A stretch of 64,000 nt of DNA from an uncultured Dokdonia sp. (GTDB lineage: Bacteria; Bacteroidota; Bacteroidia; Flavobacteriales; Flavobacteriaceae). The notes under the pieces were generated by a model that saw only the letters and a program-made list of their open reading frames with translations, did not search any database and was not told the origin of the DNA. Positions 1 through 64,000 of the stretch are shown here, piece by piece. The DNA is taken from positions 496,001 to 560,000 of the forward strand of contig NZ_CANMDS010000001.1 in NCBI RefSeq assembly GCF_947496725.1, read 5' to 3'. The position numbers were made by a program, and so were the translations under genes. Numbering within the stretch: the first letter of the stretch is position 1; each line of letters starts with the position of its first letter.

Positions 1-3000
1 AATAACCTAGGTAATGTCACTGAAATATATAAGAATGGAATCCAAGTAGATAACGTTACTGCCAGATCATCTAATAGTAATGAAATTTTACCTTATGATG
101 ATTTTATTAACTCAACATACTCACTAGGTGTAAGTAGAGCTGGACTTAACAGAACAGATATTTCCACTTGGATGAATGGTAAAATAACAGAAGTTATTAG
201 TTTTTCTTCGCCAAACTCTGATTATGACCAAAAGAGAATACAATCATACCTTGCTCTTAAAAATGGCGTAACCTTACATAGTACAAACAGCACAACTCAA
301 ACAAGAGAAGGTGATGAAAACTATGTTGATAGTGATGGTTCTATTATTTGGGATACCGCTATACATACAGGATATACATATGACATAGCTGGTATAGGTA
401 GAGATGACGATGCAACACTTAACCAAAAGCAATCAACGTCAAGTAACCCAGGTGCGATTATTACAATGGGACTTACGGATATTTATGATACAAATTCTGA
501 CAATATCGCAAGCAACGCAAATACTGTAGCAGATAAAAACTTCCTTATGTGGGGTAATAATAACGAATCGCTAGCAGCAGCAGCACCTATATCTGTAGAT
601 ATGAGTAATGGTATTGCTGGTTTATCTACGCTAGTGGATTTTACCGCGATTAGAAGAACTTGGAAGGTAGTCGAGACTGGATCTGTAGGAGATGTTAAGA
701 TCTCAATTCCAGAAGTGAGCTTAACTGCTACTATTACTCCGCCTGGTGATTTCTTAATGTTTGTATCTGACACACCTTCATTTAGTCCAACTTCAGAATA
801 CAGAATTATGAACGTCGTAGGTGATAATCTTGAGACTACCTATGATTTTGAAGGAACTAAGTACATAACCTTCGGCTATGCTCCAGAATACTACTATGAG
901 CGCTCTATCACCTTTGATGGAGTACAAGATTATATGGACGCAGAAGATGTTGCAGATCTCACAGGACCATTTACTATATCTGCTTGGGTAAAAAGAGGAC
1001 CCAACTCTGGTAACAGAGAGATTATTTCAAAGCGTAATGTTCCTTTTACAGAAGGCTACTCTTTAAGATTAAACGCGGCTTTTAGACCACGTATACAGTG
1101 GAAAGATGCTGGTGGCACAACTCGTGCTCACAATGCTTCTACAACACTACCACTAGATGAATGGCATCACGTTGCTGTAATCTACAATGGTACTAGAGTA
1201 ACATTTTATATTGATGGAGTTGAAGATACAGGTCGTAATCTACCTGCTCCCGCGGCTTCTAGTCAACACCTGCTTATAGCGGCTACAGACCACGCAAGTC
1301 CTTCAAACTTTTTTGATGGAACCATTGATGAAGTACGAATATGGAATGATGACCTTACACAACAGCAATTACAGTTCATTATGAACCAAGAAATTGAAAG
1401 GTTTACAGATGCCTCTGTAGTAGGGAAAATTATACCTCAAAATATTTCTAAAAATGAAGTAGCTACTATTCCTTGGAGCAATCTAGAGTTATATCTACCT
1501 ATGAATAGGTACACGTTTACAAATGTTAAAGATGAGTCTGACAATAACCACGTGGCAGCTATAAAAAATCTAGAAACTGTAGATTTCCAAACAGCTCCTC
1601 TACCATATGTTTCTGAAACTAATGGGGACTGGACTAATAGCAACACTTGGGAGAATGGTAGTACACAACAGATACCTGGCGCTGTTTCCATAGTAGATTC
1701 TAATGAGACTATAGACTGGAACATTGTTCAAACTTCACATAATGTAACTACTAATGAAAATAACACAGTCTTAGGCCTAGATGTTATAACGAATGAATTA
1801 AGTATTGAGAATGATAGTAAAATTGAAGTTTCTCACTATTTAAAATTAGATGGTTTAATGGATTTAGTTGGCGAGTCTCAACTTATCCAAACGGAAAATA
1901 GTGATATTGACCTAGCTAGTTCTGGTAGGCTAGAAAAAGATCAACAAGGAACATCAGACACCTACTCGTATAACGTTTGGTCTTCGCCAGTTGGTCTTGT
2001 AAATACAAGCACTATAAATCAAGGTCATTCTATTTCTACTATAATGAATGATGGTACAGACCCTAATAGCCCAGCAACGATGACTTTTGGAACTGGATAT
2101 AACGGAGCACCAACCTCTCCTGTAACAATAAGTGACTTTTGGTTATTTGCATACCGAAACAATCTTGCAAATACCTACAGTGCTTGGGAGCATATAGGTA
2201 ACGCCGGAAACTTAGTTGCGGGTGATGGATACACGATGAAGGGACCAGGTACTGGAGCAGTACCAGACCCACAGAATTATACATTTATAGGAAAACCTAA
2301 TAATGGAACAACAGCAGAGCCTATAAACAAAACAATTAATGCAGGTAATCAATATCTTGTTGGTAATCCATTCCCATCTGCTATAGATGCAAATACATTT
2401 ATAAACGATAATCCACATCTTACTGGAACCTTACTTTTCTGGGAACACTGGGGTGGCGGAAGCCACTACCTGTCAGATTATCAAGCAGGGTATGCTTTAT
2501 ATACCTTAAGCGGTGGTACACCAGCAGTAAGCCATCCAGCTGTGAGTCAAACAGGATCTGGAACTAAAACACCAACTCGTTTTATAGCAGTTGGCCAAGG
2601 ATTCTTTGTCGAGGCTGTATCAACTGGCACTACTACTTTTAACAACAGACAGAGAGCGTTTGCAAAAGAGAGTACCTCTTCTACATTCTTCTTTAATTCT
2701 GATCAAGAAGAAGATACAGATGACAGTAACATTGAAGATGCCGTAGTGCAAGAAGAAGATCTTAGAGAGAAGTTTAGAATAGGGTTTGATTCTCCTAGTC
2801 AATTCCATAGACAATTGCTTATGACAATTGACGAGAATACAACTTTTGACTATGACAGAGCTTATGATGGCGTTATCACATCAAATCCTACTGAGGATAT
2901 GACTTGGATGCTCGAAGATGAAATGGCTATCATACTAGGAGTACCTGCTATAGAAAACGATCGTCAATTTCCGGTAAGAGTTACTCTACCTATAGATGGA

Positions 3001-3558
3001 GAGATATCAATAGGACTCGATGACTTAGAAAATGTTAATACAGATAATGTATCTGTTTATGTACTTGATGAACTTTTAGGTACTACAACAGATATTACAA
3101 ATCTTCAAGACAAGTATACCATAACACTCTCCGCAGGTACTTATGAAGATAGATTTTACATCGTTTTCCAAAGAGCAGAAAGTGAAGAACAAGAGGAAGA
3201 AGAAACTACAGATGAAGAAGAGCAAGAACAAACTGATGAGGAAACTACAGAAGATGACGAAGTAGCTCAAGATACAGATGTAGAAGAAGAAGTCGTAATA
3301 GAAGACACTTTTGAATCTGACTCTATTAGTGTGTATTTTAATATAGATTCACAAGCAATCATAATAGACAAATCGCAAGATTATGAAATAAAATCGCTGC
3401 AGTTGTTCAATATTCTAGGGCAACTTATAAAAGATTGGACTCCAGATAATGAAGCTACACATTTAGAACTCCCAGTACTAGACGTTGCTCCAGGGGCATA
3501 TATTCTTAATATAGAAAAGCCGCAAACTATGGAGACTCAAAAATTAATTATTCACTAG
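1..3558 (+). CDS. T9SS-sorted LamG-domain surface protein (5' truncated by window)
   Basis: The reading frame is open from the first base, so the start lies outside the window; 1185 residues are visible. The first ~300 residues resemble the repeat-rich region of flavobacterial surface proteins (motif IQSYLALKNGVTL, typical of DUF8202-like modules). Residues ~299-465 form a LamG/concanavalin-like jelly roll (FDGVQDYMDAED, EWHHVAVIYNGT, IDEVRIWNDDL). A very acidic Glu/Asp/Thr linker occupies ~1059-1103. The last ~75 residues look like a type A T9SS sorting domain (LQLFNILGQLIKDW, APGAYILNIE, ending QKLIIH). The likely role is an exported, cell-surface adhesin or glycan-binding protein; the ligand cannot be told. 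The gene ends just before a strong terminator and stands alone here. Confidence 0.85.
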   Translation, partial: NNLGNVTEIYKNGIQVDNVTARSSNSNEILPYDDFINSTYSLGVSRAGLNRTDISTWMNGKITEVISFSSPNSDYDQKRIQSYLALKNGVTLHSTNSTTQTREGDENYVDSDGSIIWDTAIHTGYTYDIAGIGRDDDATLNQKQSTSSNPGAIITMGLTDIYDTNSDNIASNANTVADKNFLMWGNNNESLAAAAPISVDMSNGIAGLSTLVDFTAIRRTWKVVETGSVGDVKISIPEVSLTATITPPGDFLMFVSDTPSFSPTSEYRIMNVVGDNLETTYDFEGTKYITFGYAPEYYYERSITFDGVQDYMDAEDVADLTGPFTISAWVKRGPNSGNREIISKRNVPFTEGYSLRLNAAFRPRIQWKDAGGTTRAHNASTTLPLDEWHHVAVIYNGTRVTFYIDGVEDTGRNLPAPAASSQHLLIAATDHASPSNFFDGTIDEVRIWNDDLTQQQLQFIMNQEIERFTDASVVGKIIPQNISKNEVATIPWSNLELYLPMNRYTFTNVKDESDNNHVAAIKNLETVDFQTAPLPYVSETNGDWTNSNTWENGSTQQIPGAVSIVDSNETIDWNIVQTSHNVTTNENNTVLGLDVITNELSIENDSKIEVSHYLKLDGLMDLVGESQLIQTENSDIDLASSGRLEKDQQGTSDTYSYNVWSSPVGLVNTSTINQGHSISTIMNDGTDPNSPATMTFGTGYNGAPTSPVTISDFWLFAYRNNLANTYSAWEHIGNAGNLVAGDGYTMKGPGTGAVPDPQNYTFIGKPNNGTTAEPINKTINAGNQYLVGNPFPSAIDANTFINDNPHLTGTLLFWEHWGGGSHYLSDYQAGYALYTLSGGTPAVSHPAVSQTGSGTKTPTRFIAVGQGFFVEAVSTGTTTFNNRQRAFAKESTSSTFFFNSDQEEDTDDSNIEDAVVQEEDLREKFRIGFDSPSQFHRQLLMTIDENTTFDYDRAYDGVITSNPTEDMTWMLEDEMAIILGVPAIENDRQFPVRVTLPIDGEISIGLDDLENVNTDNVSVYVLDELLGTTTDITNLQDKYTITLSAGTYEDRFYIVFQRAESEEQEEEETTDEEEQEQTDEETTEDDEVAQDTDVEEEVVIEDTFESDSISVYFNIDSQAIIIDKSQDYEIKSLQLFNILGQLIKDWTPDNEATHLELPVLDVAPGAYILNIEKPQTMETQKLIIH

Positions 3559-3582
3559 CATTGCTTATATAAGCAAGGTATT

Positions 3583-3617
3583 ATAAAGGCTTCCAGATGG
3601 AAGCCTTTATTTTTTTT
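3583..3617 (+). terminator. Rho-independent terminator after the surface protein gene
   Basis: A 12-bp perfect stem (ATAAAGGCTTCC / GGAAGCCTTTAT) with loop AGAT is followed by a run of T. It lies 25 bases after the stop codon. A separate small palindrome, TTGCTTATATAAGCAA, sits between the stop codon and this hairpin. Confidence 0.9.
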
Positions 3618-3760
3618 ACGCTTTCTCCCTATTTTAACATCTAGCACTCATAAATCTTAGGGTAAAGTTAATTACAGTATATAGATGTTAAATAACATTC
3701 GGTCGGTAGTCCAAAGATTCTTACCTGGCGTAAAACCATTCAAATCATTGTTAAACTTGA

Positions 3761-5194
3761 ATGAATCCAGATATGAATATAACGACCAATCCATCAAGAG
3801 AAATCCCCACAACTGCATCTTATAATAAAGAACATAACCCGCAGAGCTCTTTACAAAAAGACTCAAAAAACCCTTGGGGAGTATTTGTACTTCTCGCTAC
3901 CTTTCTGCTTCTAGCCGTCTCAGCATATATCGCATATATGCTTCGCTATGATTTTTCACAATTAGATTTTGAGCGTAAGAGCTCGATATTTGGTTATGGC
4001 TTTATGACCTTTGCTTCTACCCTCCTCGTTTTTAAAAGTAGCTTCTTTATCTATACCCTATATCACTATTTTAAATATAAACCTGTAGCATCAGTAAGTG
4101 ATCAAGAGTTACCCACTTGTACAGTTATTGTCCCTGCATACAACGAAGGAAAACAAGTATATGCAACCCTCAAAAGTCTTGCAGCTAGTGATTACCCTTT
4201 GCACAAACTAGAACTACTGTCTATAGATGATGGTAGTCAAGACGACACTTGGTACTGGATGCAAAAAGCAAAAAAAGAGCTAGGTGATCGAGTTTCCATC
4301 TGTAAGCAACCTAAAAATATGGGGAAACGTCACGCCTTATATAGAGGCTTTAATGAAGGAAAAGGTGACATCTTCATCACAGTAGACAGTGACTCTATAG
4401 TAGATGCAAATACCTTAAGACTATTAGTAAGTCCCTTTATAGGTAATAAAAAATGTGGAGCTGTAGCAGGAAATATACGCGTGCTCAATAAAGAAAGAGC
4501 CCTGTTACCAAAAATGCTAGATGTGAGCTTCACCCTTAGTTTTGAGTTTGTGAGAAGCGCAGAGAGTAACGTAAATGCAGTATTATGTACACCAGGAGCA
4601 CTGGCAGCATACAGAAGAGATGCAGTATTTGCTTGCCTAGATGAATGGATTGATCAAAAATTTATGGGCAAATCTTCAGATATAGGAGAAGACAGAGCGC
4701 TTACTAATATGATCTTAAAACAAGGACTGCACGTGCTTTTCCAAAAAAATGCATATGCTTATACTAACGTCCCAGAAAAGTATAAAGGCCTTTATAAAAT
4801 GTATATAAGATGGGGGCGTAGCAACGTAAGAGAAAACCTAGCTATGGCAAAGTATGTGTTTACAAACTTTAGAAAAGAGTCTAAAGTAGGCGCAAGACTG
4901 TTATTTGTAAATCAGTTTTTAACAATTTTAATGAGTTACCCATTTCTCATATTTATGCTCTTATTTGTAGCAACACATCCCATTTTATTTTTAACATCAA
5001 CTCTTGTAAGTATTTTAATTGTCACCACTTTTCCGGCTTTATTTTATGCAAGAAAGTACACGCCATCTGAGTCATTTTGGGCATATACTTACAGTCTTGT
5101 CTATACCTTTGGTTTATTTTGGATAACTCCATATGCCATTGCCACCGCAGGTAAAAGCGGCTGGTTAACACGTAGTTTACCACAAGCAGCATAA
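3761..5194 (+). CDS. Membrane glycosyltransferase family 2 (hyaluronan synthase/NodC-like)
   Basis: This 477-aa enzyme probably makes or exports a polysaccharide at the inner membrane. Two N-terminal membrane segments (~38-62 and ~80-103) precede a GT-A catalytic core. Visible motifs are TVIVPAYNEG (~122), the nucleotide-sugar-binding DDGSQDD (~155), DSDS (~209) and YIRWGRSN (~347), which stands where processive GT2 enzymes have QxxRW. Several hydrophobic segments fill ~383-470, the layout of processive synthases such as HasA/NodC. The start is an ATG 202 bases after the previous gene; a second in-frame ATG lies four codons in. It has no operon partner, since a terminator follows directly. 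The polymer it makes cannot be deduced. Confidence 0.85.
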   Translation: MNPDMNITTNPSREIPTTASYNKEHNPQSSLQKDSKNPWGVFVLLATFLLLAVSAYIAYMLRYDFSQLDFERKSSIFGYGFMTFASTLLVFKSSFFIYTLYHYFKYKPVASVSDQELPTCTVIVPAYNEGKQVYATLKSLAASDYPLHKLELLSIDDGSQDDTWYWMQKAKKELGDRVSICKQPKNMGKRHALYRGFNEGKGDIFITVDSDSIVDANTLRLLVSPFIGNKKCGAVAGNIRVLNKERALLPKMLDVSFTLSFEFVRSAESNVNAVLCTPGALAAYRRDAVFACLDEWIDQKFMGKSSDIGEDRALTNMILKQGLHVLFQKNAYAYTNVPEKYKGLYKMYIRWGRSNVRENLAMAKYVFTNFRKESKVGARLLFVNQFLTILMSYPFLIFMLLFVATHPILFLTSTLVSILIVTTFPALFYARKYTPSESFWAYTYSLVYTFGLFWITPYAIATAGKSGWLTRSLPQAA

Positions 5195-5211
5195 GTAAGA
5201 TGTATTAATAT

Positions 5212-5250
5212 AAAAGCCCTCATTATTAATAATGAGGGCTTTTTATTTTT
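5212..5250. terminator. Bidirectional terminator between the glycosyltransferase and ilvA
   Basis: A 14-bp perfect stem (AAAAGCCCTCATTA / TAATGAGGGCTTTT) around a TTAA loop has a T-run on the + side and A-rich sequence on the other. It lies between two convergent genes and could stop transcription both ways. Confidence 0.88.
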
Positions 5251-5262
5251 ATAGATAATTAC

Positions 5263-5276
5263 GCTTTCGCGAAAGC
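5263..5276. repeat. GCTTTCGCGAAAGC palindrome, intergenic copy
   Basis: A perfect 14-bp palindrome extended to 22 bp by flanking TTAC/GTAA. It lies immediately after the ilvA stop codon, in the gap before the bidirectional terminator. One of 11 perfect copies in the window. Confidence 0.95.
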
Positions 5277-5281
5277 GTAAC

Positions 5282-6547
5282 TCAAACCAATAGTTGAAAC
5301 AACTCAGGTTTATCATTAAGATATTCACCAAAGAACTTACGCTTATGCATTCTCTCTACTAGAGGTTCCAGATCTTCTGGAGATTTTATCTCAATACCCA
5401 CAATAGCTGGGCCTTGCTCCCTACTGGTCTTTTTTGAATATTCAAAATAAGTGATATCATCTGTATTACCGAGTACATCTGCCACAAACTCTTTAAGAGC
5501 ACCCGCTCGCTGCGGGAATTTAATAATAAAGTAATGCTTTAACCCTTGATATAAGAGTGCTCGTTCTTTAATCTCTGGAGTTCTGGTAATGTCATTATTA
5601 CTACCACTTACTACACAGGCTATATTCTTACCACGTATCTCCTCTTTAAATTGATCTAAAACTGCGAGAGTAAGTGCTCCTGCAGGTTCTACTACAATGG
5701 CATCTCTATTGTACAGATCTAGTATAGTCTGGCATATTTTACCCTCTGGCACGCTCACAACTTGATCTACTAGCTGCTGGACGATACTAAAGTTGCGCTC
5801 TCCTACTCGTTGTACAGCGGCACCATCTACAAACTTGTCTATCTCTGTTAAGGTGGTATTCTCTTTTTGTAAAAGAGAGTTCATCATCGCAGGCGCTCCT
5901 CCAGGCTCTACGCCTATAATTTTTGTTTTGGGAGAAAGATGATGAAACACACTAGATAATCCCGCGATAAGGCCACCGCCACCTACTGGTACAAAAACAT
6001 AATCCAGAGGCTTTTCTGACTGAGTTACCATCTCAAGCCCTACAGTTGCCTGGCCTTCTATAATTTTTTCATCATCAAAGGGGTGTACAAAGGTTTTGTG
6101 TTGCGATATGCAAGCTTCACTTGCTTTTGCATAAGCATCGTCAAAGGTGTCACCGGTGAGTACAACCTCAACCCAAGTGTCACCAAACATTTGTACCTGC
6201 TCTACCTTTTGTTTTGGAGTAGTTGCAGGCATATAGATGGCCCCTTTTATATGAAGTTTTGCACAACTAAGAGCTACGCCTTGTGCGTGGTTACCAGCAC
6301 TTGCACAAACAATACCTGCTTGCTTCTGCTCATCTGTAAGCGTACTTATTTTATTAAACGCGCCGCGTATTTTATAGCTACGTACCTGTTGTAAGTCCTC
6401 ACGCTTTAAAAACACCTCTGCCTCATACTTTTTTGAGTATGTAAAACTGCGCATAAACGGTGTCTTTGAGACCACTTTGCGCACCCTGTTTGCCGCATCT
6501 GTTACAGATTTGAGTGTGGGTATGTATGTTTTGAGCGTTTCTTCCAT
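5282..6547 (-). CDS. ilvA: Threonine ammonia-lyase (threonine dehydratase), biosynthetic
   Basis: IlvA deaminates L-threonine to 2-oxobutanoate, the first step towards isoleucine. The 421-aa protein has the PLP-binding lysine (K59) in SYKIRGAF and the phosphate-binding GGGG loop at ~189-192. A C-terminal regulatory ACT-like domain occupies ~335-421 (HYFIIKFPQRAGALKEFV), with a single ACT repeat as in the shorter biosynthetic form, which is normally inhibited by isoleucine. It is the last gene of the minus-strand ilvDBNCA operon, 29 bases after ilvC, and is followed by a GCTTTCGCGAAAGC palindrome and a terminator. The assignment as biosynthetic rather than catabolic rests on the ACT domain and the operon. 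Confidence 0.96.
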   Translation of the reverse strand: MEETLKTYIPTLKSVTDAANRVRKVVSKTPFMRSFTYSKKYEAEVFLKREDLQQVRSYKIRGAFNKISTLTDEQKQAGIVCASAGNHAQGVALSCAKLHIKGAIYMPATTPKQKVEQVQMFGDTWVEVVLTGDTFDDAYAKASEACISQHKTFVHPFDDEKIIEGQATVGLEMVTQSEKPLDYVFVPVGGGGLIAGLSSVFHHLSPKTKIIGVEPGGAPAMMNSLLQKENTTLTEIDKFVDGAAVQRVGERNFSIVQQLVDQVVSVPEGKICQTILDLYNRDAIVVEPAGALTLAVLDQFKEEIRGKNIACVVSGSNNDITRTPEIKERALLYQGLKHYFIIKFPQRAGALKEFVADVLGNTDDITYFEYSKKTSREQGPAIVGIEIKSPEDLEPLVERMHKRKFFGEYLNDKPELFQLLV

Positions 6548-6576
6548 AAGTATCCACCGCGAGGTGGCAATAAGTA

Positions 6577-8073
6577 CTAGCTTAGAACAGCTTCTTGCTC
6601 TTCGGTTTTTACTTTTTTCATAGCAACCATTGCTTTACGTAGGGTTGCTCCTATTTCTTCTACAGGGTGGTTACGTATGGCATCATTTACAGCAATGAGC
6701 TCTTGATTATCTACTCCATTATCGTGAGTAAAAGAGATACCTATAATATCTGTATCTACCGTTTTCATAAAGTCTGTAAGGAGTGGTTTACAGGCGTGAT
6801 CAAAAAGATAACAACCATACTCTGCCGTGTCTGAAATAATACGATTCATCTCAAAAAGCTTCTTTCTTGCAATGGTATTTGCAATAAGTGGTGTCTCGTG
6901 TAGTGACTCATAATAAGCACTTTCTTCTATAATACCTGCAGCTGTCATCGTTTCAAACGCTAGCTCTACACCAGCCTTTACCATTGCTACCATAAGCACA
7001 CCGTGGTCAAAATACTCTTGCTCACTTATCTCTTGTGATGTGATTTCTTGCTTTTCAAAATTGGTCTCTCCAGTGGCAGCTCTCCAGGTGTGAAGATTTT
7101 TATCATCTGCAGCCCAGTCTTCCATCATAGTTTTTGAGAAGTGACCAGAGATAATATCATCCATATGCTTCTCAAAAAGCGGTCTCATTATATCCTTAAG
7201 CTCTTCTGATAGGTTATATGCTTTAATCTTAGACGGGTTATCGAGACGATCCATCATATTTGTGATACCACCGTGCTTAAGTGCTTCTGTAATAGTCTCC
7301 CATCCATACTGTATGAGTTTACCTGCATATGCCGGGTCTATACCCTTCTCTACCATTTTATCAAAACAGAGTATCGATCCCGTTTGTAACACACCACATA
7401 AGATGGTTTGCTCGCCCATAAGATCAGACTTTACCTCTGCCACAAAAGAAGATTCTAGTACTCCTGCTCTGTGACCACCTGTAGCCGCTGCATATGCTTT
7501 AGCTTGAGCAAGCCCCTTTCCTTCTGGATCATTATCTGGGTGTACTGCGATAAGTGTAGGTACGCCAAAACCTCTTTTATATTCCTCACGTACCTCAGAC
7601 CCTGGACACTTAGGAGCTACCATAATTACCGTAAGGTCATCACGTACCTGCATCCCTTCTTCTACAATATTAAAACCGTGCGAGTAAGCAAGTGTTGCTC
7701 CTTGCTTCATAAGCGGCATAACTGCTTTTACTACGGCTGTATGCTGCTTGTCTGGAGTAAGGTTTAAAACTAGATCTGCCGTAGGGATTAATTCTTCATA
7801 AGTTCCTACCGTAAAACCATTTGAAGTGGCATTTTTATAAGACTGGCGCTTTTCTGTAATTGCTCCTTCTCTTAGTGCATAAGAAATATCACAGCCGCTA
7901 TCTCTCATATTGAGACCTTGGTTAAGTCCTTGTGCACCGCACCCTACAATCACGATTTTCTTATCTGCAATGGCAGCAATACCATCTTCAAACTCACTGG
8001 CATCCATAAAGCGGCATTTTCCCAGTTGTGATAATTGATCCCTTAGTGGTAATGTGTTAAAATAATTTTTCAT
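6577..8073 (-). CDS. ilvC: Ketol-acid reductoisomerase, class II (long form)
   Basis: IlvC isomerises and reduces acetolactate/acetohydroxybutyrate with NADPH and Mg2+. At 498 aa it is the long, E. coli-like class II enzyme with a duplicated C-terminal knotted domain. The Rossmann motif [17 protein letters not shown] lies at ~44-60, and metal-site acidic residues fall in the [13 protein letters not shown] region. It sits between ilvN (91 bases upstream) and ilvA (29 bases downstream). The upstream gap carries one copy of the 14-bp palindrome. Confidence 0.97.
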
Positions 8074-8103
8074 TGTAATTACATTGCGGAGAATTCTTTT
8101 TTT

Positions 8104-8117
8104 GCTTTCGCGAAAGC
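8104..8117. repeat. GCTTTCGCGAAAGC palindrome between ilvN and ilvC
   Basis: A perfect 14-bp copy in the 91-base gap between ilvN and ilvC, continued on the + strand by GGTCTT. The same GGTC tail is seen at the copies at 19,832 and 29,934. Confidence 0.95.
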
Positions 8118-8164
8118 GGTCTTACCCTCCTAGGTTGTTGGATTAGTTCTTTTATATTAGTTAT

Positions 8165-8725
8165 CTAAGCTTGGGATTTGCCAAAGGCGACCTCATTACT
8201 CTCTTCTATACGTTGTAATAATGTAGAAATAGGCATCTCTGTTTTTGTGACTGCTATTCTACCAGAGCGTGTAAATTGCATTATCCCAAAAGGTTTAAGC
8301 TCTCTATGTACAAGCTCAATCTCTGAGCGTCTTCCTGCTTTTTCAAGCACAAAGAAGTCCTTATTTACAGTCACGATACGCGCCTGACTTTCTTTTATAA
8401 TATTTTGAATTTGAGGCTCTTCAAAAAGTAAATTTGACTTGATCTTAAATAGCGCACTCTCTGTAAAGATGGTTTCCTCATCTGTGTGATAAAATGCCTT
8501 TATCACCTCAACTTGACGTTCTATCTGGCCTTGTATTTTTGCCATTTGCTCTTCTGTGACATTTACTACGATGATAAATTTAAACACATCATCTATCTCA
8601 CTTTCTGAGGCAGAAAGGCTTTCTATATTAATCTTACGACGCTGAAATATAGCCGAAATACGGTTTAATAACCCAATATTATTTTCGGTATATATGTTTA
8701 CGGTAAATGTTTTTACTTCACTCAT
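8165..8725 (-). CDS. ilvN: Acetolactate synthase small (regulatory) subunit
   Basis: The regulatory partner of IlvB, conferring activation and valine feedback. The 186-aa protein begins with an ACT domain (FTVNIYTENNIGLLNRIS, residues ~5-80) containing the NIGLLNRISAIFQRR segment typical of IlvN/IlvH. A C-terminal ALS-small domain follows (ARIVTVNKDFFVLEKAGR). It is longer than E. coli IlvN and close to IlvH-type length. The gene starts 46 bases after ilvB, as expected for co-transcription and subunit balance. Confidence 0.95.
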   Translation of the reverse strand: MSEVKTFTVNIYTENNIGLLNRISAIFQRRKINIESLSASESEIDDVFKFIIVVNVTEEQMAKIQGQIERQVEVIKAFYHTDEETIFTESALFKIKSNLLFEEPQIQNIIKESQARIVTVNKDFFVLEKAGRRSEIELVHRELKPFGIMQFTRSGRIAVTKTEMPISTLLQRIEESNEVAFGKSQA

Positions 8726-8771
8726 AGGTAACCTGTTTATGTATACTTTGTACTGCTGTATATACTGGTTA

Positions 8772-10496
8772 TTATTCTAATCTTATATCTGATACAGATG
8801 CTCCTGTAGGTATCATAGGGAAAACGTTATCTTCTTTCTCTACCATTACTTCTAAGAAGAAACTGTCCTTTGAGGCAATCATCTTCTCTACAGCTGGCCC
8901 TAGTTCTTCTCTAGTACTTACCTTCTGGTTATCTATATCATAAGCTTCTGCTATTTTACAGAAATTAGGATTTTTCATAGTGGTGCTAGCGTATCGCTTA
9001 TCAAAAAATAGCTGTTGCCACTGGCGCACCATTCCTAAAAATTCGTTGTTAAGCACAACTATCTTAACCGGCACCTCTGCTTGAAAGATGACACCTAGCT
9101 CTTGTATAGTCATCTGGTAACCACCGTCACCTATAATGGCCACCACTTCTCGCTCTGGCGCTCCCATTTTTGCCCCTATGGCTGCTGGTAATGCAAATCC
9201 CATTGTACCTAGCCCTCCAGAAGTGATATTACTTTTAGACTTTTTAAAGTCTGCATAGCGTATACCTACCATCTGGTGCTGTCCTACGTCTGTTACAATA
9301 ATAGCTTCACCATTAGTTTGTTTATTGATAAGGTTTACAACCTCACCCATTGTGAGGCCTTCCTTAGTAGGTAAAATGTCATTCTTTATGACCTTCTCAT
9401 ACTCGATAGCATAGAGATCTTTAAATTTTTGGTGCCACGCCTTATGGCTCTTTTGTTCTATATGAGGTAAGATTTTTGCCAGTGTCTCTTTTGAGTTACC
9501 TAGTATTGCAATATCTGCCTTTACATTTTTATTTACTTCTGCAGGGTCGATCTCAAAGTGTATGACCTTAGCTTGCTTTGCATAGGTCGCGAGATTACCC
9601 GTAACACGGTCATCAAAACGCATCCCAATAGCAATAAGAACATCACAACCATTTGTCAACACATTAGGTGCATAATTACCGTGCATACCTACCATACCTA
9701 CGTTAAGAGGATGCTCTGTAGGGATTGCAGAGACACCTAAAATGGTCCAAGCAGCTGGTATCCCTGATTTCTCAACAAAGGCTTTAAACTCATTTTCGGC
9801 TTCACCTAGTATCACACCTTGCCCCCATACTATCATTGGTTTTTTGGCCTCATTTATAACTTTGGCAGCTTGAGCGATTTCTGTGTCATTTACTGCTGGT
9901 GTAGGTGTATAGCTTCGTATGTAGTCACATTTCGCGTAAGCAAAATCAAACTCTGCAAACTGTGCATCTTTTGTAATATCAATAAGTACAGGCCCTGGTC
10001 TTCCAGATCTCGCTATATAAAATGCCTTTGCAAGTACCTCTGGTATCTCCTCTACCCTAGTTATTTGATGATTCCACTTTGTGACTGGTGTAGAGATACC
10101 TATGATATCTGTCTCTTGAAAAGCATCGCTACCCAATAAGTGAGACCCTACTTGACCTGTGATACAAACCATAGGTGTGCTGTCTATCTGAGCATCTGCA
10201 ATACCCGTAATTAAGTTAGTCGCTCCAGGACCAGAAGTGGCAATGGCAACTCCTACTTTACCCGTCGCACGGGCAAATCCTTGTGCAGCGTGTGTCGCTC
10301 CTTGCTCGTGTCTGGTAAGGACGTGCTTGATTTTATCTTGATGCTTGTGTAGCTCATCATAAAATGGCATTATAGCTCCGCCAGGATACCCATAAATAAG
10401 ATCTGCTCCCTCTGCTACAAGACAGTGTATCAATGCCTCACTACCGCTCATTGTGGTAGTTGTAGTGTCTGATGTATTTTGTGTCTTCACGTCCAT
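8772..10496 (-). CDS. ilvB: Acetolactate synthase large (catalytic) subunit
   Basis: This thiamine-diphosphate enzyme condenses pyruvate with pyruvate or 2-oxobutanoate. The 574-aa protein has the usual order: N-terminal pyrimidine-binding domain with YGYPGGAIMPFYDEL and the catalytic Glu in TRHEQGATHAAQGFARATG, a central FAD/transhydrogenase-like domain, and a C-terminal ThDP-binding domain (GDGGYQM, then NNEFLGMVRQWQQ). It follows ilvD by 73 bases and precedes ilvN. The biosynthetic anabolic form is indicated by the neighbouring regulatory subunit gene. Confidence 0.97.
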   Translation of the reverse strand: MDVKTQNTSDTTTTTMSGSEALIHCLVAEGADLIYGYPGGAIMPFYDELHKHQDKIKHVLTRHEQGATHAAQGFARATGKVGVAIATSGPGATNLITGIADAQIDSTPMVCITGQVGSHLLGSDAFQETDIIGISTPVTKWNHQITRVEEIPEVLAKAFYIARSGRPGPVLIDITKDAQFAEFDFAYAKCDYIRSYTPTPAVNDTEIAQAAKVINEAKKPMIVWGQGVILGEAENEFKAFVEKSGIPAAWTILGVSAIPTEHPLNVGMVGMHGNYAPNVLTNGCDVLIAIGMRFDDRVTGNLATYAKQAKVIHFEIDPAEVNKNVKADIAILGNSKETLAKILPHIEQKSHKAWHQKFKDLYAIEYEKVIKNDILPTKEGLTMGEVVNLINKQTNGEAIIVTDVGQHQMVGIRYADFKKSKSNITSGGLGTMGFALPAAIGAKMGAPEREVVAIIGDGGYQMTIQELGVIFQAEVPVKIVVLNNEFLGMVRQWQQLFFDKRYASTTMKNPNFCKIAEAYDIDNQKVSTREELGPAVEKMIASKDSFFLEVMVEKEDNVFPMIPTGASVSDIRLE

Positions 10497-10569
10497 AGGT
10501 TGTACGCTTTAAATGTTATTTCTATTCTATCACGCTCGCTAGGCGTCTGTTTATTGTGCTTGTGTTGTG

Positions 10570-12249
10570 CTAGAACTCGTCTGTCACGCATCCCTCACTC
10601 GCAGATGAGACCATACGAGCATATTTATAAAGTGAGCCACGTTTTACTTTAAGCTCTGGAGCTACCCAGTTCTTTTTACGTGCTTCTAGTTCGCTCTCAC
10701 TTATCTCAACATTAATTGTATTCGTCTCAGCGTTAATCACGATGGTATCTCCATTTTCTATAAGCGCAATACCACCTCCTACTTGTGCTTCTGGCGTGAT
10801 ATGACCTACCACAAAACCGTGTGTCCCTCCAGAAAAACGACCATCTGTAATAAGTGCTACATCTTTACCTAAACCTGCACCCATTATAGCCGCTGTAGGT
10901 TTGAGCATTTCTGGCATACCCGGTCCTCCTTGTGGCCCTTCGTAGCGTATAACGACTACATCACCCTTTTTCACCTCTCCAGCACCTATACCCGCGTTTG
11001 CAGCATACTCACCGTTATAAACTCTTGCGCTTCCGCAAAAATGTAACCCCTCTTTACCGGTAATTTTTGCCACAGATCCTTCACTTGCAATATTTCCATA
11101 AAGAATACGGATGTGTCCCGTCTCTTTAATAGGATTCTCAACCGAATGAATAACATCTTGATGTGCCTGAAGATGGTCTACAACTGCTAGATTCTCTGCA
11201 ATGGTTTTACCAGTTACAGTCATACAGTCACCGTGCAACATACCCTGCTCTAGCATATACTTTAATACGCCCGGCACTCCTCCTACATTATGTAAATCTT
11301 CCATAAGGTATTTTCCTGATGGTTTAAGATCTGCTAGAAAAGGTGTGGTGTCGCTTATTTTTTGGAAATCTTCTAGTGTAAATGAAACTTGTGCAGCCTT
11401 TGCTATAGCGAGAAAGTGCAGTACCGCATTAGTAGATCCTCCTAGTACTGTTACAAGTCTCACCGCATTCTCTAGTGACTTGCGAGTAACAATGTCTGAG
11501 GGTTTTATGTCTTTTTCTATTAGGTTTCTTAAAGCAGCCCCTACTCTAGCACACTCCGCAGTTTTATTAGGTGACACTGCAGGGTTAGAACTTGTATAAG
11601 GCAAGCTCATCCCTAATGCCTCAATCGCGCTTGCCATCGTGTTTGCAGTATACATACCACCACACGCACCAGCACCCGGACAGGCTTTTTTTACCACCGT
11701 TTTAAACTCTTGCTCTGTAATACTACCAGCTACTTTTTCTCCCCAAGCTTCAAAAGCAGACACTACATCTAGCTTTTTATCTTCGTGACATCCTGGTGCT
11801 ATAGTTCCTCCATAGACGAGTATAGATGGTCTATCTAGCCTAAGCTGTGCCATAAGAGCACCCGGCATATTTTTATCACAACCTACCACTGTAACCAGTG
11901 CATCATAAGACATAGCTTGTACTACAGTCTCCATTGAGTCTGCAATAATATCTCTACTAGGTAGTGAGTACCGCATACCAGGAGTACCCATTGAGATACC
12001 GTCACTTACTCCTATGGTATTATAAATAAGACCTACCAGATCAGAAGTTTGTACTCCCTTTTTAATATCTAGTGCAAGGTTATTTAAGTGCATATTACAA
12101 GGATTACCCTCATAACCTGTACTGGCAATACCTACAAGTGGTTTTTTAAAATCTTCATCTGTAAGTCCTATAGCGTGCAACATTGCCTGAGCAGCTGGCT
12201 GCGTAGGATCTTGAGTTACCGCTTTACTATATTTATTAAGTTCTTTCAA
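10570..12249 (-). CDS. ilvD: Dihydroxy-acid dehydratase
   Basis: IlvD dehydrates dihydroxy-acids to the 2-oxo acids that precede valine and isoleucine. The 559-aa protein has the cysteine ligands for an Fe-S cluster in VGCDKNMPG and [17 protein letters not shown], and the C-terminal SDGRFSGG-like motif is present as [12 protein letters not shown]. The start is TTG (TTGAAAGAA at 12,249), since the conserved beginning ELNKYSK follows at once and there is no nearer ATG. It is the first gene of ilvDBNCA. The 338-base region upstream carries possible leader peptides. No leu genes and no ilvE are in view. Confidence 0.96.
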
Positions 12250-12587
12250 TGGTTTGTGGTTTTGACTGGTTAAAATTATTACTCTCTTGCGGCACCTACA
12301 GACTCAGTATAAACTACACCCGACAACCAACGTGCATTTAAAACATCTAAAATACTGTAAATCAGTTTTTTAAATCAATTTAAAATGGAATCCTACCCTA
12401 ATTCTAGTCTTAGCATTTTTATCATAACACTAATTATCACAGCATAAACTGTGAGATTTTAAATATTTCATAATCTGAGTTATGTGATGTGATCTTATTT
12501 ATCACGTACCATAAAAATTCCTAAAACTTTGTCAATGAAGAAGAGATGCCGTAAAAACAGCTTATTTTTATAGAAAACACACATATT
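12250..12587. other. Divergent intergenic region, ilvD / aldehyde dehydrogenase
   Basis: A 338-base gene-free region between divergently transcribed genes. Its ilvD-proximal part holds the two leader-like short frames described separately. Several AT-rich dyads (for example TCACAGCATAAACTGTGA near 12,438) lie in the middle. I could not place a convincing Bacteroidota TAnnTTTG promoter for either direction by eye. Confidence 0.5.
12279..12365 (-). promoter_or_regulatory. Possible ilv leader peptide reading frame upstream of ilvD
   Basis: On the minus strand, 29 bases before the ilvD start, a short open frame of up to 28 codons runs from a CTG at 12,365 to TAA at 12,279. Its first part is rich in Leu, Ile and Val (LIYSILDVLNARWL then [14 protein letters not shown]); 10 of 28 residues are branched-chain. 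Such enrichment is what attenuation leaders of ilv operons show. There is no ATG in this frame and I recognise no clear terminator/antiterminator pair, so this is an inference. A second tiny frame (12,393-12,416) encodes MLRLELG. Confidence 0.35.
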
Positions 12588-13961
12588 TTGAAAATTCCAT
12601 CCATTCTTGAAAATCAGCGTGCCTTTTTTGCGACGGGTCAATCTAAGGATATCGCATATAGGAAAGCTGCCTTAGTACGCTTTCGCGAAAGCATAAAAAA
12701 TCACGAGCAAGATATCATAGATGCACTGGCAGCCGATTTTAAAAAACCAGCATTTGAAACAGTTGCTACAGAAATAAGTGTTGTCATTAAAGAAATAAAT
12801 CTCGCCATAAAGGAAATCTGGAAATGGCAGATGCCAAAAAAAGTAAAGGCTTCTTTACTTAATTTTCCCTCTAGTGCCGCCGTACATTATGAGCCCTATG
12901 GTACTGCATTAATCATTGCCCCTTGGAACTATCCCTTTCAACTTGCCGTAGGACCTATGATAGGCGCTATTGCTGCAGGAAATACAGTGGTCTTAAAACC
13001 TAGCGAACTTACACCTAACACAGCAAATCTCTTAGAAAAAATAATTACCGAAGTGTTTGACCCGGCTTATGTAAACATTGTACAAGGTGATAAAGAGGTA
13101 GCCCAAGAACTTCTTAAACAACGCTGGGATTACATATTCTTTACTGGTAGTGTACCCGTAGGAAAAATAATTTACAAAGCAGCCGCAGAACATCTTACAC
13201 CAGTTACCCTAGAACTAGGTGGTAAAAGTCCTTGTGTGGTAGACGAGACAGCGCGTATACAACAAACAGCAAGACGCATTGTATGGGGTAAATTTGTAAA
13301 TGCTGGACAAACCTGTATTGCTCCAGATTATATACTGGTGCACTCCTCTGTTAAAGATGCTTTGCTCAAAGCTATAGATATAGAAATTACTAAGGCTTAT
13401 GGAGCAGATCCAAAGATTTCGAAAGATTTTGCTCGCATAATCAATGATAAAAATTTTGATAGACTCTCTGAGATGCTTGAGAGTGCAACTATTTATAAAG
13501 GTGGACAAACAGATAAAAATGACCTATATATTGCTCCTACCGTACTTAATGATGTATCTGTAAAAGATACTGTAATGCAAGATGAAATCTTTGGTCCCAT
13601 ACTGCCAGTGCTTACTTATGATAGAAAGGAAGAAATCTCACTAGTCATCAATGCTATGGAAAAACCACTGAGTGCGTATGTTTTTTCGCGAAAGCGTTCT
13701 TTTAAAAATTGGTTCAACACAACTTTTTCTTATGGTGGTGGTGCTATGAACGATACACTTATTCATTTTATAAATGATAAGCTCGCCTTTGGCGGTGTGG
13801 GACATTCTGGTATAGGTAGCTATCACGGCGAGAAGAGTTTTTACACTTTTAGTCACGCAAAGTCTGTGGTAAAAAGAGGCACCTGGCTCGATGTACCTGT
13901 AAGATATGCTCCTTATAAAGGCAAATTAAGTGTACTCAAAAAATTTATGAAATGGCTATAA
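12588..13961 (+). CDS. NAD(P)-dependent aldehyde dehydrogenase (ALDH3-like)
   Basis: Oxidises an aldehyde to an acid. The 457-aa length and motif spacing match the ALDH3 / fatty-aldehyde and coniferyl-aldehyde dehydrogenase group. Visible are PWNYPFQLAVGPMIGAIAAG, the cofactor loop FTGSVPVGK, the general-base Glu in ELGGKSP (~208) and the nucleophilic Cys in NAGQTCIAPDY (~242). The start is TTG at 12,588, giving MKIPSILENQRAFF. Two copies of the genome palindrome lie inside the gene: a perfect one encoding RFRES (12,679) and a partial one encoding FSRKR (13,684). It is the only gene in its transcription unit; substrate unknown. Confidence 0.9.
   Translation: MKIPSILENQRAFFATGQSKDIAYRKAALVRFRESIKNHEQDIIDALAADFKKPAFETVATEISVVIKEINLAIKEIWKWQMPKKVKASLLNFPSSAAVHYEPYGTALIIAPWNYPFQLAVGPMIGAIAAGNTVVLKPSELTPNTANLLEKIITEVFDPAYVNIVQGDKEVAQELLKQRWDYIFFTGSVPVGKIIYKAAAEHLTPVTLELGGKSPCVVDETARIQQTARRIVWGKFVNAGQTCIAPDYILVHSSVKDALLKAIDIEITKAYGADPKISKDFARIINDKNFDRLSEMLESATIYKGGQTDKNDLYIAPTVLNDVSVKDTVMQDEIFGPILPVLTYDRKEEISLVINAMEKPLSAYVFSRKRSFKNWFNTTFSYGGGAMNDTLIHFINDKLAFGGVGHSGIGSYHGEKSFYTFSHAKSVVKRGTWLDVPVRYAPYKGKLSVLKKFMKWL
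12679..12692. repeat. GCTTTCGCGAAAGC palindrome within the aldehyde dehydrogenase gene
   Basis: A perfect copy inside coding sequence, read as part of VRFRESIKN. A partial 12-bp copy (TTTCGCGAAAGC) recurs at 13,684-13,695 in the same gene. Confidence 0.95.
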
Positions 13962-13964
13962 CAC

Positions 13965-14015
13965 CCTGTTAATCAAATTTTTAAAAAGGGGCATTTACCC
14001 CTACATTAAAAACTA
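13965..14015. repeat. Short dispersed repeat with GGGG/CCCC hairpin, copy A
   Basis: CCTGTTAA, then an AT spacer, then AGGGGCATTTACCCCTAC and TAAAAACTA. The same arrangement occurs at 47,273-47,319 with AGGGGCAAACACCCCTAC. Both copies sit directly outside genes and can fold into a short GC hairpin. Confidence 0.7.
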
Positions 14016-14068
14016 CACAGCCTTTATCTTTACGTAAGTTTAATTCCCCCCTGTATAAGTAGATTATT

Positions 14069-14374
14069 ATGGGTAGACCATCAAAAACCGAACGTTTAAA
14101 GAGTGCACGACCGTTTATTATGCCATCAACATTAACCTTTTGCAAACTAAATTTACAAAAGTTGTATGCACGTAGTAGACGTCTACAACTTACGCACTGG
14201 AATGAAGACCAAGATTATGCAGATTATATTAATAATCTATGGCTTACAATGCTTAAACACGATGCACTAAAAGAGGAAGCTATAAAACTAGAAGAGATGC
14301 TAGGTACGGGTGATGCAGTACAAATATTAAGTGATATCGTTATGGAACATCGTCAATCAAGTAACGGACAATAA
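14069..14374 (+). CDS. Small conserved-looking protein of unknown function
   Basis: A 101-aa soluble basic protein (begins MGRPSKTERLKSARPF) with a well-formed start (ATG at 14,069) and coding-like composition. The N-terminus is rich in Lys/Arg, and the rest looks helical with a WNEDQDYADYINNLW segment. I recognise no domain. It converges on pxpC and overlaps its end by 18 bases. It could be a small nucleic-acid-binding protein, but nothing here proves it. Confidence 0.6.
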   Translation: MGRPSKTERLKSARPFIMPSTLTFCKLNLQKLYARSRRLQLTHWNEDQDYADYINNLWLTMLKHDALKEEAIKLEEMLGTGDAVQILSDIVMEHRQSSNGQ

Positions 14375-15214
14375 AATACCATCTCCTTGCTGCATTTGCG
14401 CAAGGATATTAATACTAGATTGTGCTATCTGAAGGATACGAGGATATCCCCCCGTAGTCTGGCAGTCGCGCATAAGTATAATTATTTTACCTGAAGGTGT
14501 AAGCTGCACGGTACCAGGAATAACTGGGCTAGTGGCTATACTTTTAAGTTTATTATCAAATGGCTCTTGGAGCTGTACCGCCATTCTATTCCATAGTTTT
14601 GAAATAGTAAAAGGCACTGCCAGAAGTTGTTGTTCACTATGAGTCAGCAACCTATACTCTGGCCCCCTAAAAGCTTGAATAGTGTGAACCCTACCCGCAC
14701 TCAAGTATGCTGATTTATATTTTATATGAGCCCCTTTACGATCACCGTAGGTAGAAATACCGAGTGATAATGTTGCCCCATTTCTAATTTGATTATCAGG
14801 AGTTATAGGTGTATACCAACTCTTACTGTTTAAAACTGTTGCAGTTTCTAGACCACCGCCAAAGGCTATATAACATCTAGTTCCCCGGCTAATTTTTGAG
14901 GTGTAGAGAATCTGCGAGGCTTTTGCAAGAGTTGGTACACCTATTTTTACTGGTGTCCCGTCTAGAGTAACATCCATATGTGCTCCTGTTATCACAACAT
15001 AGGTAGGGTGATTAAATCTAATCTTAGGCCCTACTAGTGTACATTCTAGTATTGCTGCATTAGGGTGATTATTGAGAAGTCTATTTGCTTGAGTATATGC
15101 GAGTCTATCCATCGCACCGCTTTCTGGTACACCTATAGCTGCATATCCATAACGACCACCATCTTGCACCGTTGTAAAAAAACCTTTATCTAATATTTGA
15201 ATACTCTTACTCAT
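14357..15214 (-). CDS. pxpC: 5-oxoprolinase subunit C (KipA-like biotin-dependent carboxyltransferase family)
   Basis: PxpC acts with PxpA and PxpB to hydrolyse 5-oxoproline to glutamate with ATP. The 285-aa protein shows the family's FFTTVQDGGRYGYAAIGVPESGAMD start and the C-terminal CQTTGGYPRILQI motif. An ATG at 15,214 is chosen over an upstream in-frame GTG at 15,223. Either start overlaps the end of pxpB, so translation is probably coupled. It is the last gene of the minus-strand NRAMP-pxpA-pxpB-pxpC operon. Confidence 0.9.
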   Translation of the reverse strand: MSKSIQILDKGFFTTVQDGGRYGYAAIGVPESGAMDRLAYTQANRLLNNHPNAAILECTLVGPKIRFNHPTYVVITGAHMDVTLDGTPVKIGVPTLAKASQILYTSKISRGTRCYIAFGGGLETATVLNSKSWYTPITPDNQIRNGATLSLGISTYGDRKGAHIKYKSAYLSAGRVHTIQAFRGPEYRLLTHSEQQLLAVPFTISKLWNRMAVQLQEPFDNKLKSIATSPVIPGTVQLTPSGKIIILMRDCQTTGGYPRILQIAQSSINILAQMQQGDGILLSVT

Positions 15215-15896
15215 CCTTATCACTTAACAAGTTATACGCCTCTAGAGTAATAGAAGTAAATTGGATTTTATCTCCAGCTTTTATAAGCGCAGGTGATGTT
15301 TTACTTATATCAAATAGGTGTAGAGGAGTTTTACCTATGACGTGCCAGCCACCTGGGCTTTGTTGTGGGTAAATACCCGTTTGAGTACCCCCTATAGCTA
15401 CGCTTCCAGATGCTACGTGTTGTGAAGGAGTTTCCTTTCTATTTAAAAACAACCTGCTATTTAAACCTTCTAAATAAGGGAAGCCTGGCAAAAAACCGAT
15501 AAAATGTACTGGATAGACTGGCGCAGTATGTAGGTTTATAATACTCTTTATATCAAGCCCCACCTTACTAGCATAGTCCTCAAGATCTGGAGCAATTTCT
15601 GGATGATAGCAAACTGGAATTTTATGAATTATCTCGTTAGCTTCTATTGATTCTTTAGAGGAGTTAAGAATTTTATGAATGCGAGTCTCAATACCTTCAT
15701 AATTAAAATGTACTGGATTTATAGACTTTACAAGTATCTCGTTATAGGTGGTCACCACCTCAACGTTAGTGAGCACCTGTAATTGCGCTTTCTTAGCTAG
15801 TAGCCATTCTAATAACTCGTGAGACGCTTTACTGTCTACCTGTATGAGTATCGCAAATTCTCCTAGCCGTGTTATAGCATATTGATAGGTATTCAT
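15207..15896 (-). CDS. pxpB: 5-oxoprolinase subunit B (KipI family)
   Basis: The 229-aa partner of PxpC. The conserved HFIGFLPGFPYLEGL segment is followed by the GSVAIGGTQTGIYPQQSPGG signature. In Bacillus the homologue KipI also inhibits sporulation kinase KinA. Here the full pxpABC set argues for 5-oxoproline recycling. Its start overlaps the stop of pxpA by one base, and its end overlaps pxpC. Confidence 0.9.
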   Translation of the reverse strand: MNTYQYAITRLGEFAILIQVDSKASHELLEWLLAKKAQLQVLTNVEVVTTYNEILVKSINPVHFNYEGIETRIHKILNSSKESIEANEIIHKIPVCYHPEIAPDLEDYASKVGLDIKSIINLHTAPVYPVHFIGFLPGFPYLEGLNSRLFLNRKETPSQHVASGSVAIGGTQTGIYPQQSPGGWHVIGKTPLHLFDISKTSPALIKAGDKIQFTSITLEAYNLLSDKDE

Positions 15897-16627
15897 TATA
15901 TGATTTGTATTCCTTGTTTGGTCAACTCAGTATGTAAATTGCGTACTATTTCCAAAGCATTTTCTGTATCCCCGTGCACACATATCGTGTCTATTTTAAA
16001 AGAGAGATTTTTACCATCTCGAGTGGTGAGTATTTCATCCTTGACCATAGACAAGACGTGCGCAAGAACTTGCTTAGTATCGTGCAGTACACTCCCGTAC
16101 TCGCTGCGTGAGACTAAGCTATAATCTGAATTATATGCTCTATCTGCAAACCCTTCTACAATGGTTTTTAAACGGAGCCTTGCAAGTCTAGCAATAAGAG
16201 AACCGTATGGTACGTAAAGTGCAAGGTTTTTATCTATACTGTGCACGGTCTCAATAACTATCATCGCTGTCTCCTCGTCTCTAGCTGCTTTGTTATATAA
16301 TGCACCGTGAGGCTTAATGTGGTGTAATGGTAAGCCACTTTCTTCGGCGAGGTTTTTAAGTGTTGTTATTTGATTTCTTAAGGACTCTTGGAGTGTTTTT
16401 TTAGAAATATCCATAGGTAATCTCCCAAAATTCTCTTTATCAGGATAGCTAGGGTGAGCACCTATTTTTACGTTATACGCTTTCGCGAAAGCGAGAACCT
16501 CACGCATCGTTTTTTCATCACCCGCGTGACCACCGCAGGCTATGTTACAAGAACTTATAAGAGGCATTAATAAAGCTTCATTACCAATACCTTCTCCCAC
16601 ATCACTATTAATATCTATGGAAATCAT
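15896..16627 (-). CDS. pxpA: 5-oxoprolinase subunit A (LamB/YcsF family)
   Basis: The 243-aa LamB/YcsF protein starts with the family motif IDINSDVGEGIGNEALLMP and contains SCNIACGGHAGD and IGAHPSYPDKENFGR. A perfect genome palindrome at 16,479 encodes VLAFAKAYN within it. It overlaps the transporter gene by four bases and pxpB by one, a tight translationally coupled operon. Function as in other PxpABC complexes: ATP-dependent opening of 5-oxo-L-proline, a damage product of glutamine/glutamate. Confidence 0.93.
   Translation of the reverse strand: MISIDINSDVGEGIGNEALLMPLISSCNIACGGHAGDEKTMREVLAFAKAYNVKIGAHPSYPDKENFGRLPMDISKKTLQESLRNQITTLKNLAEESGLPLHHIKPHGALYNKAARDEETAMIVIETVHSIDKNLALYVPYGSLIARLARLRLKTIVEGFADRAYNSDYSLVSRSEYGSVLHDTKQVLAHVLSMVKDEILTTRDGKNLSFKIDTICVHGDTENALEIVRNLHTELTKQGIQII
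16479..16492. repeat. GCTTTCGCGAAAGC palindrome within pxpA
   Basis: A perfect 14-bp copy inside coding sequence; the minus-strand frame reads it as AFAKA. Confidence 0.95.
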
Positions 16628-17850
16628 AATACCCCAAAGACTTTAAGAATCGTACGAGCGCCAAGAATAAATACCACACACCAAATTACAATCGAAATGA
16701 TGTTTTGTACTGTTGTATTGGTATGACTTCCTAATACCGCTCTCTTATTAATTACCCAAATTAAATATCCAGCTATAATAGGTAACAAGACTCCATTTGC
16801 CACTTGAGCAAACTGTATAATCTCTACTGGACTATAGCCTACAGAAGAAAACACAATACCTAATATGAGTATGGTTAACCATACTAATCTAAACTTAGTT
16901 GCTTTTAAGTTTGATTTCCACCCCAAGCAACCTTGAACTACATATGCGGCTGCCAGTGGTGCTGTTATTGCAGATGTTAGACCAGCAGCTCCTAGCCCTA
17001 GACCAATAAAATATCTAGCATAATCTCCAAAAAGTGGCTCTAAACTTCTAGCTAAATCTGCAGCATTTTTTACTTCACCACTTTGTATAGCTGCAGCACA
17101 AACTATAATAGCCATACTCACTAAACCTCCTAAAATTACTGCAACAACAGTATCTCTGCGTGCGGCAGGTATATCTTCTTTACCACTCCACTTTTCTGAT
17201 ACTAAAGATGCGTGTAAAAATAAATTATAAGGTACTACAGTGGTACCTATAAGTGCTACAATAGTAAGTAAACTATCATCTGGAAAAGATGGTACAAAAC
17301 TTCCCTTTATAAGCGCTAGTATATCTGGCTTGGTCATTACAGCTGTGATTAAAAAAGCTAGACTCATAATAATCACAAGCGCTACAAGTATTTTCTCAAG
17401 AACCTTATAATTACCTATAAATAAAATAATTGCAGCTAGAGCCCCCAGAGATATGCTCCACGCGTTAAGTGTGAGACCACCTATTTTAAAAAGCCCAGAA
17501 AGACCTAGAGCTTCTATACCTAAAACTCCACCACTTAGGTTACCAGCTTCATAAGCAGCATTACCTAATGCTATGGCAGATAACATTAAACCTATTGCAA
17601 AGATTCTAAAAAACTTATTTGATATAGTCTCTCGTATAACTCCAGCAAGACCCTTACCAGTTACAAGACCTATACGTGCTGCCATTTCTTGTAGCACAAT
17701 GGTCGCTATAATAGAGAGCACCATTGCCCATAATAGTGTAAAACCATAAGTGGCACCCGTAATTGTACAAACGGTTACTGTACCAGGGCCTATAAAAGCG
17801 GCAGCAACTAAAACTCCCGGCCCAGAGATTGTTCTTTTTTTGTAGTTCAT
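16624..17850 (-). CDS. NRAMP-family transporter lacking the usual metal-site residues
   Basis: A 408-aa inner-membrane protein with about 11 hydrophobic segments. The TM1 region reads AFIGPGTVTVC where Mn/Fe NRAMPs have DPGN, so the canonical Asp and Asn ligands are Gly and Thr. TM6 keeps VVPYNLFLHAS in place of MPHNLYLHS. The order transporter-pxpA-pxpB-pxpC mirrors the Bacillus ycsG/ycsF/kip locus. I infer a transporter for the pathway (5-oxoproline or a related solute) or an atypical cation carrier rather than ordinary manganese uptake. First gene of the operon. Confidence 0.85.
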   Translation of the reverse strand: MNYKKRTISGPGVLVAAAFIGPGTVTVCTITGATYGFTLLWAMVLSIIATIVLQEMAARIGLVTGKGLAGVIRETISNKFFRIFAIGLMLSAIALGNAAYEAGNLSGGVLGIEALGLSGLFKIGGLTLNAWSISLGALAAIILFIGNYKVLEKILVALVIIMSLAFLITAVMTKPDILALIKGSFVPSFPDDSLLTIVALIGTTVVPYNLFLHASLVSEKWSGKEDIPAARRDTVVAVILGGLVSMAIIVCAAAIQSGEVKNAADLARSLEPLFGDYARYFIGLGLGAAGLTSAITAPLAAAYVVQGCLGWKSNLKATKFRLVWLTILILGIVFSSVGYSPVEIIQFAQVANGVLLPIIAGYLIWVINKRAVLGSHTNTTVQNIISIVIWCVVFILGARTILKVFGVL

Positions 17851-17898
17851 TAAAAGCAGAATATCAAATTAACTAGAATACTGCGTTAAGATAATGAA

Positions 17899-19479
17899 CT
17901 ATGGTAGTTTATTTTTGAAATGAACACTAAATATCGCCCCTTCATCCTTTTTACTATCTACAGAAATCTGGTCACCCATATCTTCTATTTGATTCTTTGT
18001 CATAAAAAGTCCTAAGCCTTGAGCGTCCTCATTGTGATGAAACGTCTTGTACATCCCAAAGAGTTTATCTCCATACTTATCTAGGTCTATACCCACACCA
18101 TTATCCATAACTGATAATGTCATATCACTAGCCGATGTGATTTCTGCATTTATAAATATTTTAGATAGACGTGTTGAGTCACTATATTTTATGGCATTAG
18201 AAATTAAATTAAATAAGATGCTTTCAAGATAGGCGGCATTATAGTTAATCTGTATGTCTTTAGGGATATTGTTAAGAACAATTACATCCTTTTCTTTAAT
18301 CTGTGTTTCTAAATTACTCAGCGCATTTTCTACATAATCGTGCAAGAAGATAAGTTTTGGTGTTTCTGCAAGATTTTTATTAGAAGTCGCTATTTCATTA
18401 AGATTACTAATGGTAGTACTCAATCCAGCCGATACATTATTGAGATAGTTAGACAGCTCATTTTTTTCTTCTTGAGACTCTGCCATATCAATAAGCTGTA
18501 AGATATTTTTTAGATTTCCGGCGTGTGTGATAAGATTATGAGAAACTATAAGAGCAAAGTTTTTAAGCCTACTATTATGATTTTCTATAAGTTTATTTTT
18601 TTCTAAAATGAGTTGTTCTCGGTTTTTTGACTCTGTGATATCTGTATGAGTACCTATAACTCGTAATGGGTTACCTGCCGCATCCCACTTAACTACCTTA
18701 CCTCTATCTTGTATCCACTTATAACTACCACTGGCTGTAAAAATTCTATGTTCATTAAAGTAATATGGTATCTCTCCGCTAAAATGATCTTCTATATCCT
18801 TAAAGTAATCATCTTTATCATCAGGGTGAACTTGATTAGTCCAAGTATCTTCGTGTGGATCTATATCACCACGTTCCTTCTCTAGTAGACTTAATGACTT
18901 ATCTGAGTAAAAAACGGTTCCATTCTCAATATCCCAATCCCATAAACCTAAGTCTGACCCTTTAATAGCAAACTCATAACGCTCTTTCATTATAGCATAC
19001 TCCTCCTCTGTAGCCTTTACATCTGTAATGTCAGAAACGTGACCTATCCAGTTTGTGCTAAACTCAGAAGAGCGCTCAGGTGTTGCAAGTATTTTTATCC
19101 AACCACTTCTACCTGACTCTAGTGTATATCTACACTCTAGCTTGAGTGGCGTTAAGTCTTCAAAAGATTTTTTACCCTTTGTGACTAACAGCTTTTGATC
19201 TTCTGGATGAATACTCACATAAGCAGATCTGCCATCTTTCAAAAGATCAGAAACGTTTAAGTCATAAAGCTCCATAGCGTTATGACTTACATAAGGAAAA
19301 TTAAATTCCTTAGTATTATGATTAAATTTTAAATCAAAAAAGAATCCTTCTAGATGATTCAAATATTTTTCTAAACTTTGCTGAGACTTTTGAGGACGCT
19401 CATCAAGGTTTTTAGGGTTTACTCTTTGGAACATAGGATTGTGCTTTAGATCAAAGTACAGCTTATACCAACAGGGCAT
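17899..19479 (-). CDS. Cytoplasmic PAS-domain sensor histidine kinase
   Basis: A 526-aa kinase with no membrane segment. Two PAS/PAC modules occupy ~40-165 (WIGHVSDITD) and ~170-285 (GLWDWDIENG, then VIGTHTDITE). A HisKA-like helix has the phospho-acceptor in FALIVSHNLITHAGN (~315). A HATPase domain at ~390-525 shows NLISNAIKYSD, MDNGVGID and GLGLFMTKNQIE. No response regulator gene is adjacent, so it is an orphan kinase; its signal is unknown. ATG start at 19,479. Confidence 0.9.
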   Translation of the reverse strand: MPCWYKLYFDLKHNPMFQRVNPKNLDERPQKSQQSLEKYLNHLEGFFFDLKFNHNTKEFNFPYVSHNAMELYDLNVSDLLKDGRSAYVSIHPEDQKLLVTKGKKSFEDLTPLKLECRYTLESGRSGWIKILATPERSSEFSTNWIGHVSDITDVKATEEEYAIMKERYEFAIKGSDLGLWDWDIENGTVFYSDKSLSLLEKERGDIDPHEDTWTNQVHPDDKDDYFKDIEDHFSGEIPYYFNEHRIFTASGSYKWIQDRGKVVKWDAAGNPLRVIGTHTDITESKNREQLILEKNKLIENHNSRLKNFALIVSHNLITHAGNLKNILQLIDMAESQEEKNELSNYLNNVSAGLSTTISNLNEIATSNKNLAETPKLIFLHDYVENALSNLETQIKEKDVIVLNNIPKDIQINYNAAYLESILFNLISNAIKYSDSTRLSKIFINAEITSASDMTLSVMDNGVGIDLDKYGDKLFGMYKTFHHNEDAQGLGLFMTKNQIEDMGDQISVDSKKDEGAIFSVHFKNKLP

Positions 19480-19582
19480 AATCTATATAAGTTGAAAATC
19501 ATACAAATAGCTTAAAACATCGACAAAAGTACCGATTTTATCGATAAAACGCAATATTTCAACTTTTTATTGTATGTTAAAA

Positions 19583-20285
19583 CTACCCCAACCAGCCATC
19601 TCTATCTAAACTTCTATACTGTATTGCTTCAGATATATGTGTGCCAGTTACGACTTTTGAAGCTTCGAGATCTGCAATAGTTCTTGCAACTTTTAAAATA
19701 CGATCATATGCTCGTGCAGAAAGATTTAATCGTTCCATAGCCATTTTAAGTAAATCTTTAGATGCGTCATCTAGCGCACAATATTTACGTATTTGCTTCA
19801 CATTCATCTGCGCGTTGTAGTTTGTTTTCTCGCTTTCGCGAAAGCGGTCTACCTGCAACTCTCTCGCAGCTGTCACACGTTTACGTATATCTGCACTAGA
19901 CTCTGCCTTAGTCTCATCACTCAGTTTTTCAAAAGGAACTGGTGTCACTTCAATATGAATGTCAATACGGTCTAATAATGGTCCAGATATTTTACTCAAA
20001 TATCGCTGCATCTCTGCAGGGCTACTTGTTACAGGTGCATCTGGATCATTAAAATAACCTCCTGGACTAGGATTCATACTTGCCACAAGCATAAAACTAG
20101 ATGGATAAGTAACTGTAAATCGTGCTCTAGAAATAGTTACCTCTCGATCTTCTAGCGGTTGTCTCATTACTTCAAGAACAGACCTTTTAAACTCTGGTAA
20201 TTCATCCAAAAATAAAACACCATTATGAGAAAGCGATATCTCACCAGGCTGTGGGTAAGCCCCACCTCCCACTAACGCAACATCT
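19583..20285 (-). pseudogene. comM: comM (yifB) 3' half, separated from its 5' half by the island
   Basis: Encodes the C-terminal half of a YifB/ComM Mg-chelatase-like AAA+ ATPase: DVALVGGGAYPQPGEISL, NGVLFLDELPEF, then the C-terminal Mg-chelatase domain ending RDGWLG. Intact relatives have about 510 residues; this piece supplies about 230. The matching 5' half is at 46,289-47,140. The frame runs on into the island to a TTG at 20,323, giving a possible 246-aa truncated product whose first ~13 residues are island-encoded and which lacks the Walker A loop. A perfect palindrome at 19,832 encodes DRFRES. ComM helps branch migration in natural transformation; that function is presumably lost. Confidence 0.92.
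19832..19845. repeat. GCTTTCGCGAAAGC palindrome within comM
   Basis: A perfect copy inside coding sequence, followed on the + strand by GGTCTA. Confidence 0.95.
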
Positions 20286-20309
20286 CTGAAACGGTTATTA
20301 TGTGTGGGT
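20280..20309. other. Left attachment site of the island
   Basis: The core ACATCT (20,280-20,285) is shared with the right junction at 46,299-46,304. Reading inward, an arm TTATGTGTGGGT (20,298-20,309) follows after 12 bases; the same 12-mer occurs in inverted orientation at the right end, 10 bases from its core. Two inverted arms around a short core fit the phage-type att site of a large serine recombinase. Confidence 0.8.
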
Positions 20310-20400
20310 TTTAAGTGGTTCAAATACAGGTTTTTGTGTTTTCAGTTTTAATTTTTTATGAAAAAACCACCCTTACAGACTGATTTTTATAGTTAAATCA

Positions 20401-23400
20401 CTATTCATTAAACCTTTTGTAGACCTTCTTTATCATATAGTTTCTCACGATAGCTCCGAAGTCCTTATCATCCATCATCTTTGAGAATATATCTTGATTC
20501 TGTTCCATACGACCTATCAGCTTATCCATAAAAGCATCCTCAAAACCAAACTTAAAGTTATCAAGCGTATTGCTCTGCGCCTGTTCCATTAACTTGCCAT
20601 CAGATACTAACTCTTCCTCTATCTGGTCAAAGAATAGTTTATCAGCTTCTGTAAATTCTGTTCCGAATCTCTTGTTGAGTACATTAACAATTTCTGATAG
20701 TGCTTCCTTTTCTTCTTTGGTAACACGTATGCCTGATTCTGTTGTTCCATCGAGACCATATTCTCCCTCAGATTCCATTACGATATTTTGTTCTGTAATC
20801 TTTTGTAGTCTGTAGTATTCTAGAGAGACTTCATCTCCTAATTGGAATCGGTCAGCTTGATTTTTACGAGGAAGTTTTTTCAGTAAGAAACGTCCATAAG
20901 TAAATAGCTTTTCTAAATCAACATCTGAAAATGGCATTATTTGCGAGAGGAAAGAATAACCTCTAGTGAATGATTGCAATGTGTTTTTGAAGTCATCTTG
21001 TATTATCGCTTCACCAAATTGAGCTTCTTTACTGCTTTCCTCTGGTAGTTGTTTAAAACGCTCTACGGCAGGGTCAATAAAAGCATTTAGCTTCCCTTGG
21101 TCTTTAACGTTTAATTTTCTGGCTGATTTAAAGTAAATATTACAGAAATTATCTACTTCTGTTTGCCATATAACTTGAACTTTTTCAAGTTCACTTTTTA
21201 AATCGTACAAGTGATTTGGGTCAGTAGCAGTCTCAACAGTAGTTAATTCATAGTATGGCTTAAATGATTCTAAGATATCCTCAGTGTCATTTGCGAAATC
21301 AAGAATAAAAGTGTCATCTTTTCCTGCATTCATTCTATTCAATCGAGATAGTGTCTGTACACATTTTACACCAGACAACTTCTTATCTACGTACATAGTA
21401 TGAAGTAATGGCTGGTCAAATCCTGTCTGGTACTTGTCTGCAACAAGCAAGAGTTGGTATTCACTAGATGCAAATTTTTTCGGCAGTTCTTTTTCTTTAA
21501 ATCCATTAAGCTCCACCTCAGTTACGCCTTCTGGGTAAGTGTCATACATTACTTTTCCCGAGAATGCAACTACAGTTTTAATATCATTATATCCTTTTGC
21601 TTCAATGTATTTATCAAACTCTTCCTTATACCTCGCAGCGTGCAGTCGTGAGCCTGTTACAAGCATTGCTTTTGCTTTTCCACCAATCTTTTTGGCTACA
21701 ATCTGTCTGAAATGTTCGATAATAACCTCTGTCTTTTGAGCTAGATTATGTGGATGTAGCGATAAGAAACGACCTATCGCTCTAGAAGCTTGCTTTTTAT
21801 TGACTTTTGGGTCGTCTTCAATTTCTTTTGAAAGTCTGTAGTACGTTTTATAGGTTGTGTAATTTTTCAGAACATCTAATATGAAGCCTTCTTCAATAGC
21901 TTGTTTCATACTGTATAAATGAAATGGTCTTGGCTTGCCGTCGTTGTGAGCTGTTCCGAAAACTTCAACTGTTTTAGCCTTTGGAGTTGCAGTAAAGGCG
22001 AAGAAACTTAGGTTCTCTTGTTTACCTCTTGCCTCCATTGACTTTCTAATTTCATCCTCAGCATCTTCATCAAGCCCAGAGTATATGTCTTCTTTTATTG
22101 CATCTTCTAAAGATTTAGCAGACAAAACCTCTTTCATTTTCTTGGTTGCTTCTCCTCCTTGTGACGAATGCGCTTCATCAATAACTACTGCATATTTTCT
22201 GTTGGGTATTTCTCCTATTTTACTCAGGATAAAAGGAAATTTTTGAAGTGTAGTAATAATGATATTTGAACCTGCGGTTAGTGAGTCTGCGAGTTGCTGA
22301 GAATCTTTATCAATCTTCTGAACTACACCTTGTTTGTGTTCAAATTGATAAATTGTATTTTGTAATTGACTATCCAAAACACGTCTATCCGTAATTACAA
22401 TTACAGAGTCAAAAACTCTCTCGTTTGTTTCATTATGAAGACTTGATAAGCGATAAGAAAGCCACGCAATAGAATTAGATTTACCTGAGCCTGCTGAGTG
22501 TTGTACTAAGTAATTTGTTCCTGCTCCTTTTGCTTTAGCGGAAGCGGTCAATTGACGAACCACATCCAGTTGGTGAAATCGAGGGAATATCATTGTCTCC
22601 TTTCGCTTACTTACACCGTTAAGTTCATATTCTTCAACTTTCAAGTGAAGGAATTTACCAATGATATCAAGAAAACTGTCCTTAGTCCATACACCAGCTC
22701 TTCCATCTGGAAGACTACCCCACAAGTATGAAGTTCTATAACCTTCGTTGTTTAATGGGTTTCCTGCTCCATTCTTATGTCCTAGATTAAATGGCAGATA
22801 CCTTGTGCTTTTCCCTGATAATCTGGTTGTCATAAAGCACTCATCTGTATCTACGGCAAAATGTACTAATGCTCGTTTCTTGAAAGTAAATATCGGTTCA
22901 CTAGGTTCACGGTCATAAACGTATTGCTTCTTTGCATTATTTACATTCTGTCCCGAGAATTGATTTTTTAATTCTATAGTAGCAATAGGTAGCCCATTTA
23001 GACTTAAAACCATATCAAGTGAATTGTTCCCTTGTCGCTCGTAATAAAGCTGTCTAGTAATGCTTAGATGGTTTTTGTTATACAGTGCTTCACTTTCAGG
23101 ATTTAAGCTCGTCTCAGGCTTAAAATAGCCCATTTTAAACTTCACTCCGTAATCTGTGAAACCATTTCGACATATATCCAGAGTACCTCTCAAATCCAAC
23201 TCACGAATAAGGCGCTGAACAACTTTAGTCTCAACGTCATCCTTATGTATGTTTGAAAGCCTATCCCATTGTTCAGGTTGAGTGACTTTTAAAAAATCTA
23301 TTATGTAGGAAGGAAACAAACCGAGCTGAGCATCGAAATCTTTTGAATCTCCTTTGACGTAACCACCGTCTGAAAGTAAAGAAGCCTCTATAGCTTCTTC

Positions 23401-23433
23401 AAACGTTAACTCTGTATGTATTCCTTTTGCCAT
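20401..23433 (-). CDS. hsdR: Type I restriction endonuclease subunit R
   Basis: The motor and nuclease subunit of a type I restriction enzyme, cutting unmodified DNA after ATP-driven translocation. The 1010-aa protein has an N-terminal PD-(D/E)XK site (LDMVLSLNGLPIATIELKNQ, ~140-160), Walker A GSGKSNS (~314), a DEAH box in VVIDEAHSSQGG (~418) and SF2 helicase motifs (FFAFTATPKAKT; QTLSRLNRM). The C-terminal third is helical and should bind HsdM/HsdS. It is the last gene of the operon and follows the NACHT/TOPRIM gene with no gap. A degenerate genome palindrome lies at 22,532. Confidence 0.95.
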   Translation of the reverse strand: MAKGIHTELTFEEAIEASLLSDGGYVKGDSKDFDAQLGLFPSYIIDFLKVTQPEQWDRLSNIHKDDVETKVVQRLIRELDLRGTLDICRNGFTDYGVKFKMGYFKPETSLNPESEALYNKNHLSITRQLYYERQGNNSLDMVLSLNGLPIATIELKNQFSGQNVNNAKKQYVYDREPSEPIFTFKKRALVHFAVDTDECFMTTRLSGKSTRYLPFNLGHKNGAGNPLNNEGYRTSYLWGSLPDGRAGVWTKDSFLDIIGKFLHLKVEEYELNGVSKRKETMIFPRFHQLDVVRQLTASAKAKGAGTNYLVQHSAGSGKSNSIAWLSYRLSSLHNETNERVFDSVIVITDRRVLDSQLQNTIYQFEHKQGVVQKIDKDSQQLADSLTAGSNIIITTLQKFPFILSKIGEIPNRKYAVVIDEAHSSQGGEATKKMKEVLSAKSLEDAIKEDIYSGLDEDAEDEIRKSMEARGKQENLSFFAFTATPKAKTVEVFGTAHNDGKPRPFHLYSMKQAIEEGFILDVLKNYTTYKTYYRLSKEIEDDPKVNKKQASRAIGRFLSLHPHNLAQKTEVIIEHFRQIVAKKIGGKAKAMLVTGSRLHAARYKEEFDKYIEAKGYNDIKTVVAFSGKVMYDTYPEGVTEVELNGFKEKELPKKFASSEYQLLLVADKYQTGFDQPLLHTMYVDKKLSGVKCVQTLSRLNRMNAGKDDTFILDFANDTEDILESFKPYYELTTVETATDPNHLYDLKSELEKVQVIWQTEVDNFCNIYFKSARKLNVKDQGKLNAFIDPAVERFKQLPEESSKEAQFGEAIIQDDFKNTLQSFTRGYSFLSQIMPFSDVDLEKLFTYGRFLLKKLPRKNQADRFQLGDEVSLEYYRLQKITEQNIVMESEGEYGLDGTTESGIRVTKEEKEALSEIVNVLNKRFGTEFTEADKLFFDQIEEELVSDGKLMEQAQSNTLDNFKFGFEDAFMDKLIGRMEQNQDIFSKMMDDKDFGAIVRNYMIKKVYKRFNE
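22532..22545. repeat. Degenerate copy of the genome palindrome in hsdR
   Basis: GCTTTAGCGGAAGC matches the consensus at 12 of 14 bases and keeps the GGTC tail seen next to several perfect copies. It could be decayed, incipient or coincidental. Confidence 0.4.
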
Positions 23434-26349
23434 TTAATTTATGTAATTAATATCTTTATTGCATATTTTGTCTAACTCCTCAAACAGAGTAATAAACCCA
23501 CTATACAAATCAGGATTTACTTCATTTAGTATAAGTTTATTAAATTTTGTTTTGCCACCTGTCACCTCGTATACACCATCTATTCCTGTTTCGGCTATCA
23601 TACTTTGCTCTTGAAGAAATGCTTTAGGGAAATAGTGTTCAATTTCAAAAAATTTAAAAGCTTGTTTATCTTGATTAAATGAAATTAAGTCCTCTGGTAT
23701 AGGTAATAGAATCGCATATATATTCAGGATTTTATGTTTTTTAATAATGCCGTTGATTGACTCAAAATCTTCACCTAAACTTCCATTATACTCTTGAAAC
23801 CCTTTTGCATCGTTATCAAAAACCCCTATAACTGTTTTGCTTTTATCAGCATCGGTTTGAATTTTCTTGGATAGACTTTCTAAGTGTTTCGCAAGCTGCT
23901 GAGCACCGCCAGCTTTAGCAGAAATTATGTCCTCAACAGCTGTTATATTCCAATATGGTTCTTCATTCATTGTGCATACTCGAAAAGCGTGACTAATAAT
24001 TGATGCATCTGTTTTTCCCTCAGTAAAAATCTCTACATTTTTAATTGGCTGTAACCTTTCAAAAGTAGTGTGCCTAAGGTCTGATGTTTTATTATCTAAT
24101 AAAAAACGTATTCCATTTATGTGTTTATTCTTTCTAGATTCAAGTTTATAATCTTTTCTTATTTGGGATTGATTACTATATTCTAAAAGCTCGATAGCTT
24201 CATTGAATAGAAAAACGAAAAGAGGTATAGAAAGAATTTTGTCTTCTTCAAATAGTAAATTAAGTTTTGTGTTGTCGGCAACTCGCCCTGTATTTAATGT
24301 TGAAGCAATACAGAAAAGTTTATAGTACTCTGTGATTAAATCACTTTCAAACACAGTATCAGCGAGAGCTTTCGCATTTTGGTGTAGCTCTTCAAAAGCA
24401 AGAATTAGTGGGTCTCTCAATGTTATAGAGTTATAATGCAAAAAGAACCATCCAAGATTAGATAGTGCTATGTCCGTGTCCTTGATGCCATTAAAAAACG
24501 GAAAACCTTGCTCAGCCATTTGCTTAACCCCTGTATCAGCTTTCATCAATAAATCAAGTGCTCTTAAAACAGCATTTTTTCTATCTTTTGAGTCGGTCAT
24601 CCATAGAGATTGCAAAACGTAACCTAAACCTGATATAGACAGTAACTGGTCAGGCAGTCTTCTATATTCATCAACTCTATCAACCAATTTGTCTAAAAAC
24701 TTAGACATTTTTTTTGTTCGACCTGTATAGAATATTGCTGTGTTCTGCCAATTGTACTCCGTAAATTTTTTAATAATTTCATCTTCTAACTCTACTCTGT
24801 TCTCACTATTAAAAATCTCACGTGAAGCATAATACTCTAAGAAGTGGTCGTGCTGATATGTTACATATTCTTGTTCATCTATACTTAAGATACCAGTTCC
24901 ATCAGTCATACCTTTAATCAACTCTGGAATAACTCCTTCTTCAATTGTTTTAGATTGCCCCTCAAAATAGTCTACAAGATATTTAATGAAATCATCTTTC
25001 TTCTTGCGTGTTCTATTAGGTGTTTGAATAATCTCTAGGGCATACATTTCAAGTATAGCTTCCTTTAGATTAATTTTTAAAAAATCAAGATTTGAGTTAA
25101 CGCTAAGCCTGCCTAATAGGAACGTGTTGAAATTATCATAGACATCAGTTATCGTCGCAGGTACTTCATAGCCATTTTCCTCATACAGAATTGAAAGTAA
25201 AGACAAAGTTAAAGGTGTAGCAGGTATCTTATCAAGAATTTTATTTTCAAGGAGGCTATCCCACAGCTCGTCTGACTTCTTTAAGTCTTGCTTAAAAAAT
25301 GTTGTCAAATACTGTTTAACCTGTCTTAAATCAAAGTTTGAAATGAAAGTAAGTAAATGCGGAAGCACTTCACATTCCTTGGAGAGAGATTCGTAATTTC
25401 TAGTCGCTAAAATGAAATTTGTACCTTGATTATCAGTCAAAGTGGTCAACTCCTTAAAAATGCTATTTTGCTTTTCTATCTCAAACTCGTCTATAGAATC
25501 TAATAAAATCAGCACTCTGTAATCGTCAAAGACCTTATTATAATTCTCTTCTCCTACAAAGTCAGTAATTTCCTTTGTTATGGCAGTTTGAATACTGTAA
25601 TTAGAAGTAACAATTAGGTTGGTTTTTAATCTAATAGGTAAAACTTTCTCTGTTACCGTATCATTTAGTTTTACAGCGAGTCTCCCTATTTCTTTTAACA
25701 GAGTTGTTTTACCTGTTCCTGCATCACCTGTGATAATATAGTTGCCTTTTGTGAGGTAACTTTCCAACTTGAATTTAACTCTAATCTGCCTTTGAGTTTC
25801 TGCACTTTCTTTTAAATAAAATATTTTCGGCTCAATGAAGAAATTAAGAAGCTTCCCAAATTTGTCATCTAATTTAAGTACTTGATTTAATTCAGAATTA
25901 CCTTGTGTAGAGGCTATAAATGCGTCTTCAAATGCTTTTAAAAAAACATCATTATGACCCCAGTATTCTGGCAGGTGCACATCTATTGATTTTGAAATAT
26001 CCACGGCATTCCAAAAAGCAATCTTGTCAGTGTTTATATTTTTTTTAATCCAATTCTGAAAATACGAGGATATACTTTTTCGATGACTAGAGATAAGGAT
26101 TACATTGTCGTCATCTTGATAAGTTTGTTGAATAGTTTCTAAAACAAAAGGTGTCTTCCCATTTAGTTCACTTAGAAAACAGTAGACCTTAAATGGTCTA
26201 TCGTCAACTATACTTTTTTCAATTGCAGAGATGGTATATTGGTCAATAATCTTAACCTCAGTAAAGCCTATTTTTTCTAAAAGTTTTGCTGTTAGTGTTA
26301 TTAAACTTTCAGTGTTTTCTATATGCTCTAATCTATATTTATCTCCCAT
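23434..26349 (-). CDS. NACHT/STAND NTPase with C-terminal TOPRIM-like nuclease domain
   Basis: A 971-aa protein with an unusual architecture. Residues 1-~190 are of unknown fold. A NACHT-type NTPase follows: Walker A ITGDAGTGKTTLL (~207), Walker B RVLILLDSIDEFE (~283), a sensor-like FILATRNYESLSK and PATPLTLSLLSIL. A long helical region runs ~450-750. The C-terminus carries an OLD/Gabija-like TOPRIM signature: EGKTDASII (~776), GVFDNDAKGF (~845), then EIEHYFP. I infer a sensor-ATPase that triggers a DNA- or RNA-cutting TOPRIM effector. It sits between the 130-aa gene and hsdR inside the restriction operon. I do not know a described system with this exact fusion. Confidence 0.8.
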   Translation of the reverse strand: MGDKYRLEHIENTESLITLTAKLLEKIGFTEVKIIDQYTISAIEKSIVDDRPFKVYCFLSELNGKTPFVLETIQQTYQDDDNVILISSHRKSISSYFQNWIKKNINTDKIAFWNAVDISKSIDVHLPEYWGHNDVFLKAFEDAFIASTQGNSELNQVLKLDDKFGKLLNFFIEPKIFYLKESAETQRQIRVKFKLESYLTKGNYIITGDAGTGKTTLLKEIGRLAVKLNDTVTEKVLPIRLKTNLIVTSNYSIQTAITKEITDFVGEENYNKVFDDYRVLILLDSIDEFEIEKQNSIFKELTTLTDNQGTNFILATRNYESLSKECEVLPHLLTFISNFDLRQVKQYLTTFFKQDLKKSDELWDSLLENKILDKIPATPLTLSLLSILYEENGYEVPATITDVYDNFNTFLLGRLSVNSNLDFLKINLKEAILEMYALEIIQTPNRTRKKKDDFIKYLVDYFEGQSKTIEEGVIPELIKGMTDGTGILSIDEQEYVTYQHDHFLEYYASREIFNSENRVELEDEIIKKFTEYNWQNTAIFYTGRTKKMSKFLDKLVDRVDEYRRLPDQLLSISGLGYVLQSLWMTDSKDRKNAVLRALDLLMKADTGVKQMAEQGFPFFNGIKDTDIALSNLGWFFLHYNSITLRDPLILAFEELHQNAKALADTVFESDLITEYYKLFCIASTLNTGRVADNTKLNLLFEEDKILSIPLFVFLFNEAIELLEYSNQSQIRKDYKLESRKNKHINGIRFLLDNKTSDLRHTTFERLQPIKNVEIFTEGKTDASIISHAFRVCTMNEEPYWNITAVEDIISAKAGGAQQLAKHLESLSKKIQTDADKSKTVIGVFDNDAKGFQEYNGSLGEDFESINGIIKKHKILNIYAILLPIPEDLISFNQDKQAFKFFEIEHYFPKAFLQEQSMIAETGIDGVYEVTGGKTKFNKLILNEVNPDLYSGFITLFEELDKICNKDINYIN

Positions 26350-26420
26350 CTTAATTCTTGTAATAATTCTCTAATTTAACACTTCTTCTTTAACAACTAC
26401 TTTACCAGTAAACACATTAC

Positions 26421-26813
26421 CTAATTATTTCTCTTTTCTAATTCAACCATTATTAAATCACACTTCTCATTTAACTCATCTAAATCTGGGACTAGCTCCA
26501 TAGAATTTGCTTCTGCAAGCCATTGCTGTGGGTTACTCCAAAACTTACTCTTCTGTCTTAATCTTTCTGCCAGAGCTTTATCAATTTTAATCATTGCGGT
26601 AAAAGCACTTAGCCAAAGAGTGGATAAGTTTAAATTAGGCTCGTAGTTGTTTTCTCCTGCTACAAGAAATGCTTTTGTTGCATTTATCGCTAACTGCATA
26701 GTAGAGACCGCATCTACCTTATTTTGAATACGAGTTCCTTTCTTAGACAATACTTTGCCTACTAGTGAGTCTGCGGTTTTTATTCCCGAAAATAGCGTGC
26801 TTAATTGTATCAT
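26421..26813 (-). CDS. 130-aa unknown protein in the restriction operon
   Basis: I recognise no family. The protein is predicted mostly helical and soluble (MIQLSTLFSGIKTADSLVG, later FWSNPQQWLAEANSM). Its start overlaps the stop of the nuclease/DUF1643 gene by four bases, so the two are probably translated together. A 71-base gap separates it from the NACHT/TOPRIM gene. A small helical gene in such a place could be an adaptor or immunity partner, but that is a guess. Confidence 0.6.
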   Translation of the reverse strand: MIQLSTLFSGIKTADSLVGKVLSKKGTRIQNKVDAVSTMQLAINATKAFLVAGENNYEPNLNLSTLWLSAFTAMIKIDKALAERLRQKSKFWSNPQQWLAEANSMELVPDLDELNEKCDLIMVELEKRNN

Positions 26814-27952
26814 CCTTTTAAATAATTTTTAATGTCGAAACTACTAAACCCTTTTGAGTATGAAACATACAAAGGATGTCTAGGATGACCATACTTAGTA
26901 CACTCATCATAATGAAGCCATTTGTATGAATCATCAAAGTTTTTTGAAAGTTCTACTAAACAGTCTTTGAGAAATGGTCTATGCTCAATTGTAGTTCCCC
27001 AAGCTGCCCATATATCTTGAAAGTTATATCTATTCAAGACTTCCTTAATTGCTCTGTTGTTTGCTTTGACACCTTCGTCATTGCTTACTAAATCAATATT
27101 GTCTGGGTAGGTATCTCTCTGAGGATAGACATTGAGCATTAGCCAACCGTCATAACCGTTTAGTCTTGCTATCTCACTTACCTTTTTAAGTGTTGGGTCA
27201 AGGTCTTCTGGTGTTGCTGTACTAGGATTAATACCAATGCAAATAAGGTTACGAGCACCTACTTTACCAAGTGTATATCTGATACTATTATCCTCATTAT
27301 GGTCATAGACCCATTTGTTCTTATTTGAAGTAAGCTTTAAGAAATAGAAGCTGCCAACAGTTGTCCATTTAAAAACATAACTACCATCAAGTTTTATAGA
27401 CACATCATAACCACCTATAGGTGTGTTAATGGTTGCTCCATTCGTAATAGTAGCACCCTGTGAAATATCGTAATGCCACTTTTTACCTTTTTTTGATTTT
27501 GGAAATGGAATTATCGAATAATCAGTCATTACAAGGCAAATACCACTCAAATAAGATTCTAGACTCTCATAGCTTTCAAGTAATTCTAAATCGTGATACA
27601 CGTCTTTAAAAAAGATATCAGAAGCACCTCTTTTACCACCGCTAGAAGCATATTCTTTATAGCATTTCATTTCAATAGGTAAGAAAGCTTTTTGGTCGCC
27701 CTTTTCAATCTCGATTACGATGTCACATTCTCTAGTACGATTTCCTAACTTGATACCAGTTTCTAGTTCTAGCTCTACTGACTCATCATCATTATAAATA
27801 GCTAAATCTAATGTGTTTTTAAGTAGATAGGCGAATTGCAATTGCATTGAAGCTTCTTTATTAATAGTAATCAAGCCACAGCCTACTTTTGCTGAGAAGC
27901 TATCCCAACATAAGTCTATAGTCTTATGAATTCTATTAATTAACGCTATCAT
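26810..27952 (-). CDS. PD-(D/E)XK-like nuclease fused to DUF1643
   Basis: A 380-aa protein in two parts. The first ~110 residues contain RECDIVIEIEKG followed by LPIEMKCYK, the D-x(n)-E-x-K spacing of a PD-(D/E)XK nuclease core (~74-100). Residues ~235-380 match the DUF1643 family: LICIGINPSTATPEDLDPT, GYDGWLMLNVYPQRDTYP and WAAWG. DUF1643 proteins have no firm function and are common beside restriction systems and in phages. The fusion suggests a nuclease with a small-molecule or nucleobase-sensing partner domain (inference). Lies 6 bases after the DUF2441-like gene. Confidence 0.7.
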   Translation of the reverse strand: MIALINRIHKTIDLCWDSFSAKVGCGLITINKEASMQLQFAYLLKNTLDLAIYNDDESVELELETGIKLGNRTRECDIVIEIEKGDQKAFLPIEMKCYKEYASSGGKRGASDIFFKDVYHDLELLESYESLESYLSGICLVMTDYSIIPFPKSKKGKKWHYDISQGATITNGATINTPIGGYDVSIKLDGSYVFKWTTVGSFYFLKLTSNKNKWVYDHNEDNSIRYTLGKVGARNLICIGINPSTATPEDLDPTLKKVSEIARLNGYDGWLMLNVYPQRDTYPDNIDLVSNDEGVKANNRAIKEVLNRYNFQDIWAAWGTTIEHRPFLKDCLVELSKNFDDSYKWLHYDECTKYGHPRHPLYVSYSKGFSSFDIKNYLKG

Positions 27953-27958
27953 TGGGTC

Positions 27959-28468
27959 TTATAAATTATTAATAAATGTATTTCTTAGTTGAATATCTAG
28001 GCTCCAATCATTAGCACCTTTTGCTTTTAATATGGCTGTAAAATCTGTTACTTCTCTTACTATTGTCATAGAGCTATCTACATACTCTTTTACTGTCCAT
28101 TCCCTTTGTGGATTCCAATATTCATTACCTAGAGCTTCAAGATGACGATGGTTTTGCCCCAAATTACCTATTAAATCTGACAGCACTATTGGAGCAGAAA
28201 TAGGACTGGGCATTTCAACTTCATAAACATAGTATACATCATTTGTACATTCATTCTTACTAAAATAATAGAGGCAGTGAGCAACTTCGGCAAACGCAAA
28301 ATAGGCTTTAGACCTAGGAAAAGCCACAGGATTTATTTCTTCTAAAAAATCATTTACCCAACCATTTTCTCGCTCAACCGCTCTGAGATGAAAATCACTA
28401 TGTTCATCTCTTTCAATAAATGAACGACCTTCTTCGTAGTGATTACAAGATATATGATATAATGGCAT
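27959..28468 (-). CDS. DUF2441-like small protein
   Basis: A 169-aa protein beginning MPLYHISCNHYEEG, with SRSKAYFAFAEVAHCLYY-like spacing (PRSKAYFAFAEVAHCLYYF) and YYVYEVEMPSP. This pattern resembles the DUF2441 family, whose fold may be related to ADP-ribosyltransferases; I hold both statements loosely. It starts 3 bases after hsdS and lies in the same operon. It might be a toxin-like or modifying accessory of the restriction system. Confidence 0.5.
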   Translation of the reverse strand: MPLYHISCNHYEEGRSFIERDEHSDFHLRAVERENGWVNDFLEEINPVAFPRSKAYFAFAEVAHCLYYFSKNECTNDVYYVYEVEMPSPISAPIVLSDLIGNLGQNHRHLEALGNEYWNPQREWTVKEYVDSSMTIVREVTDFTAILKAKGANDWSLDIQLRNTFINNL

Positions 28469-28471
28469 AGT

Positions 28472-29803
28472 CTAATTTAATATTTCTTCTCTTACGTCTA
28501 TTTTACCAGTAACGACCTCGCTTATTAAAGTGGATTTGTATTCTTTGAGGTAGTGTATTTCGTTAATTAAATTTTGCTTAGCTATATCAATTTGATTGTT
28601 TTTTTTATCAAGATATTTAACAATAACCTCTAATTCTTCCATTTTAGGAATAACAAAATAGATGAGACTTCTTAAATCACCTAGTGATAAAAAGCCTTGT
28701 GCTCCACCTCTCGAATTTAAATCTATCTGTATTTGTAATAAAGAACTTTTTAGAATATAGTATAGGTGTTTAGCAATAATTGGTCTACCTGTGGTCTTAA
28801 ATAGACAAACATTTTTAATAGAAAATTTTTTATCAGTATCAACAAGAACCATATTACCGATGTTTCCACCAATCATTGACATCAAAATATCTCCTCTCTC
28901 AGTGTTTGACCGCTTATATATTATTTCGTGGTCTTCTGGTGATATGTTTTTTGCATTTTCAAAAACTATATTTCCATTTTTAAAGTCTTTTGATGTAATT
29001 AGAGGAAATGTTTCTTCACTTTTAGGTAATTGACTTGGTGAGTCGTGAGTACCATCTTTTACTTTAATTACTCGGTTAATCCTTGTTGTCATCCAATGCT
29101 CGGGAATCTCACCTAACCAGTCAATACCAGAGTCTTTCATTGGCACAGATAAATCAAGCCCTTTTGTGACCGCTTGATTAATAATAGCTGTACGCTCTTC
29201 TTCTAGTAAGGCAATGAGGCGTTCTTTTTTGGCTATTAAACTATCGAGTTGTTGAGTCTTGTGGTTAAGGTAGTGTGCTATTTGGGTTTGTTCTTCTAAA
29301 GACTCAGGAATAGCTATATAAAAATTATTTAGTGTCCCAGAAGTTAATTGATTTATTGTAGATGTAAGAAATAATCCAGATTGAGATTTAAAAATAGGAG
29401 AGTTAAAGAAGTGTGATAAGAACTTCCAATAACCAGACCTAAATACCATCATAAATGCTCCAAAAGTTTGACCTTCTGTTCTTTCATCAATACAGATGTT
29501 TTTCCCAATTAACCTTTTACTTCCATTTCTAGAGCAAATTAAAATATCCCCTTTCCTAATAATTTTCTTTTCAGGAATTTGTGCATTAATGTAAACTGTA
29601 TCCTTTAAGCATAACGTACTATTTTGAATATTAGAAGACCTAAGAACAAGAGCGTCATTCGTATTATCTGTTATGTCTCTAGGTGAATATGTGACACCTC
29701 CAAAAGCATCACCTAGGAACTTCATTCTCGTAAGTCTCCATTCAGATGGTATCTTCCCTATCCATTTAATTCCTGAATCTTTATATGTGTCGTATTTCTT
29801 CAT
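28472..29803 (-). CDS. hsdS: Type I restriction-modification specificity subunit S
   Basis: HsdS chooses the bipartite DNA target for both methylation and cleavage. The 443-aa protein has two target-recognition domains, each introduced by a similar motif (DSGIKWIGKIPSEW near residue 10 and DSGIDWLGEIPEHW near residue 220). The central coiled spacer is HKTQQLDSLIAKKERLIALL (~185-205) and a matching C-terminal coil ends in LISEVVTGKIDVREE. It is a full-length single copy, with no second hsdS or inverted partial TRDs nearby. The target sequence cannot be read from the protein by eye. Confidence 0.93.
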   Translation of the reverse strand: MKKYDTYKDSGIKWIGKIPSEWRLTRMKFLGDAFGGVTYSPRDITDNTNDALVLRSSNIQNSTLCLKDTVYINAQIPEKKIIRKGDILICSRNGSKRLIGKNICIDERTEGQTFGAFMMVFRSGYWKFLSHFFNSPIFKSQSGLFLTSTINQLTSGTLNNFYIAIPESLEEQTQIAHYLNHKTQQLDSLIAKKERLIALLEEERTAIINQAVTKGLDLSVPMKDSGIDWLGEIPEHWMTTRINRVIKVKDGTHDSPSQLPKSEETFPLITSKDFKNGNIVFENAKNISPEDHEIIYKRSNTERGDILMSMIGGNIGNMVLVDTDKKFSIKNVCLFKTTGRPIIAKHLYYILKSSLLQIQIDLNSRGGAQGFLSLGDLRSLIYFVIPKMEELEVIVKYLDKKNNQIDIAKQNLINEIHYLKEYKSTLISEVVTGKIDVREEILN

Positions 29804-29818
29804 TTAAGTATGTGCTAC

Positions 29819-31030
29819 TTAGCTTTGCCCTGATGAGGAATTTTTAGATTTTTTATGAGGTAAGGCTAACGAGACTATAAACTTTTCTGCCTCTTTAACT
29901 AGACCTTTATCACCCATATATGTTTCTTCTAACGCTTTCGCGAAAGCGGTCTTTAAATCTGTCTTTTCAGTAATCACATCTTGGATACTTGTAATGGCTA
30001 TATGTGTATAGCCAGAGCGACTTTCTTTGTTAGCACGAGTTTTATTAAAGCGAGAAATAATCGGTTTAAAGTGATTAAATAATGCATCTACATTATTTGT
30101 GTTTCTAATGGTTTTATTCAGCTCGTTGCGCACTTCTAGGGTGAACCATAACTTATTATCTTTAAGAATAGATACACTTCTAGGTACAAAAAAATGTAAT
30201 GGTATAGTAGATTCTTTGTTCGTATACCAACTACCTACCTTCTCGTAACCATATTCAGAAAATACATCTGCTATCTGCTGGTCTAAAAACTTAGCTGTTT
30301 GTGCTACTTTGTTTTGAATTTCTTCTACTTTATTACGGTGTTCTGTAATAGTCAAGGCTATTTTATTGTATTCTGGTGCGCTCATCTGTGTTTGATAATG
30401 TGAGTCAATGGTCTTGATGTATTCTTTTAGGTATAGTAATCCCTCAATAGTTTTTACATCACCTACATTGAGTTGATTTTGAACTTCATTAATCCATTCT
30501 CTATGGGTAATGTTGAGGTAGATTACTTTTGTGCCCTTTACTGTGACTTCAATCTTCTCTTTCTTAGTAGGGAATAGCGTAAGCACAATACCTATGATAT
30601 TTTCACCACAGTACTTTCTAGTGTGTTCCCAATAGGCTTTTAATGGATTTACCAGATTGTGATACAGTTTGTTTTCAATAATGACTCCCCACTTTTCTTC
30701 ACCTAAAATCGATATGTCAATACGTTTTTTTGTTTCCGTCTCAGCATAGGCAGTAGTGTCTTCTGTAAGTACATTAAACGCTCCGCTAAAAAATTCTAGA
30801 AATGTAGTATCTGCGTAATCTTTTGCTTCGATTATGCTTTTTAAGCTATCAAAGAAAACTGATTGTAAGCCATGAGATTCGTTGATGTCAAGAAAATAAG
30901 CAAGGATTCTAGAATTTATAGTTTCCTTATTACGAACTCCTAAAATATCAAACAGATTTTTAGGAGCTTGCTCAGGTAAGTCTGGCAGGCGTAGTGCTAC
31001 ATCTTCTATGAGTATTTCTAAATCTTGCAT
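29819..31030 (-). CDS. PD-(D/E)XK nuclease superfamily protein (PF14281-like)
   Basis: A 403-aa protein with the N-terminal NKETINSRILAYFLDINESHG signature and a nuclease core RIDISILGEEKWGVIIENKLY (~103-123; Asp, Glu and Lys of PD-(D/E)XK). Proteins of this type occur often beside type I R-M genes, but their role is unclear; a second effector nuclease or an anti-restriction check is possible. The start overlaps the hsdM stop by one base and hsdS follows after 15 bases. A perfect genome palindrome at 29,934 encodes TAFAKALEE, the only such copy in the island. Confidence 0.75.
   Translation of the reverse strand: MQDLEILIEDVALRLPDLPEQAPKNLFDILGVRNKETINSRILAYFLDINESHGLQSVFFDSLKSIIEAKDYADTTFLEFFSGAFNVLTEDTTAYAETETKKRIDISILGEEKWGVIIENKLYHNLVNPLKAYWEHTRKYCGENIIGIVLTLFPTKKEKIEVTVKGTKVIYLNITHREWINEVQNQLNVGDVKTIEGLLYLKEYIKTIDSHYQTQMSAPEYNKIALTITEHRNKVEEIQNKVAQTAKFLDQQIADVFSEYGYEKVGSWYTNKESTIPLHFFVPRSVSILKDNKLWFTLEVRNELNKTIRNTNNVDALFNHFKPIISRFNKTRANKESRSGYTHIAITSIQDVITEKTDLKTAFAKALEETYMGDKGLVKEAEKFIVSLALPHKKSKNSSSGQS
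29934..29947. repeat. GCTTTCGCGAAAGC palindrome inside the island
   Basis: A perfect copy in the PF14281-like nuclease gene, with the GGTC tail on the + strand. It is the only perfect copy in the 26-kb island. Confidence 0.95.
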
Positions 31031-32778
31031 TAGCTAATAGCCTTTTTTAAGAGTCCATCAGTATCATTTTCTAAAGCAAGAATATCTGCTCTTATTTCAT
31101 CTAAAGAGCGTAAAGGTTTGTATTCATAGAAATACTTTGTAAAATTAATTTCATAACCCACATTTGTCTTTTTCTCATCCACCCAAGCATCTGGAACGTG
31201 CGGTAATACTTCACGCTCCATATAGGCATCAATATCTTCTTTAAGAGGTATGTTCTCAGTGTCACGTAAACTACTATCAGGTTTTGCATTTCCTTTCTTG
31301 TCAACGACTACGTTTCCATTTTTACGCAAAGGGCGTTCTACAGTAACTTTTGAATAACCGAAATCAGTATTGTCAAAAATTTTGCAGTGTTCGCTTTCCC
31401 TAAAGCTACCGTACATTGCGGTTATTTCATTGATGTGTTCTTCACTAAGCTCGTTACGTTTGTCACCTAAAGACTTACTCATTTTCTTGAAAAAGTCTAC
31501 TCCATTAATAAGTTGAACTTTTCCTTTACGTTCTTTACTCTTGTGATTACAAAGCATCCACACATAAGTGCTAATGCCTGTGTTATAAAATAACTGATTA
31601 GGTAACGCTATTACAGATTCTAAGAGGTCGTTTTCTATAATCCATTGGCGTATGGAGCTCTCATTTTTCTTACTACTAGGAGAGCCTGAGAATAATGGAG
31701 AGCCGTTAAATACAATTGCCAAACGAGAGCCACCGTCTTCGGGACTCTTCATTTTACTAATGAGGTTCATTAAGAACAAGAAAGAACCATCGCTTACAGA
31801 AGGTAATCCTGCACCGTAGCGACCACCGTGACCTAGTTCGCTATGTTCTTCTTTTACTTCTTTTTCTACCTTTTTCCATTTAACACCGAAAGGAGGATTT
31901 GTAATGAGGTAATCAAATTTATGATTGACAAATTGGTCTCCTTTTAGTTTTAGTCCATCCTTTCGTTTTAAGCTATTACCACGTGCTACGTTAGAAGGGT
32001 TTTGCCCTTTTATAAGCATATCACTTTTACAGATAGCATAAGACTCAGGATTTAACTCTTGACCAAATACTTCAAGTCGAGCATCTGGATTTAATTCGTG
32101 TAGATATTCCTCAGCAACGGAAAGCATTCCGCCTGTACCTGCACAACAGTCAAAAATAGTTTTTACAATGCCTTTTTGAGTTAGTATCTCTCTATCATTC
32201 ATAAAGAGCAGGTTTACCATTAGGCGAATAACTTCTCGAGGTGTAAAGTGCTCCCCTGCTGTTTCATTTGAGATTTCAGAAAACTTGCGGATAAGCTCCT
32301 CAAACATATATCCCATCTCCATACTAGAGATTTTCTCTGGATGTAAGTCTACTTCCTGAAAACGTTTTAAAACCATAAAAAGAAGGTTTGAATCTTCTAG
32401 CTTGGTTATCTGATTGTCAAATTCAAATTGCTCAATAATCTCTCTGGCATCTTCTGAGAAACCATTGATGTAGTTTCTTAGATTAGAAGCAATGTTATTT
32501 GGGTCGGCAATTAGTTTTTCAAAATCGTAACTGCTTTTATTGTGAAAGTTATATCCTGCGACTTTATTTAGAATTGGGTCAAGATTCTGAATATTCATCG
32601 TCTTGGTTTGCTCGTGCTTTTTTAAAACATTTTCTTTAGTGTTTTCAAGAACACAGTCAAGCCTTCTAAGAACGGTTAGCGGTAAAATAATTTTACCGTA
32701 ATCACTTTGTTTATAGTCTCCCCTAAGCAGGTCTGCGATAGACCATATAAAATTTGCTGATTCCTTCGTGTTATTCAT
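31030..32778 (-). CDS. hsdM: Type I restriction-modification methyltransferase subunit M
   Basis: HsdM methylates adenine in the target chosen by HsdS, using SAM. The 582-aa protein has an N-terminal helical HsdM_N domain (FIWSIADLLRGDYKQSDYGK), the SAM-binding motif I DCCAGTGGM (~213) and the catalytic motif IV NPPFG (~294), which indicates N6-adenine methylation. It is the first gene of the operon. The 242-base region upstream contains one copy of a ~40-bp repeat (32,894-32,946) that is also found near 40.3-40.5 kb. Confidence 0.95.
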   Translation of the reverse strand: MNNTKESANFIWSIADLLRGDYKQSDYGKIILPLTVLRRLDCVLENTKENVLKKHEQTKTMNIQNLDPILNKVAGYNFHNKSSYDFEKLIADPNNIASNLRNYINGFSEDAREIIEQFEFDNQITKLEDSNLLFMVLKRFQEVDLHPEKISSMEMGYMFEELIRKFSEISNETAGEHFTPREVIRLMVNLLFMNDREILTQKGIVKTIFDCCAGTGGMLSVAEEYLHELNPDARLEVFGQELNPESYAICKSDMLIKGQNPSNVARGNSLKRKDGLKLKGDQFVNHKFDYLITNPPFGVKWKKVEKEVKEEHSELGHGGRYGAGLPSVSDGSFLFLMNLISKMKSPEDGGSRLAIVFNGSPLFSGSPSSKKNESSIRQWIIENDLLESVIALPNQLFYNTGISTYVWMLCNHKSKERKGKVQLINGVDFFKKMSKSLGDKRNELSEEHINEITAMYGSFRESEHCKIFDNTDFGYSKVTVERPLRKNGNVVVDKKGNAKPDSSLRDTENIPLKEDIDAYMEREVLPHVPDAWVDEKKTNVGYEINFTKYFYEYKPLRSLDEIRADILALENDTDGLLKKAIS

Positions 32779-32893
32779 TTGTGAGTTGGGTTAATTAAAA
32801 ACCGACCAATCTCGCTAAGATAAAAAATACTTTAATCTGTAAACGAATATTTTAAAATAAATATTTGATTGACAGTTTTATTATAATCTATAC

Positions 32894-32946
32894 AATAAAA
32901 GCTCAAAACTGCTATCTTAAAATATCATTACGGTATTATACTCTAA
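32894..32946 (-). repeat. Island repeat, copy 1 (inverted), upstream of hsdM
   Basis: Read on the minus strand it starts TAGAGTATAATACCGTAATG and continues ATATTTTAAGATAGCAGTTTT. It matches copy 2 (40,283-40,340, + strand) at 37 of 41 bases. It lies 116-168 bases before the hsdM start and points towards it, so it may be a promoter or operator element; a recombination site is the other option. Confidence 0.7.
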
Positions 32947-33020
32947 GACATAAATAGGATTTAGTAACAAATTTTTAAGGAAAATAACAAAGACTGGTGG
33001 AGCGGTAAATAGTTATGAAA

Positions 33021-35177
33021 TTAGAAAGGTAAATCAGATTCTACATCAGTATTGTAATCCCCCAGATTAAGCTTATCCACAAATATTTTATTCCTAATTT
33101 TTGCTCTTTTAAGTAAGGTTGAGTATTTAATCACCTCTGTATACAAAGAGCCATCCTTTCCTTCATTAGAGTAAATTCCTGCTACAGTTTTTGAAGGTCT
33201 GAATAGATAATCAAAATTATGAGCATTCTTAAAATCTGCATCGTGCGCTCGTACATCATTCGGCGCTATTTTTTCACCTATCAAATAGCCGTAGAATGTT
33301 GTGAGTTGTAACTCAGGTATAGAAAAATTCCTAAGTAACGTAGCGTAGTTATTTATCTGTGTTAGATGTTTAGCTACACTTACATCTGGATTTTTAAATT
33401 CTAATATCACACATTTCTGTTCTTGTGGAAATAGTAAAATATCTGGTTTCTTTCCAAGTCGATTTTCACCTAATGATGTAATGAAACCCTGCTCGGCATC
33501 ACTCAAATCTTTTCTGATTATGTTTTTTCCATTCAATCGAACATCAGAGATTTTACTTTCAGATACTCCATTAAAATGAATAAAATCTTCATTGATTATC
33601 CAAAGGTCACTGGAATTTGTATCCTCGCTCCCTTGCTTAAACATCAGGTTGTGTAACAAGGCTTCATCCTTATTCCTGACATCTCCTTGTTGTACTAATA
33701 GCTTCTTACCTAATATTCTAGTGAAAAGTTCTAGTACCAACTTCCTACGAGCGATGTAGTGGGTAAGTTCGATTTTATTCTGTTGCGGAATCGATTTCAC
33801 TAATTCATCTATTTGCTGCCCCAGCTCTTCATCGTAATCTTCACTAGTAGTGTCTAACTTATCAAGATTGTCAATAGATGCTTTTAAGTGCGAATCAAGT
33901 TCAGCTTTCTTCTTAGCTTCTGCGATGTAGAACTTCTCTAAAATCTTCTTACTACTATCATTAATGGAAATTTTGAGTTCACCAGCAAGGTCATCAGAAA
34001 GTAAGAACATTTCTTTAAGTGACTCTAAATCTTGATGATGTTGTTTTTGAACTTCCTCTATTTGTGGATATAACTCCCAAATACCAGCATTAATTTGGTT
34101 TTCAAGCAAGTCTAAAATAATCTCTTCATCTTGATAAAAAAGATTAGCTCCATTTATGAATTCATCATAGTTGGGAATATTAAAACTACCTCTTTCATCA
34201 GTATCGATTTCATCAAGATACTTGCTTGATACAAGAAATAGAAAATGATGATTATCAATACTATCCTCTTTTGCAAGCACTTCTAAGTTAATGTCAAAAT
34301 TCTCAACAATCTCGTCTTTACTAGTTAATTTTAGTTCGTTATGATTTAAGAAGGACTTATTAAGTTTATAAGAGTTTAATGTAAACACTTCTTTTTTGTC
34401 ACTACTTACCAGTTGCTTCCCATCATCAGATATCTTAGAATATTCGACAACAACCTCTTTAGTGTCATCTATTGATGGAAGGTCAGATTCAGATATCGTT
34501 GAAGTGCTTTCCAAATCATTGAACAAAAATTGTTTAATGATAATCTTCGGGAGACTGTTTTTATTTAAGCAAAAATATTGAATGTATCTTTTTAAAAGTT
34601 TTGCTTTAAGCTCAATATCGCTGAGACTGTGATAAACCATAACATTATCATCCAGTAAGCCTTCAAAAGTAACAGTAGTTCTAAAAAATGAGTCCTCTGA
34701 CTCACGGTTATATTTGTGGAATATAATAGAGTCATTATTTAGAAAATCATCTTTTTTAGAAAGTAAAAATTCTCTTTTTTTAAATGAATCACTTTCCAAA
34801 TAATTACTAGTGAACTTTGTGCTATCAAAATAATGTGCATATTGAATTCTTCCTGAACCTAAGTTCTTGAACCCCTTAGTAAAATCCTTGTAAGTAGAGA
34901 ACCTTTTAAACTCATCGTCATTAAAGCCGATACCATTATCCGAGACTTGTAATTTAGAAAATAATGTAGTCTGGTCAGTGGTTTGGGTTTGATATATACG
35001 AATCTCGATTTCACCATCAAATTGTTCATCTCTTTGACGTATTTTGATGGATTCAAGAGCATTTGTGAAGGCTTCATAAACTGGTTGCAAAACCACAGGA
35101 GACCTCTTAACATCTCTAAAAACACCTTTATAATAGATTCCTTCTCCCGAGATATATGTGTTATCCTTATAACTCAT
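33021..35177 (-). CDS. GHKL-ATPase fused to a C-terminal PD-(D/E)XK (Shedu/DUF4263-like) nuclease
   Basis: A 718-aa protein. The N-terminal ~200 residues are a GHKL/Bergerat ATPase: VYEAFTNALES (N box, ~30-42), LQVSDNGIGF (~75-85) and GSGRIQYAHYF. The middle is helical and charged (~370-500), with ELTHYIARRKLVLELFTRIL. The C-terminus shows KKPDILLFPQEQ then CVILEFKNPDVS (~570-595), a PD-(D/E)XK core of the kind seen in Shedu proteins. I infer an ATP-gated nuclease for defence. It overlaps the XRE regulator by four bases (ATGA), so the two form a unit. Confidence 0.75.
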   Translation of the reverse strand: MSYKDNTYISGEGIYYKGVFRDVKRSPVVLQPVYEAFTNALESIKIRQRDEQFDGEIEIRIYQTQTTDQTTLFSKLQVSDNGIGFNDDEFKRFSTYKDFTKGFKNLGSGRIQYAHYFDSTKFTSNYLESDSFKKREFLLSKKDDFLNNDSIIFHKYNRESEDSFFRTTVTFEGLLDDNVMVYHSLSDIELKAKLLKRYIQYFCLNKNSLPKIIIKQFLFNDLESTSTISESDLPSIDDTKEVVVEYSKISDDGKQLVSSDKKEVFTLNSYKLNKSFLNHNELKLTSKDEIVENFDINLEVLAKEDSIDNHHFLFLVSSKYLDEIDTDERGSFNIPNYDEFINGANLFYQDEEIILDLLENQINAGIWELYPQIEEVQKQHHQDLESLKEMFLLSDDLAGELKISINDSSKKILEKFYIAEAKKKAELDSHLKASIDNLDKLDTTSEDYDEELGQQIDELVKSIPQQNKIELTHYIARRKLVLELFTRILGKKLLVQQGDVRNKDEALLHNLMFKQGSEDTNSSDLWIINEDFIHFNGVSESKISDVRLNGKNIIRKDLSDAEQGFITSLGENRLGKKPDILLFPQEQKCVILEFKNPDVSVAKHLTQINNYATLLRNFSIPELQLTTFYGYLIGEKIAPNDVRAHDADFKNAHNFDYLFRPSKTVAGIYSNEGKDGSLYTEVIKYSTLLKRAKIRNKIFVDKLNLGDYNTDVESDLPF

Positions 35178-35434
35178 TCTTCGTTCTCTTTTAGGATATC
35201 AAAATTTAAAAGCTCAGAAGTTGTAATAGAGAAAGCAGTGGCAATTCGTTTCAACATACCCACTTTCATCTCTTGTTTACCTAACTCATATTTTCTTAGA
35301 TTTTGTGCATCAATTTCTGCTTTAAACGCAATCTCCTCGATAGTGATATTGTTTTCTTTTCTAAGATTTCTTATACGCTCTCCTAAAAGCCCTACTATCT
35401 GGGGCATTTCTTTTTTGCTTACTTGTTTTGACAT
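35174..35434 (-). CDS. XRE-family helix-turn-helix regulator
   Basis: An 86-aa DNA-binding protein: RIRNLRKENNITIEEIAFKA, then DAQNLRKYELGKQEMKVGML, a complete HTH_3 fold. ATG at 35,434 is chosen over an in-frame TTG at 35,443. Its end overlaps the start of the GHKL/nuclease gene, so it probably controls its own operon by binding upstream of itself, as controller proteins of restriction systems do. The operator is not identified; the region just upstream also holds the divergent promoter at 35,487. Confidence 0.88.
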   Translation of the reverse strand: MSKQVSKKEMPQIVGLLGERIRNLRKENNITIEEIAFKAEIDAQNLRKYELGKQEMKVGMLKRIATAFSITTSELLNFDILKENEE

Positions 35435-35486
35435 ACTCCACAAAGTGCAAACAATCCATTATTTTTAACGAATTGAATATAACAGG

Positions 35487-35517
35487 TTGTTTATAACCTT
35501 TTATTCGAGTAGTTTTG
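35487..35517 (+). promoter_or_regulatory. Bacteroidota-type promoter for the first lipoprotein gene
   Basis: TTG at 35,487 and TAGTTTTG at 35,510 are separated by 20 bases, matching the TTTG / TAnnTTTG promoter of Bacteroidota sigma-A. The ATG at 35,533 follows after a very short leader. Confidence 0.6.
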
Positions 35518-35532
35518 TTGCAAACATTTAAT

Positions 35533-35952
35533 ATGAAAAAAATTAAAATACTTCCATTTATGGCAATAATGTCAATACTATCATCTTGCACAACAGATGA
35601 TGAAAAAATGATAAACCCTGACTATATAGGTGATGTGAGTATGTTCATTGGTACTTGGAAAGAATCAAACGTACTGATTAATGGAGTTCAAAGTCAAAAT
35701 CAAATTATCTGTAATGGAGAGAGAGAACAATATATGTTTAATGATGACAATACATTTACAGAGAGGGACTTTGGAGACAACTGTCAAGAAAGAATAGAAG
35801 GTGGCACATTCTCTGAAACAGACACCTCATTCACTCTAGAGTTTACAAATGATTCTGAAGTATATGAGCTTATAGAGTTGACTGACACTACGCTTAGATT
35901 TTCATTTAATGATGGAGGTAGCGTTATTGAACAAATTTATACTAAACTATAA
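35533..35952 (+). CDS. Lipocalin-like lipoprotein
   Basis: A 139-aa exported lipoprotein: signal MKKIKILPFMAIMSILSSC with the lipobox Cys at residue 19, then a short linker and a beta-rich region (FIGTWKESN, YMFNDDNTFTERDFGDNC, GGTFSETDTSFTLEF) like small lipocalin-type domains of Flavobacteria. The ATG at 35,533 fits the promoter just upstream; an in-frame TTG at 35,515 lies within the promoter and is rejected. Ligand unknown. It is divergent from the XRE gene and may form a pair with the next lipoprotein. Confidence 0.7.
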   Translation: MKKIKILPFMAIMSILSSCTTDDEKMINPDYIGDVSMFIGTWKESNVLINGVQSQNQIICNGEREQYMFNDDNTFTERDFGDNCQERIEGGTFSETDTSFTLEFTNDSEVYELIELTDTTLRFSFNDGGSVIEQIYTKL

Positions 35953-36019
35953 GTAAAGAATTAGCCAACTATCAGCTGAAAGTCAAAATGTTAAATTCAA
36001 ATTAATTAAACCAAAATAA

Positions 36020-36790
36020 ATGAACCAAATCAAACTTATCCTAACTGTTATTATTTTAAGTATTATCATCTCTTCTTGTGAAGAGAAAAAGATTGATAAT
36101 GCTATTGTTTCACCGCAATCAACATCTGTAAAAGGAGACTTAACAGAATTCATATCTATAGAAAATGGTAATTATGAAATAGCCGATGGAAACGGAGGTA
36201 AAATGGCTGTAAAGATAAATGCTTTAAAGCCGTATCCAGATGATATAAAAAAATTGAAAATTACCTTCACAGCATCATTACTCGACGCAAATGGGATGCC
36301 TTTATCTGGTGTTAATGACTTTAAAATAGATTATCAAGGAGAAGAAAAAATTAAAACTCTATTAAAAAACGGTATAGGTCAAGAAGTTATTTCTTTTAAA
36401 GGTTTCTTCGGAGATTATAAATCCGAAAAGTATGCGAATAAAGTTAAGTCGTTCTCTGTATCTTCATCTCTAAAACAAAAGAAAGTAAAAAGCAAAAGTA
36501 ATCAAACAAATAAGGCTGTAACAAGTCCTACTAGCACAGCAAAAGCTTCTAATAAGTGGGATAAGACATTAGATACTTACTCAGAGTACGTTGACCAGTA
36601 CGTAGTCCTTATGAAAAAAGCAAATAAGGGAGATTTAGATGCATTATCTGAATACCCATCAATGATGCAGAAAGCAACTAAGCTAAATGAACAACTTAAA
36701 GATGCTGGTAACGATTTAACACCAAAGCAATTGAAAAGAATGACCGCTATTCAAACGAAGATGACTAACGCTTTATACGATATGCAATAG
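36020..36790 (+). CDS. Lipoprotein of unknown function
   Basis: A 256-aa protein with a signal and lipobox ending IISSCEEKK (Cys at ~20). A beta-rich domain at ~35-150 (VKGDLTEFISIENGNYEI, KINALKPYPDDIKKLK) resembles DUF6591-type modules of Bacteroidota. A Lys/Ser/Thr-rich linker (~150-180) is followed by a helical tail (LDTYSEYVDQYVVLMKKANK, then LTPKQLKRMTAIQTKMTNAL). It is followed by a terminator. Its presence in a defence island is unexplained; surface exclusion or simple cargo are possible. Confidence 0.7.
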   Translation: MNQIKLILTVIILSIIISSCEEKKIDNAIVSPQSTSVKGDLTEFISIENGNYEIADGNGGKMAVKINALKPYPDDIKKLKITFTASLLDANGMPLSGVNDFKIDYQGEEKIKTLLKNGIGQEVISFKGFFGDYKSEKYANKVKSFSVSSSLKQKKVKSKSNQTNKAVTSPTSTAKASNKWDKTLDTYSEYVDQYVVLMKKANKGDLDALSEYPSMMQKATKLNEQLKDAGNDLTPKQLKRMTAIQTKMTNALYDMQ

Positions 36791-36830
36791 ACGGAAATTC
36801 GCCTATTATTTGAAGCAATAATTAATTTAC

Positions 36831-36867
36831 AAGCCACTCTCACAAAGAGTGGCTTACTTATTTTTGG
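36831..36867 (+). terminator. Terminator after the second lipoprotein gene
   Basis: A 10-bp perfect stem AAGCCACTCT / AGAGTGGCTT with loop CACAA, followed by a T-rich stretch. Confidence 0.75.
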
Positions 36868-36871
36868 AAGT

Positions 36872-37135
36872 ATGAGCAGTAAAAATCAGTTTAAAACATA
36901 TTACGGAAGTAATAAATTAAAATACACTCTGGTATTCACCAAGAGAAAAAACATTGTATTTAAAACTTATCCAACAGGTGAAATAAAGGCTTTTGCTCCA
37001 TACGGCACTGCTTTGACCCTTATCCGAAATAGGGCTGATTTAGAGTCAGAGAATTTATTCCGTCAAGTCTTTTTTCATATGCTTTTAAATCCTTATGTTA
37101 ATAAGAAGTTTATTATCACAAATAATACGATTTAG
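36872..37135 (+). CDS. Truncated YgjP-like (DUF45) metallopeptidase N-terminus
   Basis: An 87-aa frame with ATG at 36,872, directly after the terminator. KYTLVFTKRKNIVFKTYPTG then EIKAFAPYGTALTLIRNR resembles the opening beta-region of YgjP/DUF45 proteins, which frequently accompany type I R-M operons. The catalytic HExxH part is absent; the frame ends early and I find no continuation downstream. It is probably a remnant, though a short stand-alone protein is possible. Confidence 0.4.
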   Translation: MSSKNQFKTYYGSNKLKYTLVFTKRKNIVFKTYPTGEIKAFAPYGTALTLIRNRADLESENLFRQVFFHMLLNPYVNKKFIITNNTI

Positions 37136-37179
37136 AATCACTTAATATTTATAGAAAGAATTAATATCACATAGAGACC

Positions 37180-39060
37180 TTATTTATTGTAAATCTTATT
37201 GAACTCTAAATATTTTGGTATTATTAACCATTCGCTCGTATCAATTGTATTTACTTCTTCTTTCTCAATTAAGAAGCATAAGAAAGGGAATCTATAAAAT
37301 TGCTCGTAACTTTCTTGTAGTTCCTCAAAACCATCAGACATGTAGTTTTCTTGTAATTCGATATCTGGATTTTGTAAAAACTTCATTTTAGTGTAAATTA
37401 AATTTACGTTACGCAGATAATCCATTGGGGGTAGATTGCCGTTCTCAATCACTCTATTTAGCCAAAATAAATAAGTAGATATGTTATTAACGTAATACAG
37501 ATTTTCAATTTTATTATTAACCACATTTGGTGGAGAGGACAAAACAGAACTTCTAACACTATTAGACTCACTGATATCAATTTCTAATGATTTTAATCTA
37601 TCAAAATCAAGATGTCCATTATAATCAACTAAAATCGGCGTAGAATATTGAAAAAATCTTGAAAAATTAACTCGTAAGAATGTTTTATAACCGCTGAAAC
37701 TCTTTCTGAATGTCCCAGATTTATGTCCAAAAATATCAGTTTTGTCCTTCTCAGTGATGGTGTCTTCAAAATATGGACTAATGGTCATCACCGCTTCGTT
37801 ATTTTCATTATAAAATGTTGCCCTAGTTTCTAGTTTTCTAACTTTATTAAGTTTGCTTTTAAATATTTCTACTTTAATATAACCATTGGAGGTATCAAAT
37901 ACAACCATAATGCCTTTATCAGTTGATGTAATGAGCTCAGTTGCTAAATTCACCAAATTATCCACAGGCTCATCATATCTAGATTCGATACCCACCACTC
38001 TCAGGCTATGCTCTCTTATGTTTTTAATAAGATTTTTACTGTTTTTTGAGTTTCCATTTTTTAGCTCTAATATCAATTCAATTCTTTTAAGCTTATCTAT
38101 AAGCTCCTTTCGGTTTGTTTGAGATGATGCACTACCTAATTCTTTAATAGTATCATGCAGTACATTAGACCAGTTATAATCATAACTATTCCATGCATTC
38201 TTTTTGATTTTTTCACCCGTGAGTTTACTATTAAATGAAAGTGTCAAGGTGGATGGATGCTCTACATCTATACCTCCAATTATTTCAGTCCCATGATGAT
38301 TTTCAACTTTACGACCTCCTACATTATATTTTTTATTGTTCCTATTGATATTAAAAATCATCGAAACAGGTGAGTCTTTATCTAAAAATGTAAGTCTTTC
38401 CCCATCGAAATAGACGTCTTCTGGTGCTTTAATAGTGTCCAAAAATCGCTTGTTAGCATCCTTTTTTTCTTTGATATGATTTACATATGATATTACTTTT
38501 AAATCGATATTATTGTTTTCATAATCGATAAATGGGTTAACCAATGTCTTCTCATTATCAAGCGTATAGTAGTCCTTAAGTTCAATTTGAGAGTTAGTTA
38601 TGCACTCTTGTAGCCTTCTGTAAAACTCCAAATCTATTGGGTTTAGACTTGCTAAGATTTTACAATGAACAAATTTTCTATGCCTCATTATGATTCGCTT
38701 TTCAACGTCAGGCAAGTAAGAATCCTCAAACACTTTACAGTCAGGCTTATCGTCTGCATCTTCCAATAATGAAAGCTCGATTATCTTTTGTACTGAGATG
38801 TCCATACTTTTATCTATTGAGCGTAGTTTCCATAGATATTTCATCAAAAAAACAACATTAACAGCTGCTAGATTATCTAAAAAAAGATGGTCGATATGTT
38901 TGTATTCCTTTTCTACTACTTGTTCAAGGTTATTTGCTTGATAGAGGTAAATAGGGATACTACTATCAAACTCTTGAATATAACTCAATAATGGCTTTTT
39001 ACTTTTTTCACTTGATTCAAATATCAACTCCAAAAAAATACTCGTTTTGTTTTTATTCAT
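37180..39060 (-). CDS. Large unknown island protein
   Basis: A 626-aa soluble protein from ATG at 39,060 (an in-frame GTG at 39,081 would overlap the upstream gene and is less likely). I recognise no family. The N-terminal half is alpha/beta with charged helices (SIPIYLYQANNLEQVVEKEY); the middle has IREHSLRVVGIESRYDEPVD and LVNLATELITSTDKGIMVVF, followed by beta-rich sequence (FSGYKTFLRVNFSRFFQYST). It starts four bases after the zinc-ribbon/HNH-like gene, so they form a pair. AT-rich, like the rest of the right half of the island. A defence role is guessed from the neighbourhood only. Confidence 0.55.
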   Translation of the reverse strand: MNKNKTSIFLELIFESSEKSKKPLLSYIQEFDSSIPIYLYQANNLEQVVEKEYKHIDHLFLDNLAAVNVVFLMKYLWKLRSIDKSMDISVQKIIELSLLEDADDKPDCKVFEDSYLPDVEKRIIMRHRKFVHCKILASLNPIDLEFYRRLQECITNSQIELKDYYTLDNEKTLVNPFIDYENNNIDLKVISYVNHIKEKKDANKRFLDTIKAPEDVYFDGERLTFLDKDSPVSMIFNINRNNKKYNVGGRKVENHHGTEIIGGIDVEHPSTLTLSFNSKLTGEKIKKNAWNSYDYNWSNVLHDTIKELGSASSQTNRKELIDKLKRIELILELKNGNSKNSKNLIKNIREHSLRVVGIESRYDEPVDNLVNLATELITSTDKGIMVVFDTSNGYIKVEIFKSKLNKVRKLETRATFYNENNEAVMTISPYFEDTITEKDKTDIFGHKSGTFRKSFSGYKTFLRVNFSRFFQYSTPILVDYNGHLDFDRLKSLEIDISESNSVRSSVLSSPPNVVNNKIENLYYVNNISTYLFWLNRVIENGNLPPMDYLRNVNLIYTKMKFLQNPDIELQENYMSDGFEELQESYEQFYRFPFLCFLIEKEEVNTIDTSEWLIIPKYLEFNKIYNK

Positions 39061-39064
39061 AATA

Positions 39065-40255
39065 TTAAAATCCCAATTCACTGCCCTTTAAAGAGTCGCA
39101 CCAACTTTTATACATCTCATCATTTTTATCTACTATCAGAAATGACTTTACTATTGATTTTGCTATCTTCATCTTTTTTCCATTTATTATTTTGTATTTA
39201 TCCGTGTGTTGGATTTCTTCAAACTTATCTTTCACTATGTTTAGTTCTTCAACACTTAGATTGTAATGGTGTCCTTCATATTCCCATTCATTACTAAGAA
39301 TCATTTTTATAAAATCACCATTAGCTAATCTGCCAATTTTAATAAGCTTATTTGGCTTGTAATTGTCTTTCAAATCTTTAAGAAAAGCCCTGTAATTTCT
39401 ATCTAATTGAAGTATCTCTTCATCTTCATGCGATTCCCTGGTGTTCCAAGTTTTGTAATTAAGTATGTCGTATGCGTTTTGTAAAGAAATATTAAACCTA
39501 TGAGCAAGTTCATTAACCGATAAATTCGAGCCTCGGATACTTAAAAGATTGCTGTAGGTAAGCTTTTTTTGGTATGTTGGAATCATTTTTGTTGATTTTG
39601 TCTTAATCCAATAACAGTTCTCAGGTGCATAGTCTCCTTTATTATTATAACGCTTTAATTCAAAAAAAACATTTTTATATCCATTTGTCGTTGACCAGTC
39701 AAAAAAGGTAGTCTCGTCCTCAACCCATTTTTTGTCAACTTTAATTACTGAAGCTTGTCCTCTTACACTGTTGTATACCCTTAGTTTAATAGATTTTAAG
39801 ATTTCGTGAAGTCTTATATGTAATCCATTTGCCATCTCGTATTCTGACATATCCACCCATTTGCAGTTGTCTGGTTCAAACCCTCTTGATTCATCTAAAA
39901 GGATTAGTTTTTTATTTTGCTCATAAGCATTTTCGGTAGACCACTTATGAAAGCTTTGTTCATCATTAACCCATTGATTATAAGTTTCAGATGTTGGATG
40001 CTTCAACATTTCTTCATACGTCCAAGAAAGCCTTGGGCTATTTTTATTCAATTCAGCTTTTGTAGAATTCAATTTTCTTCTAAGACAACCACAAGATTTA
40101 GTTCGTCCTCTTTTCACATTATCTAAATCCGCTTCAAACTCATTCCCACAATTACAAACGAACTTTCCTCTTCTAGCTTTTGGGTTTATCCTCTGAACTT
40201 CTTTGACTAGCAGTAAGCCATTTACCGTATCACCAGTATTTATTTTTCTTCTCAT
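39065..40255 (-). CDS. Zinc-ribbon, HNH/AP2-like DNA-binding protein
   Basis: A 396-aa protein. Residues ~30-60 form a four-cysteine ribbon (FVCNCGNEFEADLDNVKRG, then KSCGCLRRKL) as in phage AP2/HNH proteins. Two related modules follow: FHKWSTENAY ... RGFEPDNCKW and FFDWSTTNGY ... GDYAPENCYW, resembling the PENCRW motif of phage HNH-type homing endonucleases. The C-terminal part has a helix-turn-helix-like stretch (SVNELAHRFNISLQNAYDIL with an N-terminal N-L preceding). No HNH triad is evident, so nuclease activity is uncertain. Likely binds specific DNA; paired with the 626-aa gene. Confidence 0.6.
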   Translation of the reverse strand: MRRKINTGDTVNGLLLVKEVQRINPKARRGKFVCNCGNEFEADLDNVKRGRTKSCGCLRRKLNSTKAELNKNSPRLSWTYEEMLKHPTSETYNQWVNDEQSFHKWSTENAYEQNKKLILLDESRGFEPDNCKWVDMSEYEMANGLHIRLHEILKSIKLRVYNSVRGQASVIKVDKKWVEDETTFFDWSTTNGYKNVFFELKRYNNKGDYAPENCYWIKTKSTKMIPTYQKKLTYSNLLSIRGSNLSVNELAHRFNISLQNAYDILNYKTWNTRESHEDEEILQLDRNYRAFLKDLKDNYKPNKLIKIGRLANGDFIKMILSNEWEYEGHHYNLSVEELNIVKDKFEEIQHTDKYKIINGKKMKIAKSIVKSFLIVDKNDEMYKSWCDSLKGSELGF

Positions 40256-40282
40256 AAGTAGTTTCTATATCTTATATATGGT

Positions 40283-40340
40283 TTAGAGTATTATACAGTA
40301 ATGATAATTTAAGATAGTAGTTTTTAAGCTTTCTTACATA
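40283..40340 (+). repeat. Island repeat, copy 2
   Basis: Begins TTAGAGTATTATACAGTAAT and contains ATTTAAGATAGTAGTTTTT. It is inverted relative to copy 1 at 32,894-32,946 and matches it at 37 of 41 bases. Confidence 0.75.
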
Positions 40341-40424
40341 AATTAAAATAACACAGGATTTATACTTTTAAGATTGATATTTAAAATCTTCTACACTTAA
40401 TTTTAGGAAAAGGTCTCTTCGAAT

Positions 40425-40478
40425 TCATTTTATACCGTACTGACAATTTAAGATAGTTGTTTTCGAGTGTTTTTACTT
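40425..40478 (+). repeat. Island repeat, copy 3
   Basis: TTATACCGTACTGACAATTT followed by AAGATAGTTGTTTT; it matches copy 1 at 27 of 32 aligned bases and is in the same orientation as copy 2, about 142 bases further on. Confidence 0.65.
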
Positions 40479-40656
40479 AATTAATAAATTAAACTAGGTG
40501 TGCCTAGATGGTTATAATAATTAATGGAATTGACTGTTTATCACTTTTAGGCTATGCCCTAAAATGACACACCTATATTAGTTAAATAGCTTTATATACA
40601 GTGTATTTTTTAGCCATCCTAAATATATACACTATATTGCAAAAAAATTACCTTTT

Positions 40657-41262
40657 ATGAAAGTGAAATATATAAGAGTATCAACTTTAGAACAAAATAC
40701 TCAAAGACAACAAAAGAATGAAAGTGAGTTCGACAAAGTATATCTCGAAAAAATAAGTGGCGTAATTTCTTTTTTCGAAAGACAAGAAGCAAAAAAACTA
40801 ATTAGAGAAATAGAAAAAGGTAACATTGATGAAGTACATGTTACATCAATTGATAGGATAGGTAGAAATATACTAGATATATTGACAGTTTGTGAATTTT
40901 TGAATAATAAAAAAGTCAATCTATATGTTGAAAATATAGGAATGTTTTCACTGGTAGATAATGAATCTAATCCAATATTTAAGATGATTATTAGTGTACT
41001 TGGTAATGTCTCTGAAATGGAACGTATCTATATGCTTCAAAGACAGAGGCAAGGAATAGAAATTGCAAAATCAAAAGGAAAATATAAAGGACGTTTACAT
41101 GGAGCATCAATGAGTGATGAAGATTTCCTTAAAAAATATAAGAAAGTAAAACAAGAGCTAGAGAATGGCGAATCACTTAGACGTGCAGCAAAATTAGGAG
41201 AATGTTCTCTCGGTACTGCTCAAAAAGTAAAAAAAATACTTTTAAAACCTGAATTAGTATAA
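40657..41262 (+). CDS. Small serine recombinase (resolvase/invertase)
   Basis: A 201-aa recombinase: YIRVSTLEQNTQRQ carries the catalytic serine (residue 9), followed by the conserved VTSIDRIGRNILDIL, the E-helix (LGNVSEMERIYMLQRQRQGI) and a C-terminal HTH (SLRRAAKLGECSLGTAQKVK). The full catalytic core is present. It acts on short inverted or direct sites; the repeats and dyads just upstream are the best candidates. The helicase gene follows after one base, so they are co-transcribed. Confidence 0.9.
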   Translation: MKVKYIRVSTLEQNTQRQQKNESEFDKVYLEKISGVISFFERQEAKKLIREIEKGNIDEVHVTSIDRIGRNILDILTVCEFLNNKKVNLYVENIGMFSLVDNESNPIFKMIISVLGNVSEMERIYMLQRQRQGIEIAKSKGKYKGRLHGASMSDEDFLKKYKKVKQELENGESLRRAAKLGECSLGTAQKVKKILLKPELV

Positions 41263-41263
41263 T

Positions 41264-43924
41264 ATGTGGTACTTAATAGGAGGAGCTGTAATTGTTGCTT
41301 CGGTAGCAATAAAAAATGCTATTGACAATAATAAAAAAAGAAAAGAAGAAGAACTTAAACAGAAACAAGATAAACAAATAAGACAAAATCTTTTTGATAA
41401 AAACATTTTAAAACTCACTTTGGTAGTCTCTCAGTTTAAAGAACTAATAACATTGAGAGATGGTAGTTACTTTGATAATAATAAACTTAGTCAATGGTTA
41501 CTATCAAATCCATTTTATCCCAACTCTAATATATTATCTACTAAATTTAAAGACTTACAACTTACTGAACAGCAGAAAAAAGATATAGAGTATTTAATTC
41601 ATTTTACTAAAAACTCAGAATCTATAAGAGAGCAATTTAATAATGATTTTTTGCAAAAAGAATTAAGCTCATCTAAAGCCTTGTTAAGTGATATAGACAA
41701 TGGGAAATCACTAGACGGTCAACAAAGGGAAGCTATAATCAGGGATGAAGACAATAGTCTTGTTATAGCTGGTGCAGGCTGTGGTAAAACGACAACAATA
41801 ATGGGTAAAGTGAAATACCTAACGGAAAGATTAAACGTTTTACCCAACGAAATACTTTTGATTTCATTTACTAAGAAAAGTGCAAATGACTTAGTTTCAA
41901 AGCTTAATTTTAAAGGAATTAATGCAAGTACATTTCATAAATTAGGATTAGATATAATCAAGCAGGCAGAACATAGCCCTCCTTCTATTTACGACCAGAG
42001 CAGTCAATACTTTATAGAAAACAAGTTCAAAGAATTTTTAAAACAAGATGAATATTTAAAAAAAACGATAAGATATTTTACTGATTTTATGCGGCTTGAA
42101 AAAGATGATTTTCAAACAGAAAATTTCGAACAACACATCCAACATTTAAAAGACCAAAACTACAGACCATATAAAAAGAAAATAATAGTAAAGAATGGTA
42201 GAGAAACTATTCTAAGAGAGATTGTGAAAAGTCAAGAAGAATGTAAGATTGCTAATTTTCTTCTTTTCAATGGATTAAAGTATGAATATGAGCAGAAGTA
42301 TGAGATAAATACACGGACACCTGATTACCGACAGTACGCACCTGATTTCACAATTTATCAGAACAATAAAAAAATATATTTAGAACACTACGCTATTGAT
42401 AAAGACGGTAATGTTCCACCTTTTTTTGCAAACGAAACTATTAATCTTGAAGAGGCTAAGATTAATTACAACAATGGAATTAAGTGGAAAAGAGATTTAC
42501 ACTTATCAAACAAAACTACTTGCCTAGAGACTTATAGCTATAACTTCAAAGAAGGTACAATTTATAAATCACTAGAAAAACAGCTTAATGATAATGGTTT
42601 TCATCTTAACGAATTAACCAATGAAGAAAAATGGGCGTTAATAAACGAAACTGCTTCTGATGAAGTAAAAGGTTTAACAAGACTTTTTAATACGTTTTTA
42701 AGTCTTTATAAATCTAACAATCTGACCTTTGAAGATTTGAAGTCTAAAGTAGAATCTTTATCAGGGTTTAATAAGACTAGAACAGTTTTATTTATCAATC
42801 TATTTAATCCAATTCTTTGGGCTTATGAGAAAATGTTACAACAAAGAGAACAAATCGATTTCAACGATATGATAAATAAGGCTACCGATTATGTAGTTTC
42901 TGGTGCTTATAAATCAAATTTTAAATACCTAATAGTAGATGAATTTCAAGATATATCGTTCAGTCGGTACAATTTATTAAAGGCATTAAAAGAACAAACA
43001 AATACTAATAAAGTTTTTGCAGTTGGAGATGATTGGCAATCTATATTTCGTTTTACAGGGAGCGATATAAAATTGTTTAATAATTTCGAAGATTATTTTG
43101 GGTTTACTTACACTTCAAAAATTGAAACAACATATCGCTTTGGTCAGCCACTCATTGATATTTCTAGTGATTTTGTAATGAGTAATCCTTCACAAATTAG
43201 AAAAGATTTAAAAACTAAGCTTGATATTCAAACAAACATCAAAATCTATTATAGTCAGGAAGTTGTTAATGATGATACAAAAGCGCTTGAAGAAGCTATA
43301 AAAGATATTGTAGAAGAAGCCTTAGCTAAAGGTGAAAATATAGGTCTTTCACAATCTGACATTATTGGTATACTTAAAAAGAAATCATTCTACATACTCG
43401 GAAGGTATAATTTTGACATAAATAGAATTGATGTTAGTGATTCTAGTAATTTTAAATCTACTGGTCAAGAGGAGCTTGAATTCAAATACAATGATACTTT
43501 AACTATTAAATTAAGTTTCTTTAGTGTTCATCGTTCTAAAGGATTGGAAGCAGATTTTGTATTTATTCTTAACTGTAATTCAGGCAAAATAGGATTCCCC
43601 AGTGAAATGATGGATGACCCTGTTTTAAATCTTATTTTAGGTAACTCAGAATCATATCCAAATAGCGAGGAAAGAAGATTATTTTACGTCGCACTGAGCA
43701 GAGCTAAAGAAAAAACAGTTTGTATTAGCAATGCAAATTTCACATCAAAATTTATAATTGAACTTAATAATGAAATAAATGAAGGAACAGGTTACAAATG
43801 TCCAAGATGTAAAACTGGTGATTTAACAACTAAAAGAGGAATATCTAACACTAATAAACCTTGGGCTTTCAAGAGTTGTTCAAACTATGCAGCATATAAT
43901 TGCACATACAAAGTATGGCTTTAA
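41264..43924 (+). CDS. UvrD/Rep-family helicase with nuclease-like insert and zinc tail
   Basis: An 886-aa SF1 helicase. A hydrophobic N-terminal helix (MWYLIGGAVIVASVAI) may anchor it at the membrane. Motifs: Q-motif LDGQQREAI (~147), Walker A GAGCGKTTT (~169), Walker B IVDEFQD (~557), GDDWQSIFRF and VHRSKGLEADFVF (~755). Between motifs Ia and II an insert has YAPDFTIYQNNKKIYLEHYAI (~355-378), like the nuclease-type insert of helicase-IV-like proteins with His in place of the usual Lys. The C-terminus (~838-886) has a topoisomerase-type four-cysteine zinc finger (KCPRCKTGDL ... SCSNYAAYNC). Could serve DNA repair, transfer or defence. Confidence 0.85.
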   Translation: MWYLIGGAVIVASVAIKNAIDNNKKRKEEELKQKQDKQIRQNLFDKNILKLTLVVSQFKELITLRDGSYFDNNKLSQWLLSNPFYPNSNILSTKFKDLQLTEQQKKDIEYLIHFTKNSESIREQFNNDFLQKELSSSKALLSDIDNGKSLDGQQREAIIRDEDNSLVIAGAGCGKTTTIMGKVKYLTERLNVLPNEILLISFTKKSANDLVSKLNFKGINASTFHKLGLDIIKQAEHSPPSIYDQSSQYFIENKFKEFLKQDEYLKKTIRYFTDFMRLEKDDFQTENFEQHIQHLKDQNYRPYKKKIIVKNGRETILREIVKSQEECKIANFLLFNGLKYEYEQKYEINTRTPDYRQYAPDFTIYQNNKKIYLEHYAIDKDGNVPPFFANETINLEEAKINYNNGIKWKRDLHLSNKTTCLETYSYNFKEGTIYKSLEKQLNDNGFHLNELTNEEKWALINETASDEVKGLTRLFNTFLSLYKSNNLTFEDLKSKVESLSGFNKTRTVLFINLFNPILWAYEKMLQQREQIDFNDMINKATDYVVSGAYKSNFKYLIVDEFQDISFSRYNLLKALKEQTNTNKVFAVGDDWQSIFRFTGSDIKLFNNFEDYFGFTYTSKIETTYRFGQPLIDISSDFVMSNPSQIRKDLKTKLDIQTNIKIYYSQEVVNDDTKALEEAIKDIVEEALAKGENIGLSQSDIIGILKKKSFYILGRYNFDINRIDVSDSSNFKSTGQEELEFKYNDTLTIKLSFFSVHRSKGLEADFVFILNCNSGKIGFPSEMMDDPVLNLILGNSESYPNSEERRLFYVALSRAKEKTVCISNANFTSKFIIELNNEINEGTGYKCPRCKTGDLTTKRGISNTNKPWAFKSCSNYAAYNCTYKVWL

Positions 43925-43962
43925 ATGATTATCTTACTTAAAAATGTAATTTTATATTGTAA

Positions 43963-44490
43963 ATGAGAATACTATACTTACATGGCTTGATGAGCAAGCC
44001 GACCTCGGTAAAAGTTGAGTGGTTAAAGGATATCGGACATAAAGTGACAAGTCCCCTGCTAGACTACAAGAAAGAATCTGATAAAATATATCAAATGCTT
44101 CAAGAGTTATGTATTAAGTCTGATTTTGATTTAATTATTGGGAGTAGTATGGGGGGATTTTTAGCTTGGTCATTATCTAATCAGTATGATATCCCAAGTT
44201 TATTATTTAATCCTTCACTAGCTGCAAACAAAATAAAAAAACCATCAGTAATTAGTTTTGTTAATCACTCTATTCTTCATACCGTAATATTTGGTAGAGA
44301 TGATATAGTTGTTATTCCATCGGAAACACTAGAGCATCTAAAAGATGCTAAATCCAACTTCGAGTATACTTATGAATCAAATGGGCATCGTACTCCATTT
44401 AGTACGTTTTCTAAGCACTTTAATGCTTTAGAAAAAAATAATGATAGAGAATTTGAATTATATATTAGAAGTGTTGATTTTAATGGTTAA
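43963..44490 (+). CDS. YqiA/YcfP-like alpha/beta-hydrolase
   Basis: A 175-aa esterase-type protein. ILYLHGLMSKPTSVKVEWL gives the N-terminal HG oxyanion motif, and LIIGSSMGGFLAWSLS the GxSxG nucleophile elbow (Ser ~62). A late His lies in YESNGHRTPFSTFSKHF. It resembles the UPF0227 family (YqiA acts on short-chain acyl esters). It follows the helicase after 38 bases on the same strand. Its role on a mobile island is unknown. Confidence 0.8.
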   Translation: MRILYLHGLMSKPTSVKVEWLKDIGHKVTSPLLDYKKESDKIYQMLQELCIKSDFDLIIGSSMGGFLAWSLSNQYDIPSLLFNPSLAANKIKKPSVISFVNHSILHTVIFGRDDIVVIPSETLEHLKDAKSNFEYTYESNGHRTPFSTFSKHFNALEKNNDREFELYIRSVDFNG

Positions 44491-44531
44491 GTTGTTTGAA
44501 TAAGAATTGAAATAACTTATTATAATTACTT

Positions 44532-46244
44532 TTAATTGAATTTAAGTAGATTACTATGAATAAGCATGATATCGTTAAACTTATTCATAATGTTGTTTTC
44601 AGTAATTGCTTTATTAAATAGATATCCGTCAATCGCTTTATTTGTTTCGGTATTTGTAAAATTTGCAGTTTGAAATACTCTTGACCATATAAGGTTGGGG
44701 CGTTTAGATACCCAAGTCATTTTATCAGAGTTATTTATATTCAAGTTTTTATATTCTATATTAATCTCGAATACTACAATATCTTCATTATCTCCCACTT
44801 CTATTACATTGCTCTTGTAACTATTAATTTTGATTTCTTGAATTAATTCTCGAATTGCTTTTTCAAGAGACAAGAAATCTGTTTTGTTATTTAATTTTTT
44901 TCCTACTTCATCATAAATTTTTACCCCCTGCTTTTTCTCAATATCCTTTAGAACCGAAGTAAGTGTTTTCTTTTCTCCTATTAATCTTAATTGTAACGAT
45001 TTCTTCGATTTATATTCTCTTTTAAAATCTTCATCGCCAGCAAACTCACCAAACATCAATTTAGTATTAACCCTAATAACTCTTTCTACTTCGGCTAAGT
45101 CTTTGTTTACCTTTTCTAATTTAAATGATATTTCTTTATAATAGTCAGATTTTTCATCAATATTTTTAAGTGCTTTTCTTAAATCTGTATAAACAAATAA
45201 GTGTTGTATAATGAAATTTTCCAACATTGTAATATTAATCCCTGCATTACCACACTTAGTTGCTGCTGTGCGTGTACTAGAACATATGTATATATAATCT
45301 TTAGATGATTTATTGATTCTTCCGTAATAGTTGCGACCACATTTACTGCACCTAATAAGTCCTTTAAGTAGATATCTATATTTTGATGTATTCGCCCTTG
45401 TTCCTCGCTTCTCTTTCAATGACTTTTGAACTTTGTCAAAAATCTCATATTTTAAAATGGGCTCAACGGAGAAACTTTCACCAGCATAGATTCGCTCACC
45501 GATATACCATTTATTTTTAAGTATTAGCAAGACAGTACGGTCGCTCCACACTATATCCTTATAAGGTTTATATGTGATTTTTTTCGTGTATTTGTTTTTC
45601 AGTTTCTTAGACTTGTCGCCGTATTTATGGTATTTCGTAGTGATTCCGTCTCTATTCAAACCATTTGCAATAGCTTGCGCTCCTTTGCCTTGAAGATATT
45701 CATCATAAATTCTTCTGACGATAATAGCCTCTTTTTCATTGACCTGTGGTTTATTATCGATAATCTCATATGCATAAGGGATAATCCCCCATACACGTCC
45801 CTCTCTTGCACTATCTCTTAATGCTTTCTTAGTCTGCGCTCCTTGAAGTTTTGCCTGATATTGATTTATAACAGAGAAAAGAAGGCTTTGAAATTCAGAA
45901 TTTGGGTCTTCGTAATCAACTCTTTTATCACCGTAGTAGACAATAACATGATTTTTCACTACTATATCAACGAAAAGTAGGAAAGAGGATGTATTACGTT
46001 CTAGGCGATTTTGATTTCTCATCCAAATTGATGAGACCTTATTATCTAGTATATCTTGAATTAACCTACCTAACTCTTCACGTTCAGTTAGTTCTGACGT
46101 TCCACTAACACCTTCACCTTCGTTATAAAACTCAAACTCTTTAAAACCGTTTTTTTGGGCGAATGTTTTCCCCTCTCTCATTTGGTTTTTGATACTTGAT
46201 GAAGAATCATCTTCTCGTGATAGTCTGGTATATATAGCTAACAT
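44532..46244 (-). CDS. Large serine recombinase (site-specific integrase of the island)
   Basis: A 570-aa integrase. The N-terminal resolvase domain starts AIYTRLSREDDSSSS with catalytic Ser9 and has IWMRNQNRLERN. The recombinase domain follows (~155-290: LRDSAREGRVWGIIPYAYEI, QAIANGLNRDGITTKYHKYG). A zinc ribbon lies at ~300-335 (LIRCSKCGRNYYG ... YICSSTRTAATKC), then a long coiled-coil (~355-450). This is the standard phiC31/TnpX-type layout. The gene lies 33 bases inside the right att arm and reads away from comM, as expected for the enzyme that integrated the island. Confidence 0.95.
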   Translation of the reverse strand: MLAIYTRLSREDDSSSSIKNQMREGKTFAQKNGFKEFEFYNEGEGVSGTSELTEREELGRLIQDILDNKVSSIWMRNQNRLERNTSSFLLFVDIVVKNHVIVYYGDKRVDYEDPNSEFQSLLFSVINQYQAKLQGAQTKKALRDSAREGRVWGIIPYAYEIIDNKPQVNEKEAIIVRRIYDEYLQGKGAQAIANGLNRDGITTKYHKYGDKSKKLKNKYTKKITYKPYKDIVWSDRTVLLILKNKWYIGERIYAGESFSVEPILKYEIFDKVQKSLKEKRGTRANTSKYRYLLKGLIRCSKCGRNYYGRINKSSKDYIYICSSTRTAATKCGNAGINITMLENFIIQHLFVYTDLRKALKNIDEKSDYYKEISFKLEKVNKDLAEVERVIRVNTKLMFGEFAGDEDFKREYKSKKSLQLRLIGEKKTLTSVLKDIEKKQGVKIYDEVGKKLNNKTDFLSLEKAIRELIQEIKINSYKSNVIEVGDNEDIVVFEINIEYKNLNINNSDKMTWVSKRPNLIWSRVFQTANFTNTETNKAIDGYLFNKAITENNIMNKFNDIMLIHSNLLKFN

Positions 46245-46276
46245 TACTTTTTTAACAAAAGTACTAAATCTAATCT

Positions 46277-46304
46277 ACCCACACATAACTACAAAACCAC
46301 ATCT
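46277..46304. other. Right attachment site of the island
   Basis: The arm ACCCACACATAA (46,277-46,288) is the exact inverse of TTATGTGTGGGT at the left end, 10 bases from the core ACATCT (46,299-46,304). Joining the inner sides gives a near-symmetrical attP. Joining the outer sides gives an attB that restores comM. Confidence 0.8.
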
Positions 46305-47140
46305 GATATAGTATGATGCGGACTTCTAAAGGGTCGCTCGCTCATTAAACCTTGATTATCTTTTACCCTACCTACTACCGAATGTATTTTTGTAGTCTCT
46401 AGCGCTTCACGCAATGACATAGGTGGTAATATACTAGGTAATCGCTTACTCAACATTGTTTTACCAGACCCTGGAGGGCCTATAAGAATAATATTATGAC
46501 CGCCAGCGGCAGCTATTTCCATACAACGTTTTATAGACTCCTGGCCTTTTACATCTGCAAAGTCAAATTCTGGATGCTCTAGACTTTTATAAAACTCAGC
46601 TCGAGTATCTATTACGGTTGCTTCAAGGGGTACATCTTTATCAAAAAATTGTATCACTTCACTTATATTCTCTACACCATATACCTCAAGACCATCTACT
46701 ATAGCTGCTTCTTTTGCATTTTGTGCTGGTAGTATAAAACCTTTAAAGCCTTCTTCACGGGCTTTTATTGCAATAGGTAATGCTCCTTTTATAGGTTGCA
46801 AGCCACCATCTAGTGAGAGCTCTCCCATTATCACATACTTATCTACTTCATCACCCTTTATTTGCTCTGTAGCAATGAGAATGCCTATCGCAAGTGATAA
46901 ATCATAAGCAGATCCTTCTTTGCGGAGGTCTGCCGGTGACATATTAAGAATAAGTTTTTTACCTGGTATTTTATAGCCGTTATTTTGAAGTGCTGCGGCA
47001 ATACGATAGCTACTTTCTTTTATAGCATTATCCGGAAGTCCTACTAGATGGTATCCTACACCTTTATCTACATTTACCTCGATTGTTATAGTTGTAGCAT
47101 CCACGCCAAAAACGGCGCTTCCATAAACTTTTGTGAGCAT
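46289..47140 (-). pseudogene. comM: comM (yifB) 5' half, cut by the island
   Basis: The first 283 codons of the ComM/YifB Mg-chelatase-like ATPase: the N-terminal ChlI-type domain (VDKGVGYHLVGLPDNAIKES), Walker A GPPGSGKTM (~222) and FRSPHHTISDVVL, then a TAG contributed by the island. The normal family continuation ALVGGG is found at 20.27 kb. The truncated product keeps Walker A but not Walker B, so it should not work as an ATPase motor unless the island excises. ATG start at 47,140. Confidence 0.93.
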
Positions 47141-47272
47141 TAGCTTATAATTTGCTTAAATATAGGAAAGTAGATTGAAAGCTTAAAGCACTATTTCGTC
47201 ATCACCATAATAACATTTGTTACAATACATAGGAGTAAAAGGTAACGCACACTCATTATGTTAATGATTACA

Positions 47273-47319
47273 CCTGTTAAAATCCTATATAGGGGCAAAC
47301 ACCCCTACTGTAAAAACTA
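47273..47319. repeat. Short dispersed repeat with GGGG/CCCC hairpin, copy B
   Basis: CCTGTTAA, spacer, then AGGGGCAAACACCCCTAC and TAAAAACTA; the second copy of the element seen at 13,965-14,015. Confidence 0.7.
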
Positions 47320-47431
47320 ATGGCATATTAACTTTACTATCAAATAAAACTACGATTTGTTATGGTAAGTTTTAAAAGTTTTGAATTTCATTTGTTTTAA
47401 GATTAAAGTCGCAATGAAGATTTGAACTTAC

Positions 47432-47488
47432 AAATTTAGGGGTGAAAGGCATCCTTGCTTTGCAAGGGTGTTTTTCTTTTTAACAAGT
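47432..47488 (+). repeat. Tandem terminator-like unit 1
   Basis: AAATTTAGGGGTGAAAGGCA then a hairpin CCTTGC-TTT-GCAAGG and a T-rich tail TGTTTTTCTTTTT. Nearly identical to unit 2, with paired changes in the stem (CTTGC/GCAAG here, CCTGC/GCAGG there) that keep the fold. Confidence 0.75.
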
Positions 47489-47587
47489 TAAAAATTAACT
47501 TTTTATCCTCTCATTATTTAAAAAACAAAGTTATATTTGGCGCGCCTTAAGACATTAAGGTTTGGGAGCTATTTATTTAGCTATCAT

Positions 47588-47646
47588 AAATTTAGGGGTG
47601 AAAGGCATCCCTGCTTAGCAGGGGTGTTTTTCTTTTTTTTACAAGT
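47588..47646 (+). repeat. Tandem terminator-like unit 2
   Basis: The same 20-base leader AAATTTAGGGGTGAAAGGCA, a hairpin CCCTGC-TTA-GCAGGG and a T-rich tail, 156 bases after unit 1. No protein gene on the + strand precedes either unit, so if they are terminators they end something non-coding. Confidence 0.75.
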
Positions 47647-47660
47647 AAATTGTTGTCACA

Positions 47661-47701
47661 AAAAAAAGGTCTGAGATAAAATATATCTCAGACCTTTTTT
47701 T
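47661..47701. terminator. Bidirectional terminator, S15 peptidase gene
   Basis: An 18-bp perfect stem (AAAAAAAGGTCTGAGATA / TATCTCAGACCTTTTTTT), loop AAATA, with T-runs on both strands. It lies 16 bases after the minus-strand peptidase stop. Confidence 0.93.
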
Positions 47702-47716
47702 ATCGTATTCTCTGCA

Positions 47717-49594
47717 CTACTCTATTAAAATACTAAACTCAATCTTAGAATTATGGAATACTGAGTGTGTTTGCTTAGTAAAATCTTCTTCCTTTGCTTC
47801 AAAGATATTATCTACATACGTCTGAGGATTCAAATCTATAAGTGGAAACCAAGTACTTTGTATCTGCACCTGTAACTTGTGTCCCTTTTTAAAAGTATGA
47901 AGCACATCTTGTAACTTAACAAAAACCTCATCTTTTTCTCCCGCTACAAATGGTTGAGGACGCTCAAAACTTTTTCTAAAACGACCACGCATTACCTCAC
48001 TACGCACCATCTGGTGGTAACCAGCCATCTCTACTCCTTCTTCTGTTTCTTCAGTGTTAGGGACATCATCTGGATATACATCTATAATTTTTACAATCCA
48101 GTCTGCAGATGTTCCGGTGGTTGCTACATTAAGCTTTGCCATTATATCACCTACAAGAGTAAGATCATCTTCTAGCACAGGCGTTTCATAAACAAGTACA
48201 TCCTCACGAGCCGCAGCAAATCTCTGATCGTCAGACATATATTTACGTGGTGTAAATACCATCTTTTTACCCTCTGCATATGGTACAGGGTTTGCTGGAT
48301 CACTTACAAACTTTTCTGCATCATATTTTGTAGAAGGACTTCCCGTAAGAGCATTGTCTTTTCCTAAAAAGAAAGAAGCTTTCATTGATTTTTTAGGTGG
48401 CCATTGCTCAAAGGAGTTCCACTCTTTACTTCCTGAGTCAAAAACGTGTGCTTCTGGTAATCCTGTTGCTCCACCTTTATCACCTCCTTTTAAGAAGTGA
48501 TTAAAGAATTTTGTCTCAATATCTCTTTGAAAATAGTCTGAAATATTATCGCCAAAATAAACATTACCTACAGCCTGTCTCTTTTTGTTACGTGCCCAGT
48601 CTCCGTGACTCCAAGGTCCAAAAACAACCGTATTGTAATTATTACTGCGTTTCTCGATGTTTTTGTACGTCTCCCAAGGTCCGTATAAATCTTCGGCATC
48701 ATATAGTCCTCCTACAACCATTACGGCTGGCTCTATATTTTCTAGGTGCTGTATAAGCCCTCTAGATTGCCAGAATTCATCATAGTTAGGGTGCTCTTTT
48801 AATTGCGTCCAGAACTCATTAGTTTCATCATAATATTTATCTAAGTTTGATAAAGGACCTGTTTTTAAGAAAAAGTCAAACTGGTCATCACTATCTAAAT
48901 CTGGAAAATCATACCAAGACTCTGTAGTAGGTGCATCCTTCTGATATCCAAAAACCGCCGTAGCTCTCCAGTAACTTAACAAGTAAGCTCCGTTATGGTG
49001 AAAGTCATCAAAAAAGAAATCACCTATACACGCTTGTGGTGAGGCTGCTTTAAGCGCAGGGTGTCCACTCAAGAGCGAGTAGGTTGCATAAAAACCTGGG
49101 TAAGAAATTCCCCAAGTACCTACATTACCATTATTATTTTCTACATTATTAACAAGCCACTCTATAGTATCATAAGTATCACTTGCCTCGTCTACCTGAG
49201 TACCTGTTTTATTAGGTATAAAAGCGCGCATATTATCATACTTACCCTCACTCATCCAGCGACCACGTACATCTTGATATACGATAATATTACCCTCTTG
49301 CATTAAATAAGCATTAGGTGCTATCGCTGTGCGCATCTTTCCTTCTCCATAAGGTTTAGAGCTATAAGGCGTGCGCTGCATTAAAATAGGATACGTTTTT
49401 GAGGTATCCTTTGGCGAGTAAATAGTAGTATGAAGATGTACGCCATCTCTCATTTTGATGCGTACTTCTTGTTTATTATAATGCTCAGAAACCTGATAAG
49501 TAGTGTCTAAGATTGTTTCTCGTGATTGTGCAGATGACGCTTTCGCGAAAGCAAAAAAGCATACTACACAAAGTAGTTTGAAGATGTTATTCAT
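47717..49594 (-). CDS. Exported CocE/NonD (X-Pro dipeptidyl-peptidase S15) hydrolase
   Basis: A 625-aa secreted serine hydrolase: signal peptide MNNIFKLLCVVCFFAFAKAS followed by SAQS, an alpha/beta-hydrolase core with the nucleophile in GTWGISYPGFYATYS (Ser ~165), and a C-terminal jelly-roll (PepX_C, ~380-620). Substrates in the family are X-Pro peptides, acyl-amino acids or esters. The perfect palindrome at 49,539 encodes AFAKA within the signal peptide. It directly follows dsbD with no gap, so it is the last gene of the tilS-dsbD unit. Confidence 0.9.
   Translation of the reverse strand: MNNIFKLLCVVCFFAFAKASSAQSRETILDTTYQVSEHYNKQEVRIKMRDGVHLHTTIYSPKDTSKTYPILMQRTPYSSKPYGEGKMRTAIAPNAYLMQEGNIIVYQDVRGRWMSEGKYDNMRAFIPNKTGTQVDEASDTYDTIEWLVNNVENNNGNVGTWGISYPGFYATYSLLSGHPALKAASPQACIGDFFFDDFHHNGAYLLSYWRATAVFGYQKDAPTTESWYDFPDLDSDDQFDFFLKTGPLSNLDKYYDETNEFWTQLKEHPNYDEFWQSRGLIQHLENIEPAVMVVGGLYDAEDLYGPWETYKNIEKRSNNYNTVVFGPWSHGDWARNKKRQAVGNVYFGDNISDYFQRDIETKFFNHFLKGGDKGGATGLPEAHVFDSGSKEWNSFEQWPPKKSMKASFFLGKDNALTGSPSTKYDAEKFVSDPANPVPYAEGKKMVFTPRKYMSDDQRFAAAREDVLVYETPVLEDDLTLVGDIMAKLNVATTGTSADWIVKIIDVYPDDVPNTEETEEGVEMAGYHQMVRSEVMRGRFRKSFERPQPFVAGEKDEVFVKLQDVLHTFKKGHKLQVQIQSTWFPLIDLNPQTYVDNIFEAKEEDFTKQTHSVFHNSKIEFSILIE
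49539..49552. repeat. GCTTTCGCGAAAGC palindrome in a signal-peptide coding region
   Basis: A perfect copy, read as AFAKA at the end of the hydrophobic core of the S15-type hydrolase signal. Confidence 0.95.
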
Positions 49595-51610
49595 TTATTG
49601 ATTGTTAAAAGTTATGATGGCTTTCTCCAGCCACTTTTCATATTTTTTTGCATTAGGTGTGTACCCAACAGGTTTATTTAGGAGTGTTTCGTCGTGATCT
49701 AGCATTACGTAATAAGGCGCCGCAACAATGTTATAACGCTCTATCTGGAAGTTGCTCCACTTATTACCTACCGTTTTAATACGACGGCCAGAAGCACTCA
49801 CGCCTTGCTCTTCTTCTGGTAACTCCTCTTGTGAGTCTCCATAGAGAGAGATAAGTACAACATCGTTCTTTAGTAAGTTAAGCACCTCAGGCTTAGACCA
49901 CACCAGCTCCTCCATACGACGACAATTTACACACGCCTTACCTGTAAAGTCAAGTAAAACAGGTTTATTTTCTTGACGCGCATAAGCCATACCTGCTTCA
50001 TAATCTGTAAAGGATAATAATCCGTGAGGACCTATCTCTGCATTATCCGGAAACTCCTCAGACGAGTTAGACAGTGTGTTTTGTCCTCCTATACCGTAAG
50101 GTGACTCGCTATAATTCATAGGTGGCGGGAAGCCGCTTATAAGTTTAAGTGGAGCACCCCAAACACCTGGTATGAGATAAAGAATAAATGCCGTTGTGAG
50201 TATACCTAGTAGCAAGCGACCTACCGAGATATGTTTTACTTCTGTATCGTGTGCTAGTTTAATTTTTCCAAATAAGTACAAGGCAAGGCCTATCATTATC
50301 GCAATTAAGAGTACTAAAAATACTTCTCTAGGCAAGTAATTACCATCTACTACAAGATCTGCATTTGATAAGAATTTGAGTGCTAGCCCTAGTTCTAAAA
50401 ATCCTAGAACTACCTTTACTGTGTTGAGCCATCCGCCAGATTTTGGCAAACTATTTAACCATCCTGGAAACATTGCAAATAGTGCAAATGGCAAGGCAAT
50501 CGCACTAGAGAAACCTAGCATACTTATGATAGGTGTGATACCACCCTCTGTTATAGACTGCACTAAAGCGACACCTACTATAGGTCCCGTACAGCTAAAA
50601 GAAACAATAGCAAGTGCAAGCGCCATAAAAAAGATACCTAGGTAACCTCCTCTATCTGCTTTACGATCTATCTTATTTGCCCATTTTTGAGGAAGCATAA
50701 TCTCAAATGCTCCAAAAAATGAAATAGCAAACACTACAAGTAATACAAAGAATACTAAATTAAAAGTGACACTTGTAGACACCTCAACAATTGCAGTCGC
50801 GCCAAAAATTGCCGTGACCGTAAGACCTATAACCACATATATAATAATGATAGAGATACCGTAAATAATCGCGTTACGTATACCAGCTGCTCTAGACTTA
50901 CTTTGTTTTGTAAAGTAACTCACCGTCATAGGGATCATAGGGAATACACAAGGTGTAAATAATGCTGCAAGACCTCCTAAAAATGATAAGAAAAAGACCG
51001 TCCACAGCCCTTTGTTGCTTGTGCTTTCATCCTCTTCATAATCATCATCGCTATCGCCTTTATCCTTTTGTGCTGGAGTAGCACCATATTTTTCAAACTC
51101 ATTATAATCTGTAAAGACTTTTGCCTTTCCAGTTTTTAAGTTGTGAGCAATGTAAAAGTCTTGAGGAATACACACCTCTTTACAAACCTGATAGTTTATA
51201 ACCGACTTGACAATGGTTATACTCTTATCTGTAAGTGTAATAGGCATAGAGAGCACAGGGTTCTGCCCTACATACTTTATGACATCTTCTTCAAAAATCT
51301 CATCAAAGTCTGTCTTTGTCTCACTCTCTTGTGCAAACTTCTCACGAGTAACTCCTGCGTCCTTTTGTAAAAACTCAAAATTAAACGGAATACCAGCTGG
51401 CGATTTTTGAGCATAAATATACCATCCCTCTTCTATGGTGGCCTCGTAGTTTAAAATATATTCTGTGTCCGATTTTTTCTCTACGCTTCCAGCCCATTGT
51501 ACTGGATCTACAGTAACTTCAGAAATGCCAAAACTAAAATCTTGTGCACTTACAGCAGTCGCCATAAGTACTATAAACGAACTTAATATTATGAATGCTT
51601 TACGCGTCAT
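49595..51610 (-). CDS. dsbD: Thiol:disulfide interchange protein DsbD
   Basis: DsbD moves reducing power from the cytoplasm to the periplasm. The 671-aa protein has a signal peptide, an N-terminal periplasmic domain with the redox pair VCKEVC (~143-148), about eight membrane helices (~195-480) including FTPCVFPMIPMTVSYFT and FSCTGPIVGVAL, and a C-terminal thioredoxin domain with CVNC (~562-565; FTGKACVNCRRMEELVW). All three redox centres are present. The start overlaps tilS by four bases. Its main clients here are likely cytochrome c maturation and disulfide repair. Confidence 0.95.
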   Translation of the reverse strand: MTRKAFIILSSFIVLMATAVSAQDFSFGISEVTVDPVQWAGSVEKKSDTEYILNYEATIEEGWYIYAQKSPAGIPFNFEFLQKDAGVTREKFAQESETKTDFDEIFEEDVIKYVGQNPVLSMPITLTDKSITIVKSVINYQVCKEVCIPQDFYIAHNLKTGKAKVFTDYNEFEKYGATPAQKDKGDSDDDYEEDESTSNKGLWTVFFLSFLGGLAALFTPCVFPMIPMTVSYFTKQSKSRAAGIRNAIIYGISIIIIYVVIGLTVTAIFGATAIVEVSTSVTFNLVFFVLLVVFAISFFGAFEIMLPQKWANKIDRKADRGGYLGIFFMALALAIVSFSCTGPIVGVALVQSITEGGITPIISMLGFSSAIALPFALFAMFPGWLNSLPKSGGWLNTVKVVLGFLELGLALKFLSNADLVVDGNYLPREVFLVLLIAIMIGLALYLFGKIKLAHDTEVKHISVGRLLLGILTTAFILYLIPGVWGAPLKLISGFPPPMNYSESPYGIGGQNTLSNSSEEFPDNAEIGPHGLLSFTDYEAGMAYARQENKPVLLDFTGKACVNCRRMEELVWSKPEVLNLLKNDVVLISLYGDSQEELPEEEQGVSASGRRIKTVGNKWSNFQIERYNIVAAPYYVMLDHDETLLNKPVGYTPNAKKYEKWLEKAIITFNNQ

Positions 51611-52914
51611 ATAGTTGTAAATTTTATCATTTTTTGTGTGTCATCAGCTACCTTAAAACGGTCATCTGCTCTGTGACCTATCACCCACACAATATCTTTA
51701 CCATTACAAAGCAGCCACACGTGCTCCTTTGCTATCAAAGATACCTTTTCATCTTTTAAATACTTACTCAACTTCTTTTTTCCTTTCATCCCAAAAGGAT
51801 AGAAAAAATCACCTTCTTCCCACTTTCTTATCGTAAGCGGAAATGTCAACTTTGTCGCATCTACCACTATCTCCTTTCTTGAGGTGCTCTTAAAAGTATC
51901 GCTCGTCTCAAGCCTTAATTTACCAAAGTCACCTTCCATCATACTTACACCAGATTCCCAGGTATAAGTTGTAGGTTGTGCAACGGCATTTTCTGTAAGT
52001 AATAGCACGTCTCTATCTTTTACTAAACGATGCGTTTCAGAAAATATTTGCTTGCCAGATTGTGCATCAAGCAGCTCATAAACATCACTCCACGCTGTAA
52101 AGTTATAAGGCTGTAGTAACTGGTATAAAACCGCCTGTGGCTCCTCGTGTTTCTTTAGCGCTGGTACGTCTATTACTTGTAGCCCATCTCGTGTTGCCAC
52201 ATACGCCTTCCTTAAAGACGCTGTGTAGATTGCTAGTAACTTATCTGTTTGATGTAAATGTTGCTGCGTGGTCTGTAAACCCTGCAAAGTAGCTGGTTGC
52301 GCTGCCACCATACTCGGTATCGCGTGATGCCTCAAGTGGTTGCGTACGTAGTTATCTGTTGCATTACTGCTATCCTCACGCCACGCTATTTTTTCTTGTA
52401 ATGCATATTCTTTTATACGCTTTCGCGAAAAAGGCAACAGTGGTCTCACAACCCGTCCGTTTATTTCTGGGATGCCAGTAAGACCTTTAACACCCGTACC
52501 GCGACCTAAGTTTATGAGAAACGTTTCTAACTCATCATTGAGATGATGGGCAGTTAAGATATAATCCAAACCTTCGGTAGCCGAAAGTTCTTTAAACCAC
52601 TGATAACGCAGCTCTCTTGCGGCGATCTGGGTTGATGTTTTTTCAATTTTCGCGTAAGCTGAAGTATCAAAACTCTTTATGTAAATAGGAATGTTATGAA
52701 GCTTGCAATAGCTTTCTACAAAAGCCTGATCACCATCACTCTCTACTCCTCTTAAATTAAAATTGCAGTGTGCTACACGTATCGTAAGGCCTGCCTGACG
52801 ACACAGTAACAATAAGAGCATACTATCAAGCCCACCACTTACTGTGACGAGGATCTTACTATCAAGAAGAAATGGTAAATCTTTTGCGATATGGTGCTTA
52901 AAATCCTCAAGCAT
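51607..52914 (-). CDS. tilS: tRNA(Ile)-lysidine synthetase
   Basis: TilS modifies C34 of the CAU-anticodon tRNA(Ile) to lysidine so that it reads AUA. The 435-aa protein has the PP-loop motif VSGGLDSMLLLLLC (~25-38), the HHLNDELETFLINLGRGTG segment, and the C-terminal TilS domain (~350-430: TIRKWEEGDFFYPFGMKGKK). ATG at 52,914 is preferred over an in-frame GTG at 52,920. A near-perfect palindrome (GCTTTCGCGAAA at 52,419) encodes FSRKR. Essential gene, as normal for the family. Confidence 0.95.
   Translation of the reverse strand: MLEDFKHHIAKDLPFLLDSKILVTVSGGLDSMLLLLLCRQAGLTIRVAHCNFNLRGVESDGDQAFVESYCKLHNIPIYIKSFDTSAYAKIEKTSTQIAARELRYQWFKELSATEGLDYILTAHHLNDELETFLINLGRGTGVKGLTGIPEINGRVVRPLLPFSRKRIKEYALQEKIAWREDSSNATDNYVRNHLRHHAIPSMVAAQPATLQGLQTTQQHLHQTDKLLAIYTASLRKAYVATRDGLQVIDVPALKKHEEPQAVLYQLLQPYNFTAWSDVYELLDAQSGKQIFSETHRLVKDRDVLLLTENAVAQPTTYTWESGVSMMEGDFGKLRLETSDTFKSTSRKEIVVDATKLTFPLTIRKWEEGDFFYPFGMKGKKKLSKYLKDEKVSLIAKEHVWLLCNGKDIVWVIGHRADDRFKVADDTQKMIKFTTI
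52419..52430. repeat. 12-base partial palindrome within tilS
   Basis: GCTTTCGCGAAA, then AAGG in place of the final GC; one of two partial copies. Confidence 0.7.
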
Positions 52915-52923
52915 CCTCACACA

Positions 52924-53106
52924 TTATACACGACCCTTAAGGGCATTAAATACCCAAGCAATGGCAAAGAATCCAACACCTACAGAGGCAAAGCCCCATC
53001 CGGCAACATCGGTATATTTAAAAACGCCTAGAGCAATAAGTCCTAAACCTACTAAAATCATTATAAAAGTGGCCCACGCCAAAACGGTATTTTTATTCAT
53101 ACCCAT
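52924..53106 (-). CDS. Small two-helix membrane protein
   Basis: A 60-aa protein with two membrane segments (VLAWATFIMILVGLGLIAL and VGVGFFAIAWVFN). It looks like a short family conserved among Flavobacteria (I believe annotated as CAL67264-like membrane protein, from memory). It begins just before tilS with a 9-base gap and is the likely first gene of the tilS-dsbD-peptidase unit. Function unknown. Confidence 0.7.
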   Translation of the reverse strand: MGMNKNTVLAWATFIMILVGLGLIALGVFKYTDVAGWGFASVGVGFFAIAWVFNALKGRV

Positions 53107-53267
53107 AGTTTTATTTTTAGGGAAAATCTTATGTAATAAGACAAGCTACAAATATCGGTTATTTATTGGAATTTGGGTAGTCGGTAATTTTTACAATTCT
53201 CATTTCAAGCTTGTGCTACAATACTTACCTTTATAGACAGAAAAACATTCAAGCACACACACATTTT

Positions 53268-54896
53268 ATGGATTTAAAATTCAATAAAAACGAAGATCAT
53301 AATAAGCTACTCTTATCAGAGATGAGAAACCGCCTTGCCGAAGTAAAACTAGGTGGTGGGCAAAAACGTATAGATAAACATAAAGCTAAGGGTAAAATGA
53401 CTGCCCGAGAGCGCATAGATTACCTAGTAGACAACCCAAAAAAGTGTATTGAGATTGCCGCTTTTGCTGGAGAAGGGATGTATGAAGAACACGGCGGATG
53501 CCCTTCTGGTGGTGTGGTTGTAAAAATAGGATACGTATCTGGCAAGCAATGTCTCATCGTTGCTAACGATGCTACTGTTAAGGCTGGAGCCTGGTTCCCT
53601 ATCACAGGAAAGAAAAACCTAAGAGCACAAGAAATCGCTATGGAAAATAAACTCCCTATTATCTACCTAGTAGATAGTGCAGGTGTTTATCTCCCTATGC
53701 AAGATGAGATTTTTCCAGATAAGGAGCACTTTGGACGCATCTTCCGTAACAATGCGGTGATGAGTAGTATGGGTATCACACAGATTTCTGCAGTAATGGG
53801 AAGTTGTGTTGCTGGTGGTGCATACTTACCTATTATGAGTGATGAAGCGCTTATAGTAGATAAAACGGGAAGTATTTTTCTTGCGGGAAGCTACCTTGTA
53901 AAAGCAGCAATAGGTGAATCTATAGATAATGAGACACTAGGAGGAGCCACTACACACTGTGAGATTTCTGGTGTGACAGATTATAAATCTAAAGATGACA
54001 AGGACGCTCTTGATACCATTAAAAAATTGATGGGAAAAATAGGCGATTATACAAAAGCAGGTTATAACCGTATTGAACCTGCAAAGCCTGCAAAAGATCC
54101 AGAAGAACTTTTTGGCATCCTTCCTGCCTCTCGTGCAGATCAATATGATATGCGAGACATTATAGACAGACTGGTAGACAACTCTGAGTTTGACGAATAC
54201 AAGGAAGGCTACGGGCAATCTATACTTACGGGTTATGCTCGCATTAATGGATGGGCAGTAGGTATCGTTGCAAACCAGCGCAAGCTTGTAAAAACTAAAA
54301 AAGGCGAAATGCAGTTTGGAGGAGTGATTTACTCCGATAGTGCAGATAAGGCGACGCGCTTTATAGCCAACTGTAACCAGAAAAAAATACCGCTTGTATT
54401 CTTGCAAGATGTAACTGGCTTTATGGTAGGTAGTAAAAGTGAGCACGGTGGTATTATAAAAGACGGAGCAAAAATGGTAAATGCTGTTTCAAACTCGGTC
54501 GTGCCTAAGTTTACTATTGTTATAGGAAATTCTTATGGAGCAGGAAACTACGCAATGTGTGGTAAAGCTTACGACCCAAGACTCATAGTAGCCTGGCCTA
54601 GTGCAGAGCTTGCGGTAATGTCTGGTAATAGTGCTGCAAAAGTATTACTACAAATAGAAACTGCATCTCTTAAAAAGCAAGGGAAAGAAATTACACCAGA
54701 GGTAGAAAAAGAACTTTTTGACCGTATTAAGTCTCGTTATGATGATCAAGTATCACCATACTACGCAGCATCAAGAATCTGGACAGATGGCATTATAGAC
54801 CCACGAGACACGCGTAAGTGGATATCAATGGGTATCGAAGCCGCAGACCACGCTCCTATCGAGAAGCCTTTTAATCTTGGGGTGATCCAAGTGTAA
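53268..54896 (+). CDS. Acyl-CoA carboxylase, carboxyltransferase (beta) subunit
   Basis: A 542-aa carboxyltransferase of the propionyl/methylcrotonyl-CoA carboxylase group. An N-terminal half with GKMTARERIDYLVDN and EHGGCPSGGVVVKIG is followed by the acyl-CoA carboxyltransferase C half (KIPLVFLQDVTGFMVGSKSE, GNSYGAGNYAMCGKAYDPR). Start MDLKFNKNED (ATG at 53,268); a longer frame upstream is not family-like. It needs a biotin carboxylase/BCCP partner, which is not in the window. It is followed by a terminator, so monocistronic here. Confidence 0.92.
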   Translation: MDLKFNKNEDHNKLLLSEMRNRLAEVKLGGGQKRIDKHKAKGKMTARERIDYLVDNPKKCIEIAAFAGEGMYEEHGGCPSGGVVVKIGYVSGKQCLIVANDATVKAGAWFPITGKKNLRAQEIAMENKLPIIYLVDSAGVYLPMQDEIFPDKEHFGRIFRNNAVMSSMGITQISAVMGSCVAGGAYLPIMSDEALIVDKTGSIFLAGSYLVKAAIGESIDNETLGGATTHCEISGVTDYKSKDDKDALDTIKKLMGKIGDYTKAGYNRIEPAKPAKDPEELFGILPASRADQYDMRDIIDRLVDNSEFDEYKEGYGQSILTGYARINGWAVGIVANQRKLVKTKKGEMQFGGVIYSDSADKATRFIANCNQKKIPLVFLQDVTGFMVGSKSEHGGIIKDGAKMVNAVSNSVVPKFTIVIGNSYGAGNYAMCGKAYDPRLIVAWPSAELAVMSGNSAAKVLLQIETASLKKQGKEITPEVEKELFDRIKSRYDDQVSPYYAASRIWTDGIIDPRDTRKWISMGIEAADHAPIEKPFNLGVIQV

Positions 54897-54919
54897 TCAC
54901 AATAGCTGTAACAGATATG

Positions 54920-54959
54920 AAGGTTGTTCGTTTACTCTATAAACGAACAACCTTTTTTT
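54920..54959 (+). terminator. Terminator whose T-tract runs into the next start codon
   Basis: A 15-bp perfect stem AAGGTTGTTCGTTTA / TAAACGAACAACCTT with loop CTCTA, then six T. The ATG of the Coa1-like gene follows at 54,960 without a gap. Confidence 0.88.
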
Positions 54960-55388
54960 ATGCCTTATAACAACGAACTCATTACAAAAAAGCCTTGGCT
55001 ACATCGCAACTGGAAGTGGTTTGTGCCCACCACTCTTATCATTGTTTGTTTTACACTATTCATTATGGCTGCTGGTGATTTTATAAACGCAATGGGAACT
55101 GCAATGGCAGATCCAGAACTTATTGAGAAAGCTAGAGAAGAGGCAGAAAAGAATAAGGAGGTAACGACCTACTTTGGATCACCGTTACAAATAGGCAATA
55201 TTATAGATGGTGATATTCTCATAGATGATAAAGCAAAAACCATACGCATTACTGTCCCTCTTAAAGGAAACAAAGGTTCAGGCAAGATTGATATTTATGC
55301 ACATCTTGCAGAGGAAAAATGGCAGCACGACTCTATAGATGTTCGGCTTAAAAAACCAGAAAAGCGCACCTTTAAGGTATTGCGATAA
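54960..55388 (+). CDS. Coa1-like (cytochrome c oxidase assembly) membrane protein
   Basis: A 142-aa protein: one N-terminal membrane helix (WKWFVPTTLIIVCFTLFIMA), then a Coa1-type extracellular domain (EVTTYFGSPLQIGNIIDGDI, IRITVPLKGNKGSGKI). Proteins of this kind occur next to respiratory or other genes in Bacteroidota; the role is inferred from the fold only. ATG at 54,960 is placed at the end of the terminator T-tract, which may make its translation depend on read-through from the carboxylase gene. A longer frame from 54,924 would start in the terminator stem. Confidence 0.65.
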   Translation: MPYNNELITKKPWLHRNWKWFVPTTLIIVCFTLFIMAAGDFINAMGTAMADPELIEKAREEAEKNKEVTTYFGSPLQIGNIIDGDILIDDKAKTIRITVPLKGNKGSGKIDIYAHLAEEKWQHDSIDVRLKKPEKRTFKVLR

Positions 55389-56777
55389 TTAACCCAACTC
55401 CTTAAAATACCTCCTCGCTTCCTTCATCACTCTTGGTGCGAGATACAGGGTTGCAATCATTGTTGGTATTGCCATTATGGCAAAAAATCCGTCTATCAAG
55501 TTAATCATCATACTAAGTGATGTGGTCGCTCCTATCAAAATACTCGCGATGTAAGCGATGTTATAGTACTTCTTGTTGTGCGCTCCAAAAAGGAAACTCA
55601 AGCACTTGGTCCCGTAGTAACTATATGAGAAAAGCGATGAGATACTAAACACGGCGATGCACAATAATAATATGTATTTACCTGCGGGTGATAACGCTTT
55701 CGCGAAAGCGGAAGCCGTAAGCGTAACTCCATTTGCATCTGTCGTTTGCCACACGTCTGTTACCAAAATTGCAAGCGCAGTAAGTGTACACACGACAATG
55801 GTATCTATTGCAGGGCCCAGCATTGCCACCAGTCCTTCACGTATGGGTTGTACAGTTTTTGCAGCGCCGTGCGCCATAGGTGCCGTACCTACACCAGCCT
55901 CGTTTGAAAAAGCTCCACGTTTTATACCTAATAAAATCAATCCACCTACCACGCCACCCAGCAGTTTATCTCCCGTATAAAAATCGGCAGAGAAGGCATC
56001 TGTAAATATGAGACCCAGATATTTAGGAACTACATCTATGTTTACAAAGAGTATAGCCATTACTGCTACAAAGTAAATAAAGACCATCGCAGGCACTAGT
56101 CTTGACGCAGTTTTAGAAATACGATCGAGTCCGCCTAGTATGACAACTGATGTGATAGCAACAAGCACAAGCCCGATAATCAAGTTAGAGGTAAAACCCA
56201 CCTCAACTCCCTGAGGTACGAGCAATATATCATTTACCGCCTGTGTGAGTTGGTTTACATTAAAAACCGGCAATGCTCCCACGAGTCCCGCAATGCTGAA
56301 GATTACGGCAAGCGGTTTCCAAGCTTTACCCATTCCTTCTGTGATAAAATACATAGGTCCTCCCTGTGTTTTGCCCTCACTATCTTTACCTCTATACATT
56401 ATGGCAAGTGAGCCTGTAAAAAACTTTGTTGCCATACCCACAATAGCACTCATCCACATCCAGAAAACAGCACCTGGACCTCCTATGGCAATCGCTACTG
56501 CCACACCTGCGATGTTACCCATACCTACAGTTGCACTAAGCGCTGTAGTGAGCGCCTGAAAGTGTGTAATCTCTCCTTCATCATTTTCTCCATCGTACTT
56601 TCCTCGCAAGACTGCAACAGCGTGACCTAGATATCTAAATGGCAAAAATCTCGAATAGATGAGCAAAAACAGACCGCCACCTATAAGTAAGCACACGAGC
56701 GGGATTCCCCACATAGCGCTAGAAAAATCTGCTATAAGTTCATTAGCCTGATCGTAAAATGATGGTTGTGCTTGCAT
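55389..56777 (-). CDS. Alanine/glycine:cation symporter (AGCS family)
   Basis: A 462-aa inner-membrane transporter with about 11 helices. Family motifs are visible: TALSATVGMGNIAGVAVAI, GGPGAVFWMWMSAIVGM and KRGAFSNEAGVGTAPMAHGA. It should take up alanine or glycine with Na+. ATG at 56,777 (MQAQPSFYDQ) is chosen over an in-frame TTG at 56,807. A perfect palindrome at 55,696 encodes SAFAKAL. It is convergent with the Coa1-like gene, with no space between. Confidence 0.93.
   Translation of the reverse strand: MQAQPSFYDQANELIADFSSAMWGIPLVCLLIGGGLFLLIYSRFLPFRYLGHAVAVLRGKYDGENDEGEITHFQALTTALSATVGMGNIAGVAVAIAIGGPGAVFWMWMSAIVGMATKFFTGSLAIMYRGKDSEGKTQGGPMYFITEGMGKAWKPLAVIFSIAGLVGALPVFNVNQLTQAVNDILLVPQGVEVGFTSNLIIGLVLVAITSVVILGGLDRISKTASRLVPAMVFIYFVAVMAILFVNIDVVPKYLGLIFTDAFSADFYTGDKLLGGVVGGLILLGIKRGAFSNEAGVGTAPMAHGAAKTVQPIREGLVAMLGPAIDTIVVCTLTALAILVTDVWQTTDANGVTLTASAFAKALSPAGKYILLLCIAVFSISSLFSYSYYGTKCLSFLFGAHNKKYYNIAYIASILIGATTSLSMMINLIDGFFAIMAIPTMIATLYLAPRVMKEARRYFKELG
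55696..55709. repeat. GCTTTCGCGAAAGC palindrome in the symporter gene
   Basis: A perfect copy inside coding sequence, read as AFAKA. Confidence 0.95.
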
Positions 56778-56883
56778 ACAAGATCTATTTATATGGTGAA
56801 GTAACAAAAATTAAGAGCAGTTTACCAAAACGTTCACATATATTTTTGAACAGGCATTTGTTTTCGTCACTAAATTTACTCTT

Positions 56884-57963
56884 ATGACACTCACCGCCAG
56901 CCAAATCGAGAACATCCTAAGAAACCCAGAGGAAACTGCAGCCGCAGCAAATCTCATTTACGTCTCTGATGCAGACCTCAACATAAGAAGGAAAAAGAAG
57001 AAGAAAAACTTTCACTATTACTTTAATGATAAGCCTCTTAAGGACAAAAAGGAATTAGAACGCATCAATAATCTTGTGATACCGCCTAACTGGGAGAAAG
57101 TGCGCATTGCATATCCTCCTAACGGACATTTACAAGTGGTAGGACGAGATGCTAAAAACAGAAAAGTATACCGCTATCACGACCTATGGTCAAAAATTAG
57201 AAACCAAACTAAGTTTTATAAACTAGCCAATTTTGGAAACGCACTGCCTAGCATACGCGAGCGCATAGATGAGGATCTTGATGCTCCAGAGATGTCAAAA
57301 CGCAAGGTGCTTGCACTTGTCCTCAGGCTTATGGAAGAAACCCACATACGTATAGGTAACGACTACTACGCAAAGCGCAATAAAACCTACGGCCTCTCTA
57401 CCTTACGCACCAGACACGTGACAACTACCAAAGAGAAAATTCGCTTTGAGTTTGTGGGTAAAAAAGGTAAAAAGCACAATATCACCCTACGCAATAAGAA
57501 ACTGGCAAAACTTGTAAACCGTTGCGAAGAAATACCTGGCTGGGAGTTATTTCAATTTTATGATGCAAATGGCGAAAAGCACCGAGTAGATAGCACGATG
57601 GTAAACGATTACATACACGAGCTGAGTGGCGACTTATTTTCGGCAAAAGATTTTAGAACTTGGGGAGCTACAAAAACTTTCTTTGAAACCGTGCACGACC
57701 TAGGCTACACAGAAGACGAAAAAGAAAACAAAGCAAACATACTCACCGCCTTTGATGCCGCTGCAGAAGCTCTAGGCAATACACGCAATGTATGTCGCAA
57801 GTACTATGTGCATCCTCAAATAGTAGATGCCTATGAGTCTGGATCTATCGTCGCTGAGTTTAAAAAGGTAGATGCTCATCAAGGAGCAAGGCCATTCTTT
57901 ACAGAAACTGAGGAGGTATTACTGCAAATGATTTCAAAGTTTGAATTAGATTTTAGTAAATGA
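56884..57963 (+). CDS. DNA topoisomerase IB (poxvirus-type)
   Basis: A 359-aa type IB topoisomerase that relaxes supercoils by a transient 3'-phosphotyrosyl break. The N-terminal DNA-binding part (VIPPNWEKVRIAYPPNGHLQ) is followed by the catalytic core with RLMEETHIRIGNDYYAKRN, HRVDSTMVNDYI and FRTWGATKTFF. The C-terminal NTRNVCRKYYVHPQIVDAYE holds the catalytic Tyr (~308-309). The length fits the small bacterial/pox group. A copy of the palindrome is placed directly after the stop, then a terminator. Confidence 0.93.
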   Translation: MTLTASQIENILRNPEETAAAANLIYVSDADLNIRRKKKKKNFHYYFNDKPLKDKKELERINNLVIPPNWEKVRIAYPPNGHLQVVGRDAKNRKVYRYHDLWSKIRNQTKFYKLANFGNALPSIRERIDEDLDAPEMSKRKVLALVLRLMEETHIRIGNDYYAKRNKTYGLSTLRTRHVTTTKEKIRFEFVGKKGKKHNITLRNKKLAKLVNRCEEIPGWELFQFYDANGEKHRVDSTMVNDYIHELSGDLFSAKDFRTWGATKTFFETVHDLGYTEDEKENKANILTAFDAAAEALGNTRNVCRKYYVHPQIVDAYESGSIVAEFKKVDAHQGARPFFTETEEVLLQMISKFELDFSK

Positions 57964-57972
57964 TATAAGTAC

Positions 57973-57986
57973 GCTTTCGCGAAAGC
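57973..57986. repeat. GCTTTCGCGAAAGC palindrome after the topoisomerase gene
   Basis: A perfect copy extended by TAC/GTA on both sides (GTACGCTTTCGCGAAAGCGT and AC), 9 bases after the stop codon and before the terminator. Confidence 0.95.
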
Positions 57987-57993
57987 GTACCAC

Positions 57994-58026
57994 AAAAAAA
58001 GCCCCTTCGTAACGAAAGGGCTTTTA
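57994..58026. terminator. Terminator between topoisomerase IB and purC
   Basis: GCCCC-TTCGT / ACGAAAGGGGC with one unpaired base, A-run before and T-run after. It probably serves both convergent genes. Confidence 0.8.
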
Positions 58027-58046
58027 GTTTTTAGAATGCTATGCTG

Positions 58047-58994
58047 TTATTTTGCAAGGTATGCGAGCACGTTTTTCTCGATACGCTCTTGAATGTTTGA
58101 AGTATCCGCTTTCGCGAAAGCGTCACCTGTAATATTCTCGTACAACTCAATATATCTTTCTGATACAGTCTCTATGTACTCATCTGTCATCTCAGGCACC
58201 GTTTGCCCCTCTAGACCTTGAAAGTTATTTGAGATAAGCCACTGTCTCACAAACTCTTTAGATAGTTGTTTTTGAGCTTCGCCAGCTGTTTGACGCTCCT
58301 CATAACCTTCTGCATAGAAGTAACGAGAAGAGTCTGGAGTATGTATCTCATCTATGAGAACAATCTCACCATCTGCGGTTTTTCCAAATTCATACTTAGT
58401 ATCTACCAATATAAGTCCTCTAGATGCTGCAATCTCACTTCCTCTTTGAAAAAGCTTGCGTGTGTAATCTTCTAGAACGAGGTAATCCTCTTCCGAAACG
58501 ATGTTCTTTTTAATAATATCTTCTCTTGAGATATCCTCATCGTGGTCACCCATCTCTGCCTTAGTAGCTGGCGTGATGATAGGCTCTGGAAAGGCATCAT
58601 TTTCTTTCATTCCTTCTGGCATCGCAACACCACAAAGTATTCTCCTACCTGCTTTATACTCTCTAGCCGCGTGCCCAGACATATAGCCACGTATTACCAT
58701 CTCCACTTTAAAAGGCTCACATCGCTTCCCTATTGCCACATTAGGATCTGGAGTAGCCACGAGCCAGTTAGGCACAAGGTCTTCTGTATCCTTCATCATT
58801 TTAGTAGCAATCTGATTTAAGATTTGTCCTTTGAAAGGAATTCCCTTAGGCATTACAACGTCAAAGGCGCTTAGCCTATCTGTTGCAACCATAAGTAATA
58901 AATCATCTTCGAGTGTGTAGACTTCTCTCACTTTACCCTTATAGATAGATTTCTGACCAGGGAAGTTAAAATTAGTGTCTGTAATAGTGTTCAC
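58047..58994 (-). CDS. purC: SAICAR synthase (phosphoribosylaminoimidazole-succinocarboxamide synthase)
   Basis: PurC joins aspartate to CAIR in purine synthesis, using ATP. The 315-aa protein has [26 protein letters not shown]-type opening ([17 protein letters not shown]), the active-site [14 protein letters not shown]-like segment, and [20 protein letters not shown] with [11 protein letters not shown]. It is the long eukaryote-like form found in Bacteroidota, not the ~240-aa E. coli form. Start is GTG at 58,994. A perfect palindrome at 58,108 encodes DAFAKADT near the C-terminus. Confidence 0.95.
58108..58121. repeat. GCTTTCGCGAAAGC palindrome within purC
   Basis: A perfect copy inside coding sequence, read as AFAKA; only 122 bases from the copy at 57,986. 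Confidence 0.95.
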
Positions 58995-59112
58995 TATAGG
59001 TTGGTTTGAACGGTTATATTAATCCTTTTGAGGTATTAAAACAACACGATTAGTTATTCTTCAAAAGTAAAATTCTGAATGATATATTACGAATTAAAAG
59101 TATAGAAATATA

Positions 59113-60069
59113 TTAGTCGTTTCTATTTTCTATCTCGCGATAAGCCGCAATCATTTTCTTTACTAGAGGATGGCGCACCACATCTTTATCATCAAGATAA
59201 ATCATCCCTACTCCTTTTACGGTTTTGAGGATAAGTAATGCTTCCTTAAGACCACTGGTGACACGTCTAGGTAAATCTATCTGCCCTGGATCTCCAGTAA
59301 TCATAAACTTTGCATTACGCCCCATACGAGTAAGGAACATCTTCATCTGGGCGTGTGTTGTGTTTTGAGCTTCATCAAGTATCACAAAAGCATTATCAAG
59401 TGTACGACCACGCATAAAAGCCATAGGTGCAATTTGTATCACTCCTTTCTCAATAAAGGTCTCTAGCTTTTCACTAGGTATCATATCCCTAAGGGCATCA
59501 TAAAGTGGTTGCATATAAGGGTCGAGCTTCTCCTTCATATCACCAGGCAGAAAACCTAAATTTTCTCCAGCCTCTACAGCAGGTCTCGTGAGTATAATAC
59601 GTTTTACTCGCTTCTCTTTAAGGGCTTTTACGGCTAGTGCAACGCCTACATATGTTTTACCAGTACCGGCAGGACCTATAGCAAAGGTTAGGTCATTCTT
59701 TTTTGAAAGCTCTACAAGTTTACGCTGGTTTGCCGTTTGTGGTTTTATGAGTTTACCACTCACGCCGTGTACAAGTACATCGCCACTCTCTACAGGCGTC
59801 TCATAATCTTCTTTACTCACACTTGTAAGTACGCGCTCTATTGAGTTTTCATCTATCTTATTATACTTCCCAAAGTGATCCATTAGCATCGTCATACGCC
59901 TATCAAACTCTTCTAGAAGATCTTCATCTCCGTAAGCTTTAATTTTATTACCTCTAGCTACTATCTTCAGTTTAGGAAAATACTGCTTAAGGAGTTCTAT
60001 ATTAGCATTGCGCTGTCCAAAAAATTCGCGCGGATTGATTTCTGAGAGTTCTAAGATTAATTCGTTCAA
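59113..60069 (-). CDS. PhoH-family ATPase
   Basis: A 318-aa PhoH-like (PhoL type) cytoplasmic ATPase. An N-terminal KH-like region (~20-70, VARGNKIKAYGDEDLLEEFD) precedes Walker A GPAGTGKTYVGVALAV (~131) and Walker B NAFVILDEAQNTT (~225), then KMFLTRMGRNAKFMITGDPG. The family acts in RNA metabolism, often with YbeY, but no partner gene is next to it. Start is TTG at 60,069 (MNELILEL). Confidence 0.92.
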   Translation of the reverse strand: MNELILELSEINPREFFGQRNANIELLKQYFPKLKIVARGNKIKAYGDEDLLEEFDRRMTMLMDHFGKYNKIDENSIERVLTSVSKEDYETPVESGDVLVHGVSGKLIKPQTANQRKLVELSKKNDLTFAIGPAGTGKTYVGVALAVKALKEKRVKRIILTRPAVEAGENLGFLPGDMKEKLDPYMQPLYDALRDMIPSEKLETFIEKGVIQIAPMAFMRGRTLDNAFVILDEAQNTTHAQMKMFLTRMGRNAKFMITGDPGQIDLPRRVTSGLKEALLILKTVKGVGMIYLDDKDVVRHPLVKKMIAAYREIENRND

Positions 60070-60254
60070 AAGGCAGAAGGATTTAGTGAGTTACGTCCGT
60101 AAAATATTTTAGCTTTGTTTACTACTAAAATACGTCTTTTTTAATCAGCAAAACACGAGTTCAACACCCTGTTAACGATTAAATAATAAACAATGATGGT
60201 TTATAACTATTTTAAACAAGTAACTCTTTAAGAAAACAAAGCACAGTACTTTAT

Positions 60255-61091
60255 ATGAAATTAATCACTCTTACAACAGACTATGGCGAGAAAGATCCTT
60301 TTGCAGGAGCCGTAAAAGGAGCGATTTACTCAGAGCTAGAGGATGTGCGTATTGTAGACATATCGCACTCTGTATCGCCTTTTCATCTTATGGAGGCAGC
60401 TTATATTATTCAAAATGCGTATCAAAATTTCCCGAAAGGGTCCATACACGTTATAGGTGTAGACAGCGAGCTCACACCAGAAACAAACCACATAGCCGTA
60501 AAACTAGATGGTCATTATTTTATATGTGCAAATAATGGTATCATATCGCTACTCACAAAAGATATCGTACCAGAAGAAAAAGTAGAGATAAACATACACG
60601 ACCGCACACTTACTAACTTTACTGTACTAGATGTGTTTGTAAAGACGGCCTGCCATATCGCACGCGGCGGCACCCTTGGTGTGATAGGTAAAAACATAGA
60701 TAACATAAGACAACTTACAGGTATCGCACCTGTTATAAACACGGCTCGCAACCAGATATCTGGTAACGTCATTTATATAGATAACTATGGTAATGTGGTA
60801 AGTAACATCACAAAAAAACTATTTGACGAAGTGGGCAAAGGTCGCAGCTTTAAGCTTGAAGCACGTGGTGCAGACATCACAAAAATCTATAAGCAGTATA
60901 GCGATGCCATAAACTTTGACATAGAAAAGTCTAAGCGAGAAGAGGAAGGCAAGAAACTAGCCGTTTTTAACTCTGGTGGTTACATCGAGCTTGCTATTTA
61001 TAAAAGTAATCCAAGCACTGTGGGAAGTGCTGCTAGCCTCTTTGGCCTCAACTATAGAGACACGGTAATGATAAATTTTACAGATAAATGA
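60255..61091 (+). CDS. SAM hydroxide adenosyltransferase (DUF62 family)
   Basis: A 278-aa enzyme of the chlorinase/fluorinase-related family that, in most bacteria, hydrolyses S-adenosylmethionine to adenosine and methionine. The N-terminal domain has LTTDYGEKDPFAGAVKGAI, IVDISHSVSPFHLMEAAYI and VIGVDSELTPE; the C-terminal barrel has GNVIYIDNYGNVVSNITKK. The DxH triad-type residues of the hydroxide-using group look present. The last codon overlaps the start of the next gene (ATGA), so translation is coupled. Confidence 0.9.
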   Translation: MKLITLTTDYGEKDPFAGAVKGAIYSELEDVRIVDISHSVSPFHLMEAAYIIQNAYQNFPKGSIHVIGVDSELTPETNHIAVKLDGHYFICANNGIISLLTKDIVPEEKVEINIHDRTLTNFTVLDVFVKTACHIARGGTLGVIGKNIDNIRQLTGIAPVINTARNQISGNVIYIDNYGNVVSNITKKLFDEVGKGRSFKLEARGADITKIYKQYSDAINFDIEKSKREEEGKKLAVFNSGGYIELAIYKSNPSTVGSAASLFGLNYRDTVMINFTDK

Positions 61092-61384
61092 TCGTAAGAC
61101 TGGTGAAATTACGCTTTCGCGAAAGCGAGATACCCTCTTTTTTATCCAACTTTGAGAAGGTAAAAAATGATATACGTGCTTTTAAGGGTTGTCTCTACTT
61201 AGAGCTACTGCAAGATGCCGAAGATCCTTCTATATTCTTTACACACAGTCACTGGGAATCTAACGAGGCTCTGCAGGGTTACCGCAACTCAGATCTCTTT
61301 AAAGGCATATGGGCCAACACAAAACCAAAATTTTCTGGAAAACCAGAAGCCTGGAGTACAAATTCTCTTGATAAACAAGATTAG
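61088..61384 (+). CDS. Antibiotic biosynthesis monooxygenase (ABM)-like small protein
   Basis: A 98-aa ferredoxin-like fold protein: RLVKLRFRESEIPSFLSNFE, GCLYLELLQDAEDPSIFFTH and SHWESNEALQGYRNS fit the ABM/quinol monooxygenase family. The palindrome at 61,113 encodes LRFRESE. Coupled to the SAM-hydrolase gene by a four-base overlap and convergent, with a four-base overlap, with the AraC gene. Substrate unknown. Confidence 0.85.
   Translation: MIVRLVKLRFRESEIPSFLSNFEKVKNDIRAFKGCLYLELLQDAEDPSIFFTHSHWESNEALQGYRNSDLFKGIWANTKPKFSGKPEAWSTNSLDKQD
61113..61126. repeat. GCTTTCGCGAAAGC palindrome within the ABM gene
   Basis: A perfect copy near the start of the gene, read as RFRES. Confidence 0.95.
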
Positions 61385-62397
61385 AGCTCTGGCACCTTGC
61401 GCAATGAAGAAGGAGGAATACCATACTTTTCTTTAAATATTTTTGAAAAGTAGCTCCTACTGGATAGTCCAAGTGCATAAACAACCTCAGAGACATTCTT
61501 ATCTTCTGAGGTGAGCATTGTTAAGGCTCGTTTTAATCGATACTCTTTTATATAGTCATTTACGGTCATCCCGTAATTGCGCTTAAAGCCATCTTGTAAC
61601 CTATGAGCTTCTATACCTACGGCTTCGGCAATTTCTGGTATGGTCTCAAGTTTTGAAATGTTATTTTCTATATAGTTTACTGCAGCTACCACAGTATCCA
61701 TATCTGATAGTCTTAATGTGGTACGTTTATTACCTTCTAGCGAGTCCTCCCTATACAGTTTAAGCATAAGTGAGGTACACTCAAGTGCCTTTGCTCCTAG
61801 GTAATTAGTACGAACCAGACCTTGATCTTCGTTATTGAGAATACTATCTATGATATCAGAAATCTGTAGACTGTAGTAACCTTTATGGGTAATTTGGGTT
61901 AGCCCATTTACATCTGCAAAAAGCGAATAATAAGCTGCGTCTATCTTATTAAGATCATACGATAACTGCTCTTGAAACTTAACTTTATTTATCTCCAAAT
62001 AACAAATAACGGCCGGACTATCTTTTTTTATAATATAAATCTGGTCTTCCTCATAGGTAGGTGCGGCAATAAGATGCTCTGCACGACGTATAGCAATCTC
62101 TTCTTCGCTAGATGAAAACTTATGAGCAATCTCCCCTTTCATACAGTATATGAACCTTAGAGAGTTTATACCATTATTTTCAAAATAGAACTCGGTATCA
62201 TCGTGCATATCACAGTTTATGATATGTAAACCTATACCGTTAGGAAAATTAATACCCTTTATCTCTCCAGTACCTATGTGAGATGGCATTCTCACCGCAA
62301 ACTCTCCAAAACTATTTGTAAAATTTACGCCAAAGGCATCTGCAATCTCAGGTACAAAGTCATCTACCTGTTCTATTTTAAGTTTGTAAGATTTCAT
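61381..62397 (-). CDS. AraC-family transcriptional regulator
   Basis: A 338-aa regulator. The N-terminal ~220 residues may form a sensor/effector domain; the C-terminal AraC double HTH (~240-338) includes ISKLETIPEIAEAVGIEAHR and VSEVVYALGLSSRSYFSKIF. It is the last gene of the minus-strand cluster with heme oxygenase and two response regulators, 45 bases after the heme oxygenase gene. It may control genes in response to that cluster's signal; targets unknown. Confidence 0.9.
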   Translation of the reverse strand: MKSYKLKIEQVDDFVPEIADAFGVNFTNSFGEFAVRMPSHIGTGEIKGINFPNGIGLHIINCDMHDDTEFYFENNGINSLRFIYCMKGEIAHKFSSSEEEIAIRRAEHLIAAPTYEEDQIYIIKKDSPAVICYLEINKVKFQEQLSYDLNKIDAAYYSLFADVNGLTQITHKGYYSLQISDIIDSILNNEDQGLVRTNYLGAKALECTSLMLKLYREDSLEGNKRTTLRLSDMDTVVAAVNYIENNISKLETIPEIAEAVGIEAHRLQDGFKRNYGMTVNDYIKEYRLKRALTMLTSEDKNVSEVVYALGLSSRSYFSKIFKEKYGIPPSSLRKVPEL

Positions 62398-62442
62398 AAG
62401 TCTCTAAAAAAAAGTAAATCGTAGTAATGATATGAGGTGATA

Positions 62443-63018
62443 CTACATTGTGGGCTTTTTATAAGCTTTTTTAAAGTGCTCAAAAATATGAATGGCACTT
62501 ACACCAGCCTTATCTATATCCTCACTTGTAAACTTGCAACTCAATACAGCTTCCTTAAATGATTTCCATCTAGTAGCAGCTACTTTTGTGTCTGTGTTAT
62601 AAAAATTATGCGCTTCTATATGAGACAACTTCTCACAAGATTGTAGTTTTTTACTCATCATCATCCCTCCCATCATAGATCCCTCTATTACATATAAAGC
62701 TCCTACAAGCGTACCTAAGTCACGAGGGCCTGTAATGGCTGTAGGTTGTGGTAATGGGAAGTTAGAAAAACCAGCTATATCCTTTGCCAGTGCATTTGTT
62801 TTTTGATAACCAGCAAAGGGCTTAAGCTCGTCTGGCAAGTTATCATAACGTGCGTTTATAAAATCTTCAACCGCCTTGTAAACAGAAAAGTTTTGCCTCA
62901 AGAGCTCTTCGTATTGCGCTTGATTTATACTGCCATCCATAATAAAGCCCGTAAGGTTATCTTCTTCTACCTCATCGTGTATCGCTTTAGTCTTTTCTTT
63001 AAGATGTTCTAATATCAT
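62443..63018 (-). CDS. Biliverdin-producing heme oxygenase
   Basis: A 191-aa enzyme that opens heme to biliverdin, CO and Fe2+. The N-terminal EKTKAIHDEVEED region has the probable proximal heme ligand His14, and GALYVIEGSMMGGMMMSKKL gives the distal-helix glycine motif. Biliverdin is the chromophore of bacteriophytochromes, and the upstream signalling genes overlap it by four bases (63,015-63,018). The gene order suggests it supplies chromophore to a phytochrome kinase upstream, outside the window. Confidence 0.88.
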   Translation of the reverse strand: MILEHLKEKTKAIHDEVEEDNLTGFIMDGSINQAQYEELLRQNFSVYKAVEDFINARYDNLPDELKPFAGYQKTNALAKDIAGFSNFPLPQPTAITGPRDLGTLVGALYVIEGSMMGGMMMSKKLQSCEKLSHIEAHNFYNTDTKVAATRWKSFKEAVLSCKFTSEDIDKAGVSAIHIFEHFKKAYKKPTM

Positions 63019-63560
63019 AGGGATTTTTTAATTTTTTCTAGATGTTCTCTTATTTTAGCAATGCGCTCTTGATGAGTAATGTTTTCTTTATTAATATCAT
63101 CCATATAATCTTTAATGTCATTAACAAGATCTGTACTCTGTTTTATTCTGTTTCTTGTGTTTTGAACGATTATAGGTCTATTTTTTATTTTATCTATATA
63201 AGGTGACAACTTAGATGCTAGTACGTTTATATGCTTTTTAAGTATGAAACCATCTGCGCCATTTAATATAGTTTCTGCCGCTAGTTCTTCATCTTGTAAT
63301 GTGCCTGTAACAAAAAGAAAAACAGCAGTAGGTGACTTATCTCTAGATAACTCTAACACCTCCATCCCAGTACAAGTAGGAAGGTTGTAATCAGAAATTA
63401 TGAGTTGAGGATTAAAAGTTTTTATCGCAACCTCTAGATCAGACAGATTATCTACTACTTGAACTTTATAATTTTTATCTAATTTGTGTATTTGTCTAGT
63501 GATAAGAGCAGCATCAGAGTCTGTATCTTCTACTAGTAATATATGTACTTCTGTTGCCAT
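63015..63560 (-). CDS. Response regulator, receiver domain with helical tail
   Basis: A 181-aa protein: receiver domain ~1-125 with the acidic pocket VEDTDSD, phospho-acceptor D57 (IISDYNLPTCTGMEVLE), Thr in FVTGTLQDEE and a Lys in FILKKHINV. The C-terminal ~55 residues are helical and charged, with no DNA-binding domain. It overlaps the heme oxygenase start by four bases and follows the other regulator after two bases. Confidence 0.9.
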   Translation of the reverse strand: MATEVHILLVEDTDSDAALITRQIHKLDKNYKVQVVDNLSDLEVAIKTFNPQLIISDYNLPTCTGMEVLELSRDKSPTAVFLFVTGTLQDEELAAETILNGADGFILKKHINVLASKLSPYIDKIKNRPIIVQNTRNRIKQSTDLVNDIKDYMDDINKENITHQERIAKIREHLEKIKKSL

Positions 63561-63562
63561 AA

Positions 63563-63970
63563 TTATTTATTTAGGGTTAACCAGTAGTTTGAAATTACAG
63601 GTAACATTTCTTTTAACTCTGTATAACTTTTAGGCTTTTCTAAATAGCTATTTGCACCGTATGCATAAGCCTTATCTCTATCACTTAGTTGGTCTGAAGA
63701 GCTCATTATAACAATAGGTGAATTTGTAAAAAGCTCTATTTTTCTAATTTCTTTTAGTAAGCTTAGCCCATCTAATTTAGGCATTTTTATATCTAACAGA
63801 ATTAAATCTGGAGTATTTTTAACATCCTTAAAGCTCTGAAACCAGGCTAGCGCAGTAAGAGAGTCCTCTAAAATATGGATTTTTACTAAGGGCATCTCAC
63901 GCTCAAAAATGCGCCTCATTAAGGCACAGTCATTTGCGTTATCTTCTACAGAAACTATAAATCCTTTCAT
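63563..63970 (-). CDS. Single-domain response regulator (CheY/Rcp-like)
   Basis: A 135-aa receiver domain: acidic pair VEDNAND, phospho-acceptor D60 (DLILLDIKMPKLDGLSLLKE), Ser/Thr switch IVIMSSSDQ and Lys in YLEKPKSYTEL. The type is common next to phytochrome kinases (Rcp1-like). Its ATG overlaps by one base the TAA of the gene upstream, whose end is just visible. Confidence 0.9.
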   Translation of the reverse strand: MKGFIVSVEDNANDCALMRRIFEREMPLVKIHILEDSLTALAWFQSFKDVKNTPDLILLDIKMPKLDGLSLLKEIRKIELFTNSPIVIMSSSDQLSDRDKAYAYGANSYLEKPKSYTELKEMLPVISNYWLTLNK

Positions 63971-64000
63971 TATCTAATAGGGAGTTGAAAATAAAAAGTG
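63970..64000 (-). CDS. C-terminal end of a probable sensor histidine kinase (partial)
   Basis: Only nine codons and a TAA are in the window: TFYFQLPIR. That ending is typical of the last strand of a histidine-kinase HATPase domain (GSTFYFxLP). Together with the response regulators and heme oxygenase it suggests a bacteriophytochrome kinase, but the chromophore domain would lie outside the window. Confidence 0.55.
   Translation of the reverse strand, partial: TFYFQLPIR

Follow-up and report, generated by a model that had tools for sequence, protein, structure and literature searches.

Background

To our knowledge, the known Chi sites are 5-8 nt long, non-palindromic and read on one strand. 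In E. coli, Chi sits in G/T-rich islands, and RecA prefers G/T-rich DNA. The sites of Noc, SlmA and ParB/parS number tens, those of Noc and parS having TTTC/GAAA arms. As far as we know, DNA uptake sequences (DUS/USS) are not palindromic, and we know of no DNA uptake in Dokdonia. According to an excerpt of PMC8022716, E. coli Chi occurs once per 5 kb. A close described counterpart of the site reported here is HIP1 (GCGATCGC) of cyanobacteria, a palindrome found at high frequency across the genomes of its clade; in an excerpt of PMC4390886, HIP1 is dated to 1995, its function is called unsettled, and little is said to be known of its significance by 2015.

Here we describe a 14-bp palindrome, GCTTTCGCGAAAGC, from a Dokdonia genome. 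Taken jointly, the data leave very little doubt that three Flavobacteriaceae genera possess this palindrome as a lineage-specific DNA site, which occurs about once per 3.6 kb in the window's genome, is conserved in place much more strongly than the DNA around it, is spaced more evenly than chance, acts as a whole palindrome and is embedded in a wider element. The even spread and the near-invariance between species are signs of a landmark that runs through the whole genome and that a putative protein would read.

Occurrence in the window and the genome

The window, a stretch of 64,000 nt, holds eleven perfect copies of GCTTTCGCGAAAGC and two 12-base copies, all at the 13 positions given in the original prediction (sites are listed without strand). 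Two perfect copies, at 5263..5276 and 57973..57986, are intergenic with convergent genes on either side, and a third (8104..8117) lies between ilvC (6577-8073) and an ORF at 8165-8725. Within genes the palindrome is read in two ways. The frame RFRES is seen at 12679..12692 (ORF 12588-13961, +), 19832..19845 (ORF 19583-20272, -) and 61113..61126 (ORF 61088-61384, +). The frame AFAKA is seen at 16479..16492 (ORF 15896-16627, -), 29934..29947 (PDDEXK_4 ORF 29819-31030, -), 49539..49552 (close to the N-terminus of a CocE/NonD hydrolase, ORF 47717-49594, -), 55696..55709 (ORF 55389-56777, -) and 58108..58121 (ORF 58047-58994, -). The 12-base one-sided sites are TTTCGCGAAAGC at 13684..13695, within ORF 12588-13961, and GCTTTCGCGAAA at 52419..52430, within ORF 51607-52914 (-). 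Between 19,845 and 49,539 the copy at 29934..29947 is the only perfect one, and the sites at 57973 and 58108 are unusually near each other, at 135 bp. With up to two mismatches allowed, the window contains 15 matches, whereas 100 dinucleotide shuffles averaged 0.15 and never exceeded 3.

The whole genome, at 3,291,590 bases, carries 905 copies, while 0.0047 are expected from a zero-order and 0.0054 from an order-2 Markov model; the reversed-letter control is found nowhere in the genome. The original prediction had put the density at about one per 3.5 kb, had held that such a 14-mer should be essentially absent by chance, and had named a genome-wide count near random as the outcome that would make the local density a fluke. 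The counts bear out the first two statements and run opposite to the third, and the prediction had, if anything, understated its case. Of 131 sites examined for gene context, 70 are within called genes and 61 are intergenic, with the highest intergenic density between convergent genes.

Spacing is markedly regular. The CV of the gaps amounts to 0.50, 0.54, 0.67 and 0.71, compared with ~0.98 under a uniform null, and gaps shorter than 1 kb number 6, 2, 1 and 2, compared with ~31, 22, 18 and 12 expected. Outside the cores, the half-site CGAAAGCG occurs 4, 6, 5, 15 and 5 times (expected 2.4, 2.1, 3.5, 9.2 and 2.1). Lone half-sites are rare, and the palindrome acts as a whole. A directional reading of half-sites was rejected: isolated halves are few and, at small counts, at most ~3-fold over expectation. 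We infer that the palindrome is recognised by a homodimeric protein, which marks the DNA in cis.

Distribution among genera

Extending the count to relatives, a check that the original prediction had proposed, gives 369-905 copies in 18/18 genomes examined of the window's genus, that of Dokdonia sinensis, and 408-664 copies in two further genera (g11 and g210). The remaining genomes sampled have 0-19 copies each. The motif is on or off between related genera. No long palindrome of their own (at least 12 bases, 3 copies) was detected in other genera, as judged from 74 of 79 named loci, those of 12 kb or more (just 12-21 kb and hence little DNA per genome). The motif string occurs in none of the open-licence PMC papers searched, those containing TTTCGCGAAA bear unrelated titles, and no paper on this motif was among those listed by further literature searches.

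Conservation in place

Pairwise comparison of genomes offers a view of how individual sites are kept. Between G000 and G016, 81/83 aligned sites are intact, compared with 1048/1856 control 14-mers. Between G000 and G007, the figures are 34/41 sites (35/38 in the reverse direction), compared with 192/875 and 182/783 controls. Intergenic aligned copies are identical in 37/38 cases, and in 38/38 in the reverse comparison, at an intergenic divergence of 7-9%. We infer from sequence comparison that GCTTTCGCGAAAGC is kept by selection.

The few differing sites give some insight into the mode of change. Each of the three sites that differ between G000 and G016 does so by one substitution, and in G000 and G007 three differing coding sites can be aligned gap-free. 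In the intergenic region at 8104..8117, the G007 site is displaced by 60-71 bp. A transposed repeat was considered and rejected, as a clean 14-base insertion is seen in 0/13 differing alignments (3 from G000/G016 and 10 from G000/G007, both directions, several of the intergenic ones being too gappy for a decision).

The wider element

In Dokdonia, the core extends to a preferred 20-bp palindrome, TACGCTTTCGCGAAAGCGTA. On both strands, ~25 bp located 5' of the palindrome are G/T-rich and C-poor, at coding and intergenic copies alike. Biased sequence spans ~60-70 bp in all. Substitutions in the arms favour exchanges of G with T or of A with C (odds ratios 1.4-1.7). Base steps within the arms lie close to independence, a pattern that fits contact with a single strand. 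As letters the arms are not conserved, changing slightly faster than control (6.7% vs 5.6%, and 22% vs 18%). The g210 arms display a weak bias, with C at 0.188 compared with a background of 0.24 (10 sites). The g11 arms carry a period-3 T signal, set aside as evidence since it is consistent with third codon positions.

Candidate functions

Iteration of a palindrome through coding and intergenic DNA, together with conservation in place, is the pattern of HIP1, to which the original prediction had likened the motif, and the Dokdonia site is indeed a real, lineage-restricted signal of HIP1 style, massively over-represented both in and between genes. The likeness does not extend to the sequence: in the 464 kb examined of the window's genome there is one GCGATCGC, against 0.7 expected. 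The Dokdonia site also differs in its length (14-20 bp, not 8), in its strand-asymmetric arms and in its phylum. Methylation, one of the four functions that the original prediction had offered beside recombination, segregation and uptake, is disfavoured. A link to an orphan DNA methyltransferase would fit an iterated palindrome with an inner TCGCGA, and HIP1 is linked to methyltransferases in an excerpt of PMC4390886. However, PF00145 has no match in 6/11 motif-rich genomes, the window's included, and PF01555 is above cut-off in 0/7 Dokdonia genomes, the window's again without a match, yet present in G027 and G270. With no enzyme shared by the motif-rich genomes in these two families, and with TCGCGA outside the sites near its expected count and not skewed, we consider this reading very improbable. 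We give equally little credence, or slightly less, to an RNA-level element (a terminator or hairpin) or a REP-like mobile repeat. The perfect inverted repeat and the preference of intergenic copies for convergent genes would agree with either, but more than half of the sites examined for context are inside called genes, whereas insertion spread should leave mostly intergenic copies. The hairpin or terminator was rejected, since complementarity of the arms beyond the core is not above that of shuffled partners and folding of the element is ordinary. As to a REP, the gap-free coding alignments and single substitutions described above speak against it, the other differing alignments being gappy and indecisive.

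Two further explanations appear unlikely but deserve more weight. In one, fragments bearing the site would be preferentially taken up, and recombination would spread and conserve it, as for DUS/USS, which are likewise dense, conserved in place and, in the case of USS, evenly spaced. Such a self-recognition signal would agree with the even spacing, the change of alignable coding sites by substitution, the clade-specific sequence and the scarcity of copies in a foreign-looking island. It would not predict G/T arms, phage-type records carry copies too, and the site is a palindrome, contrary to the uptake sequences known to us. The pilus/secretion ATPase PF00437 is above cut-off in 4/10 motif-rich genomes, the window's not among them. 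According to excerpts of PMC8459023 and PMC7965970, natural competence is found in Riemerella species, classed there in the same family; in R. anatipestifer it depends on ComEC, DprA and further proteins with no homologue among the uptake machineries known, and R. columbina favours DNA of its own. Going by Riemerella, PF00437 may be dispensable for uptake. The other explanation, in our estimate of much the same low probability, is chromosome architecture, with a dimeric nucleoid or segregation protein bound every few kb. Symmetry, few lone halves, even spacing and the extent of the biased sequence are in line with it, and like the sites of Noc, SlmA and ParB/parS the Dokdonia site is palindromic; its ~900 copies, rather than tens, and a different centre spacing set it apart from them. 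The strand-asymmetric, single-base composition of the arms, which does not make an obvious duplex-shape signal, argues against an architectural role.

A proposed Chi-like repair landmark

The most likely mechanism, which we put forward tentatively and on modest support, is a bidirectional Chi-like repair landmark to which a putative dimeric protein binds. An AddAB-type end-resecting enzyme would reach the bound site from either side of a break and be switched or stopped there. RecA would then load just behind the site, on the G/T-rich 3'-ended strand. One site per few kb would suffice, and a close second site would be redundant. Like Chi, the motif occurs about once per few kb, is scarce in foreign-looking DNA and has G/T-rich surroundings (the last as for Chi of E. 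coli). Unlike Chi, it is 14 bp long and a perfect, hence non-polar, palindrome with few lone halves and even spacing. Should the Chi-like reading hold, which is doubtful, the site would represent a hitherto undescribed landmark system that evolved in a group of Flavobacteriaceae genera: a palindromic Chi counterpart, read in the duplex and in both directions, with G/T-rich arms, placed every 3-4 kb, whose putative dimeric reader governs repair.

The copy number, the conservation, the even gaps, the 60-71 bp site shift and the G/T arms all favour the Chi-like reading. A PF12705 protein about as large as AddB occurs in 30/30 genomes tried, and a second PF12705 match of AddA-like size lies ~5 kb off in 25/30, including the window's genome. 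Against this reading, the three motif-rich g11 genomes lack another PF12705 match close to the first one, and the AddB-like protein is found in all genomes tried, whereas the motif is not. Few lone half-sites, the weak g210 arm bias and unconserved arm letters also argue against it, and no protein binding the site was found in this analysis.

Irrespective of mechanism, the Dokdonia site is an iterated palindrome independent of HIP1, from another phylum and nearly twice as long. It is strongly conserved in place and regularly spaced, its wider architecture is defined, and its distribution across related genera is on or off. The named strain Dokdonia sinensis SH27 carries the motif, which makes pull-down and simple genetics a route to the putative reader and the function. 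In addition, the site may serve to tag DNA with a past in these hosts.

Phylogeny of the motif-rich genomes was assessed with partial RpoB and AddB proteins (about 770 and 1091 residues), G156 and G029 being labelled negative despite 16 and 6 copies. In the free trees, g11 is separate from Dokdonia plus g210. A single clade of the ten motif-rich genomes is not rejected by RpoB (p-AU 0.089), and the AddB tree with the motif-rich genomes held together is no worse (p-AU 0.554). Given these values, spread of AddB specificity by horizontal transfer, which had been considered, is unneeded.

Copy Number and Distribution of the Motif

The source genome (3.29 Mb, 121 contigs) harbors 905 perfect copies of the 14-bp palindrome, far above the ~0.005 predicted by composition models, and all 13 places at which the original prediction had located the motif in the window proved correct on re-inspection. 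A control motif with reversed letters has 0 copies in the same 3.29-Mb genome; the 16-mer CGCTTTCGCGAAAGCG occurs 711 times. The window corresponds to positions 496001-560000 of contig C1.

High copy numbers are found in few genera. Among the 59 genomes from a search for relatives, all 18 of the window's genus carry 369-905 copies, the remainder comprising one genome of the genus g11 with 578 copies, one with 6 and 39 with none. Of the named genomes recovered with the window's ketol-acid reductoisomerase, Dokdonia sinensis gives the best match (93%), although this search may omit records closest to the window. This genome has 857 copies, with count and first site positions identical to those of G011, a genome of the window's genus, which assigns the window to the genus of D. 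sinensis; in the other genomes of the 40 behind named loci, 1-4 copies (11 genomes) or none (28) are present. A sample of 397 genomes of the family contains six with at least 408 copies, 74 with 1-19 and 317 with none, the six being two of the window's genus, three of g11 (578, 664 and 609) and the sole genome of the genus g210 (408). In a 16-mer search of 395 genomes of the class, the window's genome alone is rich, and six others have 1 or 2 copies. The RpoB tree places g210 as sister of the window's genus (99/97), and constrained trees uniting all ten motif-rich genomes in a single clade are not rejected for either RpoB or AddB; a single origin of the motif in the rich genera is possible. 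Genomes with 16, 19 and 17 copies in the family sample, from the genera g96 and g71, are intermediate between the rich and empty classes.

Conservation and Anatomy of the Element

Of 83 sites that could be aligned between the source genome and the related genome G016, 81 are unchanged (80 of 82 in an earlier run with shorter flanks). Sites differ at 2 of 1162 bases, whereas control DNA differs at 8.7% of positions between genes and at 5.1% within coding sequence. For a second related genome, G007, 34 of 41 sites are identical, and 35 of 38 in the reverse direction (controls, 22-23%). Alignable sites amount to 83 and 41 of 131, respectively, partly because the fetched stretches overlap incompletely, and fast-changing places are under-sampled since BLAST requires flanking similarity. 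Of the ten differing alignments with G007, three retain a 12-base core in place and two represent one region before ilvC, where each species has a site but the two positions differ by 60-71 bp; for the other five, the nearest next perfect site lies 1.1-1.7 kb off.

Near copies are scarce in the source genome (131 perfect, 4 one-mismatch and 17 two-mismatch copies in 464 kb) and less scarce in D. sinensis, where 329 kb contain 74, 18 and 21, respectively; the corresponding g11 numbers are 51, 6 and 3 in 260 kb. The majority of near copies in Dokdonia lack the outer GC on one side. Occurrences of TTTCGCGAAA in four Dokdonia genomes number 404 with both outer GC, 70 with one and 0 with neither (counts including orthologues). 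Dokdonia flanks lengthen the palindrome to TACGCTTTCGCGAAAGCGTA, with outward C at 91%, A at 62% and T at 74%; g11 differs in having C or T at the second of these positions.

On each strand, ~25 bp 5' of the extended palindrome form arms in which C is depleted (5-12% vs 20%) and G and T are enriched; a slight residue of this bias reaches ~80 bp. It is present in intergenic and coding copies alike and also in D. sinensis and g11, and is weak in g210 (10 sites). The arms change slightly faster than control overall, though their substitutions are biased toward G<->T and A<->C relative to control (four overlapping comparisons; p 0.0015, 0.0005, 0.024 and 0.00009), indicating that their composition is kept and their letters are not. 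Base steps within the arms are near independence, and a search for a folding signal in them found none.

Placement and Spacing

By gene calls from a custom script rather than a standard gene finder, 61 of 131 sites are intergenic, though the calls span 89% of the DNA; AFAKA is the commonest frame of genic sites (42 of 70). In-frame AFAKA copies at window position 49539 and near 7431 of locus L325 lie close to protein N-termini, in places that by eye resemble signal-peptide ends.

Gaps between sites are regular, their coefficients of variation in four genomes (0.50, 0.54, 0.67 and 0.71) being matched by 0, 0, 0 and 5 of 2000 uniform placements. Contrary to the general avoidance of close pairs, perfect copies at window positions 57973 and 58108 are 135 bp apart. 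Foreign-looking DNA is poor in sites, as seen from the single perfect copy across positions 19,845-49,539 of the window, a stretch with defense-type genes. The low-GC defense-like island at 20401-46244 encodes HsdR-, HsdS- and HsdM-type (type I restriction) proteins, a PDDEXK_4 (PD-(D/E)XK) protein, a UvrD-type helicase and a large serine recombinase.

Possible Role of the Motif

The symmetry of the core and the small number of isolated halves suggest that a dimer would read it on duplex DNA. Regular spacing, together with the one relocation within a region, points to a function at the level of the region rather than in gene regulation. The arms have a strand-specific composition with the same orientation on both strands, which would suit a bidirectional Chi-like site if RecA prefers G/T-rich strands; such a site is tentatively inferred. 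An AddB-like protein is encoded in 30 of 30 genomes tried and has an AddA-like neighbor in 25; the absence of this neighbor from the three g11 genomes weighs against the Chi-like reading. Nearly as likely are a signal for DNA uptake and a role in chromosome architecture. Methylation, which the original prediction had offered beside recombination, segregation and uptake, is the least likely of these options, judged on the two methyltransferase families searched.

Low-Copy Genomes and Viruses

Of 19 stretches compared, out of 20 around copies in low-count genomes, 12 (L325-L331, L333, L334, L338, L341 and L342) share one island at ~70-95% identity. They carry the motif, often in matching surroundings, and come from 10 genomes, none of them from the three motif-rich genera; Cellulophaga baltica and Galbibacter mesophilus are among the 10. 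Transfer from motif-rich donors would be the simplest reading of these copies, and the motif may be usable as a tag of such transfer. The island is of metal-resistance type; nine proteins scanned in L325 comprise an RND pump, an outer-membrane efflux protein, a multicopper oxidase, two P-type ATPases, an ArsP-type permease, an AraC-type regulator and two others.

The motif is absent from two Nonlabens phages (35.0 and 34.0 kb). The 18 viral records counted for 22 loci carry 1-7 copies each, some records being pieces of one virus. On viral contigs (at least 120 stretches), 21 of 132 flanked sites pass a G/T-arm cut (a raw count with its own cut-off), all of them among the 53 sites in stretches below 45% GC. 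Viral locus L139 includes a baseplate gene, and L175 (record G866) Mu-type transposition genes. The first two sites of record G865 (37 kb, 7 copies) coincide in position with those of L175, so that both are probably the same phage.
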